NCBI GenBank assembly: GCA_021927905.1
Contig: BLLK01000029.1
Location: 62,001-126,000 of the forward strand
Source of the DNA: Chaetoceros tenuissimus
Lineage: Eukaryota > Bacillariophyta > Thalassiosirophyceae > Chaetocerotales > Chaetocerotaceae
Direction: 5' to 3'
Length of the DNA stretch: 64,000 nt
A program made the translations under genes and the position numbers. This document shows positions 1 through 64,000 of this stretch, piece after piece; position 1 is the stretch's first letter; every line of letters begins with the position of its first letter. The notes under the pieces were generated by a model. That model ran no database searches, was not told where the DNA came from, and saw nothing but the letters and a program-made list of their open reading frames with translations.

Positions 1-190
1 CCCTTTCCAAGACTGAAGTTCAAGAATTGAGGAGATAGAACTCTTCTTCCTTTTTCTCCTCGGGGCTTCAGGAAAATTAGCCAGAAAGACCAGTTTCTTT
101 TTCCCTTTTCTCAAGAGTAAACAGAATTATCTCTCAAAATTTCACTTTAGAAATTTCTGAAAACACACTCTCATTGCCTTACTATCGATA
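1..190. repeat. Copy of dispersed 5'-flank repeat (family B)
   Basis: The first bases (ccctttccaagactgaag and what follows) recur near 7070-7160, 15905-15960 and, inverted, 33690-33720. Each copy sits in flanking DNA of an island gene. Here it runs to about 10 bases before the start codon of the fucosyltransferase-like gene, so it would form that gene's proximal promoter or 5' UTR. Its left end is cut by the window edge. Confidence 0.6.
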
Positions 191-200
191 ACACAACAAC

Positions 201-1955
201 ATGACTCAAGTTGTATTAGAAAACTTCCTCCGTAACAGAAGGATCACCAAAGCCTATGTCGCAATTCTTTCAGTCCTCGTCATTGGGACGGCATTGCACT
301 TCTCTCGACAACACTATCTTTGTTTCAATGATTCTTCTATTGTCGAAAAGAGTACTGAAAAAAATATGAAGGTGATTACGAATTCTTCCAGTAACGGAGG
401 AGGAAACAGAGCTGAAGACAGCCCGACGTCACCACCGCCCACAGCTTATCCTTCTCAAAGGCACACAAGCACCGACAAAAAGTCCAACATTCAGTCCTAT
501 TGGCTCTCCTTCAAAATTACCTTCCGCAAGTCCAACTAGTTCACCAACTGCTTCGGTAAGCATTTTCAAATTACAGTTGTATCATTATTTTCCATATTTA
601 CTTTCGAAACTTACATGTTTTCATAATAAAAGCCTACCTCTTCCCCCACGAACATTCCGACTCCTAGTCCGACAGCTGCTCCTACATCAACGGTAAGCAT
701 TCAGTTGACATGAGATATTCATTTTCATCACACGTTTTCTCCAACTTCTTCCGCTACTGAAAATTCCATCACAAAGAATGTAAGTACCACATCCAGTAGG
801 GATCCCCTAATAACAAGCCACGACTCCTCTCCTATCGCGAGCAACAAGAATAACAAAACAAGCGATGAAAGAAGAACACCATCAATACTTTCAAATGCTA
901 CTAACGACTGTGTCCGCTTCGCTACTATGTTACCTATGAGTAGCCGTGCTACTGGATTAGGTCATCGTTTCACCGAAATAGTATTAGGGATGAAATTTGC
1001 ACAAGAAACCAATGCAACGTATCTATTCAACAAAAACACATGGTCTCCCGTCGGTCAGCATGGGGGATATGAATGGATGATTGATTTTCTCCCACTACAC
1101 GACGTAGAAGTGACGAGAAATGATAATTATCATAGGCAGCAACAAAAGCAGGACCTTCAAGTCATCAAGGGACAATGGGAGTGGATGGTACAACATTATT
1201 CCAAGAAGAATTCATGCAATATTGAATTGTGTACTAAGCTAAACATGTGTTGTAAGGACCGTTGGAGCAATAAAACTTGTTGGTGTACATGTGATAAAGG
1301 TCGAATGGGGAGTTTTGACACATTTAAAGGGCGGTTGCGTGAGGCATTTTCAAATTCCAAATACTCTACTCCCAAACACTTTAGCCTACGCCTACAAGAC
1401 CTGGGAGTAGACAAGTCATTCAATGTCACAAGTATTACAAACAAGACATCATACTCATTGATTGTATGGCACTTACGAGTGGGTGACATTGTTTTGAACG
1501 CTCGTCATGAATATTTCTCAAACATTGCTACACAGTTATCATTTTCGTTTCAAAACAGTACCATGATTCCACTCATTATCTTTCTTGGAGAGGGAGGTAA
1601 AGAGTGTATTAAATCTTTTCCATTCCTCCCCTCCCTATGTCATGACTTCTTTTCGAATAATTGTTTCTATCCAAACATGGATGTGAAGGATTCGTTGTAT
1701 CACATGATTCATAGCGACATATTGATAACAAGTGGTAGTAGTTTTTCTGCCATGGCTGGTGCATTACGTTCGAATGGGATGACACTGGCGGCAAGACCTA
1801 AAGAAGGTAAGGCAGCAAGACCTACAGAAGGTGTAGTAGGAACTTACGAAACATCAGAACAGTTATTGATTGACAAGGAAGGAAAGATTGCAAATATTGG
1901 TACTCTCAAAGTGTATATTGAGCAGCTGAGCGTATCAAATTATACCAACGATTGA
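201..1955 (+). CDS. Type II membrane fucosyltransferase-like protein
   Basis: I read three exons, 201-556, 633-692 and 777-1955, with GT-AG introns of 76 and 84 bp, both in phase 0. The protein has a short basic cytosolic tail, a membrane anchor at about residues 19-35 (YVAILSVLVIGTALHF), a long Pro/Ser/Thr stem spread over the three exons, and a catalytic region. The catalytic region contains SRATGLGHRFTEIVLGMKFA, the HLRVGD motif (the HxRxGD loop that binds GDP-fucose in fucosyltransferases) and SDILITSGSSFSAMAGAL near the C-terminus. This is the layout of a Golgi type II glycosyltransferase. One oddity: within exon 1 the stem changes frame at an A5 run (477-481), and one more base would make exon 1 continuous with the phase-0 introns. 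That is either an assembly error or an inactivating mutation. Nominal length is about 531 aa. The sugar acceptor cannot be read from the sequence. Confidence 0.72.
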
Positions 1956-2225
1956 ACTACTTGTTATTGTCCTTGACGAAAAAATGGAGCTCTGAGAAGT
2001 GCAAAAAATACATCTCACCTCAATTGTGAGTTCATGGTCCCTCAGCAAACTGCTTTAACAAGGAGTACCATCGCCTGAAACATTGGCATGCTACATGTTG
2101 TGGAAACTTGGTGGTTCGTTGAAGTTGCTCTAGAATGTAAACCTAAACCTAAAATCTTCCATGCGCTAGTATGCACTATAGCAGTAACATGACCTTAACT
2201 AATAACGTATCAATATAAAATTTTG
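1956..2225. other. 3' flank, nothing recognised
   Basis: AT-rich spacer after the fucosyltransferase-like gene. I see no coding potential and no repeat copy until about 2226. Confidence 0.5.
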
Positions 2226-2583
2226 GTCTTTTCAACCCTACCCTGAGAATCAAGGAAACAATGAAGGTTAAAAAAATTAGTTTTGTGCACACCATTCGAG
2301 AAAGCTCTCTTTTCTTTGTCAAAGGCATGCATATTCCTATCAATATCATACCAAACAGTAATATGATCATGGGCTACAGATGTGTCAGGATGATTCAAAG
2401 CAGAAGGATGATTGTATGATTATGTATATGCTCTCTGATCCTTCTGCTGTTGAAGTTGTTGGTGATGACGGTCTATGTTGTCACTAGTAAAATATGGAAG
2501 ATATCAATGTTGCCAAATAGAAAAGAGTAAAACATGTATTATTTTTATAGTATATTTTTGGTCAGTGAACTTTCACCAGTCAT
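2226..2583 (-). pseudogene. HSF-gene fragment joined to a family A fragment
   Basis: About 2230-2510 matches, on the minus strand, the internal coding repeats of the HSF gene at 43.9-44.9 kb. Shared blocks are gcatattcctatca, tgatcatgggctacagatg, tgtcaggatgatt and ctctctgatccttctgctg. The reading frame is broken. From about 2507 to 2583 it abuts an inverted piece of the 3'-flank repeat (family A; compare 11785-11860). It is a mosaic of two unrelated window segments and is not a working gene. Confidence 0.7.
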
Positions 2584-2899
2584 CACCCATGCAATAAAAA
2601 ATGAGCAAATCACTACAACTTGCTTATGGTACAGACAAAGATATCATACAAGGAAAGGATGCTAATACAATAAAGAAGCGTGGCGAAAAGTAGTCTAGAA
2701 AGACAGTAGGTCAAGTAGTCTAGAAAGACAGTTGGTCATGATGAAAGTTAGATGAGGCTTTGATAAACCGAAGACCCAGGGAACATTTGGTAGAGTACAG
2801 CCTTTTCATTTCGTGGCACCACCCTTCTTGAGTTTGAGACTGAGATTCAAAAGGGAAAAAAGCTAACTCTATTTTTCTTTTCTAGGAAAAGACTAGGAT
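2584..2899. other. Intergenic, nothing recognised
   Basis: AT-rich spacer with two near copies of tcaagtagtctagaaagacag at about 2690-2735. I recognise no gene. Confidence 0.4.
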
Positions 2900-3373
2900 T
2901 TTTAGGAAAAACCTGGTTTAATGTGAGGGGAGAGGAAGGGGGGAATGGCTCTTCTTTCCTTTCTTAGAACTCAAGAAGGATTCTAAGCAGTCGTGGAGAG
3001 AAAAAGAGCTGAAGAAGTCTCTCTGAGAAAGGAAATGTTCGGGTCTGTAAAAAACTCTCATGGGTAAAAGAGAGGCTGAAGTGTTCGAGTCTTTAAAAAA
3101 CTCTCTCTTTGAATCCTTCAACTTAGAACCTAGTGTTCGGTCTTCAATTGAACAGTCTTCAATTGAACAGTCATCAAAAGAACAGTCTTCAAAAGAACTT
3201 TCTCTTTGGAAGCCTTCAACTTGGAACCCTGTTGAAGTGTTCGGGTCATATGACTAAAAAGATCTAAGAAGACTCATCTCAACTTGATCAGTCGTAGGAA
3301 ATTTTCCAAACCCTTCCATTTTTCGGAACTTCCCAAATTCACCATCCTTTCAACAAAATATTCGGCGATCCCC
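2900..3373 (-). repeat. Shared 5' module upstream of the 3582 gene
   Basis: This copy contains gttgaagtgttcgggtcat, aactgatcagtcgtaggaaa-like sequence (here with ttgatcag) and acttcccaaattcaccatcc, ending at ttcggcgatcc. The same blocks occur in the same relative order at 19680-20035, 21895-22400 and 36165-36835. The strand given is that on which GACCCGAACACTTCAAC reads forward; the downstream gene is on the other strand. The same gene-relative orientation holds at three further copies. Confidence 0.65.
3141..3199 (+). repeat. Four 15-bp tandem repeats in the 5' module
   Basis: Units are tcttcaattgaacag twice, then tcatcaaaagaacag and tcttcaaaagaact. The inverse version (gttcttttgaagactg and variants) occurs at about 36570-36640. 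Copy number differs between modules, as expected of a minisatellite inside a dispersed repeat. Confidence 0.75.
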
Positions 3374-3581
3374 GAGGGAACTGAGGGTGTTTGGTGGTAA
3401 TTTTGATTCCGAAGACATTTTCTGGGAGAATATCTATTCAACAGAGACTAAACAACTAGGCAGGAGAATGATTAACTCCTCACTTTTGTCTGTGAAATTT
3501 CTGGTGTCACGAAAAGAAAGGGCTGTAATCTAAAAACAGTTGCCAGGGGTCCTCGAATAAAGCCTATATCTTACTTTCATC

Positions 3582-6153
3582 ATGACCAACTGTCTTTCTA
3601 GACTAATTATAACCACTCTTCTCTATTGCATCAGCATTCTTTCTTTTTTTCACAACAAAATTACTCAAGAAGAGTATGATACGAGGAAAGCGATCATGAA
3701 CCAACTGAAGAAAAGCTTTCAGTCTAGCCACTATGGAAAAGAGAAAAATCGACCCGATTCTACGAAAGTCATGATCGAATCAGTCAAGTCATATCAGACT
3801 ACTCGAAAATTAAACCAAGATGGAATGGAAGCAGATGATGAGCTTTCAAAATCCCAAAAAATCATCGGGAGCGCAGTAAAAAAATACATTCCAAACAATT
3901 TCAAAGACACAGATCAAAATAAAGATGGTGCGGATATTGACTCTCTTTGTGCATTTCTATTCTTTGGTTTGGGAAGAAGTTTTAAAGAGAAAGCGTTTCC
4001 AAGCATACACAAGTATTTGCTGCAGGTAAACCCTTCCTGTAAAGTTTTTGTGCATACATATGATGGAGCGAACGAAAAGGGGACCCATATCAATGCAAGG
4101 GAGCTTTCCCTACTAACTGATGACGCTTCAAGCATCATCTTCGAAACTGAGGAAGAATTTCGTTCCCAACATAATTTGACTCTTTTCCACAAATATTTCC
4201 CGACAAATGTAAATAGTAATAATTGGAAATTTCCAACAAGTATAGAGAACATGATACGTCAATGGCATTCTATTGAGAAGGTTTGGGAGTTGATGTTAAA
4301 TTTTGAGAACAATCGTCAGCTAAAGTTTCTTCGTATTGGCTTCTTCCGCCCTGATGTCATCTATACACATCCCATTTCGATTGTAGATCAAAATGAACCT
4401 GCAGTTATTCCGTCTATGATGTATTTCTCTCAACAGAATGGGTGGAATGGACTTAATGATCGGATGTTTTATGGAACTCGCAAATACGGTGAAGTTTGGG
4501 CAACACAGCGTTTTTGTAACATTGAAAATTACATTCAGTGGCAGCAAAGCGAAATAAGCCATATCCGACATGGTTTAAGAGGTCTGCATTCAGAGGATTT
4601 CATGAAATATATTTTGACAACGAAAGGACATCTTCCATTACAGATAAAAAATACCTGTTTTAAACGCGTTCGTTCCAATGGCGATGTACTTCATGGTGAC
4701 TGCAGATATTTGGAAACAAATAATGGTAATGAAAATGGCAAGACAGAGGTAGATCTTAGATTGAATACTGCCCCTGGCGTTATTGTTCTTGGAATGCAAA
4801 GATCTGGAACATCCCTACTTGCAGGTTCGCTATATCATACCTTTTCATGGAATGTACCAGGACAAGTATACCATAGTAGCAAATGCAACAATGTAAGATG
4901 TCGAAGCTCTTATCAGAATTTTCATGTTGTACAGCAGAACGAAGAATGGTTGAATTCTCAAAATATTAGCTGGGACAATCTTATGAGTGGCAATAGCCAG
5001 CTTGTAGCACGGACTTTTGACGCGAATCTAGCAACGAAAATCGGTATACATGGTCAGAAGGCATTGGATTTGTATAATAATGGTGCATACACCCCATGGC
5101 TAATGAATGATCCACGACTGTGCTTCACACTCGGTGCATGGATACCTTTACTCGAGTCCGAGTTCTACCCACCGCCTGTTATATTCATGTATCGCAACCC
5201 TCTTGAAATAGGATTGATTCGTGAAGCAAATGCACAAAATACCATGTCACTGTTGGAAAGCTTTTATTTGTGGATACTTTACAACAGAGAAGCAATCAGG
5301 CTTACTCAAGACATTGATATTTGTCGAATAGCAACAAGGTTAGAAACTTCTTTTTTCAGTCGATCCTATTTTTTCACGAATCTAATTTTTCCTCTTCTTT
5401 TATGAAGCCACGATGTTCTTACTAGAAAGCCAGAGCAAGAGCTACTTAGACTTCAAGATGAGTTGATGAGATGTGGGTTGCATCCTCGTAGTTTTAATCT
5501 GGATAAGATTACGGAAGAGCTTATACACAGATCCACGTCTGAAGAAAGGAATGATTTAAACAATGCGAGAGAAGAAGTCAGTCGAGGTAAAACATGCGAT
5601 TTTATTCCGTTTCAAAATACGGGTGCTGCATCGAGCAACGCATCCATTGCAGCACTGGAGTCAAAAATGTATGACATTACTATGAAAATATACTGCGACT
5701 TGAAGTCAAGCAAAGCATTCGAAAGAAGCTATTTGTGGCCAGATATGCCCCAAGTAATAAGGTATGAATCACTTACTTGTCATAGATTGATATTAAAGAT
5801 ATCGTTCTTCTTACACTATTTTACAAAGTGACGATACACAGTCTAGATATTCGAAAATGATAAGGAGGGAGAACTTAGTTAGTGAAGAAAGAAGTATGCC
5901 GAAGGGGCCTGCGTACAGTTGCCATTGGAAAGACTTTTCGAAGTATGAACGAGAAGCCGCAAAAGCATTGGGTTTTACAAAGAAAATGTGGGATAAAGGT
6001 GCATGGCCTGGAGGATTGGACTCAAAGTATTGGAATATGCTGGAGACGGGGGAACAGGCTGCTCTTGAAAGGTTAGGATACTTGCAAAGTACGTGGGATA
6101 TTACAATAACTAATGATGGAATGAACAAAAGATTTTTTCAAGAAGAATCATAG
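3582..6153 (+). CDS. Glycosyltransferase-like / sulfotransferase fusion, type II membrane
   Basis: I read exons 3582-5338, 5408-5761 and 5829-6153, with 69- and 67-bp GT-AG introns whose phases agree, giving about 811 aa. The ATG start is followed by a membrane anchor at residues 6-23 (SRLIITTLLYCISILSFF). Residues 120-370 form a nucleotide-sugar-transferase-like domain (LCAFLFFGLGRSF, CKVFVHTYDG, LRIGFFRPDVIY, VIPSMMYFS, LNDRMFYGTRKYGEVWA). The end of that domain resembles the second domain of the GT92-like genes at 7.9 and 37.5 kb. Residues 400-600 form a sulfotransferase domain with a P-loop for PAPS (GMQRSGTSLLAGSLYH) and a 3'-phosphate loop (FMYRNPLEIG). The last exon carries two copies of a W...AA..LG(F/Y)...WD repeat (YEREAAKALGFTKKMWD; EQAALERLGYLQSTWD). 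The likely role is coupled sugar transfer and sulfation in the Golgi; substrates are unknown. Confidence 0.75.
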
Positions 6154-6949
6154 TGAAAGTTATAGCTTTATCTTTCTTTTCTTCTTGACAAGTAATAACA
6201 TCCCCATGCATATTACAAATATCTGTGATACATGAATCAACTCTTCAAGGAATCCAATATTTTTACGCGGCGAATTTTTGAAATCCTTCAAAAATACGTT
6301 GGCAATAAAGTAACAATACCCACTTGAGAACCTCAGATATTACGATTTCTGTACTTAGATTTACTTTTGCACTTGGATATCATTGGAGTGTCCTCTTTCC
6401 CATTGGCGAGAGCAGATAGCTTATGATCTCTCGAGTAAACTTGGCGCCACGCTAAAGCCTTTTCCAAGTTATGATGCAAATGAAACTCAAGCTTCCGTTC
6501 CATAGATGACACCGTACAAGGCTCTAGCTACTTTCTCGAGGAGGTTCTAGGCACTAGACGCCAGATCGTCAGGTCTGAAATAGAGAAGGTTTATTTTTTA
6601 AAAATTACTAAATATTTATTAACATTGTTCAAAATATTCCAATGAGGACAATTGTCATGATTACTTATTCGATCTATTAGAGAAAGACCATTCAATCAAT
6701 GCTCTTCACAAGATCTTCCGTATCCAATTTGAGAAAATCTGCAATAGTATTCTTAGCAATGAGACAGAGCTGTAGGTCCATCAATGCTCTTCACAAGATC
6801 TTCCGTATCTAATTTGAGAAAATCTGCAATAGTATTCGTAGCAATGAGAGAGAGCTTTAGTGCGCATTCCTCACCTGTGTACTGCTGAAAGGAGCAAGAA
6901 ACAATCTTATGCCCAGACGATTTCTCATTACACATCATGGTATCTGAAT
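6154..6949. other. Intergenic with an 85-bp tandem duplication
   Basis: A block starting tcaatgctcttcacaagatc at 6696 is repeated from 6781 with few changes, a period of 85 bp. Around 6515-6580 are ctttctcgaggaggttcta and cactagacgccagatcgtca, the end of the family A 3' module (compare 18225-18260 and 34850-34895). A small minus-strand ORF covers the duplication but I do not recognise it and do not call it. Confidence 0.55.
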
Positions 6950-7160
6950 GCAGTTTCACCCGACTGCCTTAGAAGAGGGAGAACTTTTCATGATGACCCG
7001 AACAGACCTTAGAGGAAAGAGAGAGAGAGAGGGAAAGAATTTTGAGATTTTTTGAAAATGACCCGAGGGCCCTTTCCAAGACTAAAGTTCAAGAGTTGAG
7101 AGCAAATTCTCAGCTGAGATAGAACTCTTCTTCCTTTTTCATACTGACATAATCATCTTG
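6950..7160 (+). repeat. Family B repeat, second copy
   Basis: This copy runs from tttcacccgactgccttaga through atgatgacccgaacag, a gagaga tract, and gacccgagggccctttcc. It matches 15795-15960 closely and partly matches 1-170; the 33640-33760 copy is inverted. It lies about 730-940 bp upstream of the GT92-like gene. Confidence 0.7.
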
Positions 7161-7569
7161 AGATTTTTTTGAACACACGAACACTTCATGAGATCTTTTT
7201 TCAAGGGAGATGCTTTTTCCTTCTCCCCTTCCTCCTTGGGATGGGAAGGAAGATCAAGATTAGACCAAATTTCGGAGAAATGAACTCCTTTCCCCTTATC
7301 TTTGATTTAAACTAATTCAGAACCCGGAATGGTTTGGATAAACCCTTGACTGAAAAGAAGAGGAAAGTTCTTTCTAGGGTAATGACCCGAACCCTACATC
7401 CGAAAGTAATGATCCGAACATTTTAAACCTTTCTTCTTCCCAAAAAAAGGGGTCTTCTTCTCTTTTGCAAAGGAATCTGCCAGAAGATGATCCTTCCATT
7501 CCTCTCCAAGATTTCTGAGAAAAAGAACCATTATCCCCAAATGATGAGTACCCCTACAAAATTTCTCTC

Positions 7570-7577
7570 TGACGTCA
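7570..7577. promoter_or_regulatory. CRE-like palindrome TGACGTCA upstream of the GT92-like gene
   Basis: A perfect TGACGTCA palindrome, followed 20-30 bases later by CGTCATTGGATT, which contains an inverted CCAAT box. The whole block of about 45 bp is kept upstream of the paralogue (37073) and in two cassette remnants (16188 and 33826). The sequence is a known bZIP/CREB site. Its distance upstream of the coding start (about 310 bp) suits a promoter element. Confidence 0.5.
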
Positions 7578-7888
7578 TCTTGATTACAATGTAAATCTCG
7601 TCATTGGATTTTGTAAAGAGAGAAGCCGGAGGGCAGAAGACGTCGGAAAAGACTTCTTTCAAAAATGAAAAGAAAAAGAATAATCATCTTTACTACCACC
7701 ATTTCCAGCAGCAAAGAAATCTAAGGAATTATCAATACATTTTCAGAGTACTTGTAAGTAAATCAATCTAATAATGATCACATCCTTTATATAGACCTTT
7801 GCTCCTTTATACTATAGATATTGTCTCACATAGGATGGACTCAATTCTAACTGTTTTCTCTTCCATTTGATTCTCACTAGGATCAAAG

Positions 7889-10800
7889 ATGAGGTTCGCA
7901 AATCGTGCAGTGTCAGTTGGTTTGTTATCTCTACTCTCACTGACTGGTGTCCACACCCAGTACATCCATGAAGATTCTACTCTTCAGTCCAATCATGAGG
8001 TAAGTAGGCAGAAGACTATGGATATAATCCATTCCTTGTCAATCTATACATAGGACCCTTTCAATTTCACTAGTTGCTTGGGGCTTCGGGTTGGAAAAGA
8101 ACTCTATCGATTCCTCCAACCAATGTGAACTTATTCTATGACGGCCGAGTAATCTACATTTACATGTTTCACATTGTCTACAAGTACTCACTTTGTCTAT
8201 CATTACAACTCAGGTATCATCTCTTCTCGAAAGCCAGATCGCAGTAAGTGCTATAGAGAAAGATGTGGATCCTATCAAGGCCCATCATGAGGATTCCTTC
8301 TCCGCATGTCTTCTCGTTATGGATGATAACCATAGACTCATTGAATGGTTAGCATACCACCATTTCGTCTTGCCTCTTCGTAGATTGATCGTCATGACTG
8401 ATCCAAGAAGCAAAACCAGACCTCTTCCTATCCTACAACGTTGGGAAAAGTACATGACCATTGACTTGTGGCATGATAATGATGTGTTTTCAGAGCAAGA
8501 GCTTGATGATAGATCTCATGAGAACACTATCAAACTCCATCGCTCTCGTCAGCACGCCTTCAATGTGAAGTGTATGCAAACCTTGAAAGGCGAAGGTGCA
8601 ACATGGACCCTCATGACTGATGTGGACGAATACATTCACATTAACCCAAAAGCTTGGAATCCCAATGAGCTCATATATCAGGAGAATACTACCCCTATCC
8701 CTATGCAAGAGCCTGCTTCTGTCCTCAAGATGTTGAAGCAGATCGATCTAAGTGATGACCGTCTTCACCTTGAAGAGTCAAAGGCATGTATTCCTGTGTC
8801 TCGTTTCCAGTTTGGTGGCATCGAAAGCACTCGTCAGGATGTATCCATGAGTTTTCCAAAAGATCTTGGTCCATCAATTGTTGCCAAAGACTTTGATACT
8901 CTGCGTTGGAGATACTATGGCGCTGACACCATCACAGGTCGTGATGGTGTGATTCCAATGAAAACCATCATTGATCTAAGTGCTGTTCCTACCAAGGACG
9001 AGTGGAGAATGACTGGTGATGCGCATCGTCCGATTGAGAAGCTCTGTAGTGAGGATAATCTTTACCTAGATTCTAGCAAGACTGTATTTGTTGCCAATCA
9101 TTATCTCGGTACATTGGGAGAGTTTGCTGCGAGAGATGATTCTCGTTTCGTTGATCGTGTGCTTCATTGGGAGGAAAGAAAGAGAGTCGGTGACCATCAT
9201 CATTTCAGTGATGCATTGAGACAATGGTTGCCTTCATTCGTAAAGAATATTGGTGTAGATGAAGCACGTCGTCTCCTTGCCAATGTTGGACAGGTACAAG
9301 TTCAAATTGCTGAGCTACCACGCTGCAGTTTGAATTTCTTTGGTCCACTAAAAAGTTTCAAGACAATTTCTCTTCCAAGTATCGTCAAAAATATTCTTAT
9401 CCCAAACGCCAAGTATAATTGCGACATTGTCATTCACTATCGTACCTTGTATCCTGAGAATGAAGATGGCATTAGCAATACTGATGCCGATGCCATTCAT
9501 AATCTAGGTGAGATGTCAAAAGTAATTGCTGCAAATGTTGGTAAATCGCCACCTTCCATCATTATCAAGGATGATAAGGTAGAATCTTTTCAAGCTGTAA
9601 ACAGCATTCAATCAGCATGGACTTTAATGGAGGACCACGCCCAAAGTCATGGGTTTGAGTATGAAAGAGTAGCATTCTTCCGTTTAGATGCATTCTATGC
9701 TGTACCTGTTGATATCTTCAAGGTTGACAAGGATACTTATGACTATGGAAACAGATACGCAGTAATTCCAGCCTTTGGAAAGTACCCTGTCAATGATCAA
9801 ATGATCTATGGTCCTACCGAAGCTGTAAAGATCTGGGCAATGACAAGTCGCAATGATATCATCGATACTAGTGAGCCAGCGAGCGTTGGACTTGCTTCTG
9901 CACACTTCATGTCTGATGTGATTGTTCCCACAATCATGAACAAAGCAGCTTGTAATGTTGTGAAGAATCCTGATGTTTGCTTCTACCGTACTCGTGCTTC
10001 AGATGTGGTTCTAATCAATGATTGTTCTGATGAGCAAGGAGCTCCAGTTCGTGGAGTGCAAGACATTGATCAAGTAGAGCTTGTAGAGAATCTTGTACAA
10101 CGTCAATGTATCAAAGCTTTTATTGAAGCATCAGAGGACGAAGAAGAAGAGCTCCATTGTGACAAGTCATCTTGGGCTGTTTCAAGTAGATTCCTCCAGA
10201 CTTCTGCTCCTGCTCCTGCTCCCATTGTAACGAGAAGTATTACGAGTGAAGTTACAGTTGCATTCAACGGAGACAGAAATGATTTAGTAACCGTATTACA
10301 GGACCTCTGTGCCTTGATGATTCCACCGGCACAAGAAAAAGCTTTAATTACTTGTCCTGCTAACAGCGGTTGTACCTATACTGTGTCTTGTTTGGAAAAC
10401 ATCTCAACAAGGCGACTAGAAATGACAACTTCCCGACTTCTTCAAGCTTTGTCAGGGACAGCAGAAACAACAACAACTTTTACTTTTCCTGAAAATACTG
10501 TAGACTTATCTACCTCAAGTACAAACATTGATGGAGCGATTCAGACGGCGATTGATAATTCAAGTTTTTCTTCCCCTAATCCTCCTGCTGGTGTTACTAG
10601 TATTACTTCTGTCTCAACAGAAGTAGTTCCAGCACCTGCTCCTACTACTGCTCCTGCTCCTGCTCCAGTATTTGTAGGAATTTGTGATAATGTGAATTGC
10701 AAGTTTAATGGAAAGTGTGAGGTCAAAGATGACGAAGGTGTCTGCAATTGTCCAAATACTTTTGAAACAATCAAAAATGGAAAGGAATGTGCATGTCCTG

Positions 10801-11569
10801 AAGGTACCATTCGAAACACAGGTAATAATCGCTGTGAGGGACCACCAACTGCAGCTCCTACTCCAACAGTAAGTTCTTGTACCTTTTTATGCTACTTATC
10901 AACATTCACGCATTTCCTAACTTTTCATCTTCTTCCTCATTCAAATAGCCAACGACTACCCCAACTTCTGCCCCAACTATTGCCCCAACTTCTGCCCCAA
11001 CTTCAGCACCTACAGTACCTGAAGACATCTGTGCTGATAGTATCACTGGTACCTTTACTCTCGACAATGTTGGTAAGGATGTAACTTGCGCATGGCTGAC
11101 TCGGAACTCTAAGCAAACGTCTGATAGGATTGCTAAGTACTGTGGAAGAAACAGTGTCAAGTTCTTGTGTCCATTTTCTTGCGATGCCTGTGAAACACCA
11201 TGTGTGGATGATTCTTCTTTTACTTTCCAGCTCAAGAATCAAGATATAACAAAGAATTGTAGCTGGCTCTTGAAGAATCAAAACAGTAGTGTCGATGCCA
11301 AGCGTATTGGAGAGTACTGTACTTCGGACTTTGAAGAAGGCGCAGTCAAGGAAGCTTGTTTCAAAAGTTGCGGTCAATGTCCTTCTTGTGATGACAATTC
11401 TGCTTTCAAGTTTAAGCTCCTCAAAACTGGCAAAGAAAAGTACTGTACTTGGATCACCAAGAACCAGGGCAAAGCAGCCGAGAGAATTGCGAAATATTGC
11501 ATCGATACCGTCTATGATGGTGCTGTCAAAGCCAATTGTGCTAACAGTTGTGGGCTCTGTCCAATCTAA
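7889..11569 (+). CDS. Secreted GT92-like glycosyltransferase with EGF and Cys-rich modules (copy 1)
   Basis: I read exons 7889-7999, 8214-10868 and 10949-11569, all phase 0, giving about 1128 aa. A 5' UTR intron at about 7754-7880 is likely. The ATG exon encodes a signal peptide (MRFANRAVSVGLLSLLSLTG). Next comes a GT92/DUF23-like domain with RLIEWLAYHH and the metal-binding TDVDEY (DxD). A second nucleotide-sugar-transferase-like domain follows (CDIVIHYRTLYP, VAFFRLDAFYAVPVDI, VNDQMIYG) and resembles the first domain of the 3582 gene. The C-terminal part has Ala/Pro linkers, an EGF-like module (CDNVNCKFNGKCEV) and, in exon 3, three Cys-rich repeats of the type CxW...R(I)xxYC...VKxxCxxSCxxC, which resemble ShK modules. 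No membrane anchor is seen after the signal peptide, so the protein is probably secreted or wall-attached. A close paralogue lies at 37515-41196. Confidence 0.82.
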
Positions 11570-12800
11570 AAAGGGCCTGTGAGAGTTGTTAGGTTGCTCC
11601 AACAAGTTTATATATGTTCTTCATTCTTTCATAGCTGTGTGAGGTTGAGGAACCGTATCCTTTCATGGATGCTTGAGTTCTCCCCGCAGCTTACATATTT
11701 TGAATACTATTTGGTATTTCCTTGCTTGTCAGGCTTCTTTGTCAATAAGCAAGTACTGATTCATTTATTTCTGCATGGGCTTTGACTGGTGAAAGTTCAG
11801 TAGCCAAATAATACCATAAAAAATAACATATGTTTTACTCTTTTCTATTTTGGCAACATTAGTTCGTTGTCATGTAATGTACAATCATGTGACATTCTAT
11901 TGTGATATTGTTGTAACATAGCTCTGTATTTATTTACTTCCTCTTCTTCATCTATGTCTGGTCGTAATATTTTCGTTAGACAGATTCTATTAACACTGCC
12001 ATATTTTCGTCCGAGGATTCTCTTAGTAGAAATGCATTCCACTATAGTTTTTGTTGAGGGCTTTTGTAAGCAATTTCTGAAGAAAAGTACTACAGCATCG
12101 TCACAACAATCACATCACACAGCATTAGTCGATACAATCTAAGTCTTTCTACTTCTGATTGAGTATTGTATTTGTACATCACTTTGACATTCATGACAAC
12201 TATTCATACAGTTCATACAGAGCCCACACTCCAACAATTTTTTTCCTAGCAGGTAGTCGCAGTTGGATTGATAATCCTGAACAAGAAGTAATACCAATCA
12301 ATTCGCCTCCTGACTTCTTACCAAAAGGGACAGACTAGACAAAATGATACAGGGTGGAACTCGACTCCTCTTGGCTTCTTCCAGAAAGACATGATTCTTT
12401 ATCAACATAGATTGTAGGTAGGAAATAAAAGACTTTTGCACAAAACTACTACTAGAGAAGAATTCCAGGGACTAGCAGGCCTGGAATATTCTATCAAAAT
12501 AGAACTGGACAGAGGATTACCATCTCTTCCCGGTTCCATCTATTCATACCACTTTGAAATGAATCCAAACAAGATCAAAGATGTTGCAACCGAAACAAAA
12601 ACAGCTTGACTTTTACTACTTAGATCAGCTAGAGTAGCAAACATGAACGTTCCGATTGATTGATTCTCCCAACAATGATATTCTCGATCCGGTCAGAAGA
12701 AGTTTAAATTTTCATTGCAAGCTCGAAATCCTAGACACGTAGGCTACCGAAAAAGAACGGGGCACTAGTTCTCTTCTCGAGGAGGTTCTAATAACAACTG
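11570..12800 (+). repeat. 3' module (family A), copy 1
   Basis: This is the downstream flank of the GT92-like gene. From about 11485 (last exon) to about 12800 it is nearly identical to 16931-18255. It shares shorter parts with 34313-34895, 41197-41770 and 24760-24985. Landmarks are tgactggtgaaagttcagta, gtctggtcgtaatattttcg, ggtggaactcgactcctctt, ttcccggttccatctattca and, near its end, ctcgaggaggttcta. No gene in it is convincing: the ORFs at 11845-12142 are also present in the other copies but lack recognisable motifs. Confidence 0.8.
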
Positions 12801-12931
12801 GAGAAGTTTATCTAGCAACGACTTTCATGACTCTTATTGGCTATCGATAATAAACATTACAGTACGTACTACTACATAGTCATATAGATTGTGAATTGAA
12901 GCAGCACAAACATTTACACTTTCAAATACAT

Positions 12932-15492
12932 TTACTTTATTTCAAAGACCTTTTTCCAATCGATTTGTTTGCATATTTTTATTGCATTTGACTCATTTGT
13001 GAAAGTCAAGGGGTGCTTCCGACTTTGACAAAACTTATGGAAACATGGAACATTCGATCCATCCGGTAGCTTTACATTTGCAGAGCGCTGAAAGGGTATC
13101 TTGCTTTGTCCAAGTTTGGTGACAGTTATGTTTCTTTCGTCCACTATCCATTTCAGTAACATTTCACTGTTGCATCCACGCTTTCCACCTTTTGTCAGAT
13201 CATCTGGCAGTAGTTTCATGCAACCCTTGACATCTTTCTTCGATAGTTCTGAATAATAATTTCCAAATACGTCTGCAGTGTCACGTCGCGAAACTAGGAT
13301 ATGGTCATTTATTTCACTTGGTTGTAGAGGAGGATCCCTTGCATCACATGCAGGGATGAAAATGTCTCCACCTTTAGCTATAAGGTTGCGTATGTCAAAC
13401 TCTTTCAACCAGAGAGAGTCGTCACGAAGGAACATGACATAATCGTATTTAAAACCTTCTTCTTTTTCCCAGTTGGTGGCAGTTTTCCACAAACTCTGTA
13501 CAGCGAGGTGCAACCTCAAAAGATTCCTATTTGCATTTGCAGTCCTTTGCGATATAGCAGCGTTTCTATTGTCAATGATAGGAAATCTTGAGTCTGGATC
13601 TTCGTCTGGGTTCTCTTCTAGGGCTCTTTCTCTTCTAGCGATAAGCATTGGCTCAGAATCTATATCAATAGATTCCTGCAAATACACGGCACCTACAGAC
13701 GAGGCCAGACTGGCAATTTTGGTTCGTATATATTCCTCTATGTCAACAAAATCTTCGACAGAAGAAGAAGGTAGTGTGGGATCTGGCTGAAGGCGGTCTG
13801 TGTATCCTGAGTCTGATCTGTAAGCTTTCATTCGAGCGGTGCTTAGTGACACATAATAGTCAACGGATGCTCTTTTTTTCATAGGTTTTATCAAATTTTT
13901 CAGAGCAGAATCAAAAATGAACCTATTCAAAGTACCCGCTACAATCACAGCAACTCTCAGCTGTGTTGACGTTGTAGTGGTCGTTGGTGTAGTCTCGTTG
14001 TCCTTGATCATTTCCTCATCAATATGCGTGTTGGAACTTGCTATACAACGAGAAAAGCTTCTATAGTACCAATGGCAGCCTCTCTTTGCAATGTGTAACA
14101 TAGGTCTTTGCTTTTCATTAATATATATGCGGTCGCGATATTCTTGACCAGAAACTTGCATATGAGGAGAAAGCCTCAACCCTGAGCTTGCTAGTACATG
14201 TGGAAATGAAATCTGATCTCGGTCGGAGAAGCAGTGTATTTCATTGAGCCATGAACACCCAAAATCTCCATTAAATTTTCGGCAGGTTGAATTACGCATA
14301 TCATAAACGATGAAGGCACTATCAACAAGTGGATGCTGATTGTAAAATACCTGACTCGACTGTAGTGCTTCATTACTATGCAATCCCTCGTAGTGTTGAC
14401 ACTGGAGTCGTAGAGTTTCGAGATCATCAGATACAGTAGGTCTCTTCTCAGCAGCAGCAATAATAGCCTCGCAATGAGCTTTAAAATTGACTGTTGAGGA
14501 GTCTCCAACAGAAGCTTTATCAGGAGGCAATCCCATGTAGCTTGAGCAAACACCATGGCGACCAACGGTACGATTGAAGTGTAGTAAGTAATCGCTTGGT
14601 AAACCACGGGGCGAAGGCATATTGCCATGATTCGATTGAAGAAGTTTAGCATCCTGCCAAATCACTCTATCAGCCCAAGGGAAGAGTAGACCAGGATTAA
14701 GCTTCAAGATTTTGTATTCCGACGATCGCTCTTGTATGGCATTCTAGATGGGTCAATCACAACGAGCCGCTGGGAACCTTCTGCTGATAGAAGGTCTCCC
14801 GTATGATCAACATCAGTCACAAATTGGAAAAAGCAAGTTCCATGACGTCGAACCACTTTGATACTATGGTCACCAAGAAAATTTGATGATCGCATCCATT
14901 GCTCATATTTGCTTCCAAGAGCAGCTCCGTAAACTACTAATTCTTTGCACTTGCTTGCAAACTTCTTTGCAATATCTTCTTGCAATTCTCTCAAATATTC
15001 CGCATTGTCTCCACAAAGCCCACAAGTGCGCTTATAGGAAGCAGAACTGAAAATAGAGCGATGTGGATCCTTCATACATGTACCATCTAATATCCAGGGA
15101 ACGTTCTTCTCTGGTGAATGGCATTGTATTCTCGGTTCCAATCCTACAGCTTGTCTCAAGAGTGTTGGTTTAGATACATTTCGAGACACCATGCTTTTCA
15201 TATCATGCTCCTTACTCTCTGTATGATTGCTACTGGAAGAAGAGTAATCATACAAACGTTGCTTTTGAAGCAAGTTGAAATGAACTTCTCTGCTGGAAAA
15301 TACATGCTGTCGCTGATTCTCAATCGACATATTGTCCTTGTCTGGAGCTTTGATAATGTTTGCACTGACAATCTTTAGGTCTAAGGCGATAGAAATGTTG
15401 AGAATAATTGTTAGGAACAAAAGGAGTAACATTCCCAATAGGATCAATTCAATTTTCTTCATCTTTCGCTTCTTCATCTTTCGTATCTTCAT
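12932..15492 (-). CDS. DUF616-type putative glycosyltransferase with a second GT-like domain; one-base frameshift
   Basis: Transcribed right to left. The ATG at 15492 gives a lysine-rich tail and an anchor at residues 15-36 (LILLGMLLLLFLTIILNISI). The middle matches the DUF616 family (TOD1/MUCI70-type putative glycosyltransferases): VVRRHGTCFFQFVTDVD, DPSRMPYKSDRRNTK, then LLFPWADRVIWQDAK and DRDQISFPHVLASSG. The family motif is split between two frames at 14704-14713. Adding one base at the T4 run 14710-14713 (AAAA in the sense strand) joins them into about 853 aa. After residue 500 comes a second domain (VAVIVAGTLNRFIF, YDYVMFLRDDSLWL, FIPACDARDPP, GCNSEMLLKWIV). It is either a functional gene with an assembly error or a very young pseudogene. 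A truncated copy of its 3' third is at 24986-25785, and its 5' end is copied at 35.8-36.1 kb. Confidence 0.75.
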
Positions 15493-15544
15493 ATTTGATT
15501 TGAAATGAGAGGAGGCATTGTTGTGCGTCTTAGAGAAGAAGAAG

Positions 15545-15960
15545 TATAAATTCTGTTCGAGGGAAAAGTTTGATTTGGCGATTACTTGTACGTATTTTTC
15601 CTATTGGAAAATGTCAAGATCTTGGAACATACGAGCGAATATTTACGTGATTTGGTAGCTTGGGTAGGAGACGTTTTCTTTCTCAAAAGGGGGGCATCAA
15701 TAAGACCTTGAATCAAAATGTCAAGATCTAGATCAGGATCGCCGAATTTTGAATGGGCTGGGGGAATTGTCACTTTTTGGAAAATGGAGAAATGTCTCGG
15801 TTTCACCCGACTGCCTTAGAAGAGGGAGAATTTTTCATGATGACCCGAACAGGCCCTTTAGAGGAGATAGAGAGAGGGAAAGAATTTTGAGATCTTTATA
15901 AAATGACCCGAGGGCCCTTTCCAAGACTGAAGTTCAAGAGTTCATGATTCTCTCAGAGGC
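15545..15960 (+). repeat. Upstream module of the DUF616 gene plus a family B copy
   Basis: 15545-15765 shares aaaagtttgatttggcgatta, tacgtatttttcct and aggatcgccgaat with the flank of the chimeric pseudogene at 36165-36410. 15795-15960 is a family B copy nearly identical to 6950-7110. Both lie directly upstream of the minus-strand gene that starts at 15492. Up to 16100 there are further short forms of the ACCCGAACACTTCAACC motif. Confidence 0.65.
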
Positions 15961-16150
15961 TTCTCCCTTCTTGAACCCTGATCAGAAGAGGGTCTTTCTG
16001 TACTAATGACCTGAACACTTCAACCATTTCTTCTTCCCAAGAGATTACCTTTTTCTCCTCAGAGAATCAGAGTTTTTTAAAGACCCGAGCACGTCAACCC
16101 TTTCTTTTTCCTTTTTCCCAAGTTAGAACCCTTCCAGGGAAGGAGAACGA

Positions 16151-16552
16151 ATGCAATTCTCTGAAAAAGAGATAGAAAAGGTCTCCCTGACGTCATCTTT
16201 GGACTCCAATGCTAGCTCGTCATTGGATTCTTATGAATATCCATCTGATCCAACCATTTTGTCCATCAAACTTTTCCGAAGTTCTCACCTATATATTGAA
16301 AGAGATGCTGACATGCACTATAGAAATGGTTTGACAGTGAAGGATCCCATCAACAATCAGACTGTATTACTTGTCCACAGTGGTAGAAGCCACAAACCTG
16401 GCGAAAAGATTGTAGGAATGTTACGAATGGTTTGTCCTACATTTCATAGAGACGCAGTTTGGCCATCACAGATGCATCCATCGAAACAGGTTTGGGAATA
16501 TACCTACAACACATTGAAAAAAGACGTCTATAATAGAGCGCTTTACAATTAA
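16151..16552 (+). CDS. Hypothetical ORF inside a cassette remnant
   Basis: A 133-codon ORF with no domain I recognise. Its first part covers the CRE-containing block (TGACGTCA at 16188) that is promoter DNA in front of the two GT92-like genes, so at least the N-terminal part is probably not protein. The later part (from about 16250) is repeated, with frame-breaking changes, at 33890-34190, and coding-like sequence continues past the stop in another frame. I read it as the remains of a gene of unknown type caught between a family B copy and a family A copy. Confidence 0.25.
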   Translation: MQFSEKEIEKVSLTSSLDSNASSSLDSYEYPSDPTILSIKLFRSSHLYIERDADMHYRNGLTVKDPINNQTVLLVHSGRSHKPGEKIVGMLRMVCPTFHRDAVWPSQMHPSKQVWEYTYNTLKKDVYNRALYN

Positions 16553-16930
16553 CCTGAAGGACCAAGATTTACAAAATCTTATGTCATTGGATCAAGTGCA
16601 AAGAAAGATATTAACAGCACGACTCTGGAATTAGATTTTAACCTCAAGGTGTTGACGTCGACATCATCATTCCATTCAAGCAGAAGCAACCGAGTAAATA
16701 GTACTGATAAGTTCAAATTACTGGGTGTTGTCACTTGCTACGTAGATGGATCCATAATTTTCATCCGAGTGCTTTGAAAAGAAAGTCTCTCATTTCATTA
16801 TATAGAACACACAGTGGATTTACGCGGCCCAGCAAGATTCATTCGTCATAAACTATATTATGAAATCCATGCCATTAGACGATCTGAAATTTTCTATTGA
16901 CTCGGATCCTCTACTAAATCAATAATTATG

Positions 16931-17016
16931 AATTGCGAGATATTGCATCGATACTGTCTATGATGGTGCTGTCAAAGCCAATTGCGCTGACAGTTGTGGG
17001 CTCTGTCCAATCTAAA
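16931..17016 (+). pseudogene. 3' end of a GT92-like gene (fragment)
   Basis: These bases match the last 28 codons and stop of the 7889-11569 gene (nearly identical to 11485-11569). The matching 3' flank follows directly. Nothing of the rest of the gene is present, so the duplication or deletion broke inside the final exon. Confidence 0.8.
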
Positions 17017-18255
17017 AACGTCCTGTGAGAGTTGTTAGGTTGCTCCAACAAGTTTATATATTTTCTTCATTCTTTCATAGCTGTGCGAGGTTGAGGAACC
17101 GTATCCTTTCGTGGATGCTTGAGTTCTCCCCACAGCTTACATATTTTTGAATACTATTTCCTTGCTTGTCAGGCTTCTTTGTCAATAAGCAAGTTGTGAC
17201 TCATTTATTTCTGTGTGGGCTTTGACTGGTGAAAGTTCAGTAGCAAAACATTACTGTAAAAAATAACATATGTTTCAGTATGTTTTACTCTTTTCTATTT
17301 TGGCAACATAGTTCGTTGTCATGTAATGTACAATCATGTGATATTCCATTGCGATATTGTTGTAACATAGCTCTGTATTTATTTACTTCCTCTTCTTCAT
17401 CTATGTCTGGTCGTAATATTTTCGTTAGACAGATTCTATTAACACTGCCATATTTTCGTCCGAGGATTCTCTCAGTAGAAATGCATTCCACTATAGTTTT
17501 TGTTGAGGGCTTTTGTAAGCAATTTCTGAAGAAAAGTACTACAGCATCGTCACAACAATCACATCACACAGCATTAGTCGATACAATCTAAGTCTTTCTA
17601 CTTCTGATTGAGTATTGTATTTGTACATCACTTTGACATTCATGACAACTATTCATACAGTTCATACAGAGCCCACACTCCAACAATTTTTTTCCTAGCA
17701 GGTAGACGCAGTTGGATTGATAATCCTGAACAAGAAGTAATACCAATCAATTCGCCTCCTGACTTCTTACCAAAAGGGACAGACTAGACAAAATGATACA
17801 GGGTGGAACTCGACTCCTCTTGGCTTCTTCCAGAAAGACATGATTCTTTATCAACATAGATTGTAGGTAGGAAATAAAAGACTTTTGCACAAAACTACTA
17901 CTAGAGAAGAATTCCAGGGACTAGCAGGCCTGGAATATTCTATCAAAATAGAACTGGACAGAGGATTACCATCTCTTCCCGGTTCCATCTATTCATACCA
18001 CTTTGAAATGAATCCAAACAAGATCAAAGATGTTGCAACCGAAACAAAAACAGCTTGACTTTTACTACTTAGATCAGCTAGAGTAGCAAACATGAACGTT
18101 CCGATTGATTGATTCTCCCAACAATGATATTCTCGATCCGGTCAGAAGAGCGTAGTTTTCATTGCATGCTCAGAATCCTCTTGTTCACTAGTCTAGGCTA
18201 CCGAAAGAAAGGGCTCTAGCTCACTTCTCGAGGAGTTTTTAGACAAAAGACGCCA
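17017..18255 (+). repeat. 3' module (family A), copy 2
   Basis: Nearly identical to 11570-12800 for about 1.1 kb, with small gaps such as a missing tttggta at about 17150. It diverges after the acaatgatattctcgatccg block at about 18122-18141 but keeps gctaccgaaa and cttctcgagga. It lies downstream of the gene fragment above and just beyond the 3' end of the minus-strand gene ending at 18465. Confidence 0.8.
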
Positions 18256-18464
18256 GAAAAATCTACATGCAGTCAGGAATATTTTTCTCAAACAGGAATC
18301 AGTAACCCTGGTTCTTCTCTGGAAATGAAAAAGTGCCATAATTTTTATTTTTTGAAACATGTCTAACAGGACGTCGGTTGCGATAAAAATGAGGGAAACT
18401 TACGTATTTACTCTCCTTCTGTTTGTACCTCTCTAGAGTTCAACGAATTTGGAAGAGCAACATT

Positions 18465-19591
18465 TTAGTGAGGACAGTTAAACACACCATCATCACTCAA
18501 ACGAGTTTTGTTATCTCTTTTCCAGGCATCCTGTATTCCATTTTTCATGAAGCATACTCCAAGTTTGAACTCGTCCAATACCATACTCCATCCGTTTAAG
18601 GCAGAAGGGTTTTGATCAGTTGTGAAAGCAAGCCAGTATTCATAGTAGTACCTGTTTACTTCACTCATTTTTGAAGCGGGTGGTCCTCCTCCTTGGACTC
18701 GATGATCAGTAGGGCGCTCAGCTGGTGCTTCCAATCTAGCGACATAAGATGATCTCACCCAAAAGAAGTTAAACATGCAATAACCGCCATGGCTCATGAC
18801 AAAACCTGCCTTGTCTAATTGAGGGACAGTCTTAAAGCGATGCAATGCATCTCTCCATGGTTCAACTACATGTTTGAATAATGGCAAATCAGTTTCTGCC
18901 CTTCTTTCTTCTGTCATTGCTCCATGTTTGACCATCCCTCTACTGTGCATGTAAAGAAAGATAGAGTCTTTCCTCTGTTGAGGATTCTGGGACATGGCCT
19001 TTTCCCACATAGAATGCAGCCCCCAGTACTCATATCGATTTTCATACCGGGGTGTGACAGTGGCACTACTGCCAGCAATTTCTTTCACAATACGGGTAAG
19101 TGACATCATATCTTCATCTGCTGTGGGAGAAGTTAAAGATGTTGCAGCTATCACATTTAATGAAGCCACTTCTAAGAGTCCTGTTGCTTTCAGATCTTTC
19201 AGTTGGACAGTCACCAACCAGGTCCAGTGGCCGAAGCGTTCGGGGATGAAGACAAAATAAAAGACGAACACATTCTTGTCATGAGTGTGATTTGCAGTAG
19301 CAGCACTGTGTTCGATACCAATGATAGGAGCGTTGATGGTTTCATTTTTGCTGCATTCACAGACTTCACCCCTTAACAAAGCACATTAGCAAGAACCAAA
19401 ATATTGTTCAGTCAAATGCAAAGTAATGTGAATACCTTGCCCATAATTGTCACTCACATCGCTCCAGAGAGAGGAGATTTGACTTTTGTCGTTTTTCTGG
19501 AAGTCCAGTAGAATCTGATAAAAGAGGCAATGTAGAGCGCAAGTACAATATGCATTAGAAGTCTACCTTTTGTCTTGTTCATCAATTTCAT
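18465..19591 (-). CDS. Type II membrane glycosyltransferase-like protein
   Basis: Minus strand. Exon 1 is 19458-19591 (ATG at 19591) and exon 2 is 18465-19371, with an 86-bp intron (GTGAGT to TTAAG) that keeps the frame across the junction; about 346 aa. Exon 1 codes for a short basic tail and an anchor (LLMHIVLALYIASFIRFYW). The body has FYFVFIPERF, YWGLHSMWEKA, IFLYMHSRGMVKH, FKHVVEPWRDALHRF, a DKAGF segment followed by MFNFFWVRSSYVARLE, and PSALNGWSM. This pattern (Ser-Arg-Gly loop, W-R pair, N-F-x-W-x-R-x-S-Y) is what I associate with uncharacterised glycosyltransferase-like proteins of algae and bacteria, though I cannot name the CAZy family. The anchor and the setting among Golgi enzymes support the call. 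Confidence 0.65.
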
Positions 19592-19679
19592 TTTTGGTGA
19601 ATTGCAATCAATACTGTAGAACAGGTAATTTAATCCGATAAAAATGCGTAAATGAGAGAAATGGTCAGTTTATTTTGAC

Positions 19680-20035
19680 AAGATTTTCAAATACCGCACG
19701 AGTATTTACGTACGTAGAAACCAATCCAATCTAAAGAAAGTTGTTTTGGGATGGAGGGAAGACCGTTTGACCGTTTAACATTTTTTTGTGATGAGCTCCG
19801 AGAAAGAATAAGAAGTTGAATCATCAAAATGTCCAGATCTAGAATAGAATCGGCGAATATGAAAAGGGGAAGTTCCGAAAAAAAATTCCTTAGATCTTTT
19901 TAGTCTAATGACCCGAACCTTTCAATAAGGTTCTAATTCAAAGGCTTCCAAAGAGAAACCGTTCAATTGAAGACCGGAACACTTCAACCTTTCCAAGAGA
20001 AAAAAATTTAAAGACCGGAACACTTCAGCCAGTTC
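19680..20035 (+). repeat. Shared 5' module upstream of the 19591 gene
   Basis: In order: cgagtatttacgtacgtaga, ggagggaagaccgtt, gagctccgag, agttgaatcatcaaaatg, atcggcgaatat, ggaagttccg, gatctttttagtctaatgac and cggaacacttcaacc. The same order occurs at 36250-36760 and, inverted, at 22390-21895. The module points away from the gene start exactly as in the other copies. Confidence 0.75.
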
Positions 20036-20285
20036 TTTCGCACAATGTTGTTCTTGTTAAAATCTCTTCTCATACAAACTAAGACTTTTAGAATGACCGC
20101 TATGACCGCTACGTACAAACAATACCAGATCAATACAATGCTTAATAAACATTATTGGTCACGGGAGAGTCCAAGGGTTCGTGCATCCTTTCTTTAGGGC
20201 GCCGCAGGCACCACAAAGTGTTAGAGGGCGAGTCGCTGGCACTTAGAGATTATATTTTGCAGTAGCACCCTATTTTGCACCAATA
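20036..20285. other. Intergenic, nothing recognised
   Basis: A GC-richer stretch at about 20160-20270 (gggcgccgcaggcaccac) precedes the tRNA-like fragment. It could be part of a short retroelement, but I see no terminal signals. Confidence 0.35.
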
Positions 20286-20322
20286 GCCGAATAGCTTAGT
20301 CGGTAAAGCGCACGACTCTTAA
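20286..20322 (+). pseudogene. 5' half of a tRNA-Lys(CTT)-like sequence
   Basis: GCCGAAT (acceptor strand), then a D-arm with GCTTAGTCGGTAAAGC, then CACGA + CTCTTAA, which is the 5' anticodon stem and a loop with anticodon CTT. The 3' stem partner TCGTG and the T-arm are missing; the sequence runs into aatagaaaaacttgg. It is therefore a truncated tRNA copy, a tRNA-derived SINE head, or the product of an insertion at the anticodon loop. Confidence 0.55.
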
Positions 20323-20762
20323 AATAGAAAAACTTGGGCGGAAAATTGGGTAGTTGGCCGTAAATGCGACTTCCTTCAAGGCAGAATTGTTTGTAAAGTA
20401 AAACAAAGACAACAGATTCACATCATTACATTTCATTCATACTTCATACTTGCAACCAAGTGCTATACTAAGAACGACTCCGATTCAAACGGCATTCTAA
20501 GCCCGATCAATTCTTTCTCCCATTGAAACCAAGTCTACGTATGTTCCCACGTAACATTAGGATTTTCAATCACTAAATAGTGAATAACCGTACCGTACAG
20601 CTAATAAAGACCTCAATGGATGTGCATTTTAATTTAGTTATTGTTACATGTCTTGAAGATGGGCAATGATGCTGCGGGTAAAATGTTTATTTTTAGATTT
20701 GCCTTCCGTTCTTACGCGGACTAACTCTACTTGTTTTAAGTATCGGCACTGGAGTTTGCCCA
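20323..20762. other. Intergenic, nothing recognised
   Basis: AT-rich spacer between the tRNA-like fragment and the 3' end of the GT17-like gene. I see no ORF or repeat copy. Confidence 0.4.
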
Positions 20763-21788
20763 TCACTTTTCTCCTCCGAAAGTCGTGTCGTTAAATAAGG
20801 TGAGAATTTGTCCGGTAGAAGGAGAAACACCTTGACTCTTACATAATTCAAGATGAAATTTTTGCAATGGCAAAGAGAGCTCCTTATAATCAAAATGCTT
20901 CTGTGGATAAGGTGCCATTGAAGACCAAAGTTTTGTTTTTCCTTCTAGACTTGTCATTATATGCTGGTGAGACTTGTTATCCCTTTTATTAAGTTCCTGA
21001 TGAGAGAAACTCTCAAACTTACGCACAATATTCTCAATGTCAAAACCCCAGCTGAGGTGATTGCCTGCATTTGGAATTGAAGGTAATTTCCCGCTTTCCT
21101 GATTTCTAAGGCCATTCATTGTGTAATTCCCTTCTAAAATGTGTTTTGCCAAGACAACATTTCCTTTCCTCCAACCAGGGCCATTATTCCAGTTAAAATT
21201 GAAATAAGACATATTCATATCTAACTTCATCGGATGATTCATAATTTTGGAATGCAACCTGTTTCCAGGTTTGATTTGCTCAAGTGCAGTGACGCTTGGA
21301 ACCTCATCTGCATCAGTATTCAAAATTACAATATTTTCAGGGGGGGGCAGTAGATGGTTTTTGATATCTTTTCTGATGATTTCGGTTATATTGTTTCGGT
21401 TCAACTCCTCTCTTGCCCAAGAATTACCAGTAGTATCTTCAGAAGGTTCGAAAATATTCCACGTTATTTTGTCAGTGTATGGTTTAAAGATTTCCGAATG
21501 CAAGTCTTTGAAAAAATTCGTTTTCTTGTTACCAGAAAATGTGACACTAGACTCTGTTATGTAAAATCTATATACGGTCTCATTCAAAATTTCAAGGCGT
21601 GCTGGTAAAATAGGTTCGCCGTTGTACATTATACAATCTATGATCACAAAACTTTCATTGTTAAATTGTGATTTTTCTCCGATCGACGTGGTGAATTCTC
21701 TACACTTGGTATCAACAATGATTTTTTTAAAATGAAAACTCAGTACTCCTAACAGCATACAAAAAATGAAAGCTTCTTTATTCCTCAT
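20763..21788 (-). CDS. GT17-type beta-1,4-N-acetylglucosaminyltransferase-like protein
   Basis: Single exon, 341 aa, ATG at 21788. An N-terminal anchor (residues 6-20, AFIFCMLLGVLSFHF) makes it a type II protein. The body follows glycosyltransferase family 17, whose best-known member is MGAT3, the bisecting-GlcNAc transferase: IIDCIMYNGEPILPARLEIL, YITESSVTFSG, the metal-binding DAD in VILNTDADEVPS, YFNFNWNNGPGWRKG, and GNHLSWGFDIENIVRKFESF. It would transfer GlcNAc in the Golgi; the acceptor in this organism is unknown. It is head-to-head with the PC-esterase-like gene across 782 bp that contain a shared 5' module. Confidence 0.83.
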   Translation of the reverse strand: MRNKEAFIFCMLLGVLSFHFKKIIVDTKCREFTTSIGEKSQFNNESFVIIDCIMYNGEPILPARLEILNETVYRFYITESSVTFSGNKKTNFFKDLHSEIFKPYTDKITWNIFEPSEDTTGNSWAREELNRNNITEIIRKDIKNHLLPPPENIVILNTDADEVPSVTALEQIKPGNRLHSKIMNHPMKLDMNMSYFNFNWNNGPGWRKGNVVLAKHILEGNYTMNGLRNQESGKLPSIPNAGNHLSWGFDIENIVRKFESFSHQELNKRDNKSHQHIMTSLEGKTKLWSSMAPYPQKHFDYKELSLPLQKFHLELCKSQGVSPSTGQILTLFNDTTFGGEK

Positions 21789-21894
21789 TTTTTTATTTGA
21801 AAGTCTTGCAGAGATGGAAAAAGGGAATTATGGAGTAAAATTGTGTACTTACTCATAGGCCCATTTTGTCAACCGATTTTCAGGTCTAATTTAA

Positions 21895-22400
21895 AAAACT
21901 CTCTCATGGGTAAAAGAAAGGCTTGGAATAGGTTGAAGTGTTCGGGTCTTTAAAAAGTTCTCTCTTTGAATCCTTCAACTTAGAACCCTGTTGAAGTGTT
22001 CGGGTCATTAGACTAAAAAGATCTGACGAAGAAAGGTTGAAGTGTTCGTGTCTTTTAATTTTTTTCTCTTGAATTTTTCGGGTCTTCAAAAGAATAGTCT
22101 TCAAAAGAACATGCTTCAAAAGAACTTTCTCTTGGAAGCCTTCAACTTAGAACCTCCGGTCATTAGACTAAAATGATCTAAGAAGACTTATCTGAACTGA
22201 TCAGTCGTAGGAAATTTCCTTTTCGGAACTTCCCAACTTCACCATCCTTTTCATCAACTATTCGGCGATACTATTCTAGATCTGGACATTTTGATGATTC
22301 AACTTCATCTTCTTGGAGCTCCTCACGAAAAAAAACGGTGAATGGTCAACGGTCTGCCCTCCATCCCAAACAATTGGTTTCTACATATTGTAGTACCTCG
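21895..22400 (-). repeat. Shared 5' module between the GT17-like and PC-esterase-like genes
   Basis: This is the inverse of the 36250-36835 module. It has actctctcatgggtaaaag, gaagtgttcgggtcttt, gatcagtcgtaggaaat, ggaacttcccaacttcacc, attcggcgata, tggagctcctc, gtctgccctccatccc and ttggtttctac. Relative to the plus-strand gene it has the same orientation as the modules of the 3582, 19591 and 36094 genes. Because it sits between divergent genes it could serve both. Confidence 0.75.
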
Positions 22401-22570
22401 GGATCGAATCCTTGTTCCTCTCCCCTAGCTAGAGAGAAGAGAGTTTTTGTTCCTTGACCAATTCCCTCCCAGGACTTTATTAAAAATCCTTTTCAAATAG
22501 AGTTATCAGCTTCCCCCCCCCCTTTTTTTTGTTTCTCCCAGGAATTAGTAGCCAAAAGGATAGAACCAGG

Positions 22571-23971
22571 ATGGTATTATCTAATAGATACGTATTTACC
22601 AATCATGGCAATCCTCAACATGAGAGACAAGCCAACAACAGGATTAAAAGTTCAGCAAGAACAAGTGTTGCAGGTTTATCGAAAGGAAGAAGGATCTTCC
22701 TAGTTGTAGCCGTACTCATATTTGTGTTCGACGCTGGTGGCCAGGGGAGATTTAAGATGAAGATAGATCATCAAGAAATACAAAGGGAGGGAAATTCAAA
22801 TACAACTTCAAATAATAACCGTAATGATGCAGAGAAAAGAGCAGACCTACCAGAACTAGATCGGAAAATGCAACCTGAACTAAGGAAGAAAGTTAACAAA
22901 GCATCCCTCAAAATTCACCTCAAGTTGGAAAAGACAGATCCGATTTTGGTAGATGAAGACACTAATTCTGGAAAAATCAGTGAATTGGAATTTTATGCCA
23001 CCATCCACCATTCAGAATTCCCTGCCGAAAAAGCTGGAGAGTGGATTTACAAACCCGATGCTCGAGCTATTAGCCCTTCAAAGGAACATTTACATTGCCT
23101 CGATCAAGAACGTCAGGGAAATTGTCATGATCCAGATGCATGGAAAAATACCAATGACACAGCAAAACTGAGTAGATACAACTCGATGGCAGCAAAGGCA
23201 ATTGCAAACAGCCCCGGAATTCTTGCCGGTGACGATCCTTGGATGTGGCAATCAAAATTGCCGCAATATCGTGTCTTATTATTTAAGGATCGTGATTTTT
23301 ACGCAAAACAGGTTGGAAAAGCTCTTCGTAATAGGAAGATCTACCTCGTTGGAGACAGTCTCACTAGGCAGTGGAGTCAGTCAATGCGATGTGAACTTAT
23401 ACACGTACTCGGTATGTCACCGGAGGAAGCGAATAAGAAAGTTAGATATGTACAGGTGCACAATGGTGTCAGAGACATTAGAAAAAACACATTTGATCAA
23501 ACGAAAGAGCGAGACGTCGTCGTTTTCAACATCGGACATCATGTCGGATTCAAGATAGGTTCAAATTGGACAACACTTTACAGGGAGAAACTAGAGCAAG
23601 TGTTGACATTTTCTTTCGGCAACATTCCTGATAGCAACAAATTCTTTCGAACCACAAGTGTTCGACATTATATCAGAGGTGCCGGCGACTGGGATTCGGA
23701 ATCATCCAAGGCTGGAAGAGTTGAACCTTCAATGCGAGAAAAGTGGTCAACATATGGTGGATCAAGACCTGAACAACCGATGCAGAATTTAATTGCATTC
23801 GAAGTGTTCCTTCAAAATAATTCAACTCGCCGATTCCAGATTCTTGACACCTCACCAATGATGTTAGCGAGAGCTGATTCAACCTTTGACGGGTGTCACT
23901 TTTGCTTACCTGGCCCCCTCGAATACTGGAGCCGTATGCTATACCATAGGCTTTACTACAGCAACACGTAG
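22571..23971 (+). CDS. PC-esterase / glycan O-acetyltransferase-like type II protein
   Basis: 466 aa from the ATG at 22571; the frame is open further upstream, but only with non-ATG codons. The anchor is at about residues 39-55 (RRIFLVVAVLIFVFDAGG). The C-terminal half has the features of the PC-esterase fold (trichome-birefringence-like and NXPE/CASD1-type proteins, within the GDSL superfamily): the nucleophile motif YLVGDSLTRQW, a central VVVFNIGHHVG block, and the catalytic D..H motif in DGCHFCLPGPLEYWSRML. Members acetylate cell-wall or surface polysaccharides in the Golgi. The motifs are intact, so I expect an active enzyme. No intron is needed. Confidence 0.78.
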   Translation: MVLSNRYVFTNHGNPQHERQANNRIKSSARTSVAGLSKGRRIFLVVAVLIFVFDAGGQGRFKMKIDHQEIQREGNSNTTSNNNRNDAEKRADLPELDRKMQPELRKKVNKASLKIHLKLEKTDPILVDEDTNSGKISELEFYATIHHSEFPAEKAGEWIYKPDARAISPSKEHLHCLDQERQGNCHDPDAWKNTNDTAKLSRYNSMAAKAIANSPGILAGDDPWMWQSKLPQYRVLLFKDRDFYAKQVGKALRNRKIYLVGDSLTRQWSQSMRCELIHVLGMSPEEANKKVRYVQVHNGVRDIRKNTFDQTKERDVVVFNIGHHVGFKIGSNWTTLYREKLEQVLTFSFGNIPDSNKFFRTTSVRHYIRGAGDWDSESSKAGRVEPSMREKWSTYGGSRPEQPMQNLIAFEVFLQNNSTRRFQILDTSPMMLARADSTFDGCHFCLPGPLEYWSRMLYHRLYYSNT

Positions 23972-24760
23972 GAAGAATGTAATTAACCACGCGCCTCATG
24001 ATAACAAGTGTTCCATTTGTTTTTGAGGATATCCTCAACATCATATGTATGCAAAACTTCATTATCGGATTACTAATCCGATCCCATACCCCGTTTATTT
24101 TTCTGTCTTTGCACTACCAACGGTTGACAACCTTACTTTGTAGTTTTGATATTATACGTACACTCTACTAACGGTTGACATTCAACCTACGTACTTATCT
24201 AAAGTTGTCATTGGTTCTAATATTTTACTTTTTCACTAGCTAGCTATCTACCAACAGCTAACTAGTAGTAGTACTTCGACTTATTATTCGTATTGTACTG
24301 TTCATCACGTTTTCAGTGCGAAGTGAGGTAAAAGTAATCCGATTCAGCTTGGCTTGTAGGAAGGATTTACCTGTAGCAAAGTTTTTTGTATGCTTGGAAA
24401 CTCTTTCTCTTATTACTGACCACAGCAAAGAATACCATTTGATAAATATGTACGATATTTATGCTAAGTCGTCCGGACAAAGACTGCAACTCTTGAAACA
24501 AGCTTCCTTGACTGCGCCTTCTTCAAAGTAGAATTTGGCTCTCTTCATCTTCTGAGCTGACTTCGCTATCATATTCCTTCTTTGATGTCAAAGAATTGGA
24601 CAACTGTGGTGGAATTGATGTGATTGTGGAGTTGCATCGAACGAGTAATTGAAAATTGAAGTAATAACAATGCAGCCAGAAAGAACCATCTTTGTGTCCA
24701 AAGGTCCATTCAAAAATATATGGTCAAGAACACTAGAAAGAATAATTGCACCAGTAGTTG
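23972..24760. other. Intergenic, nothing recognised
   Basis: AT-rich 3' flank with two copies of acggttgaca about 50 bp apart (24120 and 24170). A 71-codon ORF at 24316-24531 has no recognisable motif and is not called. Confidence 0.4.
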
Positions 24761-24985
24761 CCGAGACAGCCTAGACAAAATGATATAGATGGTACTCGAC
24801 TCTTCTTGGCTTCTTCCAGAAAGACATCATTCTTTACATCATTTTTATATCTGCTCTTGTAACTGTAGTTTATCTAGCAACGCCTTCCATGTCTCTTAAT
24901 GGCTATCGATAATAAAGATTAAACTATATTACTTATAAGATTGTATATTGAAGCAGCTTATAGATTTCCAACTCCACAAGCATAT
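24761..24985 (+). repeat. Fragment of 3'-flank modules
   Basis: 24775-24840 matches the end of family A (agacaaaatgata, ctcgactcttcttggcttc, cagaaagacat). 24866-24985 matches the 3' flank of the DUF616 gene (12808-12931, tggctatcgataataaa). The two pieces join directly to the gene fragment that follows. Confidence 0.65.
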
Positions 24986-25785
24986 ATTATTTCACAAGAC
25001 CTTTTTCCAATCGATTTGTTTGCATATTTTTATTGCATTCGACTCATTTGTGAAAGTCAAGGGGTGCTTCCGACTTTGACAAAACTTATGGAAACATGGA
25101 ACATTCGATCCATCCGGTAGCTTTACATTTGCAGAGCGCTGAAAGGGTAGCTTACTTTGTCCAAGTTTGGTGACAGTTATGTTTCTTTCGTCCACTATCC
25201 ATTTCAGTAACATTTCACTGTTGCATCCACGCTTTCCACCTTTTGTCAGATCATCTGGCAGTAGTTTCATGCAACCCTTGACATCTTTCTTCGATAGTTC
25301 TGAATAATAATTTCCAAATACGTCTGCAGTGTCACGTCGCGAAACTAGGATATGGTCATTTATTTCACTTGGTTGTAGAGGAGGATCCCTTGCATCACAT
25401 GCAGGGATGAAAATGTCTCCACCTTTAGCTATATAAGGTTGCGTATGTCAAACTCTTTCAACCAGAGAGAGTCGTCACGAAGGAACATGACATAATAGTA
25501 TTTAAAACCTTCTTCTTTTTCCCAGTTGGTGGCAGTTTTCCACAAACTCTGTACAGCGAGGTGCAACCTCAAAAGATTCCTATTTGCATTTGCAGTCCTT
25601 TGCGATATAGCAGCGTTTCTATTGTCAATGATAGGAAATCTTGAGTCTGGATCTTCGTCTGGGTTCTCTTCTAGGGCTCTTTCTCTTCTAGCGATAAGCA
25701 TTGGCTCAGAATCTATATCAATAGATTCCTGCAAATACACGGCACCTACAGACGAGGCCAAACTGCCAATTTTGGTTCGTATAAT
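24986..25785 (-). pseudogene. Truncated copy of the DUF616 gene (3' third)
   Basis: Nearly identical to 12940-13732 of the minus-strand gene, including its stop region. It carries an extra ta in a tata run at about 25430, which breaks the frame. It ends abruptly after ggttcgtata at about 25783, where the intact gene continues. No upstream coding part follows. It is a recent 3' fragment, young enough that long stretches are unchanged. Confidence 0.85.
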
Positions 25786-26486
25786 GGATGTAAGTTGGAG
25801 AAATTTGATTACCATGATGATGAGTGTTACATCTGGATGGCATGCCTTTGCCATCTCCTGGTGGCAATCAATGGTGGGGTAATTAATGTTAAAGAATAAG
25901 GTGCAGAGAGAGAGAGAGAACGTTTGAAGCTTTTTTTGTTTAATGACGACAAGTTGAAATAGAAGGATATCCAAAGAGGGAGTTGACAATACAAGTTGAT
26001 AGTGGTAAAAGATATTATAATAATTATCACAATATGCAAAGTATGTATTCTATCGTTTTTTGGAAACGATGAAAGGTTTTTATATAAACATGTGGAAAAG
26101 TCAGGACATAGATTACCTCCAGATCCTTCGTCATCTACGCTAAGAGAAGATGATAAAGTGCTGGCCTCGTATCGACCTTCACATGGATATCACTTAAGTT
26201 TCAATCGTAGTCCTGGGAAACGGATTAAGTCGCCAAATAACTTATATTAATATTAGGGCGTTGTTGTTTGAGAGTTTGCAAGCTCATCACACACATGTTT
26301 AGCATTATTAAAGTAATGGAGTCAATAGTAGTCAGCAGAACAACATTAAAAAAAAAAAACATTTGTAATTTACCGTTAAATCAGGGTTTAGTGGTACGTT
26401 TTCAAAAATTGTCACTAGGTACTGCTTTGATGTGAGGCTGGAAAAGGGGGGTACGGTTTCAAAACAAGGTACGTTTTCTAATATAA
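25786..26486. other. Intergenic, nothing recognised
   Basis: I see only small unsupported ORFs. Between 26390 and 26480 there are three copies of a ggtacg(t/g)tttcaaaa-like motif directly downstream of the sulfotransferase-like gene's stop. Confidence 0.4.
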
Positions 26487-27416
26487 TTAGTGTAAATGGC
26501 CAAAATCAACTTGAACATTTCTCTGAAGTTTATTACAAAAAGCATGTTTATCAAACTTTTGTAGGTTGAATCCAAGTCCAGCCCGGACATTGTCATGAGA
26601 TTTTTTGCAATCTCCTTTCTGAGCCCACTTCAAACGGGCCTCGGCAGCATTATCTGTCAGATGACTTTTCGGAAAACGGCTGTATAAAACAGTTCGCGTC
26701 AAACTATCTTCCACAGCAGACAAATTCATTGCCCCACACATATGATAGTCAATTCTTCCCTCTACATTGAAGTCGAGGGCGAAGGAACAACCAACAATCT
26801 GGGCACGCATAAATTTGCTCATCTGAGATCCACAGCATTGCCTCAAAATTGACCAATATCTCATATATTGCCTCAGCTGAAACTCTTCATCTCTGGTGAG
26901 GTTGAATATTACTTGGTATCGGGAAATTTCACATAGCGGGCAAGATGTGAATTCAGCATATCTCTGAGTGTAGGCAACCATCCCTCCCGACCAAGAAAAC
27001 CCCTCTTGCTTCAAGTCTGTATTACTGCTATTAACGGTAGTAAATAGCATCTTTGAGGGACCCAGGGAGAGTTTCAGTGGTGGGTGATGTTTGAGAAGCG
27101 AAATGTTGCGGGCTTGGTCTGAGCCGCGTAGATTAGCTATGAGGCCTAAAAGAGTCCTTTGAAACGTACTCCCCGTTCTTGGGATTCCAACAGTATGAAT
27201 AATCCTCACGTCCTGGTTGAAAAGTACTGTTCCCTCATTAGTTTCCTCTTGCCCACTGCAATTGAAAGGCGACGCCTCAAGCTCCGACTGGTTCTTGTTT
27301 GCAACTGTAACGTTTCCCTCCACTGACACTGAGTACCACCTGACACACTCAAGCAAGAAAAATACAGCAGCAAATAGCATTAAGTTACGCCCCTGTTCGT
27401 GCACAAGACGAGACAT
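26487..27416 (-). CDS. Sulfotransferase-like type II membrane protein
   Basis: Single exon, 309 aa, ATG at 27416. The anchor is at about residues 10-25 (NLMLFAAVFFLLECVRWY). RIIHTVGIPRTGSTFQRTLL is a P-loop of the kind that binds the 5'-phosphosulfate of PAPS in sulfotransferases. Further on, FNLTRDEEFQLRQYMRYW and several Cys residues suggest a luminal, disulfide-bonded fold. I do not see a clear 3'-phosphate loop (RxPxE or similar), so the call rests on the P-loop and topology. A distant P-loop protein with another role remains possible. Confidence 0.6.
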   Translation of the reverse strand: MSRLVHEQGRNLMLFAAVFFLLECVRWYSVSVEGNVTVANKNQSELEASPFNCSGQEETNEGTVLFNQDVRIIHTVGIPRTGSTFQRTLLGLIANLRGSDQARNISLLKHHPPLKLSLGPSKMLFTTVNSSNTDLKQEGFSWSGGMVAYTQRYAEFTSCPLCEISRYQVIFNLTRDEEFQLRQYMRYWSILRQCCGSQMSKFMRAQIVGCSFALDFNVEGRIDYHMCGAMNLSAVEDSLTRTVLYSRFPKSHLTDNAAEARLKWAQKGDCKKSHDNVRAGLGFNLQKFDKHAFCNKLQRNVQVDFGHLH

Positions 27417-28067
27417 GAGAGCCGATTTTATTTTTGAAGTTTATCCTGGCAGCCTGGCAGAGTAACGCAAGAGCTGGTACCGAAAAGTGGGCCAAGAAAA
27501 AAATTTCCTCTTCCCTGGAAGGATTCTATCTTGGGAAAAATAAATGGTTGGAGTTCTCGGGTCTTTCAAAAAACTCTGATTCTTCTCTGAGGAGCAAAAT
27601 CTCTTGGGAAAAAGAAATGGTCGAAGTGTTCCGGTCATTAATAGAAAGATCGGCAAAATTTCCATGCTTGTAGGTCGCAAGAAAAGGGAAGAGGAGAGGG
27701 AAAGAAAAAGAGAAAAAGCGTCGCAGACGAAAGAGGAAAAAGGAGAAAGAAAGGAAAGAATTTTCATCTGTCATTGTTCGATCAAGCCATCTCTTTGATC
27801 GATTTCTTATGAATAGAAACAAAATGAAAATAGCTAAAGATTCACAAAGTAAACTATTAACTTTATGAAGTATTGTCATTCGAGAGAGCAATAAATCTCA
27901 CATTTTTGAGTGTCGCATATATTCTTCCATTTTGAATTTCTTTGCTGCGTAGTACCAGGTTCTGTGATATAAGCAGTTGTACTGGTGCGAGGAATTGATA
28001 TATCCCCTGCATTCACAGGGTTACTATATTCATCATTTTAGGCAAATTTTGCTGAATGTTTGGAAAT
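27417..28067. other. Intergenic with partial 5' module and a purine tract
   Basis: 27545-27640 contains ctcgggtctttcaaaaaac and gaagtgttccggtcatta, short relatives of the 5' module, upstream of the sulfotransferase-like gene and in the opposite gene-relative orientation. 27676-27758 is an almost pure A/G tract. The rest, up to the target duplication of the retroelement, holds nothing I recognise. Confidence 0.5.
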
Positions 28068-28072
28068 ATAAG

Positions 28073-28250
28073 TGTTGTAGACTAGTGAATTTGTTGAGGT
28101 AATTGCTACTAAGTAATTAGCGAAATAAATGAACTAGTTACACAGATGAGATCAAGAGAGCAACGGAAATGCTGAATCTTGAGTAATCGGTAAATAGCTT
28201 GCCATGTATGCGGCTAGGTTGCTAGCCAGTTGGAGCTGGCGTTTATAACA
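28073..28250 (-). repeat. 3' LTR (178 bp)
   Basis: Identical by eye to 33296-33473. On the minus strand it begins TGTTATAAACGCC and ends CTACAACA. The last 99 coding bases of pol lie inside it, so this LTR doubles as coding sequence. Confidence 0.95.
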
Positions 28251-31200
28251 CACCCTCGCTAGGCGCGTATGTGGAAGTTGTTTACGGATTGAAGGCCATT
28301 GCTGGTCAATCATTGCATTGATGCGTTGCAAATATTTGTATCTCATCTTCTGGTGCACTGCTGGATGGTGATGTTTTGTAAAATAATCAGCTAAATTTTC
28401 TATACCCTTTCTCCAAATCAGTTTGAACTGCTTTTGTTGAATTCGATCTTCGAGCCAATGGTATCTCATGTCCCATGCTTTTGCTCGTTTTGGTTTCATA
28501 AGTTTTGTTAGGAGGCCATGAGAAGAAGCATTGTCTGTGACTAAAGGTGTTCCATCGTCAGGTTGGGGGTGGTCTAAAAATTCAAGATCATTTCGCATTG
28601 GTACACCATTCTGTGCATTGTTATACAATCCACCTGTTTCAGACTCGGCAGAGGAGCTCGCAACTGGATCAAGTTTTTTGCATTCGACGAGGACAGCACC
28701 GTTGAGTGGTGGGTCCTCACCATCTCGTACATTGTTGCTTAAAAAATAATATCCAGCAATTCGACTGCGTGCTTTTGGAAGCACGAGGTAAGCGGCATCA
28801 GAGTGGATATATAAAATCATGTCGCTACGTTTGAATCGAATGACAGCATCAGGATATGTTGCCACATAGTCCAATAATTGCATGGCTAATTTTTTGGTAG
28901 TTTCTGTTGGCTTGGATTGTTGATAAGACAATGTATTCAATGCCGGAAGCAATGTGGAATCAAGAGCTCGTGCGTAGTATAGTAATGAACCAACGATAGC
29001 TTGTATTTCTCGCGTTGCAGCCTTGGATAGCAAAGGACTTTCGTCCGGTGCGTCCGCATATTGAATTTTTGCACCATATCGAATTTCTCGATATGGGTGT
29101 GGACAGTGTTGGGGTCGCTTTGGATCTGGGTGTTGGAACTTGTGACGAACATGATTAATGTATCCCTTCATCCACAGGTCGACATAGCCTTCGTCGTAAT
29201 GCCAGTCTAACGTCAGCCCAAGAAACTCATTTCCTGACCAGTCATATTGAATCGGATACTGTTGCTGTAGTACGTCCAGCAGATGTTGCACTTGTTTTTT
29301 ACATGTATATTTCACACCAAAATCATCCACACATAATGCAAAGTACACTTTTTTGGATTCATGTTTCCATAAACCTGGGTTGGTTCTGGAGGGAGCATAT
29401 CCATGAGGACGTAAATATTCGACAAGTCTGTCATATGCAATACGTGCAGCTTGCTTTAAGCCATACATACCCTTACGAATTTCAACATAGACATAACCAT
29501 TGTAAATTTTTTCTTTCAAATTGTATTTTTCCATGATGTCTTCAGGAATCCATCGTACCAGAATCCGTGCATATTCATATCGCTGCATAGGATTATTTAG
29601 GAAAAAATCTTTTATATCGATGGACATGAATCTTGCGTTGTCGGTGGAAATGGTGCTGTTGAAAATTAATTTGGCATCTGTCAATCCCGCTGCTGGAGAA
29701 CTTGCATCAAAAGGGTACGGTAATTTATCTCCCCCCACCGTTAATCGAACTCGATGTGGATCATCTTGTTTGGGTCTGTAATCACAAACAGGATTGAGAT
29801 AGGTTGCTATTCTTCCGACTGGGACTTGATCTTTGTGTATGAAGACCATGGTCTGTGTACCTTTTATGTCACGGATACCTTCAGTGAGACGACCTAACTC
29901 ATTGGAAAGAGATCGATTCCAGATGTCATGAAATTTTCCAGCAAGGAGTGTGTCCAATGTTTCCTTTTTTCCAGTAATTTCATTGAAAATATGATGCACT
30001 GTTGGCATAAAAAACATATCAGATGGATCAGATGGTTGTTCCTGAAGGAGATGGACAAGTGCATTTTGCCTTGAAAATTTATTTCTGGTGTTGTAGCGAT
30101 GCAGGCGTTGAGATGGAGTACAATCGTCATCTTGTGTAATGGGAATTGGTGTTGGCTGTTGCGTTGGACTAACAGATGGCTGTGGAGAACGTTGAGACTC
30201 CACCCTCGGAACTTGTGCCGGATGTTGAGTTGAACCCTCCTGTGGAAGTGGGGTTGGTGACACCACCCTCGGAACTTGTGCAGGGGATGATGGTTCGACC
30301 CTCTCGTCGGGGGTGGATGGAGTTGGAACGTTCTCTGTGGGAACACTGTCAGTAGGAATGTGCACCTTCGGTTGTTTGGCTGCACGATGCAATAGTTCTG
30401 CAAGTTTGGTTACTGCGGCAGTTGTGAGCTGCGAGTAATCAAGAGCTGGCATAGCCGGCGTCGGATCCTTCAGTAATTCTAGCATGTCTAAGGCTGATTT
30501 TAGAAGGAGAGATTCTTTGGACGACTTTGGGATCGGTACCCTATTCGGGAAATATTGCACAGTATCTACCTGTATTTCGCGTTGTGTGTCCGGAAGAAAA
30601 ATAGTAACACAACGGTAGTGTTCTGGTGCAGGTCCTACATACCACGCCTCTTTGCCTCTTGTGCCAAAGGTGGATCGTTGATCAGGCTTGACATGGTACA
30701 CAAGCTTGGTTCCGAGGGGAGCTAATGGAGATCTGTTGAAATCATAAATTCCTTCAAGTGCAGCATAGGCCGATAATTTTGGATTGACTCTGGCTGCTCG
30801 CAGATGGTTCAAGCTAAGGAGAGTCTGAGGAAGGAGACGATCCCACTCAGATAGAGGGAAATCAGGATCGACCAAACAGAGAATTGTTATGAAGTGATTT
30901 TTGAATGTTTGAATCGCACGCTCGGCTGCATTACGCCTTTTTTGATGTGGAGGTACCAATTGAAATTTAATTTTGTGTTTGTGAAAAGCAGCCTTGAGCA
31001 GGGCACTGCATTCGTTATCCAAAATGTGCAGCTTGGGAGTAAAACCTCCGGTTGTCAATTTATCTAGCATTTTGATAGTGGCGTCACGGATGGTTGCAGC
31101 TTGTCGGTTTGGAATTGCTTCGGCTAGAATAGCATTTGCATCGTAGTCATAGATCACAACAATATATTCATTGCCTCGGCTAGATGGAATGGGAAAACGA

Positions 31201-31703
31201 CCAGTCAGGTCAGAATAGGATTTTCCATTCAATTCGTCGTACTTTTCGATGGTAACAAAGCATTCATGAGTTCTTTCTGTCTCTTGTTCTGGTAAAAAAT
31301 CAGTATCAGTTTGTGAAGTCGACCTGAGCCCCTGTTTTTCTTGTGCTATATGACCTTTGGCTGTATAGATTTTTGGATCAAGATGTTTTGAGATCAATTC
31401 GGTGGTCAGACCGGGCCAGTTGGTGAAGAATCCTTTCCGAAGTGCATTGAGAAATGTTGTTTTTACTGGGCCACCAAGCACTCCATGATAAAATGATGCG
31501 AGTTCCTTTTTTGACTGTTGGAGATCTATTAAAACATTCGCAGATGGTTGGTTTTGGAGAAGCTTCGACTGATCAAACGGAACATCCCACAGTCCATCCT
31601 TTCTATTTCGTAGTCCTTTAATCAATAATTTTCCATTTTTGAAAATTTGTAAATCATTTTTGGTAAATACAGCAGTACAATCATCGTCACACAGTTGTCC
31701 CAT
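28152..31703 (-). CDS. Copia pol: integrase, reverse transcriptase, RNase H
   Basis: 1183 codons from the first ATG; translation more likely enters from the protease. Residues 100-130 keep the TAKGHIAQEKQGLRS block seen before copia integrases. The integrase core has SDLTGRFPIP, IYDYDAN, ILDNECS and NAAERAIQTFK (D, D, E). The RT has FMSIDIKDFFL, RKGMYGLKQAAR and LCVDDFG (VDD catalytic pair). The RNase H has YIHSDAAYLV, SSSAESETGGLYNN, LVTDNASS and ADYFTKHHHPAVH. No stop interrupts this frame. A Pro/Thr/Gln-rich hinge lies near residues 450-530. The stop codon falls inside the 3' LTR. Confidence 0.93.
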   Translation of the reverse strand: MGQLCDDDCTAVFTKNDLQIFKNGKLLIKGLRNRKDGLWDVPFDQSKLLQNQPSANVLIDLQQSKKELASFYHGVLGGPVKTTFLNALRKGFFTNWPGLTTELISKHLDPKIYTAKGHIAQEKQGLRSTSQTDTDFLPEQETERTHECFVTIEKYDELNGKSYSDLTGRFPIPSSRGNEYIVVIYDYDANAILAEAIPNRQAATIRDATIKMLDKLTTGGFTPKLHILDNECSALLKAAFHKHKIKFQLVPPHQKRRNAAERAIQTFKNHFITILCLVDPDFPLSEWDRLLPQTLLSLNHLRAARVNPKLSAYAALEGIYDFNRSPLAPLGTKLVYHVKPDQRSTFGTRGKEAWYVGPAPEHYRCVTIFLPDTQREIQVDTVQYFPNRVPIPKSSKESLLLKSALDMLELLKDPTPAMPALDYSQLTTAAVTKLAELLHRAAKQPKVHIPTDSVPTENVPTPSTPDERVEPSSPAQVPRVVSPTPLPQEGSTQHPAQVPRVESQRSPQPSVSPTQQPTPIPITQDDDCTPSQRLHRYNTRNKFSRQNALVHLLQEQPSDPSDMFFMPTVHHIFNEITGKKETLDTLLAGKFHDIWNRSLSNELGRLTEGIRDIKGTQTMVFIHKDQVPVGRIATYLNPVCDYRPKQDDPHRVRLTVGGDKLPYPFDASSPAAGLTDAKLIFNSTISTDNARFMSIDIKDFFLNNPMQRYEYARILVRWIPEDIMEKYNLKEKIYNGYVYVEIRKGMYGLKQAARIAYDRLVEYLRPHGYAPSRTNPGLWKHESKKVYFALCVDDFGVKYTCKKQVQHLLDVLQQQYPIQYDWSGNEFLGLTLDWHYDEGYVDLWMKGYINHVRHKFQHPDPKRPQHCPHPYREIRYGAKIQYADAPDESPLLSKAATREIQAIVGSLLYYARALDSTLLPALNTLSYQQSKPTETTKKLAMQLLDYVATYPDAVIRFKRSDMILYIHSDAAYLVLPKARSRIAGYYFLSNNVRDGEDPPLNGAVLVECKKLDPVASSSAESETGGLYNNAQNGVPMRNDLEFLDHPQPDDGTPLVTDNASSHGLLTKLMKPKRAKAWDMRYHWLEDRIQQKQFKLIWRKGIENLADYFTKHHHPAVHQKMRYKYLQRINAMIDQQWPSIRKQLPHTRLARVCYKRQLQLASNLAAYMASYLPITQDSAFPLLS

Positions 31704-31723
31704 TGATAAAAGCGATGCACTCG

Positions 31724-32020
31724 TTAGTTCTGGAAAAACATGGGCTTGTTTTGCTTCCTCTGAGAGACCGTCAAAGGGAGATTGCCATTTTTGTTCGGTT
31801 CAATTCTGATACCTGTTGGAGTTCCGACTGCTGGACCAGTTGTGGTTTGCTGTAAATTGTGTAATTTTTCCGCATGTGTCTCCATCAGGTATGTGCCAGA
31901 TGCACCAGAGTCTGCTTTCATTACATCAGTTCCTTGTAAAATATTTTCTATTGAGGGTGGGACTGCAGGAATACAAATATTATTTATTTTATCAGTATTG
32001 ATTATTCCGGTCCCACCTCG
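31724..32020 (-). CDS. Copia aspartic protease segment
   Basis: Follows the gag stop in the same frame. It includes ADSGASGTYL (the D-S/T-G active site). After NGNLPL the frame needed for the next conserved stretch (LSEEAKQAHVFPEL, leading to SLLSMGQLC) is one base back, between about 31755 and 31785. The segment has no start codon of its own before the active site that would make sense, so it depends on passing the gag stop. Confidence 0.8.
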   Translation of the reverse strand, partial: RGGTGIINTDKINNICIPAVPPSIENILQGTDVMKADSGASGTYLMETHAEKLHNLQQTTTGPAVGTPTGIRIEPNKNGNLPLTVSQRKQNKPMFFQN

Positions 32021-33277
32021 TCAAGAGCATCCAAATGTACTTCCACCCATTTTATTTGCCATGGTTGCTTCATCCTTGTGGTCAGGGCATTTATTTCTGC
32101 ACCCTGGAGAATCATGATTGCAGCGTCCGTGAGTGTAGCAGTATTTATTGAAGTGAGCAGGAATTGGTCGACTTGGTTGGCCTTGTCTTGGTCCAGTCAT
32201 AGGCTGTGGAGGTCTACGAGGACGACGTACATTTGCCTGCAATGCATCGATAGCTGCACGAAGTTGCTGGATCTCTGCTGCTTGTGCAGCATGGAAAGCA
32301 GAATGATCTTGTGTTGGTGGAGCTGGAGCTGGAGCAAGTGCTGGTGGAGCTGGAGCAGGTGCTGGTGGAGCTGGAGTAGGTGCTGGTGGGTTTTGATGCT
32401 GTTCAAGGAGCATGTTCATGAGTTGCATCATTAGTTGATGATCATCAGCTGTAGGAGTGTGGAACATTTGTCCAGCTGGTGTTTCCTCGAGGACTTGTTC
32501 CAAATCATTTTGTTGTTGTAGAAAAAATTGCTTGAAGGCAATCCAGGTCGGTTGCTGTTGTCTTGCATTCCAAGCCATAACAGCCTGCTGAAAACTTGTA
32601 TTTTTCTGAATAGCTTGTTTGGCGATTGCAATAACTTGAAATTCGGTCAATGGGACTCCTGCAGCCGTAGCACGAGGAACGTGCTCGTCAATTTTTGTAA
32701 AAAAATCAGTGAGAGTGGTGTGGACTTGGACTGGGTATTTTGTGAGTGCAGCTTGTTCTTCAACAACAGTGGAATATTTTACCTGGCCATATGTTTGTAG
32801 TAACCAAGTCATAGTGTCGTGGAGAGGGCCCGTAAGCACGCCAGTAATATTATTTAGTCGTTGATTCAAATAAATTCTCTCAATAACTTCAGTCAATTGT
32901 TTTTTTAATGCTTGTTCCACTGCAACAGCTTCGTTGTATCTTCGCCATTGTTCGGTATGCACTCTGTCTGCAGCCGAGATTTGATGTTGGGTAGCAGCTG
33001 GAGGGTACACAGGATCCACTGGTGGTAATCCTGGCATTTGGAACGGGACATTACTGAGGAGCGCGTAGTCAGCTGGGGACACTACAAGTCCTGAATAGCC
33101 ATGTTGTCCTCCACCAAGCGTTGTATGGATTGTGGCAGCATTTTGGACAAGAAGTTTCCGTAGGTCGGTGAGTTGGTTAAAAATTGGTTTTCCACGGATT
33201 GGGATCAGTTTTCCATTTTCTAGTGTGTTTGGAAAAATTGTGCAGTAGTCAACTGCTTTTGTGCCTTCGTTCGGCAT
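32021..33277 (-). CDS. Copia gag (nucleocapsid)
   Basis: 418 codons. The ATG at 33277 lies only 18 bases inside the 5' LTR. A Pro/Ala tract (PAPTPAPPAPAPAPP) precedes a basic region (RRPRRPPQP) and a C-terminal Cys/His cluster (YCYTHGRCNHDSPGC), which is the likely zinc knuckle. The frame ends with TGA followed by C. The same frame stays open for another 98 codons into the protease, which is the layout used by elements that read through the gag stop. Confidence 0.88.
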   Translation of the reverse strand: MPNEGTKAVDYCTIFPNTLENGKLIPIRGKPIFNQLTDLRKLLVQNAATIHTTLGGGQHGYSGLVVSPADYALLSNVPFQMPGLPPVDPVYPPAATQHQISAADRVHTEQWRRYNEAVAVEQALKKQLTEVIERIYLNQRLNNITGVLTGPLHDTMTWLLQTYGQVKYSTVVEEQAALTKYPVQVHTTLTDFFTKIDEHVPRATAAGVPLTEFQVIAIAKQAIQKNTSFQQAVMAWNARQQQPTWIAFKQFFLQQQNDLEQVLEETPAGQMFHTPTADDHQLMMQLMNMLLEQHQNPPAPTPAPPAPAPAPPALAPAPAPPTQDHSAFHAAQAAEIQQLRAAIDALQANVRRPRRPPQPMTGPRQGQPSRPIPAHFNKYCYTHGRCNHDSPGCRNKCPDHKDEATMANKMGGSTFGCS

Positions 33278-33295
33278 TATTCTCGCAATTACTTA

Positions 33296-33473
33296 TGTTG
33301 TAGACTAGTGAATTTGTTGAGGTAATTGCTACTAAGTAATTAGCGAAATAAATGAACTAGTTACACAGATGAGATCAAGAGAGCAACGGAAATGCTGAAT
33401 CTTGAGTAATCGGTAAATAGCTTGCCATGTATGCGGCTAGGTTGCTAGCCAGTTGGAGCTGGCGTTTATAACA
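33296..33473 (-). repeat. 5' LTR (178 bp)
   Basis: Identical by eye to the 3' LTR. It would hold the promoter for the minus-strand transcript. The right flank ataag matches the base pairs left of the other LTR. Confidence 0.95.
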
Positions 33474-33478
33474 ATAAG

Positions 33479-34312
33479 GTGTGGAGTTCCTAGCTTTGGT
33501 CGACTCTAAAGGGACTTCTTGCACTTCTGGACTCTAATGTCACTTTGAGTAAAAATGGGACGAACCGGCACCAAGTGCCCCGCGTAAAATCTATTAGAGT
33601 CAAGCCAACAAATATGGCGCCCTCGCCGAAAGATCCTCTTCTGATCAGGGTTCAAGAAGGGAGAAGCCTCTGAGAGAATCATGAACTTTTGAACTCCAGT
33701 CTTGGAAAGGGCCCTCGGGTCATTTTAAAAGATCTCAAGATTCTTTCCCTCTCTCTCTTCACCAAAGGCCTATGAGGAAAAAGAACAAATGGAATTCTCT
33801 GAAAAAGAGATAAAAAAGGTCTCCCTGACGTCATCTTTGGACTCCAATGCTAGCTCGTTATTGGATTCTTATGAATATGCCATCTGATCCAACTCTTGAG
33901 TCCATCTATATTTTCCGAAGTTCTTACTATGTTGAAAGAGATGCTGACATGCACTGTAGAAATGGACAGTGAAGGATCCCATCAACAATCAGACTGTATT
34001 ACTTGTCCACAGTGGTGGAAGGCACAAACCTGGTGAAAAGATTGTAGGGATGATACGTAATGGTTTGTCCTACATTTCATAGAGACGCAGTTTGGCCATC
34101 ACAGATGCATCCATCGAGACAGCTTTAGGAATATACCTACAACACATTGAAAAAGACGTCTATAACAGAGCGCTTTACAATTAACCTGAAGGACCAAGAT
34201 TTACAAAATCTCATGTCATTGGATCAAGTGAAAGAAAGATATTAACAGCACGACTCTGGAATTAGGTTTCAACCTCAAGGTGTTGGAGCCGACATCCCAT
34301 TCAAGCAGAAGC
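33479..34312. repeat. Composite remnant: inverted family B plus copy of the 16.15-kb ORF region
   Basis: 33640-33770 is family B in inverted orientation (compare 15840-15960). 33780-34312 matches 16140-16700, with the CRE-like TGACGTCA at 33826-33833, but with indels that destroy the reading frame. 33479-33640 holds nothing I recognise. Together with the family A copy that follows, the order matches that at 15.8-18.25 kb. Confidence 0.7.
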
Positions 34313-34895
34313 GATCATATGACATTCTATTGTGATATTGTTGTAACATAGCTCTGTACCATAGCTCTGTATTTCCCCTTCTTCATCTATGTCTGGTCGC
34401 GATATTTTCGTTCGCAGATTCTCTCAACAGAAATGCATTCCACGATAGTTGTTCACGGCTTTTGTAAGCAATTTCTGAAGAAAAGTACTACAGCATCGTT
34501 ACAACAATCACATCACACAGCATTGGTCGATACAATCCAAGTCTTTCTACCTCTGCTTGAGTATTGTAATTTGTACATCACTTTGACATTCATGACAACC
34601 ATTCATACAGTTCATACAGAGCTCACACTCCAACAATTTCTCCTAGCAGGTAGACGCAGTTGGATTGATAATCCTGAACAAGGTGTAATACCAATCAATT
34701 CGCCTCCTAACTTCCTACCAATAGGGACAGACTAGACAAAATGATACAGGGTGGAACTCGACTCTTCTTGGCTTCTTCCAGAAAGAGATCATTCTTTATC
34801 AACATTTTTATATCCTGAAGTTAAGTCTAGACTACCAAAGGAGCGGGGCTTTAGATTTCTTCTCGAGTAGTCTCATAAGGCACTAGACGCGAGAT
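34313..34895 (+). repeat. 3' module (family A), copy 3 (diverged)
   Basis: Matches about 11884-12410 and then the end block (actaccaaagg, cttctcgagtag, cactagacgcgagatcgtcag). It lacks the ttcccggttccatc middle part and has more substitutions than copies 1 and 2, so it is older. Confidence 0.75.
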
Positions 34896-34964
34896 CGTCA
34901 GGGTCTGAATCCCAACAATGAAATTCCAAATGAAAGGATATTATAGGTACTCGTAATTGATTAG

Positions 34965-35018
34965 TGTTATATATATATAAGTATATATATATAAGTATAT
35001 AAGTATATATATATACGA
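34965..35018. repeat. AT-rich microsatellite
   Basis: Imperfect (tata)n with aag interruptions (tatatatataagtatatata). It marks the boundary between the repeat copy and the next gene remnant. Confidence 0.85.
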
Positions 35019-35178
35019 AAGAATCATAAAGTAGTTTCTTTCACATTCACATTTTATATTTCATTAAAACTAATCCCATCATAAATAGACAATGTTTAGT
35101 CAATTGGGCTTTTAGAAAACTTCATAAATCCACTGTCACTGCAAGTTTCAAAAAGTTGATCATCCATGTGATCGATTA

Positions 35179-36094
35179 TTATTCATTGTATTGAATGAAT
35201 GTATCACATGACCATATGCGATGTACACCGCCAGAAATTTCAAAAAGCTTTGGTTGGATGACTTTGTCAACAAGATCATTCTCCGCAACTGTACATGTTT
35301 CTTTGCAAAAATTCAAACTTTTGAGAAGTTTCGTGAGATCTCCCTCCACAGAATCTTTTCATGACTTGTTTGATTGCTGCTACTAGCCTGCTTGTCTCTT
35401 CTCTATGAATGTAGAAAATGGAACTATCTCTCGAAGCGCCTTTGAGTAATGATTCAATTCTCTTTCTAGGCCATATATGTCCAATGATGATTGGGTGAGA
35501 ATTTTTTCCCTATCATCCTCAGGAGTTGGTGAGATTCCATTTTGAAAATTAGTAGTTCCCCCATAACATTGTCTTGCAAACGCCCTCATTGCCGTTCCTC
35601 CAGCTTTTTGAGACATGACAATGAAAATTTGGTCTTTCTTATCAATGCTTGTTTTGACCTCATTTTCTTTGAAGTACATTTCATTTTCATCCTTGGTTTG
35701 ATTACGACTGAAAGTGTTTCCAGTATGCTGTTGAATATTTGCTAGTTGACTATCCTCGAGACCATAACAAAAAGTTGTTCTGTTAGAAGGACTACTTTTA
35801 CATTTTGAAACACCATGCTTTTCATATCATGCTCCCTACTCTCCGTATGATTTCTACTAGAAGAAGAAGTATAGATCCGTTGCTGTGGAAGTAAGTCGAA
35901 ATGAGCTTCTCTAGAAAATACATGCTGTCGCTGATTCTTCATCGAATATTCTCCTTCTCTGTAGCTTTGATAATGTTGGCATTGACAATCTTTAGGTCTA
36001 AGGCGATAGAAATGTTGAGAATAATTGTTATTAACAAAAGGAGCAACATTCCCAATAGGATCAATTCAATTTTCTTCATCTTTCGCTTCTTCAT
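35179..36094 (-). pseudogene. Chimeric remnant: DUF616-gene 5' end fused to a sulfotransferase-like domain
   Basis: Read on the minus strand from ATG 36094, the first about 300 bases copy the start of the DUF616 gene (tail, anchor IELILLGMLLLL, then NQRQHVF and NHTESREHDMKSMV). The copied reading frame breaks after the anchor. From about 35800 the sequence is different: a frame encoding QIFIVMSQKAGGTAMRAFARQ, a sulfotransferase-type P-loop, runs to 35383. A further frame-shifted segment (SLNFCKETCTVAENDLVDK) ends at 35179. It is a recombinant of two gene types that has since decayed, or whose frames are joined by introns I cannot place. Confidence 0.6.
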
Positions 36095-36164
36095 CTTGCT
36101 TTAGCGTCTTCATATTTGGAATGAATATATGAATTGTTATCATAGATTAGAAGAAGAAGTATAA

Positions 36165-36835
36165 AATCCTATTCGAGGGAAAAGTTTGATTTGGCGATTA
36201 CTCGTACGTATTTTTCCTAAGTACGAGTATTGGAAACTTCAAGATTTTGGATACTGTACGAGTATTTACGTACGTAGAAACCAATTCATCATCAAGATTT
36301 GGATGGAGGGCAGACCGTTGCAGTTTAACGTTTTATCGGGAGGAGCTCCAGGAAAAAGAAGAAGTTGAATAATCATCAAAATGGAGAATAGGATCGCCGA
36401 ATATTTTGTTGAAAAGGATGGTGAACTTTGGAAGTTCCAGAAAAATGGAAGGGTTTAGAAATTTCCTACGACTGATCAGTTGAGATAAGTCTTCTTAGAT
36501 CTTTTTAGTCTAATGACCCGAACACTTCATCAAGATTCTAAGTTGGAGGCTTCCAAAGAGAAAGTTCTTTTGAAGACTGTTCTTTTGGAGACCGTTCTTT
36601 TGGAGACTGTTCTTTTGAAGACCGATTCTTTTAGAAGACACTAATATTCAACCTTTCTTCGTCAGACATTTTTAGTCTAATGACCCGAACACTTCAACAG
36701 GCTTCTAAGTTGAAGGATTCCAAGAGAAGAGTTTTATAAAGACTCGAACACTTCAACCTGTTCCAAGCCTTTCTTTTACCCATGAGAGAATTTTTTAAAA
36801 GACCCGAACATTTGTTTTTCCTTCTCGGAGAGACT
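36165..36835 (+). repeat. Shared 5' module upstream of the chimeric remnant (longest copy)
   Basis: In order: cgagtatttacgtacgtaga, ggagggcagaccgtt, gagctcc, aatcatcaaaatgg, ggatcgccgaatattttgtt, tggtgaactttggaagttcc, cctacgactgatcag, gatctttttagtctaatgac, cgaacacttcaacagg and a gttcttttg(a/g)aga minisatellite. It precedes the minus-strand remnant in the usual gene-relative orientation and also lies 680-1350 bp upstream of the plus-strand GT92-like paralogue. Confidence 0.78.
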
Positions 36836-37072
36836 TCTTCAGCTCTTTTTCTCCCAATCCTTCCTTCCTTCATCTCCCCTTCTCCTGATTGGATCTAGAG
36901 AGATTGAATTCTTGAGTTCTAAGAAAGGAAAGAAGAACCTTTCCCCTTCCTCTCCCATGAGATGGGAAGAAAGATCAAGATTGGACCGAATTTCGGAGAA
37001 ATAAAACTCCTCTCCCCGATCTGAAATTCACACGACGGAATTCTATTCCCCCAACAGTAGAAATTTTCAATC

Positions 37073-37080
37073 TGACGTCA
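37073..37080. promoter_or_regulatory. CRE-like palindrome TGACGTCA upstream of the GT92-like paralogue
   Basis: The same palindrome and downstream TCGTCATTGGATT as at 7570, in the same position relative to the gene. Between it and the gene, 37125-37215 is imperfectly duplicated at 37231-37320 (agaaattcaacggaagg), a duplication absent from copy 1. Confidence 0.5.
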
Positions 37081-37514
37081 TCTTTGGCACTCTAATTGTA
37101 CTTCGTCATTGGATTGCATGCATGAATAGAAATTCAACGGAAGGTGGAAGACTTCGGAAAGACTTCTTTCAAAATGATAGGAAGAATAATTATCTCTGAT
37201 GCCATTATATTGAGCCGTTGAATTCTTTGAATTAAAATTAGAAATTCAACGGAAGGCGGAGGGCGGAAGACTTCGGAAACACTATCTTCAAAATGAGAGG
37301 GAATAATTATCTTTGATATCATTATTTCGAAAGACGAAGAAATAGTCTAAGAAAGTATCAATACATTTTCACAGTACTTGTAAGTAAATCAATCTCATAA
37401 TGATCACATCCTTAATAGACCTTTGCTCCTTTATACTGTAGTTACATTGTCTCACATAATATGGACTCAATTCTAACTGCTTTCTTTTCCTTTTGATAGC
37501 ATTAGTGATCAAAG

Positions 37515-40500
37515 ATGAGGTTCGCAAATCGTGCAGTGTCAGTTGGTTTGTTATCTCTACTCTCACTGACTGGTGTCCACACCCAGTACATCCATGAAGA
37601 TTCTAATCTTCAGTTCAATCATGAGGTAGGTAGGCAGAAGACTATGGATATAATCCATTCCTTGTCACTCTATGTATAGGACCCTTTCAATTTCACTAGT
37701 TGCTTGGGGCTTCGGGTTTGAAAAGAATTCTAGCTATCGATTCCTCCAACAAATGTGAACTTATTCTATGACAGCCGAGTAATCTACATTTACATGTTTC
37801 ACATTTTCAACAAGTACTCACTTTGTCTATCATTACAACTCAGGTACCATCTCTTCTCGAAAGCCAGATCGTAATAAGTGCTACAGAGAAAGATGTGAAT
37901 CCTATCAACGCCCATCATGAGGATTCCTTCTCCGCATGTCTTCTCGTTATGGATGATAACCATAGACTCATTGAATGGTTAGCATACCACCATTTCGCCT
38001 TGCCTCTTCGTAGATTGATCGTCATGACTGATCCAAGAAGCAAAACAAGCCCTCTTCCTATTCTACAACGTTGGGAAAAGTACATGACCATTGACTTGTG
38101 GCATGATAATGATGTGTTTTCAGAGCAAGAGCTTGATGATAGATCTCATGAGAACACCATCAAACTCCATCGCTCTCGTCAGCACGCCTTCAATGTGAAG
38201 TGTATGCAAACCTTGAAAGGCGAAGGTGCAACATGGACCCTCATGACTGATGTGGACGAATACATTCACATTAACCCAAACGCTTGGAATCCCAATGAGT
38301 TCATGTATCAGGAGAATACCACCCCTATCCCTATGTTAGAGCCTGCTTCTGTCCTCAAGATGTTGAAGCAGATCGATCTAAGTGATGACCGTCTTCACCT
38401 TGAGGAGTCAAATGCATGTATTCCTGTGTCTCGTTTCCAGTTTGGTGGTATTGAAAGCACTCGTCAGGATGTATCCATGAGCTTTCCAAAAGATCTTGGT
38501 CCATCAATTGTTGCCAAAGACTTTGATACTCTGCGCTGGAGATACTATGGCGCTGACACCATCACAGGTCGTGATGGTGTGATTCCAGTGAAAACCATCA
38601 TTGATCTAAGTGCTGTTCCTACCAAGGACGAGTGGAGAATGACTGGTGATCCGCATCGTCCAATTGAGAAGCTCTGTAGTGAGGATAATCTTCACCTAGA
38701 TTCTAGCAAGACTGTATTTGTTGCCAATCATTATCTTGGTACATTGGGAGAGTTTGCTGCGAGAGATGATTCTCGTTTCGTTGATCGTGTGCTTCATTGG
38801 GAGGAAAGAAAGAGAGTCGGTGACAATCATCATTTCAGTGATGAATTGAGACAATGGTTGCCTTCATTCGTAAAGAATATTGGTGTAGATGAAGCACGTC
38901 GTCTCCTTGCCAATGTTGGACAGGTTCAAGTTCAAATTGCCGAGCTACCACGCTGCAGTTTGAATTTCTTCGGCCCACTGAAAAGTTTCAAGGCAATTTC
39001 TCTTCCAAGTATCGTCAAGAATATTCTTATCCCAAACGCCAAGTATAATTGCGACATTGTCATTCACTATCGTACCTTGTATCCTGATATTGAAGATGAC
39101 ATTAGCAATACTGATGCCGATGCCATTCATAATCTAGGTGAGATGTCGAAAGTAATTGCTGCAAATGTTGGTAAATCGCCACCTTCCGTCATTATCAAGG
39201 ATGATGAGAAGGTAGAATCTTTCAAAGCTGCTACCAGCATTCAATCAGCATGGACTTTAATGGAGGAACATGCCCAAAGTCAGGGATTTGAGTATGGAAG
39301 AGTAGCATACTTCCGTTTAGATGCATTCTATGCAGTACCTGTTGATATCTTCAAGGTTGACAAGGATACTTATGACTATGGAAACAGATATGCAGTAATT
39401 CCAGCCTTTGGAAAGTACCCTGTCAATGATCAAATGATCTATGGTCCTACCGAAGCTGTAAAGATCTGGGCAATGACAAGTCGCAATGATATCATCGATA
39501 CTAGTGAGCCAGCGAGTATTGGACTTGCTTCTGCACAACTCATGGCTAATGTGATTGTTCCTACAATCATGGACAAAGCAGCCTGTAATGTTATGAAGAA
39601 TCCTGATGTTTGCTTCTACCGTACTCGTACTTCAGACGTGGTTCTAATCAATGATTGTTCTGATGAGCAAGGAGTTCCAGTTCGTGGAGTGCAAGACATT
39701 GACCAAGTAGAGCTTGTAGAGAATCTTGTACAACGTGAATGTACCAAAGCTTTAAATGAAGCATTAGAGGATGAAGAAGAAGAGCTCCATTGTGACAAGT
39801 CATCTTGGGCTGTTTCAAGTAGATTCCTCCAGACTTCATCTCCTGCTCCTGCTTCCGCTCCCATTGTAACGAGAAGTATTACGAGTGAAGTTACAGTTGC
39901 ATTCAACGGAGACAGAAATGATTTAGTAACCGTATTACAGGACCTCTGTGCCTTGATGAGACCGGAGGCAGAAGCACAAGCTTTACTTGTTTGTCCTAAT
40001 AACAGCGGTTGTACCTATAATGTGGATTGTGATACAATAATCTCAGGAAGACGACTAGAAATGACAACTTCCCGACTTCTTCAAGCTTTGTCAGGGACAG
40101 CAGAAACAACAACAACTTTTACTTTTCCTGAAAATACTGTAGACTTATCTACCTCAAGTACAAACATTGATGACGCGATTCAGACGGCGATTGATAATTC
40201 AAGTTTTTCTTCCCCTAATCCTCCTGCTGGTGTTACTAGTATTACTCCTGTCTCAACAGTAGTAGTTCCAGCACCAGCACCACCTATTGTAGGACCTTGT
40301 GATAACGTAAATTGCAAATTCAGTGGAACGTGCGAGGTTAGAGATGGCGTCGGTGTCTGCAAGTGTCCAAATACTTTTGAAACAATCAAAAATGGAAAGG
40401 AATGTGCATGTCCTGCAGGTACCACTCGAAACCCAGGTAATAATCGCTGCGAAGGCCCACTAACTGCAGCTCCTACTCCAACAGTAAGTTCTTGTACTCT

Positions 40501-41196
40501 TTTGTGCTACTTATCAACATTCACGCATTTCCTAACTTTTCATCTTCTTCCTCATTCAAATAGCCAACTACTACCCCAACTATTGCTCCGATTATTGCTC
40601 CGACTTCTGCACCAACATCAGCACCTACAGCACCTGAAGACATCTGTACTGATAGTACCACTGGCACCTTTACTCTCGACAATGTTGGTAAGGATGTAAC
40701 TTGCGCATGGCTGACTCGGAACTCTCAGCAAACGTCTGATAGGATTGCTAAGTACTGTGGAAGAAACAGTGTCAAGTTCTTGTGTCCTCTTTCTTGCAAT
40801 GCCTGCGAAACACCATGTGTGGATGATTCTTCTTTTACTTTCCAGCTCAAAAATCAAGACAAAACAAAGAATTGTAGCTGGCTCTTGAAGAATCAACTCA
40901 GTAGCATCGATGCCAAGCGTATTGGAGAGTACTGTACTTCGGACTTTGTCAAGGAAGCTTGTTTCAAAAGTTGCGGTCAATGTCCTGACGACTTAACACC
41001 TAATGATCCTTCTTGTCATGACGATTCTGCTTTCAGGTTTAAGCTCCTCAAAACTGGCAAAGAAAAGTCCTGTACTTGGATCACCAAGAACAAGGGCAAA
41101 GCAGCCAAGAGAATTGCGAAATATTGTACCGATACCGTCTATGATGGTGCTGTCAAAGCCAATTGCGCTGACAGTTGTGGGCTCTGTCCAATCTAA
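37515..41196 (+). CDS. Secreted GT92-like glycosyltransferase with EGF and Cys-rich modules (copy 2)
   Basis: I read exons 37515-37625, 37844-40483 and 40564-41196, all phase 0, about 1127 aa. The exon-intron layout is the same as in 7889-11569 and the protein is very similar. It has a signal peptide, a GT92-like domain with TDVDEY, a second transferase-like domain (VAYFRLDAFYAVPVDI), an EGF-like module (CDNVNCKFSGTCEV) and three Cys-rich repeats. Differences concentrate in the linkers: the Ala/Pro stretch before the EGF module is shorter, and the stretch before the third Cys-rich repeat is longer (DDLTPNDPSCH). No disabling change is seen. The introns and both flanks are also similar, so the unit was duplicated as DNA of more than 4 kb. 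Confidence 0.82.
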
Positions 41197-41770
41197 AAAG
41201 ATTCTGTGAGAGTTGTAAAGATGCATGATGCGTGACTTTATGTTTGCATTTCAGAGCAACTTTTCAACAAGTTTACATATCATATTCTGCATTCTTTCAT
41301 AGCTGTGTGAGGTTGAAGAACCACATTCTTTCGTAGATGCTTGAGTTCTCCCCACAGTTTACATAGTTTGAATACTATTTCCTTGCTTGTCAGACAGCTT
41401 TGTTTCTAAGCAAGTTTTTTATTCAATTTATATCTTTATTGGTTTTGACTGGTGAAAGTTCAGTAGCCAAAAATACCATAAAAAATAATATATGTTTTAC
41501 TCGTACTTTAATTCCCTCTTTTCGTGCAATGTTTTCTATTTGATCCAGAAGTTTCAAATCAATCAGTCTCTTACTAATTAGATCAGCTAGAAAAGCAAAC
41601 ACGCGCGCACTGATAAGGACTTTGTCCATATTGATATTCTTCGAGAATAGATTGACCTCGATCCGGTCAACAGAATGCAGTCTTCATAGTATGCTCAAAT
41701 CCTTTTATTCGGTAGCCTGAGGCTACACACGGAGCTCTACCTCTCTTCTCGGGTTGTCATTGTCTGAATT
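41197..41770 (+). repeat. 3' module (family A), partial and diverged copy
   Basis: 41197-41505 matches 11570-11840 (tttcatagctgtgtgaggtt, tgactggtgaaagttcagta). It contains an insertion near 41220-41250 (gatgcatgatgcgtgac). The middle of the module is missing; the end block (gtagcctgaggctacac, cttctcgg) returns near 41705-41755. Confidence 0.7.
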
Positions 41771-42376
41771 CCAACAGTGCGTAATATTTTTTTCTTCAAA
41801 AGCATCATAGTACTTACTATCATTTACAAAAATGTAAGTACATCCAAGGTATTTACTTTCTATTGACTTGTCAAAAAATCATGTTAATTTGTACTTCGTG
41901 GCTTGTTCCCTTTCTTCTCGAACAAAGATTCTTCAGATTGAAAAACAATCGTTCTTGGATGAAAGCTTCATTCACCGTGTCAATGCTATTGTCCTTTCGA
42001 GAAGAATATAAACTTGCAATGACAAAGAAATTTTTCTGCAATTCAATCCTCTTCTTGCAATTATTTGCTCTTGTAACTGTAGGTTTCTAGCAGCATAACA
42101 AATATTCTAGCTACAAGTGATGTAGAAAGAAGAAATAATATGATACCAATTCTCAAGACGTATTTGGTATCAAGTGTTAGATTATAAAATAGACATAGAT
42201 TTACGCAAGTGTGCTTGGATTGAAAATGGCACATCCTTTTTGAATTTTATGTACATGATTTTTTCGTGTATAATTATTTCTTGCTTTCATCCTTTCCAAA
42301 ATGATCATATTCTTGAATAGCTCTCAGAGTCAACTTATTTTCCTGACCTCAACTCTTGTGATTTTTTATACACTCT
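41771..42376. other. Spacer between the island and core genes
   Basis: AT-rich. A 75-codon ORF at 41863-42090 has no motif I recognise and is not called. Beyond this point none of the island's repeat modules recur, apart from the HSF-derived fragment near 2.3 kb. Confidence 0.45.
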
Positions 42377-45325
42377 TCACTTTTTACGAACCATTTTCAT
42401 ACAGAGATGGGGACTATCCCTCCGAAAAAGATCGTGCCGATATCCTCCAGAACCCAATCCTTTTTTGATAAGACAAAAACCGTAAAGATGTATTTGCTTT
42501 CGGAATGAATTGAACTTGGTCTGGTCGAAATATTTTGGCATGATTTCTTTGATAAATCGTTCCGGCTTTCTCACAATGAAAGCGCGGCCTTCAAGAATCC
42601 AAGAGACGATAGCATCAGGGCTGTCGTTGGATTCCCATTCAAGCAATCTAAACAACTTCAAAGGGAATAGCTGATCTGGATCGCCTTTCTTCGTTCTCGA
42701 AGAGTCGGAGACTTTGCCAAGGTCATGATACGTAGATGGTCGACCTGGAGCTTGGAATGATGTCGATGATAAGTTGGCTGTTTCTATCGAAGATATACTA
42801 GAACAAGTTGTATCTACTGGAGAATACAATCGTGCAAATATATTAGAACAAGGCATAGTTACATTTGATGTGTTGTTTCTGAGATCAGATCTAGCATCTT
42901 GGTGGACTTCATTAGATGATACTTTATCTCTTGACCTTATGGCTTTGAAGTGTGTCTTGTTAACATCCCTTTCTCTACCTTGAACATCTATAAATGCATT
43001 TTTCAGAAAGCAGTTTGTATCTTGTCTCTCAGTTGAAATTTGTTTCTGTGTTCTTTCAAATTCAGAGTTAGGTTGATTCGTACGTTGTCTCATTTCTTCT
43101 TTTCCCTTACGCGATGATGATTCAGGTATAAGGAGAACTGCAGAATCAGGAATCATCTCGTAACTGAAATCACTCTGTTGAAATGTATCGGCCTGATTAC
43201 TTTGTCTCTGTTCAAAAATATCACACTGAAGGAGGTTGCTCTTGGAAGTCATGGGAATATCACCTTTGACATTTAGCTGAGTTTCGACATTTTCAAGAGC
43301 CTCAACATGAGCCCGGGTAGCTGCAATCTTTCCTCGAAGAAAATTTTGAGATGACATCATTCTTTCTTTTGACTTTTCGACATTCTTTGGATCAGTCAAG
43401 AATGTTGTATTGAAGTAGCGATCATACGTATCGGGCAATGAATAGTTACTGCCTGGAGGATTGAGCGAGTATGAAGGAGCTCTCTGATCCAATTTTGGAT
43501 TATGATAGCAATGCTTGTTTGTGGGAGATGTTTCAAGTGGTGTTTGACTTCTAGAAGAACTTTTTTCCAAGAGACTCATTTTCAATTCATCATGAGAACT
43601 TTCACAATCATTTCTTCCATCATATCGATTTGGATGTTGATGCAAATGTCGATATTGTATATGATCTCGATTCGACTCAATGGACTTATTCTGATCCTTC
43701 TGCGAAGTATATGCTCTAATAGTTTCAACGTGTACCTCATCTGGTATAGCACCCAAACAACTGGCAGAATCATTGATGTTATACGGATGGTTGTACGAGT
43801 ATGTAGAAGCTCTATGATCCTTCTGCTGTTGATGATGATTGTAATTATTGTGAGGAGCAAAAGCTGTAGGTGACGTATGACTACTTGAAGAAGCACTCCT
43901 TTTCTTGTCGATGGTACGCATATTCCTATCATCATTATCATCATCATACCGAGCAGTCACATGATCATGGGCTACAGATGTGTCAGGATGATTGACAGCA
44001 GAAGAATGATTGTACGAGTATGAAGAAGCTCTCTGATCCTTCTGCTGTTGTAGCTGCTGATGACGATCCATACTGTCGCTAGTAAAATATGGAGGTTGCG
44101 TATGACTCTTTGAGGAAGCACTCCTCTTCTTGTCGGAGATCAGCATATTCCTATCATCATTATCATCATCATACCGAGCACTAACATGATCATGGGCTAC
44201 GGATGTGTAAGGATGTTTGACAGCGGAAGGATGATTGCACGAGTATGAAGAAGCTCTCTGATCCTTCTGCTTTTGATGATGATTGTAATTATTGTGAGGA
44301 GCAAAAGCTGGAAGTTGCGTATGACTCTTTGAGGAAGCACTCCTCTTCTTGTCGGAGATCACCATATTCCTATCATCATTATCATCATCATACCGAGCAC
44401 TAATATGATCATGGGCTACAGATGTGTAAGGATGATTGACAGCAGAAGGATAAATGAATGTAGAAGAATGATTGTACGAGTATGAAGAAGCTCTCTGATC
44501 CTTCTGCTGTTGTACTTGTTGGTCATGACGGTCCACATTGTGAGTAGCAAAAGCTGGAGGTTGCGTATGACTACTCGAGGAAGCACTCCTCTTTTTTTCG
44601 AAGAAACGCATATTCCTATCTTCATTATCATGCCGAGCAGTAATATGGTCACGGGCTACAGATGTGTCAGGATGATTGAAAGCACCAGAAGGATGATTAT
44701 AGGAATATGTAGAAGCTCTCTGATCCTTCCGCTGTTGTAGCTGCTGATGACGGTCTATATTGTCACTAGTAAAATATGGAAGTGGCGTATATCTACTCGA
44801 GGAAGCACTCTTTTTCTTGTCGGAAATATTGTCACTACTAAAATATGGAAGTGGCGTATAACTACTCGAGGAAGCACTCCTTTTCTTGTCGGAGATATGC
44901 ATATTCCTATCATCAAATTGATAGGAATGATCATATGGTTCTGGAAAATCATAGAACAGCATGTTGCTATTGGTTTCATCTTCAATTCCGTTGGAAAGAA
45001 GATTGCCTTCTCTTTCAATTCTTTGTTTCTTAAATTGCTGTTTTTTTTCATCAATCTCTCTGAATCGATTTGGTTCAGTTTTATCTCTATTCCCGGCATG
45101 AGAATAAGGATTGTTTCGTTTGTAATTTGTTCTTCTATCTTCTGTTGGTTCAAAGAAATTCATATCATCAAATAGAGTTGCATTGTTCAGAGTCGAGTTA
45201 GGAGCAGAAATAAGACCAGGTTTTAACACCATAGAAGCGTTTTGAAACTCAGTGATGCTTTCCATCGCCCTTTCTGTTTCTTTTAGTCTTCTTTCTAAGT
45301 TTGTGTATGGAGGTGAAGAGTTCAT
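42377..45325 (-). CDS. HSF-type transcription factor with C-terminal DNA-binding domain
   Basis: 982 aa from the ATG at 45325; the frame is open upstream only from a GTG. The heat-shock-factor domain is the last 100 residues: FPLKLFRLLEW, PDAIVSWILEGRAFIV, FIKEIMPKYFDQTKFNSFRK, QIHLYGFCLIKK, and YRHDLFRRDSP. Classical HSFs have it at the N-terminus, followed by coiled-coil trimerisation repeats. Here about 880 residues precede it. Those are Ser/Asp/Asn/Gln/His-rich and include about five imperfect repeats of 73-80 residues (DRNM.ISDKKRSASS, QKDQRASSYSYNH, HPDTSVAHDH). Diatom genomes carry many HSF genes, so the family is expected, but this architecture is odd. I see no introns. A broken fragment of the repeat region lies at 2226-2510. 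Confidence 0.85.
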   Translation of the reverse strand: MNSSPPYTNLERRLKETERAMESITEFQNASMVLKPGLISAPNSTLNNATLFDDMNFFEPTEDRRTNYKRNNPYSHAGNRDKTEPNRFREIDEKKQQFKKQRIEREGNLLSNGIEDETNSNMLFYDFPEPYDHSYQFDDRNMHISDKKRSASSSSYTPLPYFSSDNISDKKKSASSSRYTPLPYFTSDNIDRHQQLQQRKDQRASTYSYNHPSGAFNHPDTSVARDHITARHDNEDRNMRFFEKKRSASSSSHTQPPAFATHNVDRHDQQVQQQKDQRASSYSYNHSSTFIYPSAVNHPYTSVAHDHISARYDDDNDDRNMVISDKKRSASSKSHTQLPAFAPHNNYNHHQKQKDQRASSYSCNHPSAVKHPYTSVAHDHVSARYDDDNDDRNMLISDKKRSASSKSHTQPPYFTSDSMDRHQQLQQQKDQRASSYSYNHSSAVNHPDTSVAHDHVTARYDDDNDDRNMRTIDKKRSASSSSHTSPTAFAPHNNYNHHQQQKDHRASTYSYNHPYNINDSASCLGAIPDEVHVETIRAYTSQKDQNKSIESNRDHIQYRHLHQHPNRYDGRNDCESSHDELKMSLLEKSSSRSQTPLETSPTNKHCYHNPKLDQRAPSYSLNPPGSNYSLPDTYDRYFNTTFLTDPKNVEKSKERMMSSQNFLRGKIAATRAHVEALENVETQLNVKGDIPMTSKSNLLQCDIFEQRQSNQADTFQQSDFSYEMIPDSAVLLIPESSSRKGKEEMRQRTNQPNSEFERTQKQISTERQDTNCFLKNAFIDVQGRERDVNKTHFKAIRSRDKVSSNEVHQDARSDLRNNTSNVTMPCSNIFARLYSPVDTTCSSISSIETANLSSTSFQAPGRPSTYHDLGKVSDSSRTKKGDPDQLFPLKLFRLLEWESNDSPDAIVSWILEGRAFIVRKPERFIKEIMPKYFDQTKFNSFRKQIHLYGFCLIKKGLGSGGYRHDLFRRDSPHLCMKMVRKK
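43918..44910 (-). repeat. Coding tandem repeats inside the HSF gene
   Basis: The marker catattcctatc recurs at about 43920, 44143, 44363, 44610 and 44899, spacings of roughly 220-290 bp that keep the reading frame. Some units differ by in-frame deletions (the 44820-44900 unit is partly doubled). Confidence 0.8.
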
Positions 45326-45631
45326 AGTGAAATTTATTGCATGATCAATTCGCACAAGTTATAGAGATGATTTCTTTGCTTGCTGTTTTTGATATTTTTT
45401 GCTTGGGGTCAAGAGGAGAAGCTTTGAAGGAGGAAGATGTATGTATATATATGTATGCAAGGTACTGTGTCACTACTTTAGACAATGTCTGAAGGTGCCA
45501 ATATGTATTACGTCTAAAAACATCACATTCCTTTCCGAGTCACGCGTGTAATCTTTTCGTATCACAAAAATAGACATATTGATTCGCGATTTACTTCTTT
45601 GCTACTTGCTACGTACCATACGTAGTACATT
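45326..45631. promoter_or_regulatory. Upstream region of the HSF gene
   Basis: The 300 bp between the HSF start and the tandem array must hold its promoter. It is AT-rich with atgtatatatatgtatgcaa near 45440. I see no certain site. Confidence 0.35.
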
Positions 45632-48600
45632 TACTTAGTTGGAAAATAATGTGGTTACAAGCCAATTTTGCCGTAGTCAGATGTGGATTTTCCACATTAA
45701 ATTCCTACAGATGCTACGTACGACTCCCACTTTTTACCGTATTTTGTTAGGAGAAAATTTCATACGTGAAAATTGACGGAATTTGATGTGGAAAATCCAC
45801 ATCTCGTAGAAGGGAGTACATACACCACCATACGCTTCCATTAACCAACACACATAACTAGCCTTTCTATCATGCAGTATACCATATAATTCTAACAACA
45901 ATCCACAGTTTGTAGGGCAGAGCATTTTAAAAGAGGAGGATCGAAATTAGGAACAACAATGAAATGAGGACAAGGACTGCCTACAAGAACTAGCTAGCTG
46001 CGCCATCACATATCACATACTACTTTCAGGAAGCCGAGCGAGGACATGCATGGCTGACGAGGATATGGCCATCAAGCGACCACAGCAATCACTAATGAGC
46101 TTCGCTAGAGGTGATGATAGAGATTACAAAACAGATGAATCAATAATGAGAGAATTCATTTACTTGTTTACCTGGTACAAGATCTGGGCAAGCTACGAGG
46201 AGTAGATTCTTGATAGGATGTCGATGAAGATAGATCATTTTTTCCATAGCTGTCATATTGAATTTTGAAAAGAGTAAAAATGATAATAACGACGAAAAGG
46301 AAAAGGTGAAATTGTATTAGGAGACAGTGCGAGGAGTAAAGATGACGAAAAATGGACGAAGTTGACTTGTGGAAATGGTTGGAATCGACACCAGCCATTT
46401 TCCACCGCAATGATGATGATCTTGATGAAAAAAATAATCATTTAAAATATATTTTTTCTATATGTATGGAATAAATAAATTGTAGTGCATAGGTTGAAAT
46501 AGTTCAACGAAGAAATTCAAAAATGTGAGCAAGAATTGTTTTGTATGCGAGAGACTTGCGAGCTTGCGAGCTTGCGAGAGTGTGGCTGATGTGAGATGTG
46601 GATCTTTGGTATCAAGGTCCCTAGCTAAATGTGGAAAATCCACATCAAATTCCATCCATGACTACTTAGTTGGAAAATAATGTGGTTACAAGCCAATTTT
46701 GCCGTAGTCAGATGTGGATTTTCCACATTAAATTCCTACAGATGCTACGTACGACTCCCACTTTTTACCGTATTTTGTTAGGAGAAAATTTCATACGTGA
46801 AAATTGACGGAATTTGATGTGGAAAATCCACATCTCGTAGAAGGGAGTACATACACCACCATACGCTTCCATTAACCAACACACATAACTAGCCTTTCTA
46901 TCATGCAGTATACCATATAATTCTAACAACAATCCACAGTTTGTAGGGCAGAGCATTTTAAAAGAGGAGGATCGAAATTAGGAACAACAATGAAATGAGG
47001 ACAAGGACTGCCTACAAGAACTAGCTAGCTGCGCCATCACATATCACATACTACTTTCAGGAAGCCGAGCGAGGACATGCATGGCTGACGAGGATATGGC
47101 CATCAAGCGACCACAGCAATCACTAATGAGCTTCGCTAGAGGTGATGATAGAGATTACAAAACAGATGAATCAATAATGAGAGAATTCATTTACTTGTTT
47201 ACCTGGTACAAGATCTGGGCAAGCTACGAGGAGTAGATTCTTGATAGGATGTCGATGAAGATAGATCATTTTTTCCATAGCTGTCATATTGAATTTTGAA
47301 AAGAGTAAAAATGATAATAACGACGAAAAGGAAAAGGTGAAATTGTATTAGGAGACAGTGCGAGGAGTAAAGATGACGAAAAATGGACGAAGTTGACTTG
47401 TGGAAATGGTTGGAATCGACACCAGCCATTTTCCACCGCAATGATGATGATCTTGATGAAAAAAATAATCATTTAAAATATATTTTTTCTATATGTATGG
47501 AATAAATAAATTGTAGTGCATAGGTTGAAATAGTTCAACGAAGAAATTCAAAAATGTGAGCAAGAATTGTTTTGTATGCGAGAGACTTGCGAGCTTGCGA
47601 GCTTGCGAGAGTGTGGCTGATGTGAGATGTGGATCTTTGGTATCAAGGTCCCTAGCTAAATGTGGAAAATCCACATCAAATTCCATCCATGACTACTTAG
47701 TTGGAAAATAATGTGGTTACAAGCCAATTTTGCCGTAGTCAGATGTGGATTTTCCACATTAAATTCCTACAGATGCTACGTACGACTCCCACTTTTTACC
47801 GTATTTTGTTAGGAGAAAATTTCATACGTGAAAATTGACGGAATTTGATGTGGAAAATCCACATCTCGTAGAAGGGAGTACATACACCACCATACGCTTC
47901 CATTAACCAACACACATAACTAGCCTTTCTATCATGCAGTATACCATATAATTCTAACAACAATCCACAGTTTGTAGGGCAGAGCATTTTAAAAGAGGAG
48001 GATCGAAATTAGGAACAACAATGAAATGAGGACAAGGACTGCCTACAAGAACTAGCTAGCTGCGCCATCACATATCACATACTACTTTCAGGAAGCCGAG
48101 CGAGGACATGCATGGCTGACGAGGATATGGCCATCAAGCGACCACAGCAATCACTAATGAGCTTCGCTAGAGGTGATGATAGAGATTACAAAACAGATGA
48201 ATCAATAATGAGAGAATTCATTTACTTGTTTACCTGGTACAAGATCTGGGCAAGCTACGAGGAGTAGATTCTTGATAGGATGTCGATGAAGATAGATCAT
48301 TTTTTCCATAGCTGTCATATTGAATTTTGAAAAGAGTAAAAATGATAATAACGACGAAAAGGAAAAGGTGAAATTGTATTAGGAGACAGTGCGAGGAGTA
48401 AAGATGACGAAAAATGGACGAAGTTGACTTGTGGAAATGGTTGGAATCGACACCAGCCATTTTCCACCGCAATGATGATGATCTTGATGAAAAAAATAAT
48501 CATTTAAAATATATTTTTTCTATATGTATGGAATAAATAAATTGTAGTGCATAGGTTGAAATAGTTCAACGAAGAAATTCAAAAATGTGAGCAAGAATTG

Positions 48601-49757
48601 TTTTGTATGCGAGAGACTTGCGAGCTTGCGAGCTTGCGAGAGTGTGGCTGATGTGAGATGTGGATCTTTGGTATCAAGGTCCCTAGCTAAATGTGGAAAA
48701 TCCACATCAAATTCCATCCATGACTACTTAGTTGGAAAATAATGTGGTTACAAGCCAATTTTGCCGTAGTCAGATGTGGATTTTCCACATTAAATTCCTA
48801 CAGATGCTACGTACGACTCCCACTTTTTACCGTATTTTGTTAGGAGAAAATTTCATACGTGAAAATTGACGGAATTTGATGTGGAAAATCCACATCTCGT
48901 AGAAGGGAGTACATACACCACCATACGCTTCCATTAACCAACACACATAACTAGCCTTTCTATCATGCAGTATACCATATAATTCTAACAACAATCCACA
49001 GTTTGTAGGGCAGAGCATTTTAAAAGAGGAGGATCGAAATTAGGAACAACAATGAAATGAGGACAAGGACTGCCTACAAGAACTAGCTAGCTGCGCCATC
49101 ACATATCACATACTACTTTCAGGAAGCCGAGCGAGGACATGCATGGCTGACGAGGATATGGCCATCAAGCGACCACAGCAATCACTAATGAGCTTCGCTA
49201 GAGGTGATGATAGAGATTACAAAACAGATGAATCAATAATGAGAGAATTCATTTACTTGTTTACCTGGTACAAGATCTGGGCAAGCTACGAGGAGTAGAT
49301 TCTTGATAGGATGTCGATGAAGATAGATCATTTTTTCCATAGCTGTCATATTGAATTTTGAAAAGAGTAAAAATGATAATAACGACGAAAAGGAAAAGGT
49401 GAAATTGTATTAGGAGACAGTGCGAGGAGTAAAGATGACGAAAAATGGACGAAGTTGACTTGTGGAAATGGTTGGAATCGACACCAGCCATTTTCCACCG
49501 CAATGATGATGATCTTGATGAAAAAAATAATCATTTAAAATATATTTTTTCTATATGTATGGAATAAATAAATTGTAGTGCATAGGTTGAAATAGTTCAA
49601 CGAAGAAATTCAAAAATGTGAGCAAGAATTGTTTTGTATGCGAGAGACTTGCGAGCTTGCGAGCTTGCGAGAGTGTGGCTGATGTGAGATGTGGATCTTT
49701 GGTATCAAGGTCCCTAGCTAAATGTGGAAAATCCACATCAAATTCCATCCATGACTA
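45632..49757. repeat. Four tandem copies of a 1031-bp unit
   Basis: Every landmark recurs at exactly +1031: tagttggaaaataatgtggt at about 45636, 46667, 47698 and 48729, and short ORFs with identical translations in each unit. By eye the four units are identical. Each holds three copies of a palindromic TGTGGA-(3)-TCCACA motif (unit 1: 45680-45698, 45785-45803, 46628-46646) and a gcgagcttgcgagcttgcgag minisatellite. The array lies between the HSF promoter and the 3' end of the helicase-associated-domain gene. More copies could have been collapsed in assembly. Confidence 0.95.
46172..46398 (-). CDS. Possible first exon of a type II membrane protein, repeated in each 1031-bp unit
   Basis: On the minus strand an ATG in good context (gaaaATGG) opens 75 codons. 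They encode an N-terminal part with basic and His residues (FRHLYSSH), a 20-residue hydrophobic segment (CLLIQFHLFLFVVIIIFTLF) and a polar Ser/Thr stretch, ending at a splice-donor-like CAG|GTAAAC at 46172/46171. This is the same start design as the island's Golgi enzymes. Identical copies are at 47203-47429, 48234-48460 and 49265-49491. I could not find a convincing rest of the gene: one acceptor at 45977 gives 28 more codons and a stop. Either a small gene family of four or chance. Confidence 0.3.
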
Positions 49758-49999
49758 CATTCCTAGTTGTGAAGAGAGAGCGCTTCGAAATAAATAATAA
49801 GTCTATCAAGTTCTATTCAAATAGGAGTTTCAATTTACCTCAAGGATCATCATATTTTTCAAGCTCATAAAAGGTAATTGTCTAATTCCATATCCATATG
49901 AGAACTCGCATTAATAATACACCAATAATGCCCATCCGCTACAGGTACCACTACTACTAACGTCAAGAAGAGAGGAAGAGGGCGTAAGAAACCATTCAT
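49758..49999. other. Spacer after the tandem array
   Basis: 240 bp of non-repeated AT-rich sequence containing the 3' flank of the next gene. Nothing recognised. Confidence 0.5.
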
Positions 50000-51468
50000 T
50001 TACTTTTCCCCTTCTCCATCAATAGCCCTTGCTGCGATTTCGTCATTCATTAGATTTTCTTCCTTAAGAAATCCCATAGAAGTCAGACTCTGAAACATGT
50101 CTTTGCTTAGGGTATCACTGCTGTGCTCTCCACCGTTTTCTTTCACTTTTTTGCATATTTTCCTATATTCCGTTCTCATATCTTCAACGCAAAGTCCAAA
50201 TGTTGGATTAGACTGATAAAAACTTGGAACATTGCAGTGTCCCTCTTTGGCATGGAAATCTTTCAACAACAAAATACCATCACTGAAACGTTTACGTGAT
50301 AGCTCTTCCTTCAGCTCAAAGATGAAACCCATATCTTTTAGTTGGCGAACACGATCCTCTGAGAGTTTTGGCGACTTCCCTTTCGCTTTGTTGGGCTTCT
50401 TCTTGGCCAATCGATATGTCCTTCTAACATAGCTAACCCATTTCCCTAGACCTTGAAAATCTTGGTTATCTTCTCTTACATTACAATGTCCATTCGCTTT
50501 TCGAAAGGATTCAAGTTCTTCGATTCTTCGTTCCCAAGTTTGTTTTCTCGACAGCCTAGGCTCAAAATCAAATCCTATTTCTAATAGTTGGGAAATGTGG
50601 TCCTCAGATATATGAGGCCTAAAAGCAATAAAAAATTAGATGAAATGAAGTCTATAATTAATCGGAAGTGCTGCAATATCTTCAGTATTTTTTTACTTAC
50701 CCAGTGATGTATAGTCTATCGTCAAGTTCCTTTTCTCCTCCGCCATTCGGATATTTCTTGGCTATACTCTTTCTGATATCCATCAACTTTCTATACCTCC
50801 TGCGTTGAGTATCAATCCATGTCCCGAGTGGTGGGTTTTCCGAATACTGGGAAATAAAAAAGTTAGACGAATATAAGTATGGACTTTAAATGTAAAACAT
50901 AGAATGATTGTTTTCATCCTACCTTATGAGGAATATTCAAATGACCGTGTTTTGTTTTGAACTCCTTCAATTCATTGAGTCTATGGGCAAAATCTTTTCT
51001 TGGCTTTCGACCAAATTCTTGAGGTCTTGATCTCATGGCGGGTTGTGTTGCCCCCTCATCGTTCTTTGCATGCATTTCTTCACCGGCTGGCTTTAAATTT
51101 GGCATATTTGTAGGAACGTCAAGGCCTAGATTATCAGGAAAGATAGCAAGTCCAGCCATTGGATCAGCTACCATCATTGGTTGCGGTGCAATGGGTACAT
51201 ATCCTTGTGAATTACTCATGGGATTCATAGTGGCAGTGTGATGGTAAGCATGCATACCCTGACTAAAGTAATTTTGTTGCATATGTTGACGGTCATAAGC
51301 AATTGGCTGCTGCTGTGATGTTGTGCACTTCCCATCTTGATCATCATTGCCTGATGGCAAAGATGTTCCACCTTGTTGATTGAAGCCTTCCGCAGCGACA
51401 TAGTTCGCATCTTCGTCTACTACTGGAAAGGAGTACAACGATGAAATTCGTGTTTCTTTTTTTGGCAT
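50000..51468 (-). CDS. Helicase-associated-domain protein
   Basis: Exons 50923-51468, 50701-50846 and 50000-50618 (minus strand), with GT-AG introns of 76 and 82 bp and matching phases; about 436 aa. The N-terminal 150 residues are low-complexity (Gln/Met/Asn). Then come three helicase-associated domains, recognised by the pattern W/F..R...L..F....GH.(N)(I/V)P....N..LG.W...R..Y: ELKEFKTKHGHLNIPHK, ELESFRKANGHCNV and LLKDFHAKEGHCNVPSF. This domain family is common in diatom proteins lacking any helicase core and is thought to bind nucleic acid. The first intron splits the first domain after HKV's lysine. Function is unknown; a regulatory DNA-binding role is the likely guess. Confidence 0.82.
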
Positions 51469-52004
51469 CTTTGGGTCCTTGTTCTAGGTATTCTAGTGGT
51501 TCGTAGAAAAGTGAATTGGAATACTTTCTAATTGAATTTATGAATGTCGGAAGGAACTAGAAAAATGTGATGTCTTCGTCCTTCTATTACGTTTGAAGTG
51601 CACTAATGGAGCAGCTGTAAAAGAAGTGGAAGTTGCTGTGTACACACTGTATTTCAGTTGGAAGTGTGGAAAAAGGGGCTGCTTCATTACCGGTATCCTA
51701 CGGTTTCACGTACGTAGGCATGATACTACCATAATGAGCTACAGAAGCCAGTCATTGTTTTGGAAGAAAAACCATTTATTTTTACTTTCATTGATGCATT
51801 TTGGGCGGAAGTAAGGAAATCAATCATTTTATTGCTGCAAATTTTGTAAACAATACCCTCAACTATGATTCATTGATCTCTAATCTAAGAGTTATTGTTC
51901 AATATGGCAGAAAGATGAAACGAATACTAATGCTGATTTATTTACATGGAAGAGTTAATTTATAATTCTTCGGGCGTTTACATGCGTACGGCATGTTTCA
52001 GAAA
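51469..52004. other. Intergenic, nothing recognised
   Basis: Upstream region of the helicase-associated-domain gene and 3' flank of the Vps18-like gene. Two short plus-strand ORFs (51593-51814 and 51946-52140) lack motifs; the second overlaps the Vps18 coding end and is a shadow. Confidence 0.5.
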
Positions 52005-55000
52005 TCAAGCCTCAATGATTAGACTATCGCAGGAAATGTACAATTCATCCTCTTTGCTATCACAAAAGCATTTGTCAATACTTTCCACCATGATACTACC
52101 AGTAAGAGGACACTCAGCTGCAATCAAACCATCCATTTGACATTGTAATTCGTTTATCCGAGATTCTATTTCCTTATCTTCCATTTTCATCTCATCACTG
52201 TTATCAGAGGGTAGATTCTCGAGCTTCTTCTGTAAATCAACCATTTCTTTATCTATCGAGGAAAGCAGATTCTTTTGATCTTCGTTAAGGTATGGTAATA
52301 CCTCCTCTTTCAGTGCACTTTCTAGAGCCACGAATCCAGAAGGGAAAACATAAAATGGGGAATTTTCGTTTACAACAGATTTTTCAGTGAAAGCGCACTT
52401 GGCATCTATCTTCATTTCGCTAGTATATTCACCGAGCTGCCTTATTTCGTCACGGAGTCCGTTGCACGTGATGTCATATTCATTCATATCTTTCAAGAAG
52501 TCTTCAATACGAGAAGAGTATGATGTAAGTGCAAGACAAATTTCATCCTTGAACTCGTCGATTTGAGCAACATCTGGCAGGAAAGGTAATACATCTTCTA
52601 TACTCAGTATATCAGGGCCACATTCGTCAAGAACATTTAGCACCCTTGATACTATGTTTTCATCACTTCCTGAATCTTCCTCAGCTGCATTCTTTGCAAT
52701 CATGAGCCATAATCGTTTCTTCTCTTCCCGCTCAACACTATCACGAGTCAGCTCCTTTGCTAAAACTGGATCTACTTTGATGGCAAGTTCAACTGCCCGT
52801 TGACGCATACCTAATCCAATGTATAGCTTGATAACAGAACGAAAGTGTCTACCTGACTGAAGAACAATCCTCAAAGCACGAGGCAAATCGAGAGGCGATT
52901 TTTGACGAGGATTTAATCCTGGAACGCTTGCAGCATTCGAAATATGTTTTGAAAGAAATTGGTACAGAGGAGCTTCGTCTTCAAGTTCAATATAAAGGGA
53001 AACAAGGTAATTGAAAATTGCTGTACTTTTGCAACCTAGTGCAATAACACCTTCAAGATATGTGATCGAGGCAAACCCATCATTAACAAACTCTTTGTCA
53101 GAGTCATCTAGTTTCACTTCTACCACACCGCTTGTAATTTTAGATTCTGCTATCTTGATTTGGTTTTCTGTTGTCAATTCTTTCTTTGCTTCTTTACTAG
53201 CATCTAACCTCTTCTTTTCATATCTCATGAAAGTTGGAAGAAGCTTTGCGGCACTGAGTCCATCACGGAATCGCCCAAGGAAAGCCTTTGCACTTTCCAT
53301 TGGAGCTCTGCATAATAGTACAAAGGAGTGCTTATAATAATATGGTTCCGCTTGTTCAATTGGTGCATCGTTAAGTACCCTTAAAGCTTCGATGGCTCCA
53401 TTCTTTTTGATCGCACATAATGAGTCAATTGAGAGTCGATTAAAAATAATGATTAAAAAGAAGAATGCACAGTTGATTCTTACCTTGTAATTTGGATCAC
53501 ATAGTGAGGCATTAACAGCTGTACCGATGTCTCCAGCAGATGCTGCATACAAGGAGCATTCACTCGCAGCAACATTGTGTGAACACATTATTCTCAGGAT
53601 CGTCTTTGCGTCCATGTTGTATGTATTGGACGTCAAAAAATTCTGCATCATAAGTTGGGTATCATTTCTTTTCTCACTGATATCTGACTTTTCGTTTTCT
53701 TCTCGCTCAGCTAAGTAAAGTTCTACAAGCCAAGCTCCTAACATGGTACTACAATTTCATATTAGTCCGATCATTCAAAAGAAGGAGACAAAGATAATAA
53801 AGCAACACTTACCATGCAACCTCATCGTTTCTAGCTTTTGCAGATCTCATTTTATCGCTCAGATATGCAATAAGACCGGCATTTCCCCCTTTTAAAGCTT
53901 CTTTAGCCAAGTTAGATTCTCCAATAGCTTTCTTGTCCTTGATACCGATTGCTGGAAGCGCCAGTCTTATTGCAGTTTCAGCGAAAGGTTTTAATGTTGG
54001 AGGACATTGTGCCATATATTTAGCAGCAAGCTCTATGCGACCATGAGATAAATGAAACTCAGCTCTTGCGGCATTAACAACTGCTTTCTGTATTCCATTA
54101 GAGCACAAGGATTTCGTATGCTCAAATTCAGAATCCATGAATTTATCATCGTTCAGTCTTCGCATTGATGCATGAGGGGTAGTGAAAGCACCAGATGAAG
54201 TTCCTTTTAGACATGCATCAAGACTAAACTTCCATACATCTCTATCTTCACGGGTCGACGATATATGAATAAGAGATCGTGATTTCCTCAACCACACCTG
54301 ATCCGGTCTTCTCACGTCCATTATCAATTCAGATTGTCCCGAAAGAATACCACTATCTGAGTGAATATTTGAGCCAGAAGCTTGAGCCATTGCAACCCAA
54401 TCAAGCCTTTCTTTTTGAATTGTCTTCTTTGCGACGCGATTAATGAAACGAACTTCGTTTGAATCACTCAATGTGATGAAGTGATATGGGGTAATTGCGA
54501 TTGAAATAGGTAGAGATGAACCTTCATACATAAACATGCCTGCATCCACAATCCCATTGCCTCTTTTATTCCATGGTACATTTCGGCCATTGGATTGATC
54601 AATGGTTCCGTGATATATACCAGTCTCGGTACGGAGGGCAAAACATGTATCATATACGTGAAGATGAGCGTAATTGATGCTTCCAGGCAGTTCAAAGAAA
54701 CTTCGTGTACTTTTATTGTCACCCGAAGAGAACACATTTTGTAGCTTCGATGTATTACCATCATATCTATCAGTTTTACCAGTTGATAAGTATGAATGTA
54801 ATCTTGTCTGCTTATTCACTCCACTTGTTGCTGCGAGAACAACAGAACCTGAATTGTCGTCTTCTCCCAAGGAAAAATGAAGCCCCGAAACGATTCCGCT
54901 AGATGTTCCTGTTCCTGTCCCACTTTCCGTCTCATTCAATCGTACCATAAGACTAGGTAATTTTTCTTCCGAAGTACCCGAAGTGCTGCCTTCATCCTCA

Positions 55001-55854
55001 TCAGCTTCAATTTCATACTGGTAAATCTCGCCAAAGGAACTTCCCAACAAAATAGTGGAGGAAGCCCTTTCAGTGCCATTGGGTGACCAAGCTACTGAAG
55101 TGATGTAACATCCTGGAGTTAGCCCTAGTTGCACTGCAGATTCTTTTTGACTTGATCCTGTTTTCAAAGAAGTTACTTCACGCCAAGCTTTTCCTGGTCG
55201 AAAACTTCCACTTCCATCTGTGTTCAGACCAAATCCTTTTAACTTTCGTACCGATTTACCAGAAGTATGTGAATAATACAAATCTCCATTTGCTCCAGAT
55301 AAAAGCGCATGACTCCCAGTAGGATCCAAAAATACATGTGTAATTCTACCTTTTTTGGCAGTACTTGTAGAAGATGTTGAATTGGAAGGTCCATGAACTG
55401 TATTTGGAACAAGAAGCCATTCATGCGTGTTCCTTCTAACATTCCACCGCGATAGCAATCTCAAATGATTTGCAGAGGATACACTGCCACATTCAATAAC
55501 AGATACAATTAGTCCATTTGCAGCTGCTGTACAATGCAATCTTGGTGCTTTCAATGGTCTATTTCCAGTCAATTTTGGATCAAAGGTATCTTTCTCAGTT
55601 TGGTTTTGCCCCGTCATGAATTTCCCAACAAAACCACCCAATACTCCTGATTTATCGGTTGGAGCAGTTGTCAGTGGCTCTTCTGGAAATGCAGGTAACA
55701 CCGATGGTAGTGGCCATTCTATGTGCCTTGCTTCAAATATAGGATCTTCTCTCTCCGAATTTTGTATCTTTTGCATTCCTTTCCGTGTTGTGCTAGATGG
55801 ATTCATGCGTCGAGATCCTGTCGAAGGTGCGTCGTCAAAGGGATTCGTACTCAT
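52005..55854 (-). CDS. VPS18: Vps18-like subunit of HOPS/CORVET tethering complexes
   Basis: Exon 1 is 53813-55854 and exon 2 is 52005-53748 (minus strand), with a 64-bp GT-AG intron and matching phase; about 1261 aa. The N-terminal 400 residues form the Pep3/Vps18 beta-propeller (LPISIAITPYHFITLSDSNE, VRFINRVAKKTIQKERLDWV). The C-terminal part is the alpha-solenoid with the Vps18 signature: FLSKHISNAASVPG, DLPRALRIVLQSGRHFRSVI, RQRAVELAIKVDPVLAKE, KKRLWLMIAKNA, LSIEDVLPFLPDVAQIDEFK. The usual C-terminal RING is degenerate: its FPCGHxFHxxC block reads FPSGFVALESAL. 53403-53483 (81 bp, bounded by GTAAGA and AAAAG, hydrophobic if translated) may be a further in-frame intron. The protein tethers late endosomes and vacuoles for fusion. 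Confidence 0.9.
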
Positions 55855-56206
55855 GTTTTTATGTTTGTCGCCTGCCCTCTTTGAATTCTAAGTATTCTTT
55901 TGCTACTGCTTGCTTTGAATACAACTATTTCAGATAATACTTTCAACTTTCAAGGTGTGGTATTATGGTGCACATTGCAATACCGTAGTATCTCATCATG
56001 TAAAACTCACCTTTAGCTCAATGAGACAAAAAATCAGGTAGGATCCTTGTCGGAGATACGTAGGACCCACAAGGAGGCAGCATTGGGAAGTGCAACACAG
56101 CAACTTCAAAACTGCAAACTACAGAGATCAAAGATCTGTCAAAAACACAATTGCTTCTTCCATACATGTCGCTATATTAAAGAGAATAAAAGCAAATGCA
56201 TGAACA
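55855..56206. promoter_or_regulatory. Divergent promoter between VPS18 and PIKfyve genes
   Basis: 352 bp separate the two start codons. The stretch must hold both 5' UTRs and promoters. It contains a gatccttgtcggagatacgt block and several short A/T runs, but no site I can name. An ATG at 56199 is out of frame and closes within five codons (a tiny upstream ORF overlapping the PIKfyve start). Confidence 0.55.
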
Positions 56207-59200
56207 ATGTTTTCTAATCTCTGGAATCAATTTACACATCCCGAGCGAGAGGATTCAGATGAGGAATCAGCAGGCTTCACGCCTCGCAGGACAGAAGATG
56301 AGATTGCAACAGCATCCATGTTGACAACATTTCCAGCCTATGGAACAGCAACTAGTCGTAGAAAACCTACTCTGGAATCTACCTCTCCAACAAATAATTT
56401 GAATAATGCACCTACTGTCTCAAGTCTTGTAGCTGGCGATTGGGATATAAGTCCATCCATGAGACGTAGAAAGGGTGCCGATGGAATCAATGCTGTAGCT
56501 GGTTTGTTCAATTTTGATGATTTAGTACTCAGTGGTGATGAAACAGATGATAAATCCATCAATAGTACCATGTCTGCACCTTCGGTACCGGTGAAGAAAA
56601 GCCACATGGTGCAGAATGAAAATAAAGCCGAGAATATACCATGGAGTGATGATGAATTGAATTTATGGCGGGATTCATCTTTGAAAAAGAAAAAGAAGAA
56701 AAGTTCAAGGCATGCTTTTCATTCCCATCACAAGGATGAAATGAGTGTACTTGATAGTAGTGATGATATTCGGAAGCAATGGATTTATCATGGAAGCTCG
56801 AATAAAATTAATACGATGAATGCAGACAATCAACAACTAGCTTTGAAGAAAATGGAAAGGAAAGCAATACATACTGCTTATGATGATGGAGACTCTGATT
56901 CGGCTTCTTCAGACGACGGTAAAGAAGAAGAGAAACTTGATGAAAAGTCACTTTGGATGCCTGATCAATTGTGTAAAAAGTGTTATGCATGTGAGGCTCA
57001 ATTTACAGTCTTTCGGAGAAGACATCATTGTAGATTATGTGGACAAGTGTTTTGCAGCAGATGCAGTTCCTTTTTTGTTGAAATTGTAAATGGGAAAATT
57101 AACACTCAAACAGGACAATCGGAGCAAAACAATATCAGAACTATTAGAACATGCAAGGTTTGTTACCAGCAAGTCTCAGAAGTTGGTCCAAAAGGATTGA
57201 GCTTTCAAAACAATACAGAACATGAAAACAAGTCAAAAACAAACGAAATTGTAAAGCAGGACGGTTCAGGTATTCGTAACTTTTTTGTCGGAGCCGAAGA
57301 CAAGGTCACTGATAGGTTTCAAGGCGGTTCCTCTACTGACTTTTTAAATCTGGAATTGGTGAAGCAGAAGCTTGAGGAGGATAGAAGAAGGCGAGCCTGT
57401 GGGGATGCAAATATTTCAGAAGAGGGACATGTGAAAGAATTAACCAAAAACAAACCTCCAAATTCATTGCTCCAGAGGCGCTTTGGACGTTTGGCAGAAG
57501 CTGCAGCTCGAGAAGTCAGTGTAGGTGACACGGGCTTTAATGACGATGAAACTAAACTTGTTGGAATTGGAGTTCGAAATATTGACATTGATGAAATGGC
57601 TGAGTACGAGAAAGAAACGTCTAAAGATTTGAATGCTAGTGAAAAAAGAGGAGTAATTCTTCCACAGACCGATGATAGTAGTGTTGCAACTTCACTTGAC
57701 ACACAAAAACAATTTGCTGAAGAAATTAAACACGCAAATCGACATTTGCAAATGACTGCAGCTGATTATCTTGAGAAAATGGGGAAGGAACTAATCAAAA
57801 GTGATGCCCCTCTGCTTTTGAAAGAATTGGGCATAGCCGATGTATTAGATCCTAAGTTTGAGAAATGGGTGTCAAAGTTAATGACTCTCGCGACAAAGTG
57901 CTGTAAGTCAGTTCAGGTAGATATTAAGAAGGGTGACGCTCTTGATATCAGACCATACTGCAAAGTCAAAGGTGCGTGTCTAAATTTTCAACATTGTAAT
58001 TCTCGTACAAGAATAAAATCTGACTGTGCTTTTCTTCTAGCTATTAGTGGTGGCCTCCTAAAAGAGTCTGTTTTTTTCAGTGGTGTAATGTTTACTAAGA
58101 ACGTCAGCCACAAGTCAATGACTAGGGAGATAAAAAATCCTCGCATTATGCTTTTGAGTGGAGGTATTGATTACACCAGAGCCGACCACAAAATTGCATC
58201 CTTGAATACTCTACTCGAACAAGAAGATAAATATCTACAGATTTTAGTTGCAAAAATCACCAAGTTGAAACCTGATGTTTTGTTAGTTGGAAAGGCCGTC
58301 TCGAGGAAAGCACAAGAGCTACTTTTGGAGAAGAAGATCGTTTTGCTCCAGCACGTGAAGCCCTCTCTTATGGATAGAATAGCGCGACAAACTGGTGCAG
58401 TCGTGCTTTCGAGTACAGATCACGTCATGAATCAGTTTGGGTCGAGTGTACTGGGCTATTGTCGTCGCTTTCGTCTCGTCTCATTCCGCAACAACGACGT
58501 CTGGAGCAACAAAGAGAATAATGAGACTCAAAGTTCAGAATATGGAAAAGTCTGTTCTTTGATAAACAATATTGACAGCAAAAGTGATGTGGAAAACATT
58601 CTTTCCAATAGCGACCTATCACATAGTCAAAGACAGGCAATTCTCGCTGCTCATTTGCTAGGTGAAAAAGTTCATGATGGTGGTGAAGCTGTCAGAAGTG
58701 GTATTCAAAAGCGAGGAGTAACCCAAACTTATGTCATGATAGAAGGATGTCCAAGCCATTTAGGTTGTACAGTTATCCTTCGTGGAGCATCACGTCCGGC
58801 TTTGAAACAGGTCAAGAGAATATTAAAATTTCTCATCAATGTTGCGTACAACCTGCGCCTCGAGACTAAATATCTCATTGGTCGTAGAGCAGTATTGCCT
58901 CAAAACTACAAACTCCCTTTGACACCAACTATGAGTTCATCTCTTTGTGTTGATTATGGTGCACCAAATCAAAATAGAAATGGTGCACCAAATCAAAATA
59001 GAAAGCAGGTAAGGCCATGGAACCCAGGTAATTTGGATCCAATAACAATACGCTCTCTCAGTGGAAAGATAAATGCACTAGAGCACCAGTCAATTCTTAT
59101 GACATCCATTTGGATGGCTGGAAAAACCCAATGCTGCCCCGCAGAAGTCAAGGGGATTTCTTACTATTCTCAGCAAGACGTATCACTTGGCCAGTTTTTG

Positions 59201-62200
59201 AGAGATAGCTGTTTCAACCTAACGTTGAAATGCCAAAATCCAAACTGCAAGAAGTCTGTTCTTGAACATACCTTATCATTTGTACACAATGATGGTATGA
59301 TAAATATCAGTGTACAAGAAGCCGATGTGCCTAAACAAGATGTGTCAAGCCTCGAAAACGGTGATACAGGAGAAAGAAAAGAGCAATCAGATGAGATAGT
59401 CACTTGGACATATTGTGTAAACTGCAAGCGCGTAGTAACTCCCTTGTCCAAAATCGACGATGATACTTGGAAATATAGTTTTGGAAAGTTTCTTGAGGTT
59501 TCTTTCTACAACAAGTCTCTCTCTTGTAATTCACCGGATTATGGATGCAATTGCTCGCTACAAGAGAATAGCGTCCTATTTTTTGGATGCGGAAATCTTG
59601 CTGCCAGATTTTCATATGATAGGATCAAACCTTACAGTGTTTACCTTCGTCGTCATTTACCATTTGATGACGCGAGTCACAAAAGATCCATCGTTAAACA
59701 GCTCAATGAAATTATGGTAGCTTCTCCCGACCTGTTCGAAAGATTTAACAAGAAGATTGAAGATGTGAAGAGCGCTACAAAAGAGCTATTTGTAAATGCA
59801 GTCAATTCACCTGAGCATCTTCAAACAATTCTATCTGAACTGAACTCAATATCAAAAGAAGTAGACCACGCTTCAAAAACACTACGAAATAAGATAGTTG
59901 CCGTCACAAATAGCTATAATGCGTTCAACAAAGATGCAGAATCTGGATATTCCTATGGTGAAGTGAATCGCACCGCACAAGATGCATTTTCTCATTGTCC
60001 ATGGCAGGCAAGACGCTACGTTTTCCTCGTTTCTACAGCTTGGAATGAGAGATTGAGTGCAGTGGCACAAGCTGTTACTTCAATGAAAAAGGTGGTTATA
60101 GTATCACAGAAATTAAGTATTGGAATTAGATCCGATATTGGCGTACCTCAAGGTAAGACAAGTCACAACTATGCGTGAAAAGAAAAGATAGATAATGGTT
60201 TCAATTCTTATCAACTTTATTACAAAACAGGAGTAGGTGCTGACGGCGAGCTTGACGAAGTTCACGAGTCCATGCAAAGACTGAAAGAATTGAAGGAGAT
60301 ATATAAAGGTTTTAATGTATTTGGAGACATAGATTTTCAATCCAGTTTTAATGTGATGCCTGATATAAGAAAGGATGATAACGATGATAATGAGGATGAC
60401 GACGATATACAAGGTAGTACAGAGGATGATCTCCAAATAAATTTCTCTGAAGAAATCGATGCTGATGTCATGGCTTCTAGAATGAGAAGAACAGCAGTGC
60501 AAGTTTCAGACCAGAATTCAAGTAGGAAATCCACTAGTAGACCTAGAAACAGACCACCAAGTCAGCGTATGAGAGAAAATGGACAAAAGTCGTCACAGAT
60601 TCCACAAAGAGATTCTTTTACATCTATTTCATCAAGGTCTCCGTCTCCTTCGCCTCAGCAGAAAGCGAGAGCAGTTTCTGCTGGAGGAGCTGTTAAATCT
60701 GCAATTAATAGATTTTTCAATAGAGGTGGAAAGGATGACGACGACCGAATTGTTGATCTAGGTATGTTCAGAGAAGGAAGAGTACGTTTAGATACAGGAG
60801 TTGGTGGAGTTGTGATTCCTGTATATGACGAAAAACCGAGTACAATAATTGCCCATTCACTTGCTTCAATAGAATATGAAAATCTTTTCAGAAGACACAC
60901 AAGGAATTACCTGAAGGAAAGTGGTATATATAAGCGCAATAATGTTCCAGATGGTGATGAATTAGAAGCGGGCATTGAAGTTAAAGGGGGTAGCTACGAC
61001 CAGTCATCTCGTTCTAAAAAGTACGACTCTCGATCAAGTCGTAGAGGTAGAAGCGAGCTTAGAAAAAATACCGAGAAAATCAGTATATCGTCCAATACTT
61101 CTAATGCAAAAATTGATGTAGAAAAGAGAATGCTTGGGAGGAACAAATCCCATATAAAGCACACATTTCGAGATTACGACGAGAAAGGAAATCAAATTGC
61201 CAAGTACGTTGTTAGTACATTCTGGGCGACACAATTTCAAGCCGTACGCCAATCGTACCTGAAAGAACCAGGATCAGAAAAGTCTCCAGGATTTACTTAC
61301 AGCAAAAACATTATTGAAAAGAATTTTGTGAAGAGTCTTTCTACATCAGAATCTTTTGCTGCAGTAGGTGGCAAGAGTGGAGCTTCTTTCAGTAGAACAG
61401 ACGACGACCGATTTATTGTGAAGTCTATTTCGAGAACAGAACTCCAAATGTTTCTAGACTGCGCTCCCGCTTATTTTGAATATCTGGGTAAAGCGTTTTT
61501 CCATGGCCTTCCTACAATGTTATGTAAAATTGTTGGTGTGTATCAGATAGGTTATCATAATAGGGAGACAGGAAAGAAAACGATGGAGCAAGTTGCGGTT
61601 ATGCAGGTACGTGCACTTGTTCTACATCATCATTCGTCCCCAAGACACGATTTCGATGTGCTCACTTTTTATATTTCACCAGAACATTTTCCATGGTAGG
61701 AATGTGTCCAAAGTATTTGATTTAAAGGGATCTCTGAAAGGGCGCTTTGCGAAAAATTTAAGATACAACCGTGACAAGGCTGAAGCAAGAGCAAGTACTC
61801 CATCGAACACTCCATCGAAACGTTATGGTTCTGATTCTGACGCCTCATCTGAGGACGAGGCAGAGTATGCAATGTCTTACAATGTGAGCGACGACGAAGA
61901 CAATGAAAACAAGGGAGAAGACTCGAGTCCTTCATCTACACTCCTGGATGGTGATTTCCTCGATTTCACATTGGGGAGACCTTTGCCTCTCACTGACAAA
62001 GCAAAGGCCTCATTTCACATGAGTATTCTAAATGACACGCTATTCCTTTCTATTATCAATGTCCTTGATTACTCAATTTTGGTAGGAATCGATGAAGAGA
62101 AAAACGAACTGATTGTAGGCATTATTGACTTCATGAGACAGTATGACATTTTGAAACAGGTTGAGAGGTGAGTTATGATGTATAAGCAATATCTTCTAAT

Positions 62201-62380
62201 TCACAGAACCCTTGTCTAAATCTTTTTCCTTATTTACATAGAATGGGTAAATCGATCCCTATGATGGTGGGTTCTGAAGCACCGACAATCATTCAGCCTC
62301 CAGCCTACAAAGCTAGATTTGTCAAGAGTATGGAACGATATTTCATGACAACTCCTTCAAAATGGACTACAATTTCGTAA
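56207..62380 (+). CDS. FAB1: PIKfyve/Fab1-like phosphatidylinositol 3-phosphate 5-kinase
   Basis: Exons 56207-60152, 60231-61606, 61683-62167 and 62242-62380, with GT-AG introns of 74-78 bp and consistent phases; about 1981 aa. Residues 250-325 are a FYVE zinc finger (RRRHHCRLCG, eight Cys/His ligands) that binds PI3P. Residues 560-770 are a TCP1/Cpn60-like domain (RIMLLSGGIDYTRADHKIAS, KPDVLLVGKAVSRKAQE). Residues 990-1160 are the Cys-rich CCR region (CQNPNCKKSVLEH). The last 340 residues are the PIP kinase: GKSGASFSRTDDDRFIVKSI, VFDLKGSLKGR, VLDYSILVGID, VGIIDFMRQYDILKQVE. It makes PI(3,5)P2 on late endosomes and vacuoles. A 24-bp coding duplication at 58958-59005 repeats NGAPNQNR. The final exon is duplicated downstream. 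Confidence 0.93.
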
Positions 62381-62576
62381 ATCAATGAATCATATGAATA
62401 TTGTATTTACATAGAATGGGTAAATCGATCCCTATGATAGTAGGTTCTGAAGCACCGACAATCATTCAGCCTCCAGCCTACAAAGCTAGATTTGTCAAGA
62501 GTATGGAACGATATTTCATGACAACTCCTTCAAAATGGACTTCAATTTCGTAAATCAATGAATCATATGAATATTG
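62231..62576 (+). repeat. Tandem duplication of the last PIKfyve exon (173-bp period)
   Basis: 62231-62403 and 62404-62576 both contain the acceptor tatttacatag, the 46-codon terminal exon and the stop with its flank. They differ at about three coding bases: ATGATGGTG versus ATGATAGTA, and ACTACA versus ACTTCA. Both would encode a full C-terminus, differing at two residues (Met/Ile and Thr/Ser). Confidence 0.92.
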
Positions 62577-62588
62577 AATTAAATTAGT

Positions 62589-64000
62589 CTACTCTTCTTC
62601 ACTTTCTTCATCACTACTCTCGTCATCATCATCGTCGTTGTCATCATCATCATCTGACTTTTCGATGACTCTCAGAGCAAGCATTTTCCCAAATCCTGCG
62701 TCACGTAAAGTAATATCTTTATCCTCACCATAGTCAAAAGTTTGCTGCCCATTCATTATCATCAGGTTGACATTCTCTCTCTCCACCTTGAACATGGCAT
62801 CTATCCAATTGAATATTTGACCAACCTCGGTTTCGCTTTCAAATCTACGTTTCCCGGTTGTTCCATCAGTAAAGCGAAGTGCAATTATTACAACATCACT
62901 CGATCCAGCTGCAGGTTCCTCGGGTAGCGATTCCAACAATGTTACTCTTCGTTTCTTGATCATTTCTTCGTGCTCTTTCTTTCGAGCCTCTTCTTCAGCC
63001 TTTCTCTTAGCTTCCATTGCTTCTTCTTGTTCCCTTCTCTTATCATCTTCTAACGAAGCTTTGAAACCTTCTTTTCGTTCCTTGAAAAGAGCCAATTCCT
63101 TTCGCTCAAGTTGCATATTTGCATATTGCTTCGCATGTCGCTTTCTCAGAGCATTCAACCATTTTGCCATCGACTCTGAATCAGGAGGGGGATTACAGTG
63201 ATGCTGTGCCAACACTCGTGGTACAATCTTTGCTTGACCCGATGAATTTGCACTCAATTGCGGATATACAACCATCAGTACAGGTGCTTTTGTGCTTGTT
63301 TTCTTAACCTTCAAACGTTTCATTGCAACACTAGCTTCATTTGAATCATATTTTGTACTCCAAAATGCAAAAGACCCTCCATCTTCCTTCTTTCTCGCTT
63401 GATGTTCTGCAACCTTGTTGACTTCACTAGAAACAATACTTTCAATAGCCAATGCATCAGAGGCAGCTTTTCTAGGCTTGGATGATGGAATGAAAACTAC
63501 CAAAAGGCGTGCTTCAGACCTTGCTGATTGCATAGCATCTGTCAATGATCCTGCATGAATATTCACAGTTTCTTCGTCATCAAGCTCTATTCCATAGGCT
63601 TTGCATAAAAATTCTTCAAAATTGTCTTTTGAACGAGAAGATTTATCTGATTCGTAATGTTTATCAAATGAAGCCTTTATCATTGATGAAAATACATGAA
63701 ACATTCTGGAAACTGGATTCGAAGGCTCTTCATCCCACATTGCATCAATTCCTGCTCCAAGAGCTCTAGAGATAGCCAAGATTGGACTGAAAACTAAAGA
63801 TACCAAGGAGAACTCTGACGATTCTTTACTTGATTCCAACTTGGACGATAATTCCTCTGTCGCTTTCTTTCCTCCCCCACCTCGAATGTCTAGTAAACCA
63901 GATTGAACTTTCAGGCTATTGATATACGTTTTTTGCTTTGTAGGATATTCAAGCTTTCCTATGTTGCTTTCCAAGTTCAATTTGAATGCCACTACTGCAT
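62589..64000 (-). CDS. UAS/UBX-domain protein, 5' end outside the window
   Basis: The frame is open to the right edge with no ATG, so the start lies beyond 64000. Visible are about 470 residues: a Gly-rich LLDIRGGGG segment of the sort that follows diatom signal sequences, a hydrophobic stretch (FSLVSLVFSPILAISRALGA), a UAS-like thioredoxin-fold region (DAMQSARSEARLLVVFIPSS), a charged coiled coil (about 290-350, KRREQEEAMEAKRKAEEEAR), a C-terminal UBX domain (IIALRFTDGTTGKRRFES, VGQIFNWID) and an acidic tail. UBX domains bind Cdc48/p97. The layout resembles FAF2/UBXD8-type ER-associated degradation factors; a plastid-ERAD-like relative is possible if a signal peptide precedes it. Confidence 0.82.
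   Translation of the reverse strand, partial: AVVAFKLNLESNIGKLEYPTKQKTYINSLKVQSGLLDIRGGGGKKATEELSSKLESSKESSEFSLVSLVFSPILAISRALGAGIDAMWDEEPSNPVSRMFHVFSSMIKASFDKHYESDKSSRSKDNFEEFLCKAYGIELDDEETVNIHAGSLTDAMQSARSEARLLVVFIPSSKPRKAASDALAIESIVSSEVNKVAEHQARKKEDGGSFAFWSTKYDSNEASVAMKRLKVKKTSTKAPVLMVVYPQLSANSSGQAKIVPRVLAQHHCNPPPDSESMAKWLNALRKRHAKQYANMQLERKELALFKERKEGFKASLEDDKRREQEEAMEAKRKAEEEARKKEHEEMIKKRRVTLLESLPEEPAAGSSDVVIIALRFTDGTTGKRRFESETEVGQIFNWIDAMFKVERENVNLMIMNGQQTFDYGEDKDITLRDAGFGKMLALRVIEKSDDDDDNDDDDDESSDEESEEE

Follow-up and report, generated by a model that had tools for sequence, protein, structure and literature searches.

The window, a 64-kb stretch of Chaetoceros tenuissimus DNA analyzed at its full length, contains copies of a sequence module in two forms, type A and a diverged type B, together with the genes that lie beside them. 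Type A limits come from a block search, pairwise limits and a profile, and those of the full type B module from a genome search and a profile.

2842..3371, plus strand: type A module 1, core at 3243-3265
3582..5405, plus strand: F02, downstream of module 1; 607 aa with an N-terminal anchor
6953..7097, minus strand: type B fragment; read in module orientation, it is not at a gene start
12935..15558, minus strand: F01, gene following the type B module; a glycosyltransferase of TOD1/MUCI70-like type whose frame is interrupted here
15560..16240, minus strand: type B module, diverged, ~680 bp
18468..19591, minus strand: F07, gene following module 2; an open frame of 306 aa preceded by a short exon that encodes an anchor (putative exon structure)
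19679..20025, minus strand: type A module 2, core at 19892-19914
20766..21788, minus strand: glycosyltransferase family 17 (GT17) gene, divergent, on the upstream side of module 3
21876..22387, plus strand: type A module 3, two core units at 22002 and 22157
22571..23971, plus strand: F08, gene following module 3; member of the PC-esterase family with a type II anchor
27510..27649, plus strand: type B fragment, reversed relative to the neighboring gene at 26490-27440
33628..33878, strand not assigned: broken fragments of type B, adjacent to a Copia-like element
35386..36197, minus strand: broken relic that follows module 4; an F01-type anchor, then another coding fragment (147-aa open frame)
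36271..36913, minus strand: type A module 4, two core units at 36497 and 36664
37515..40699, plus strand: divergent gene on the upstream side of module 4; a 975-aa frame preceded by a putative signal-peptide exon

An earlier note on this DNA had described seven ordered blocks in four fuller copies and one partial copy. Each block was recovered at the window positions given there, in a search allowing up to 1-3 mismatches depending on block length, and the placement of all four fuller copies and of the one diverged copy is confirmed. All seven blocks are present only in the 36-kb copy; the last two are missing at 3 kb, ggatcgccgaatatt and the block beginning actgatcagtcg at 19.7 kb, and the block beginning cgagtatttacg at 22 kb. 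The module copies also show up as repeats of 56-148 nt with 82-95% identity. On the 3' side of module 1, sharing stops abruptly after ATTCGGCGATC(C). The module carries short internal repeats. The partial copy at 15.5-15.8 kb is real, and proves to be the 3' end of the type B module at 15560-16240, which is found whole at further genes of its own downstream family; at least three extra type B fragments occur in the window besides it. A profile search (E<=1e-3) found no window copy beyond 36.8 kb, and the claim that the core genes of 42-64 kb lack the module therefore holds.

The genes adjoining the modules belong to unrelated protein families, as had been proposed: blastp detected no kinship among ten proteins from both module sides apart from one weak match between F01 and F02 (18% identity, E 0.002). 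Downstream of type A modules lie F01, F02, F07, F08, and F21, and downstream of type B modules lie F01 and one unrelated anchored protein (C60:46029-47744). Upstream partners include GT17, Gly_transf_sug, a nucleotide-sugar transporter, a UAA transporter, and a PC-esterase; at C34:1350065 the partner is a transposase frame. F02 has a weak C-terminal Sulfotransfer_3 match under the Pfam cut-off and no match to solved structures up to E 0.1, and the 975-aa frame has a sub-threshold match to Glyco_tranf_2_4. F07 matches only on island contigs. Since no Pfam family was found for F10, F07, F21, or the C60 gene, the label "Golgi enzyme" rests for these four on their N-terminal anchors. The predicted structures of F02 and F01 were unusable (mean pLDDT 28.0 and 29.4, respectively). 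Ratios of dN/dS were 0.18-0.33 for F02 and F08 and ~0.40 for F01 (nine of ten extracted copies; one out-of-frame copy was omitted), values by which these genes look functional. The F01 copy under a type A module (C21:45642) has two in-frame stops.

Across the 41.03-Mb genome, a 23-nt core has 20 matches with at most 3 mismatches and its reversed control has none, while a 35-nt block has 15 matches against 0 in its control, which excludes chance. All 20 core matches lie on four contigs bearing islands of glycan-modifying genes, and F01 and F08 matches (E<=0.001) are confined to island contigs as well. The family comprises 27 modules, 15 of type A and 12 of type B; the type A profile was built from 14 copies, one of which, on C24, was cut 100 bases out of place (18866; 18966 in part of the analysis). 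The consensus search suggested in the earlier note thus returned hits only on island contigs, and the ORF starts beside the modules were compared with a null of ~20.6%.

For type B modules, an ORF start lies downstream within 700 bp in 11 of 12 copies (binomial P 2.7e-7), and ten of these 11 genes are TOD1/MUCI70-like; on the upstream side the count is 3/12, not above chance. Around type A modules, ORF starts within 700 bp face 14 of 30 sides (P 0.0012; null 20.6% per side), although these binomial tests overstate independence because the module copies are related by duplication. The upstream, divergent side contributes 8/15 (P 0.005) and the downstream side 6/15 (P 0.068, not significant alone); ten of the 15 modules have a start on at least one side and four on both. 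The fixed orientation claimed earlier is therefore a property of the window, where one constant end of each of the four fuller copies faces a gene start (a broken relic at 36.2 kb), and does not extend to type A genome-wide. The other module end faces a divergent gene in the window copies at 22 and 36 kb. In C21 the PC-esterase gene is next to the module 3' end, in C34 it is next to the 5' end, and in C60 it adjoins a fragment of the module 5' end. In five of six leaders examined, ATGs occur upstream of the assumed start codon, between it and the core. Of the two roles proposed earlier, portable promoter or 5' UTR, these ATGs make the second the less likely, and together with the upstream partners they weaken a one-way 5' UTR; the promoter role gains partial support. 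Type A looks more like a bidirectional intergenic promoter than like such a UTR.

The same placement data bear on whether the module is a passenger, that is, duplicated intergenic DNA of an unstable, repeat-rich region with no regulatory role. The islands are dense in duplicated blocks, many of them 90-99.9% identical, orphan type B fragments occur, and the downstream gene is a relic or absent at C21:17373, C21:98497, C24:18866, and C34:1212718, and also at C34:1195552, C24:14507, and C60:27686. Passive carriage accounts less readily for one module lying upstream of the start codons of at least five unrelated families, for module limits that stop short of coding sequence, and for the excess of ORF starts facing type A modules when both sides are pooled. 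We consider it unlikely, though still deserving some weight.

Modules have moved between genes, as indicated by conflict between module and gene trees and by an identity switch inside a type B module. Monophyly of the three F02 modules was rejected (delta logL 53-54), with p-AU values of 5e-8, 1e-5, and 2e-68 in three runs that were numerically unstable but all rejecting. These tests used 14 of the 15 type A modules, C34:1195552 being omitted as a duplicate of C21:17373. A tree that included gene-specific sequence beyond the shared limit joined two F02 modules (support 100); we used the trimmed tree instead. The module before F02 in C60 shares 98.4% identity with those preceding the broken relics at C21:17373 and C21:98497, and 92.7% and 84.8% with the other F02 modules; silent divergence (dS) of F02 is 0.135-0.161. 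Between C12 and C21 there is no mismatch across 1.6 kb (7 gap columns), after which identity is 94-97%, and this switch falls inside the type B module. In windowed profiles of C21 against C24, identity is 93-99.7% in the module and 87-98.7% in the neighboring gene, with no clear extra conservation of the module.

Tree conflict and the switch within a type B module would also be expected if the module served chiefly as homology for swapping glycan genes, like a junction element. The F02 copies do align in one main block from the module core (-15 or -4) onward, and what they share upstream of it is limited to further pieces. We counted endpoints of large duplicated blocks, setting aside four tandem-repeat zones and keeping 444 of 496 endpoints. 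Type A modules contain 13 of the 444 where 10.8 are expected (P 0.32), so a preference for them as block ends is not supported, and the dedicated recombination arm offered as an alternative in the earlier note is unsupported. Fifteen type B intervals contain 56 where 12.4 are expected (0/2000 rotations as high), an enrichment that the unit length of the F01 array may be enough to explain. We judge this role improbable.

Slightly less probable still is an assembly artefact, in which the small contigs C12, C24, and C60 would be alternative haplotypes and repeat joins would create false neighbors. C12 and C24 do match long stretches of C21, and the available text of the genome paper gives a heterozygosity of 1.56% and has MaSuRCA and HaploMerger2 in its reference list (PMC8613185). 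However, the four window copies and four C34 copies already have unrelated neighbors on their own, and C21 is no mere haplotype of the 4.46-Mb C34, because 8 kb of C21 core genes has a single match. An ordinary transposon or retroelement part is very improbable: the module is repeated, has internal repeats, and shares the window with a Copia-like element, but genome searches give no copies off island contigs, aligned limits vary between copy pairs and so define no fixed ends, no frame >=140 aa overlaps type A cores, and the dispersed copies with defined ends of a MITE, LTR fragment, or other element were not seen. Rfam covariance models gave 0 matches at gathering scores (window 1-42000), the core has 0 exact matches in viral_contigs, and the spacing of GGAACTTCC does not fit the consensus of a heat-shock element.

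Our preferred reading, to which we assign a probability of roughly 0.58, is that the modules are shared intergenic promoter regions, often two-way, that are exchanged between glycan genes in two unstable islands. Each spans ~0.5-0.7 kb and belongs to these islands. Type B would be the resident 5' region of the expanded TOD1/MUCI70-like gene family. Type A would be a related form, several copies retaining a broken anchor of that family, that came to sit at the 5' ends of unrelated Golgi-type genes, sometimes between two divergent genes. Segmental duplication, inversion, and gene conversion would spread the module among genes and maintain the similarity of its copies. The data directly show the sequence family, its restriction to the islands, the genes that adjoin it, and the exchange, and from these we infer promoter activity, two-way activity, and co-regulation: the module would most likely start transcription in one or both directions, and we propose that it would thereby tie neighboring genes to one signal. 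If so, it would exemplify clearly how unrelated genes of one pathway can share a promoter through exchange. A more ambitious version is doubtful, in which the system would be a diatom counterpart of a viral immunity chromosome and the module a portable two-way promoter cassette, passed around among transferases, transporters, and acyl-/sulfo-modifying enzymes and co-regulating them; were it true, the surface glycan could be switched as a set and quickly re-assorted. To our knowledge, the genes that build and vary diatom surface glycans are poorly known. The module provides a sequence tag by which such a gene set can be listed directly and its joint switching tested.

The closest parallel to the islands is chromosome 19 of another marine microalga, Ostreococcus tauri, a small outlier or "viral immunity chromosome" that is likewise glycan-rich and unstable (PMC5082852). 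In the portion of that paper available, inverted repeats and transposons accompany an abundance of glycosyltransferases, methyltransferases, epimerase/dehydratases, and sugar transporters (PMC5082852). The Chaetoceros islands hold members of all four gene classes alongside duplications and rearranged contigs, a comparison of presence only. Unlike chromosome 19, they are two islands inside ordinary diatom contigs, they include sulfotransferase-like and PC-esterase genes, and they are defined by a shared 5' module that the same portion of the paper does not describe (PMC5082852). The five glycan terms looked for have 0 occurrences in the main text of the C. tenuissimus infection transcriptome paper (PMC12305248). 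With the module as a tag, one can ask whether an unstable glycan locus is maintained against viruses in diatoms as it is in Ostreococcus.

The upstream conserved sequence/CRJE of Pneumocystis msg genes likewise places a common 5' element at many genes, which undergo exchange near their 5' ends; as described in the available part of the source, it involves one single-copy promoter, one surface-protein family, one gene expressed at a time, and subtelomeres (PMC10622565). In Chaetoceros, by contrast, many module copies would serve unrelated enzyme families, and no telomere repeats were found in the stretches searched. An expression site of the Pneumocystis type, in which one promoter copy is linked to one gene out of many silent ones, does not fit 27 module copies. 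Bidirectional promoters lie between divergent, functionally linked genes. The modules, where flanked by divergent starts, resemble them in an interval of less than ~1 kb and in having genes of one broad pathway on either side, and differ from the usual case in that one and the same module sequence separates several distinct gene pairs and elsewhere precedes a lone gene.

The modules form a sequence family that is confined to the glycan-gene islands and within which sequence has been exchanged. The seven ordered blocks described in the earlier note are indeed present in the window, where the module copies show up as long repeats; at the mismatches allowed, only the 36-kb copy holds the full set. 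The genome was searched over 41.03 Mb in 68 contigs; the window corresponds to C21:62001-126000. The 23-nt core GGGTCATTAGACTAAAAAGATCT gave 20 matches with up to three mismatches, versus 0 for the reversed control, limited to C21 (contig BLLK01000029.1) and to contigs C24, C34 and C60 of the same assembly. Nineteen lie within type A modules and one within a piece of the related, diverged type B. A 35-nt block gave 15 matches versus 0 in the control, and a 17-mer gave 70 versus 9; five of these 70 are off-island (C16, C48 and C54), each with two mismatches, and look like background. A profile search covering 320 kb, the window among them, together with the 35-nt pattern yielded 15 type A and 12 type B copies.

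In module orientation, type A contains GTTGAAGTGTTCGGGTC-GGTCATTAGACTAAAAA units, at least one per copy, followed in part of the copies by a run of a 15-nt repeat. Next come ACTGATCAGTCGTAGGAAAT, found in most copies, then GGAACTTCC and ATTCGGCGAT, and lastly, in some copies, CTAGATCTGGACATTTTGAT. Relative to the core, the shared stretch starts near -440 and ends between about +130 and +260; sharing with the modules of F02, an anchored protein with a weak Sulfotransfer_3 match, ends at +126 to +135. TGACGTCA stands at the 5' end of the query in every one of the 12 type B segments extending that far (e.g. window 16188). This motif resembles a CRE, a CO2/cAMP element in diatoms. It also occurs upstream of the F02-long genes.

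Neighbouring genes were counted when a frame of at least 140 aa started no more than 700 bp from the module; for 20,000 random intergenic points the rate was 20.6% per side. By this rule an ORF start lies downstream of 6/15 type A copies and an outward-facing start upstream of 8/15, with starts on both sides of four copies and on at least one side of ten. Type B faces a gene start in 11 of 12 copies, and starts on its upstream side (3/12) are at chance level.

Genes beside the modules
Type A, downstream: F01 (TOD1/MUCI70-like glycosyltransferase), one; F02, three; F08 (PC-esterase), one; F21 (no Pfam assignment), one
Type A, upstream: F10 (no Pfam assignment), two; F11 (Gly_transf_sug); GT17 glycosyltransferase; nucleotide-sugar transporter; PC-esterase F08; UAA transporter; transposase frame
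Type B, faced: ten F01 copies or fragments; one unrelated anchored protein, C60:46029-47744

The F01 frame downstream of type A holds two stops, and broken or truncated F01-type anchors follow four type A copies (C21:17373, C21:98497, C24:18866 and C34:1212718), at C21:17373 after an extra 0.85 kb. The copy at C34:1195552 duplicates that at C21:17373 and is severed from its gene. Two copies of F07 (no Pfam assignment), a gene with a predicted short first exon, also lie downstream of type A and fall outside the rule. No downstream gene was seen at C24:14507 or C60:27686.

The proposal that the module keeps a fixed orientation relative to its gene fails across loci. In C21, F08 sits 3' of the module, whereas in C34 (88% protein identity to the C21 copy) the module lies upstream in reverse orientation. 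In C60 (90%), what lies upstream is just a piece from the 5' part of the module, likewise reversed.

Exchange is evident at F02. The three F02 modules do not group in a tree of trimmed modules, and a tree constrained to group them is worse by 53-54 log units. The module of F02 in C60 shares 98.4% identity with the modules at C21:17373 and C21:98497, versus 92.7% and 84.8% with the other two F02 modules; dS of the F02 genes is 0.135-0.161. Upstream of the F02 genes the DNA is mosaic: the copies hardly differ from -400 to -200 and, nearer the core, C21 and the others are only about 50-66% alike. Between C12, a further island contig, and C21 there are zero mismatches across 1.6 kb, a stretch that takes in the upstream half of one type B module, then 94-97% identity.

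The earlier note also considered the module as an arm by which genes are recombined. Type A modules contain 13 of 444 block endpoints versus 10.8 expected, which counts against a special role of type A in rearrangement; 15 type B intervals contain 56 versus 12.4 expected. No clear extra conservation of the module over its surroundings was found. Judged from sequence, the modules would act as promoters and co-regulate their genes, a reading to which we assign a probability of about 0.58.

Larger rearrangements were also observed. C21:14042-21090 and C34:1185332-1198920 share a duplication in three pieces, interrupted in C34 by about 7 kb. At 99.4-99.9% identity these are more alike than expected of alleles, given the mean heterozygosity of 1.56% stated in the C. 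tenuissimus genome paper (PMC8613185). A 4-kb inverted repeat (C60:5156-9183 and 29042-33056, 97.8%) bears a UAA-type transporter. Beyond each arm, no more than about 0.5 and 1.3 kb away, comes a type A module, and only one of the two leads into F02. A minus-strand Copia-like LTR element (window 28073-33473) has identical 178-nt LTRs and stretches matching at 99.8-99.9% in C60 and C12, and is therefore recent, or allelic in C12. Tandem arrays lie at window 45632-49758 (1031-bp unit, about four copies, 100% identical, adjoining an HSF gene) and C34:1206513-1210187 (three 1225-bp units, frames of 397-424 aa, 99.6-99.8% identical).

Matches to F01, F08 and F07 are confined to the island contigs. 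These contigs also hold three close copies of F02, whose distant relatives (27-37% identity) lie off-island on C48, C38, C14, C58 and C54; none of these five contigs has a match to the core. The TOD1/MUCI70-like genes form a mosaic array (C21:1-54000, C34:1198354-1247211, C24, C60 and C12) of 10 near-full stop-free frames, another interrupted by a single stop, and numerous fragments; at E ≤ 0.001 the rest of the genome gives no match. Further island classes are an FkbM methyltransferase, a GDP-mannose dehydratase/epimerase-type enzyme, an O-fucosyltransferase-type frame and protein-kinase frames.

The module is not described in any of the titles and abstract openings listed for the C. tenuissimus genome, C. 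tenuissimus glycosyltransferase, diatom sulfotransferase gene clusters, diatom fucose-containing sulfated polysaccharide genes or diatom bidirectional promoters. A literature search for diatom glycosyltransferases with shared or conserved upstream sequence found no papers, and both "glycosyltransferase" and "sulfotransferase" are absent from the main text of the genome paper (PMC8613185). The gene make-up of the islands is similar to that reported for O. tauri chromosome 19 (PMC5082852). The most interesting candidate reading is that the islands may be a diatom counterpart of the viral-immunity chromosome.
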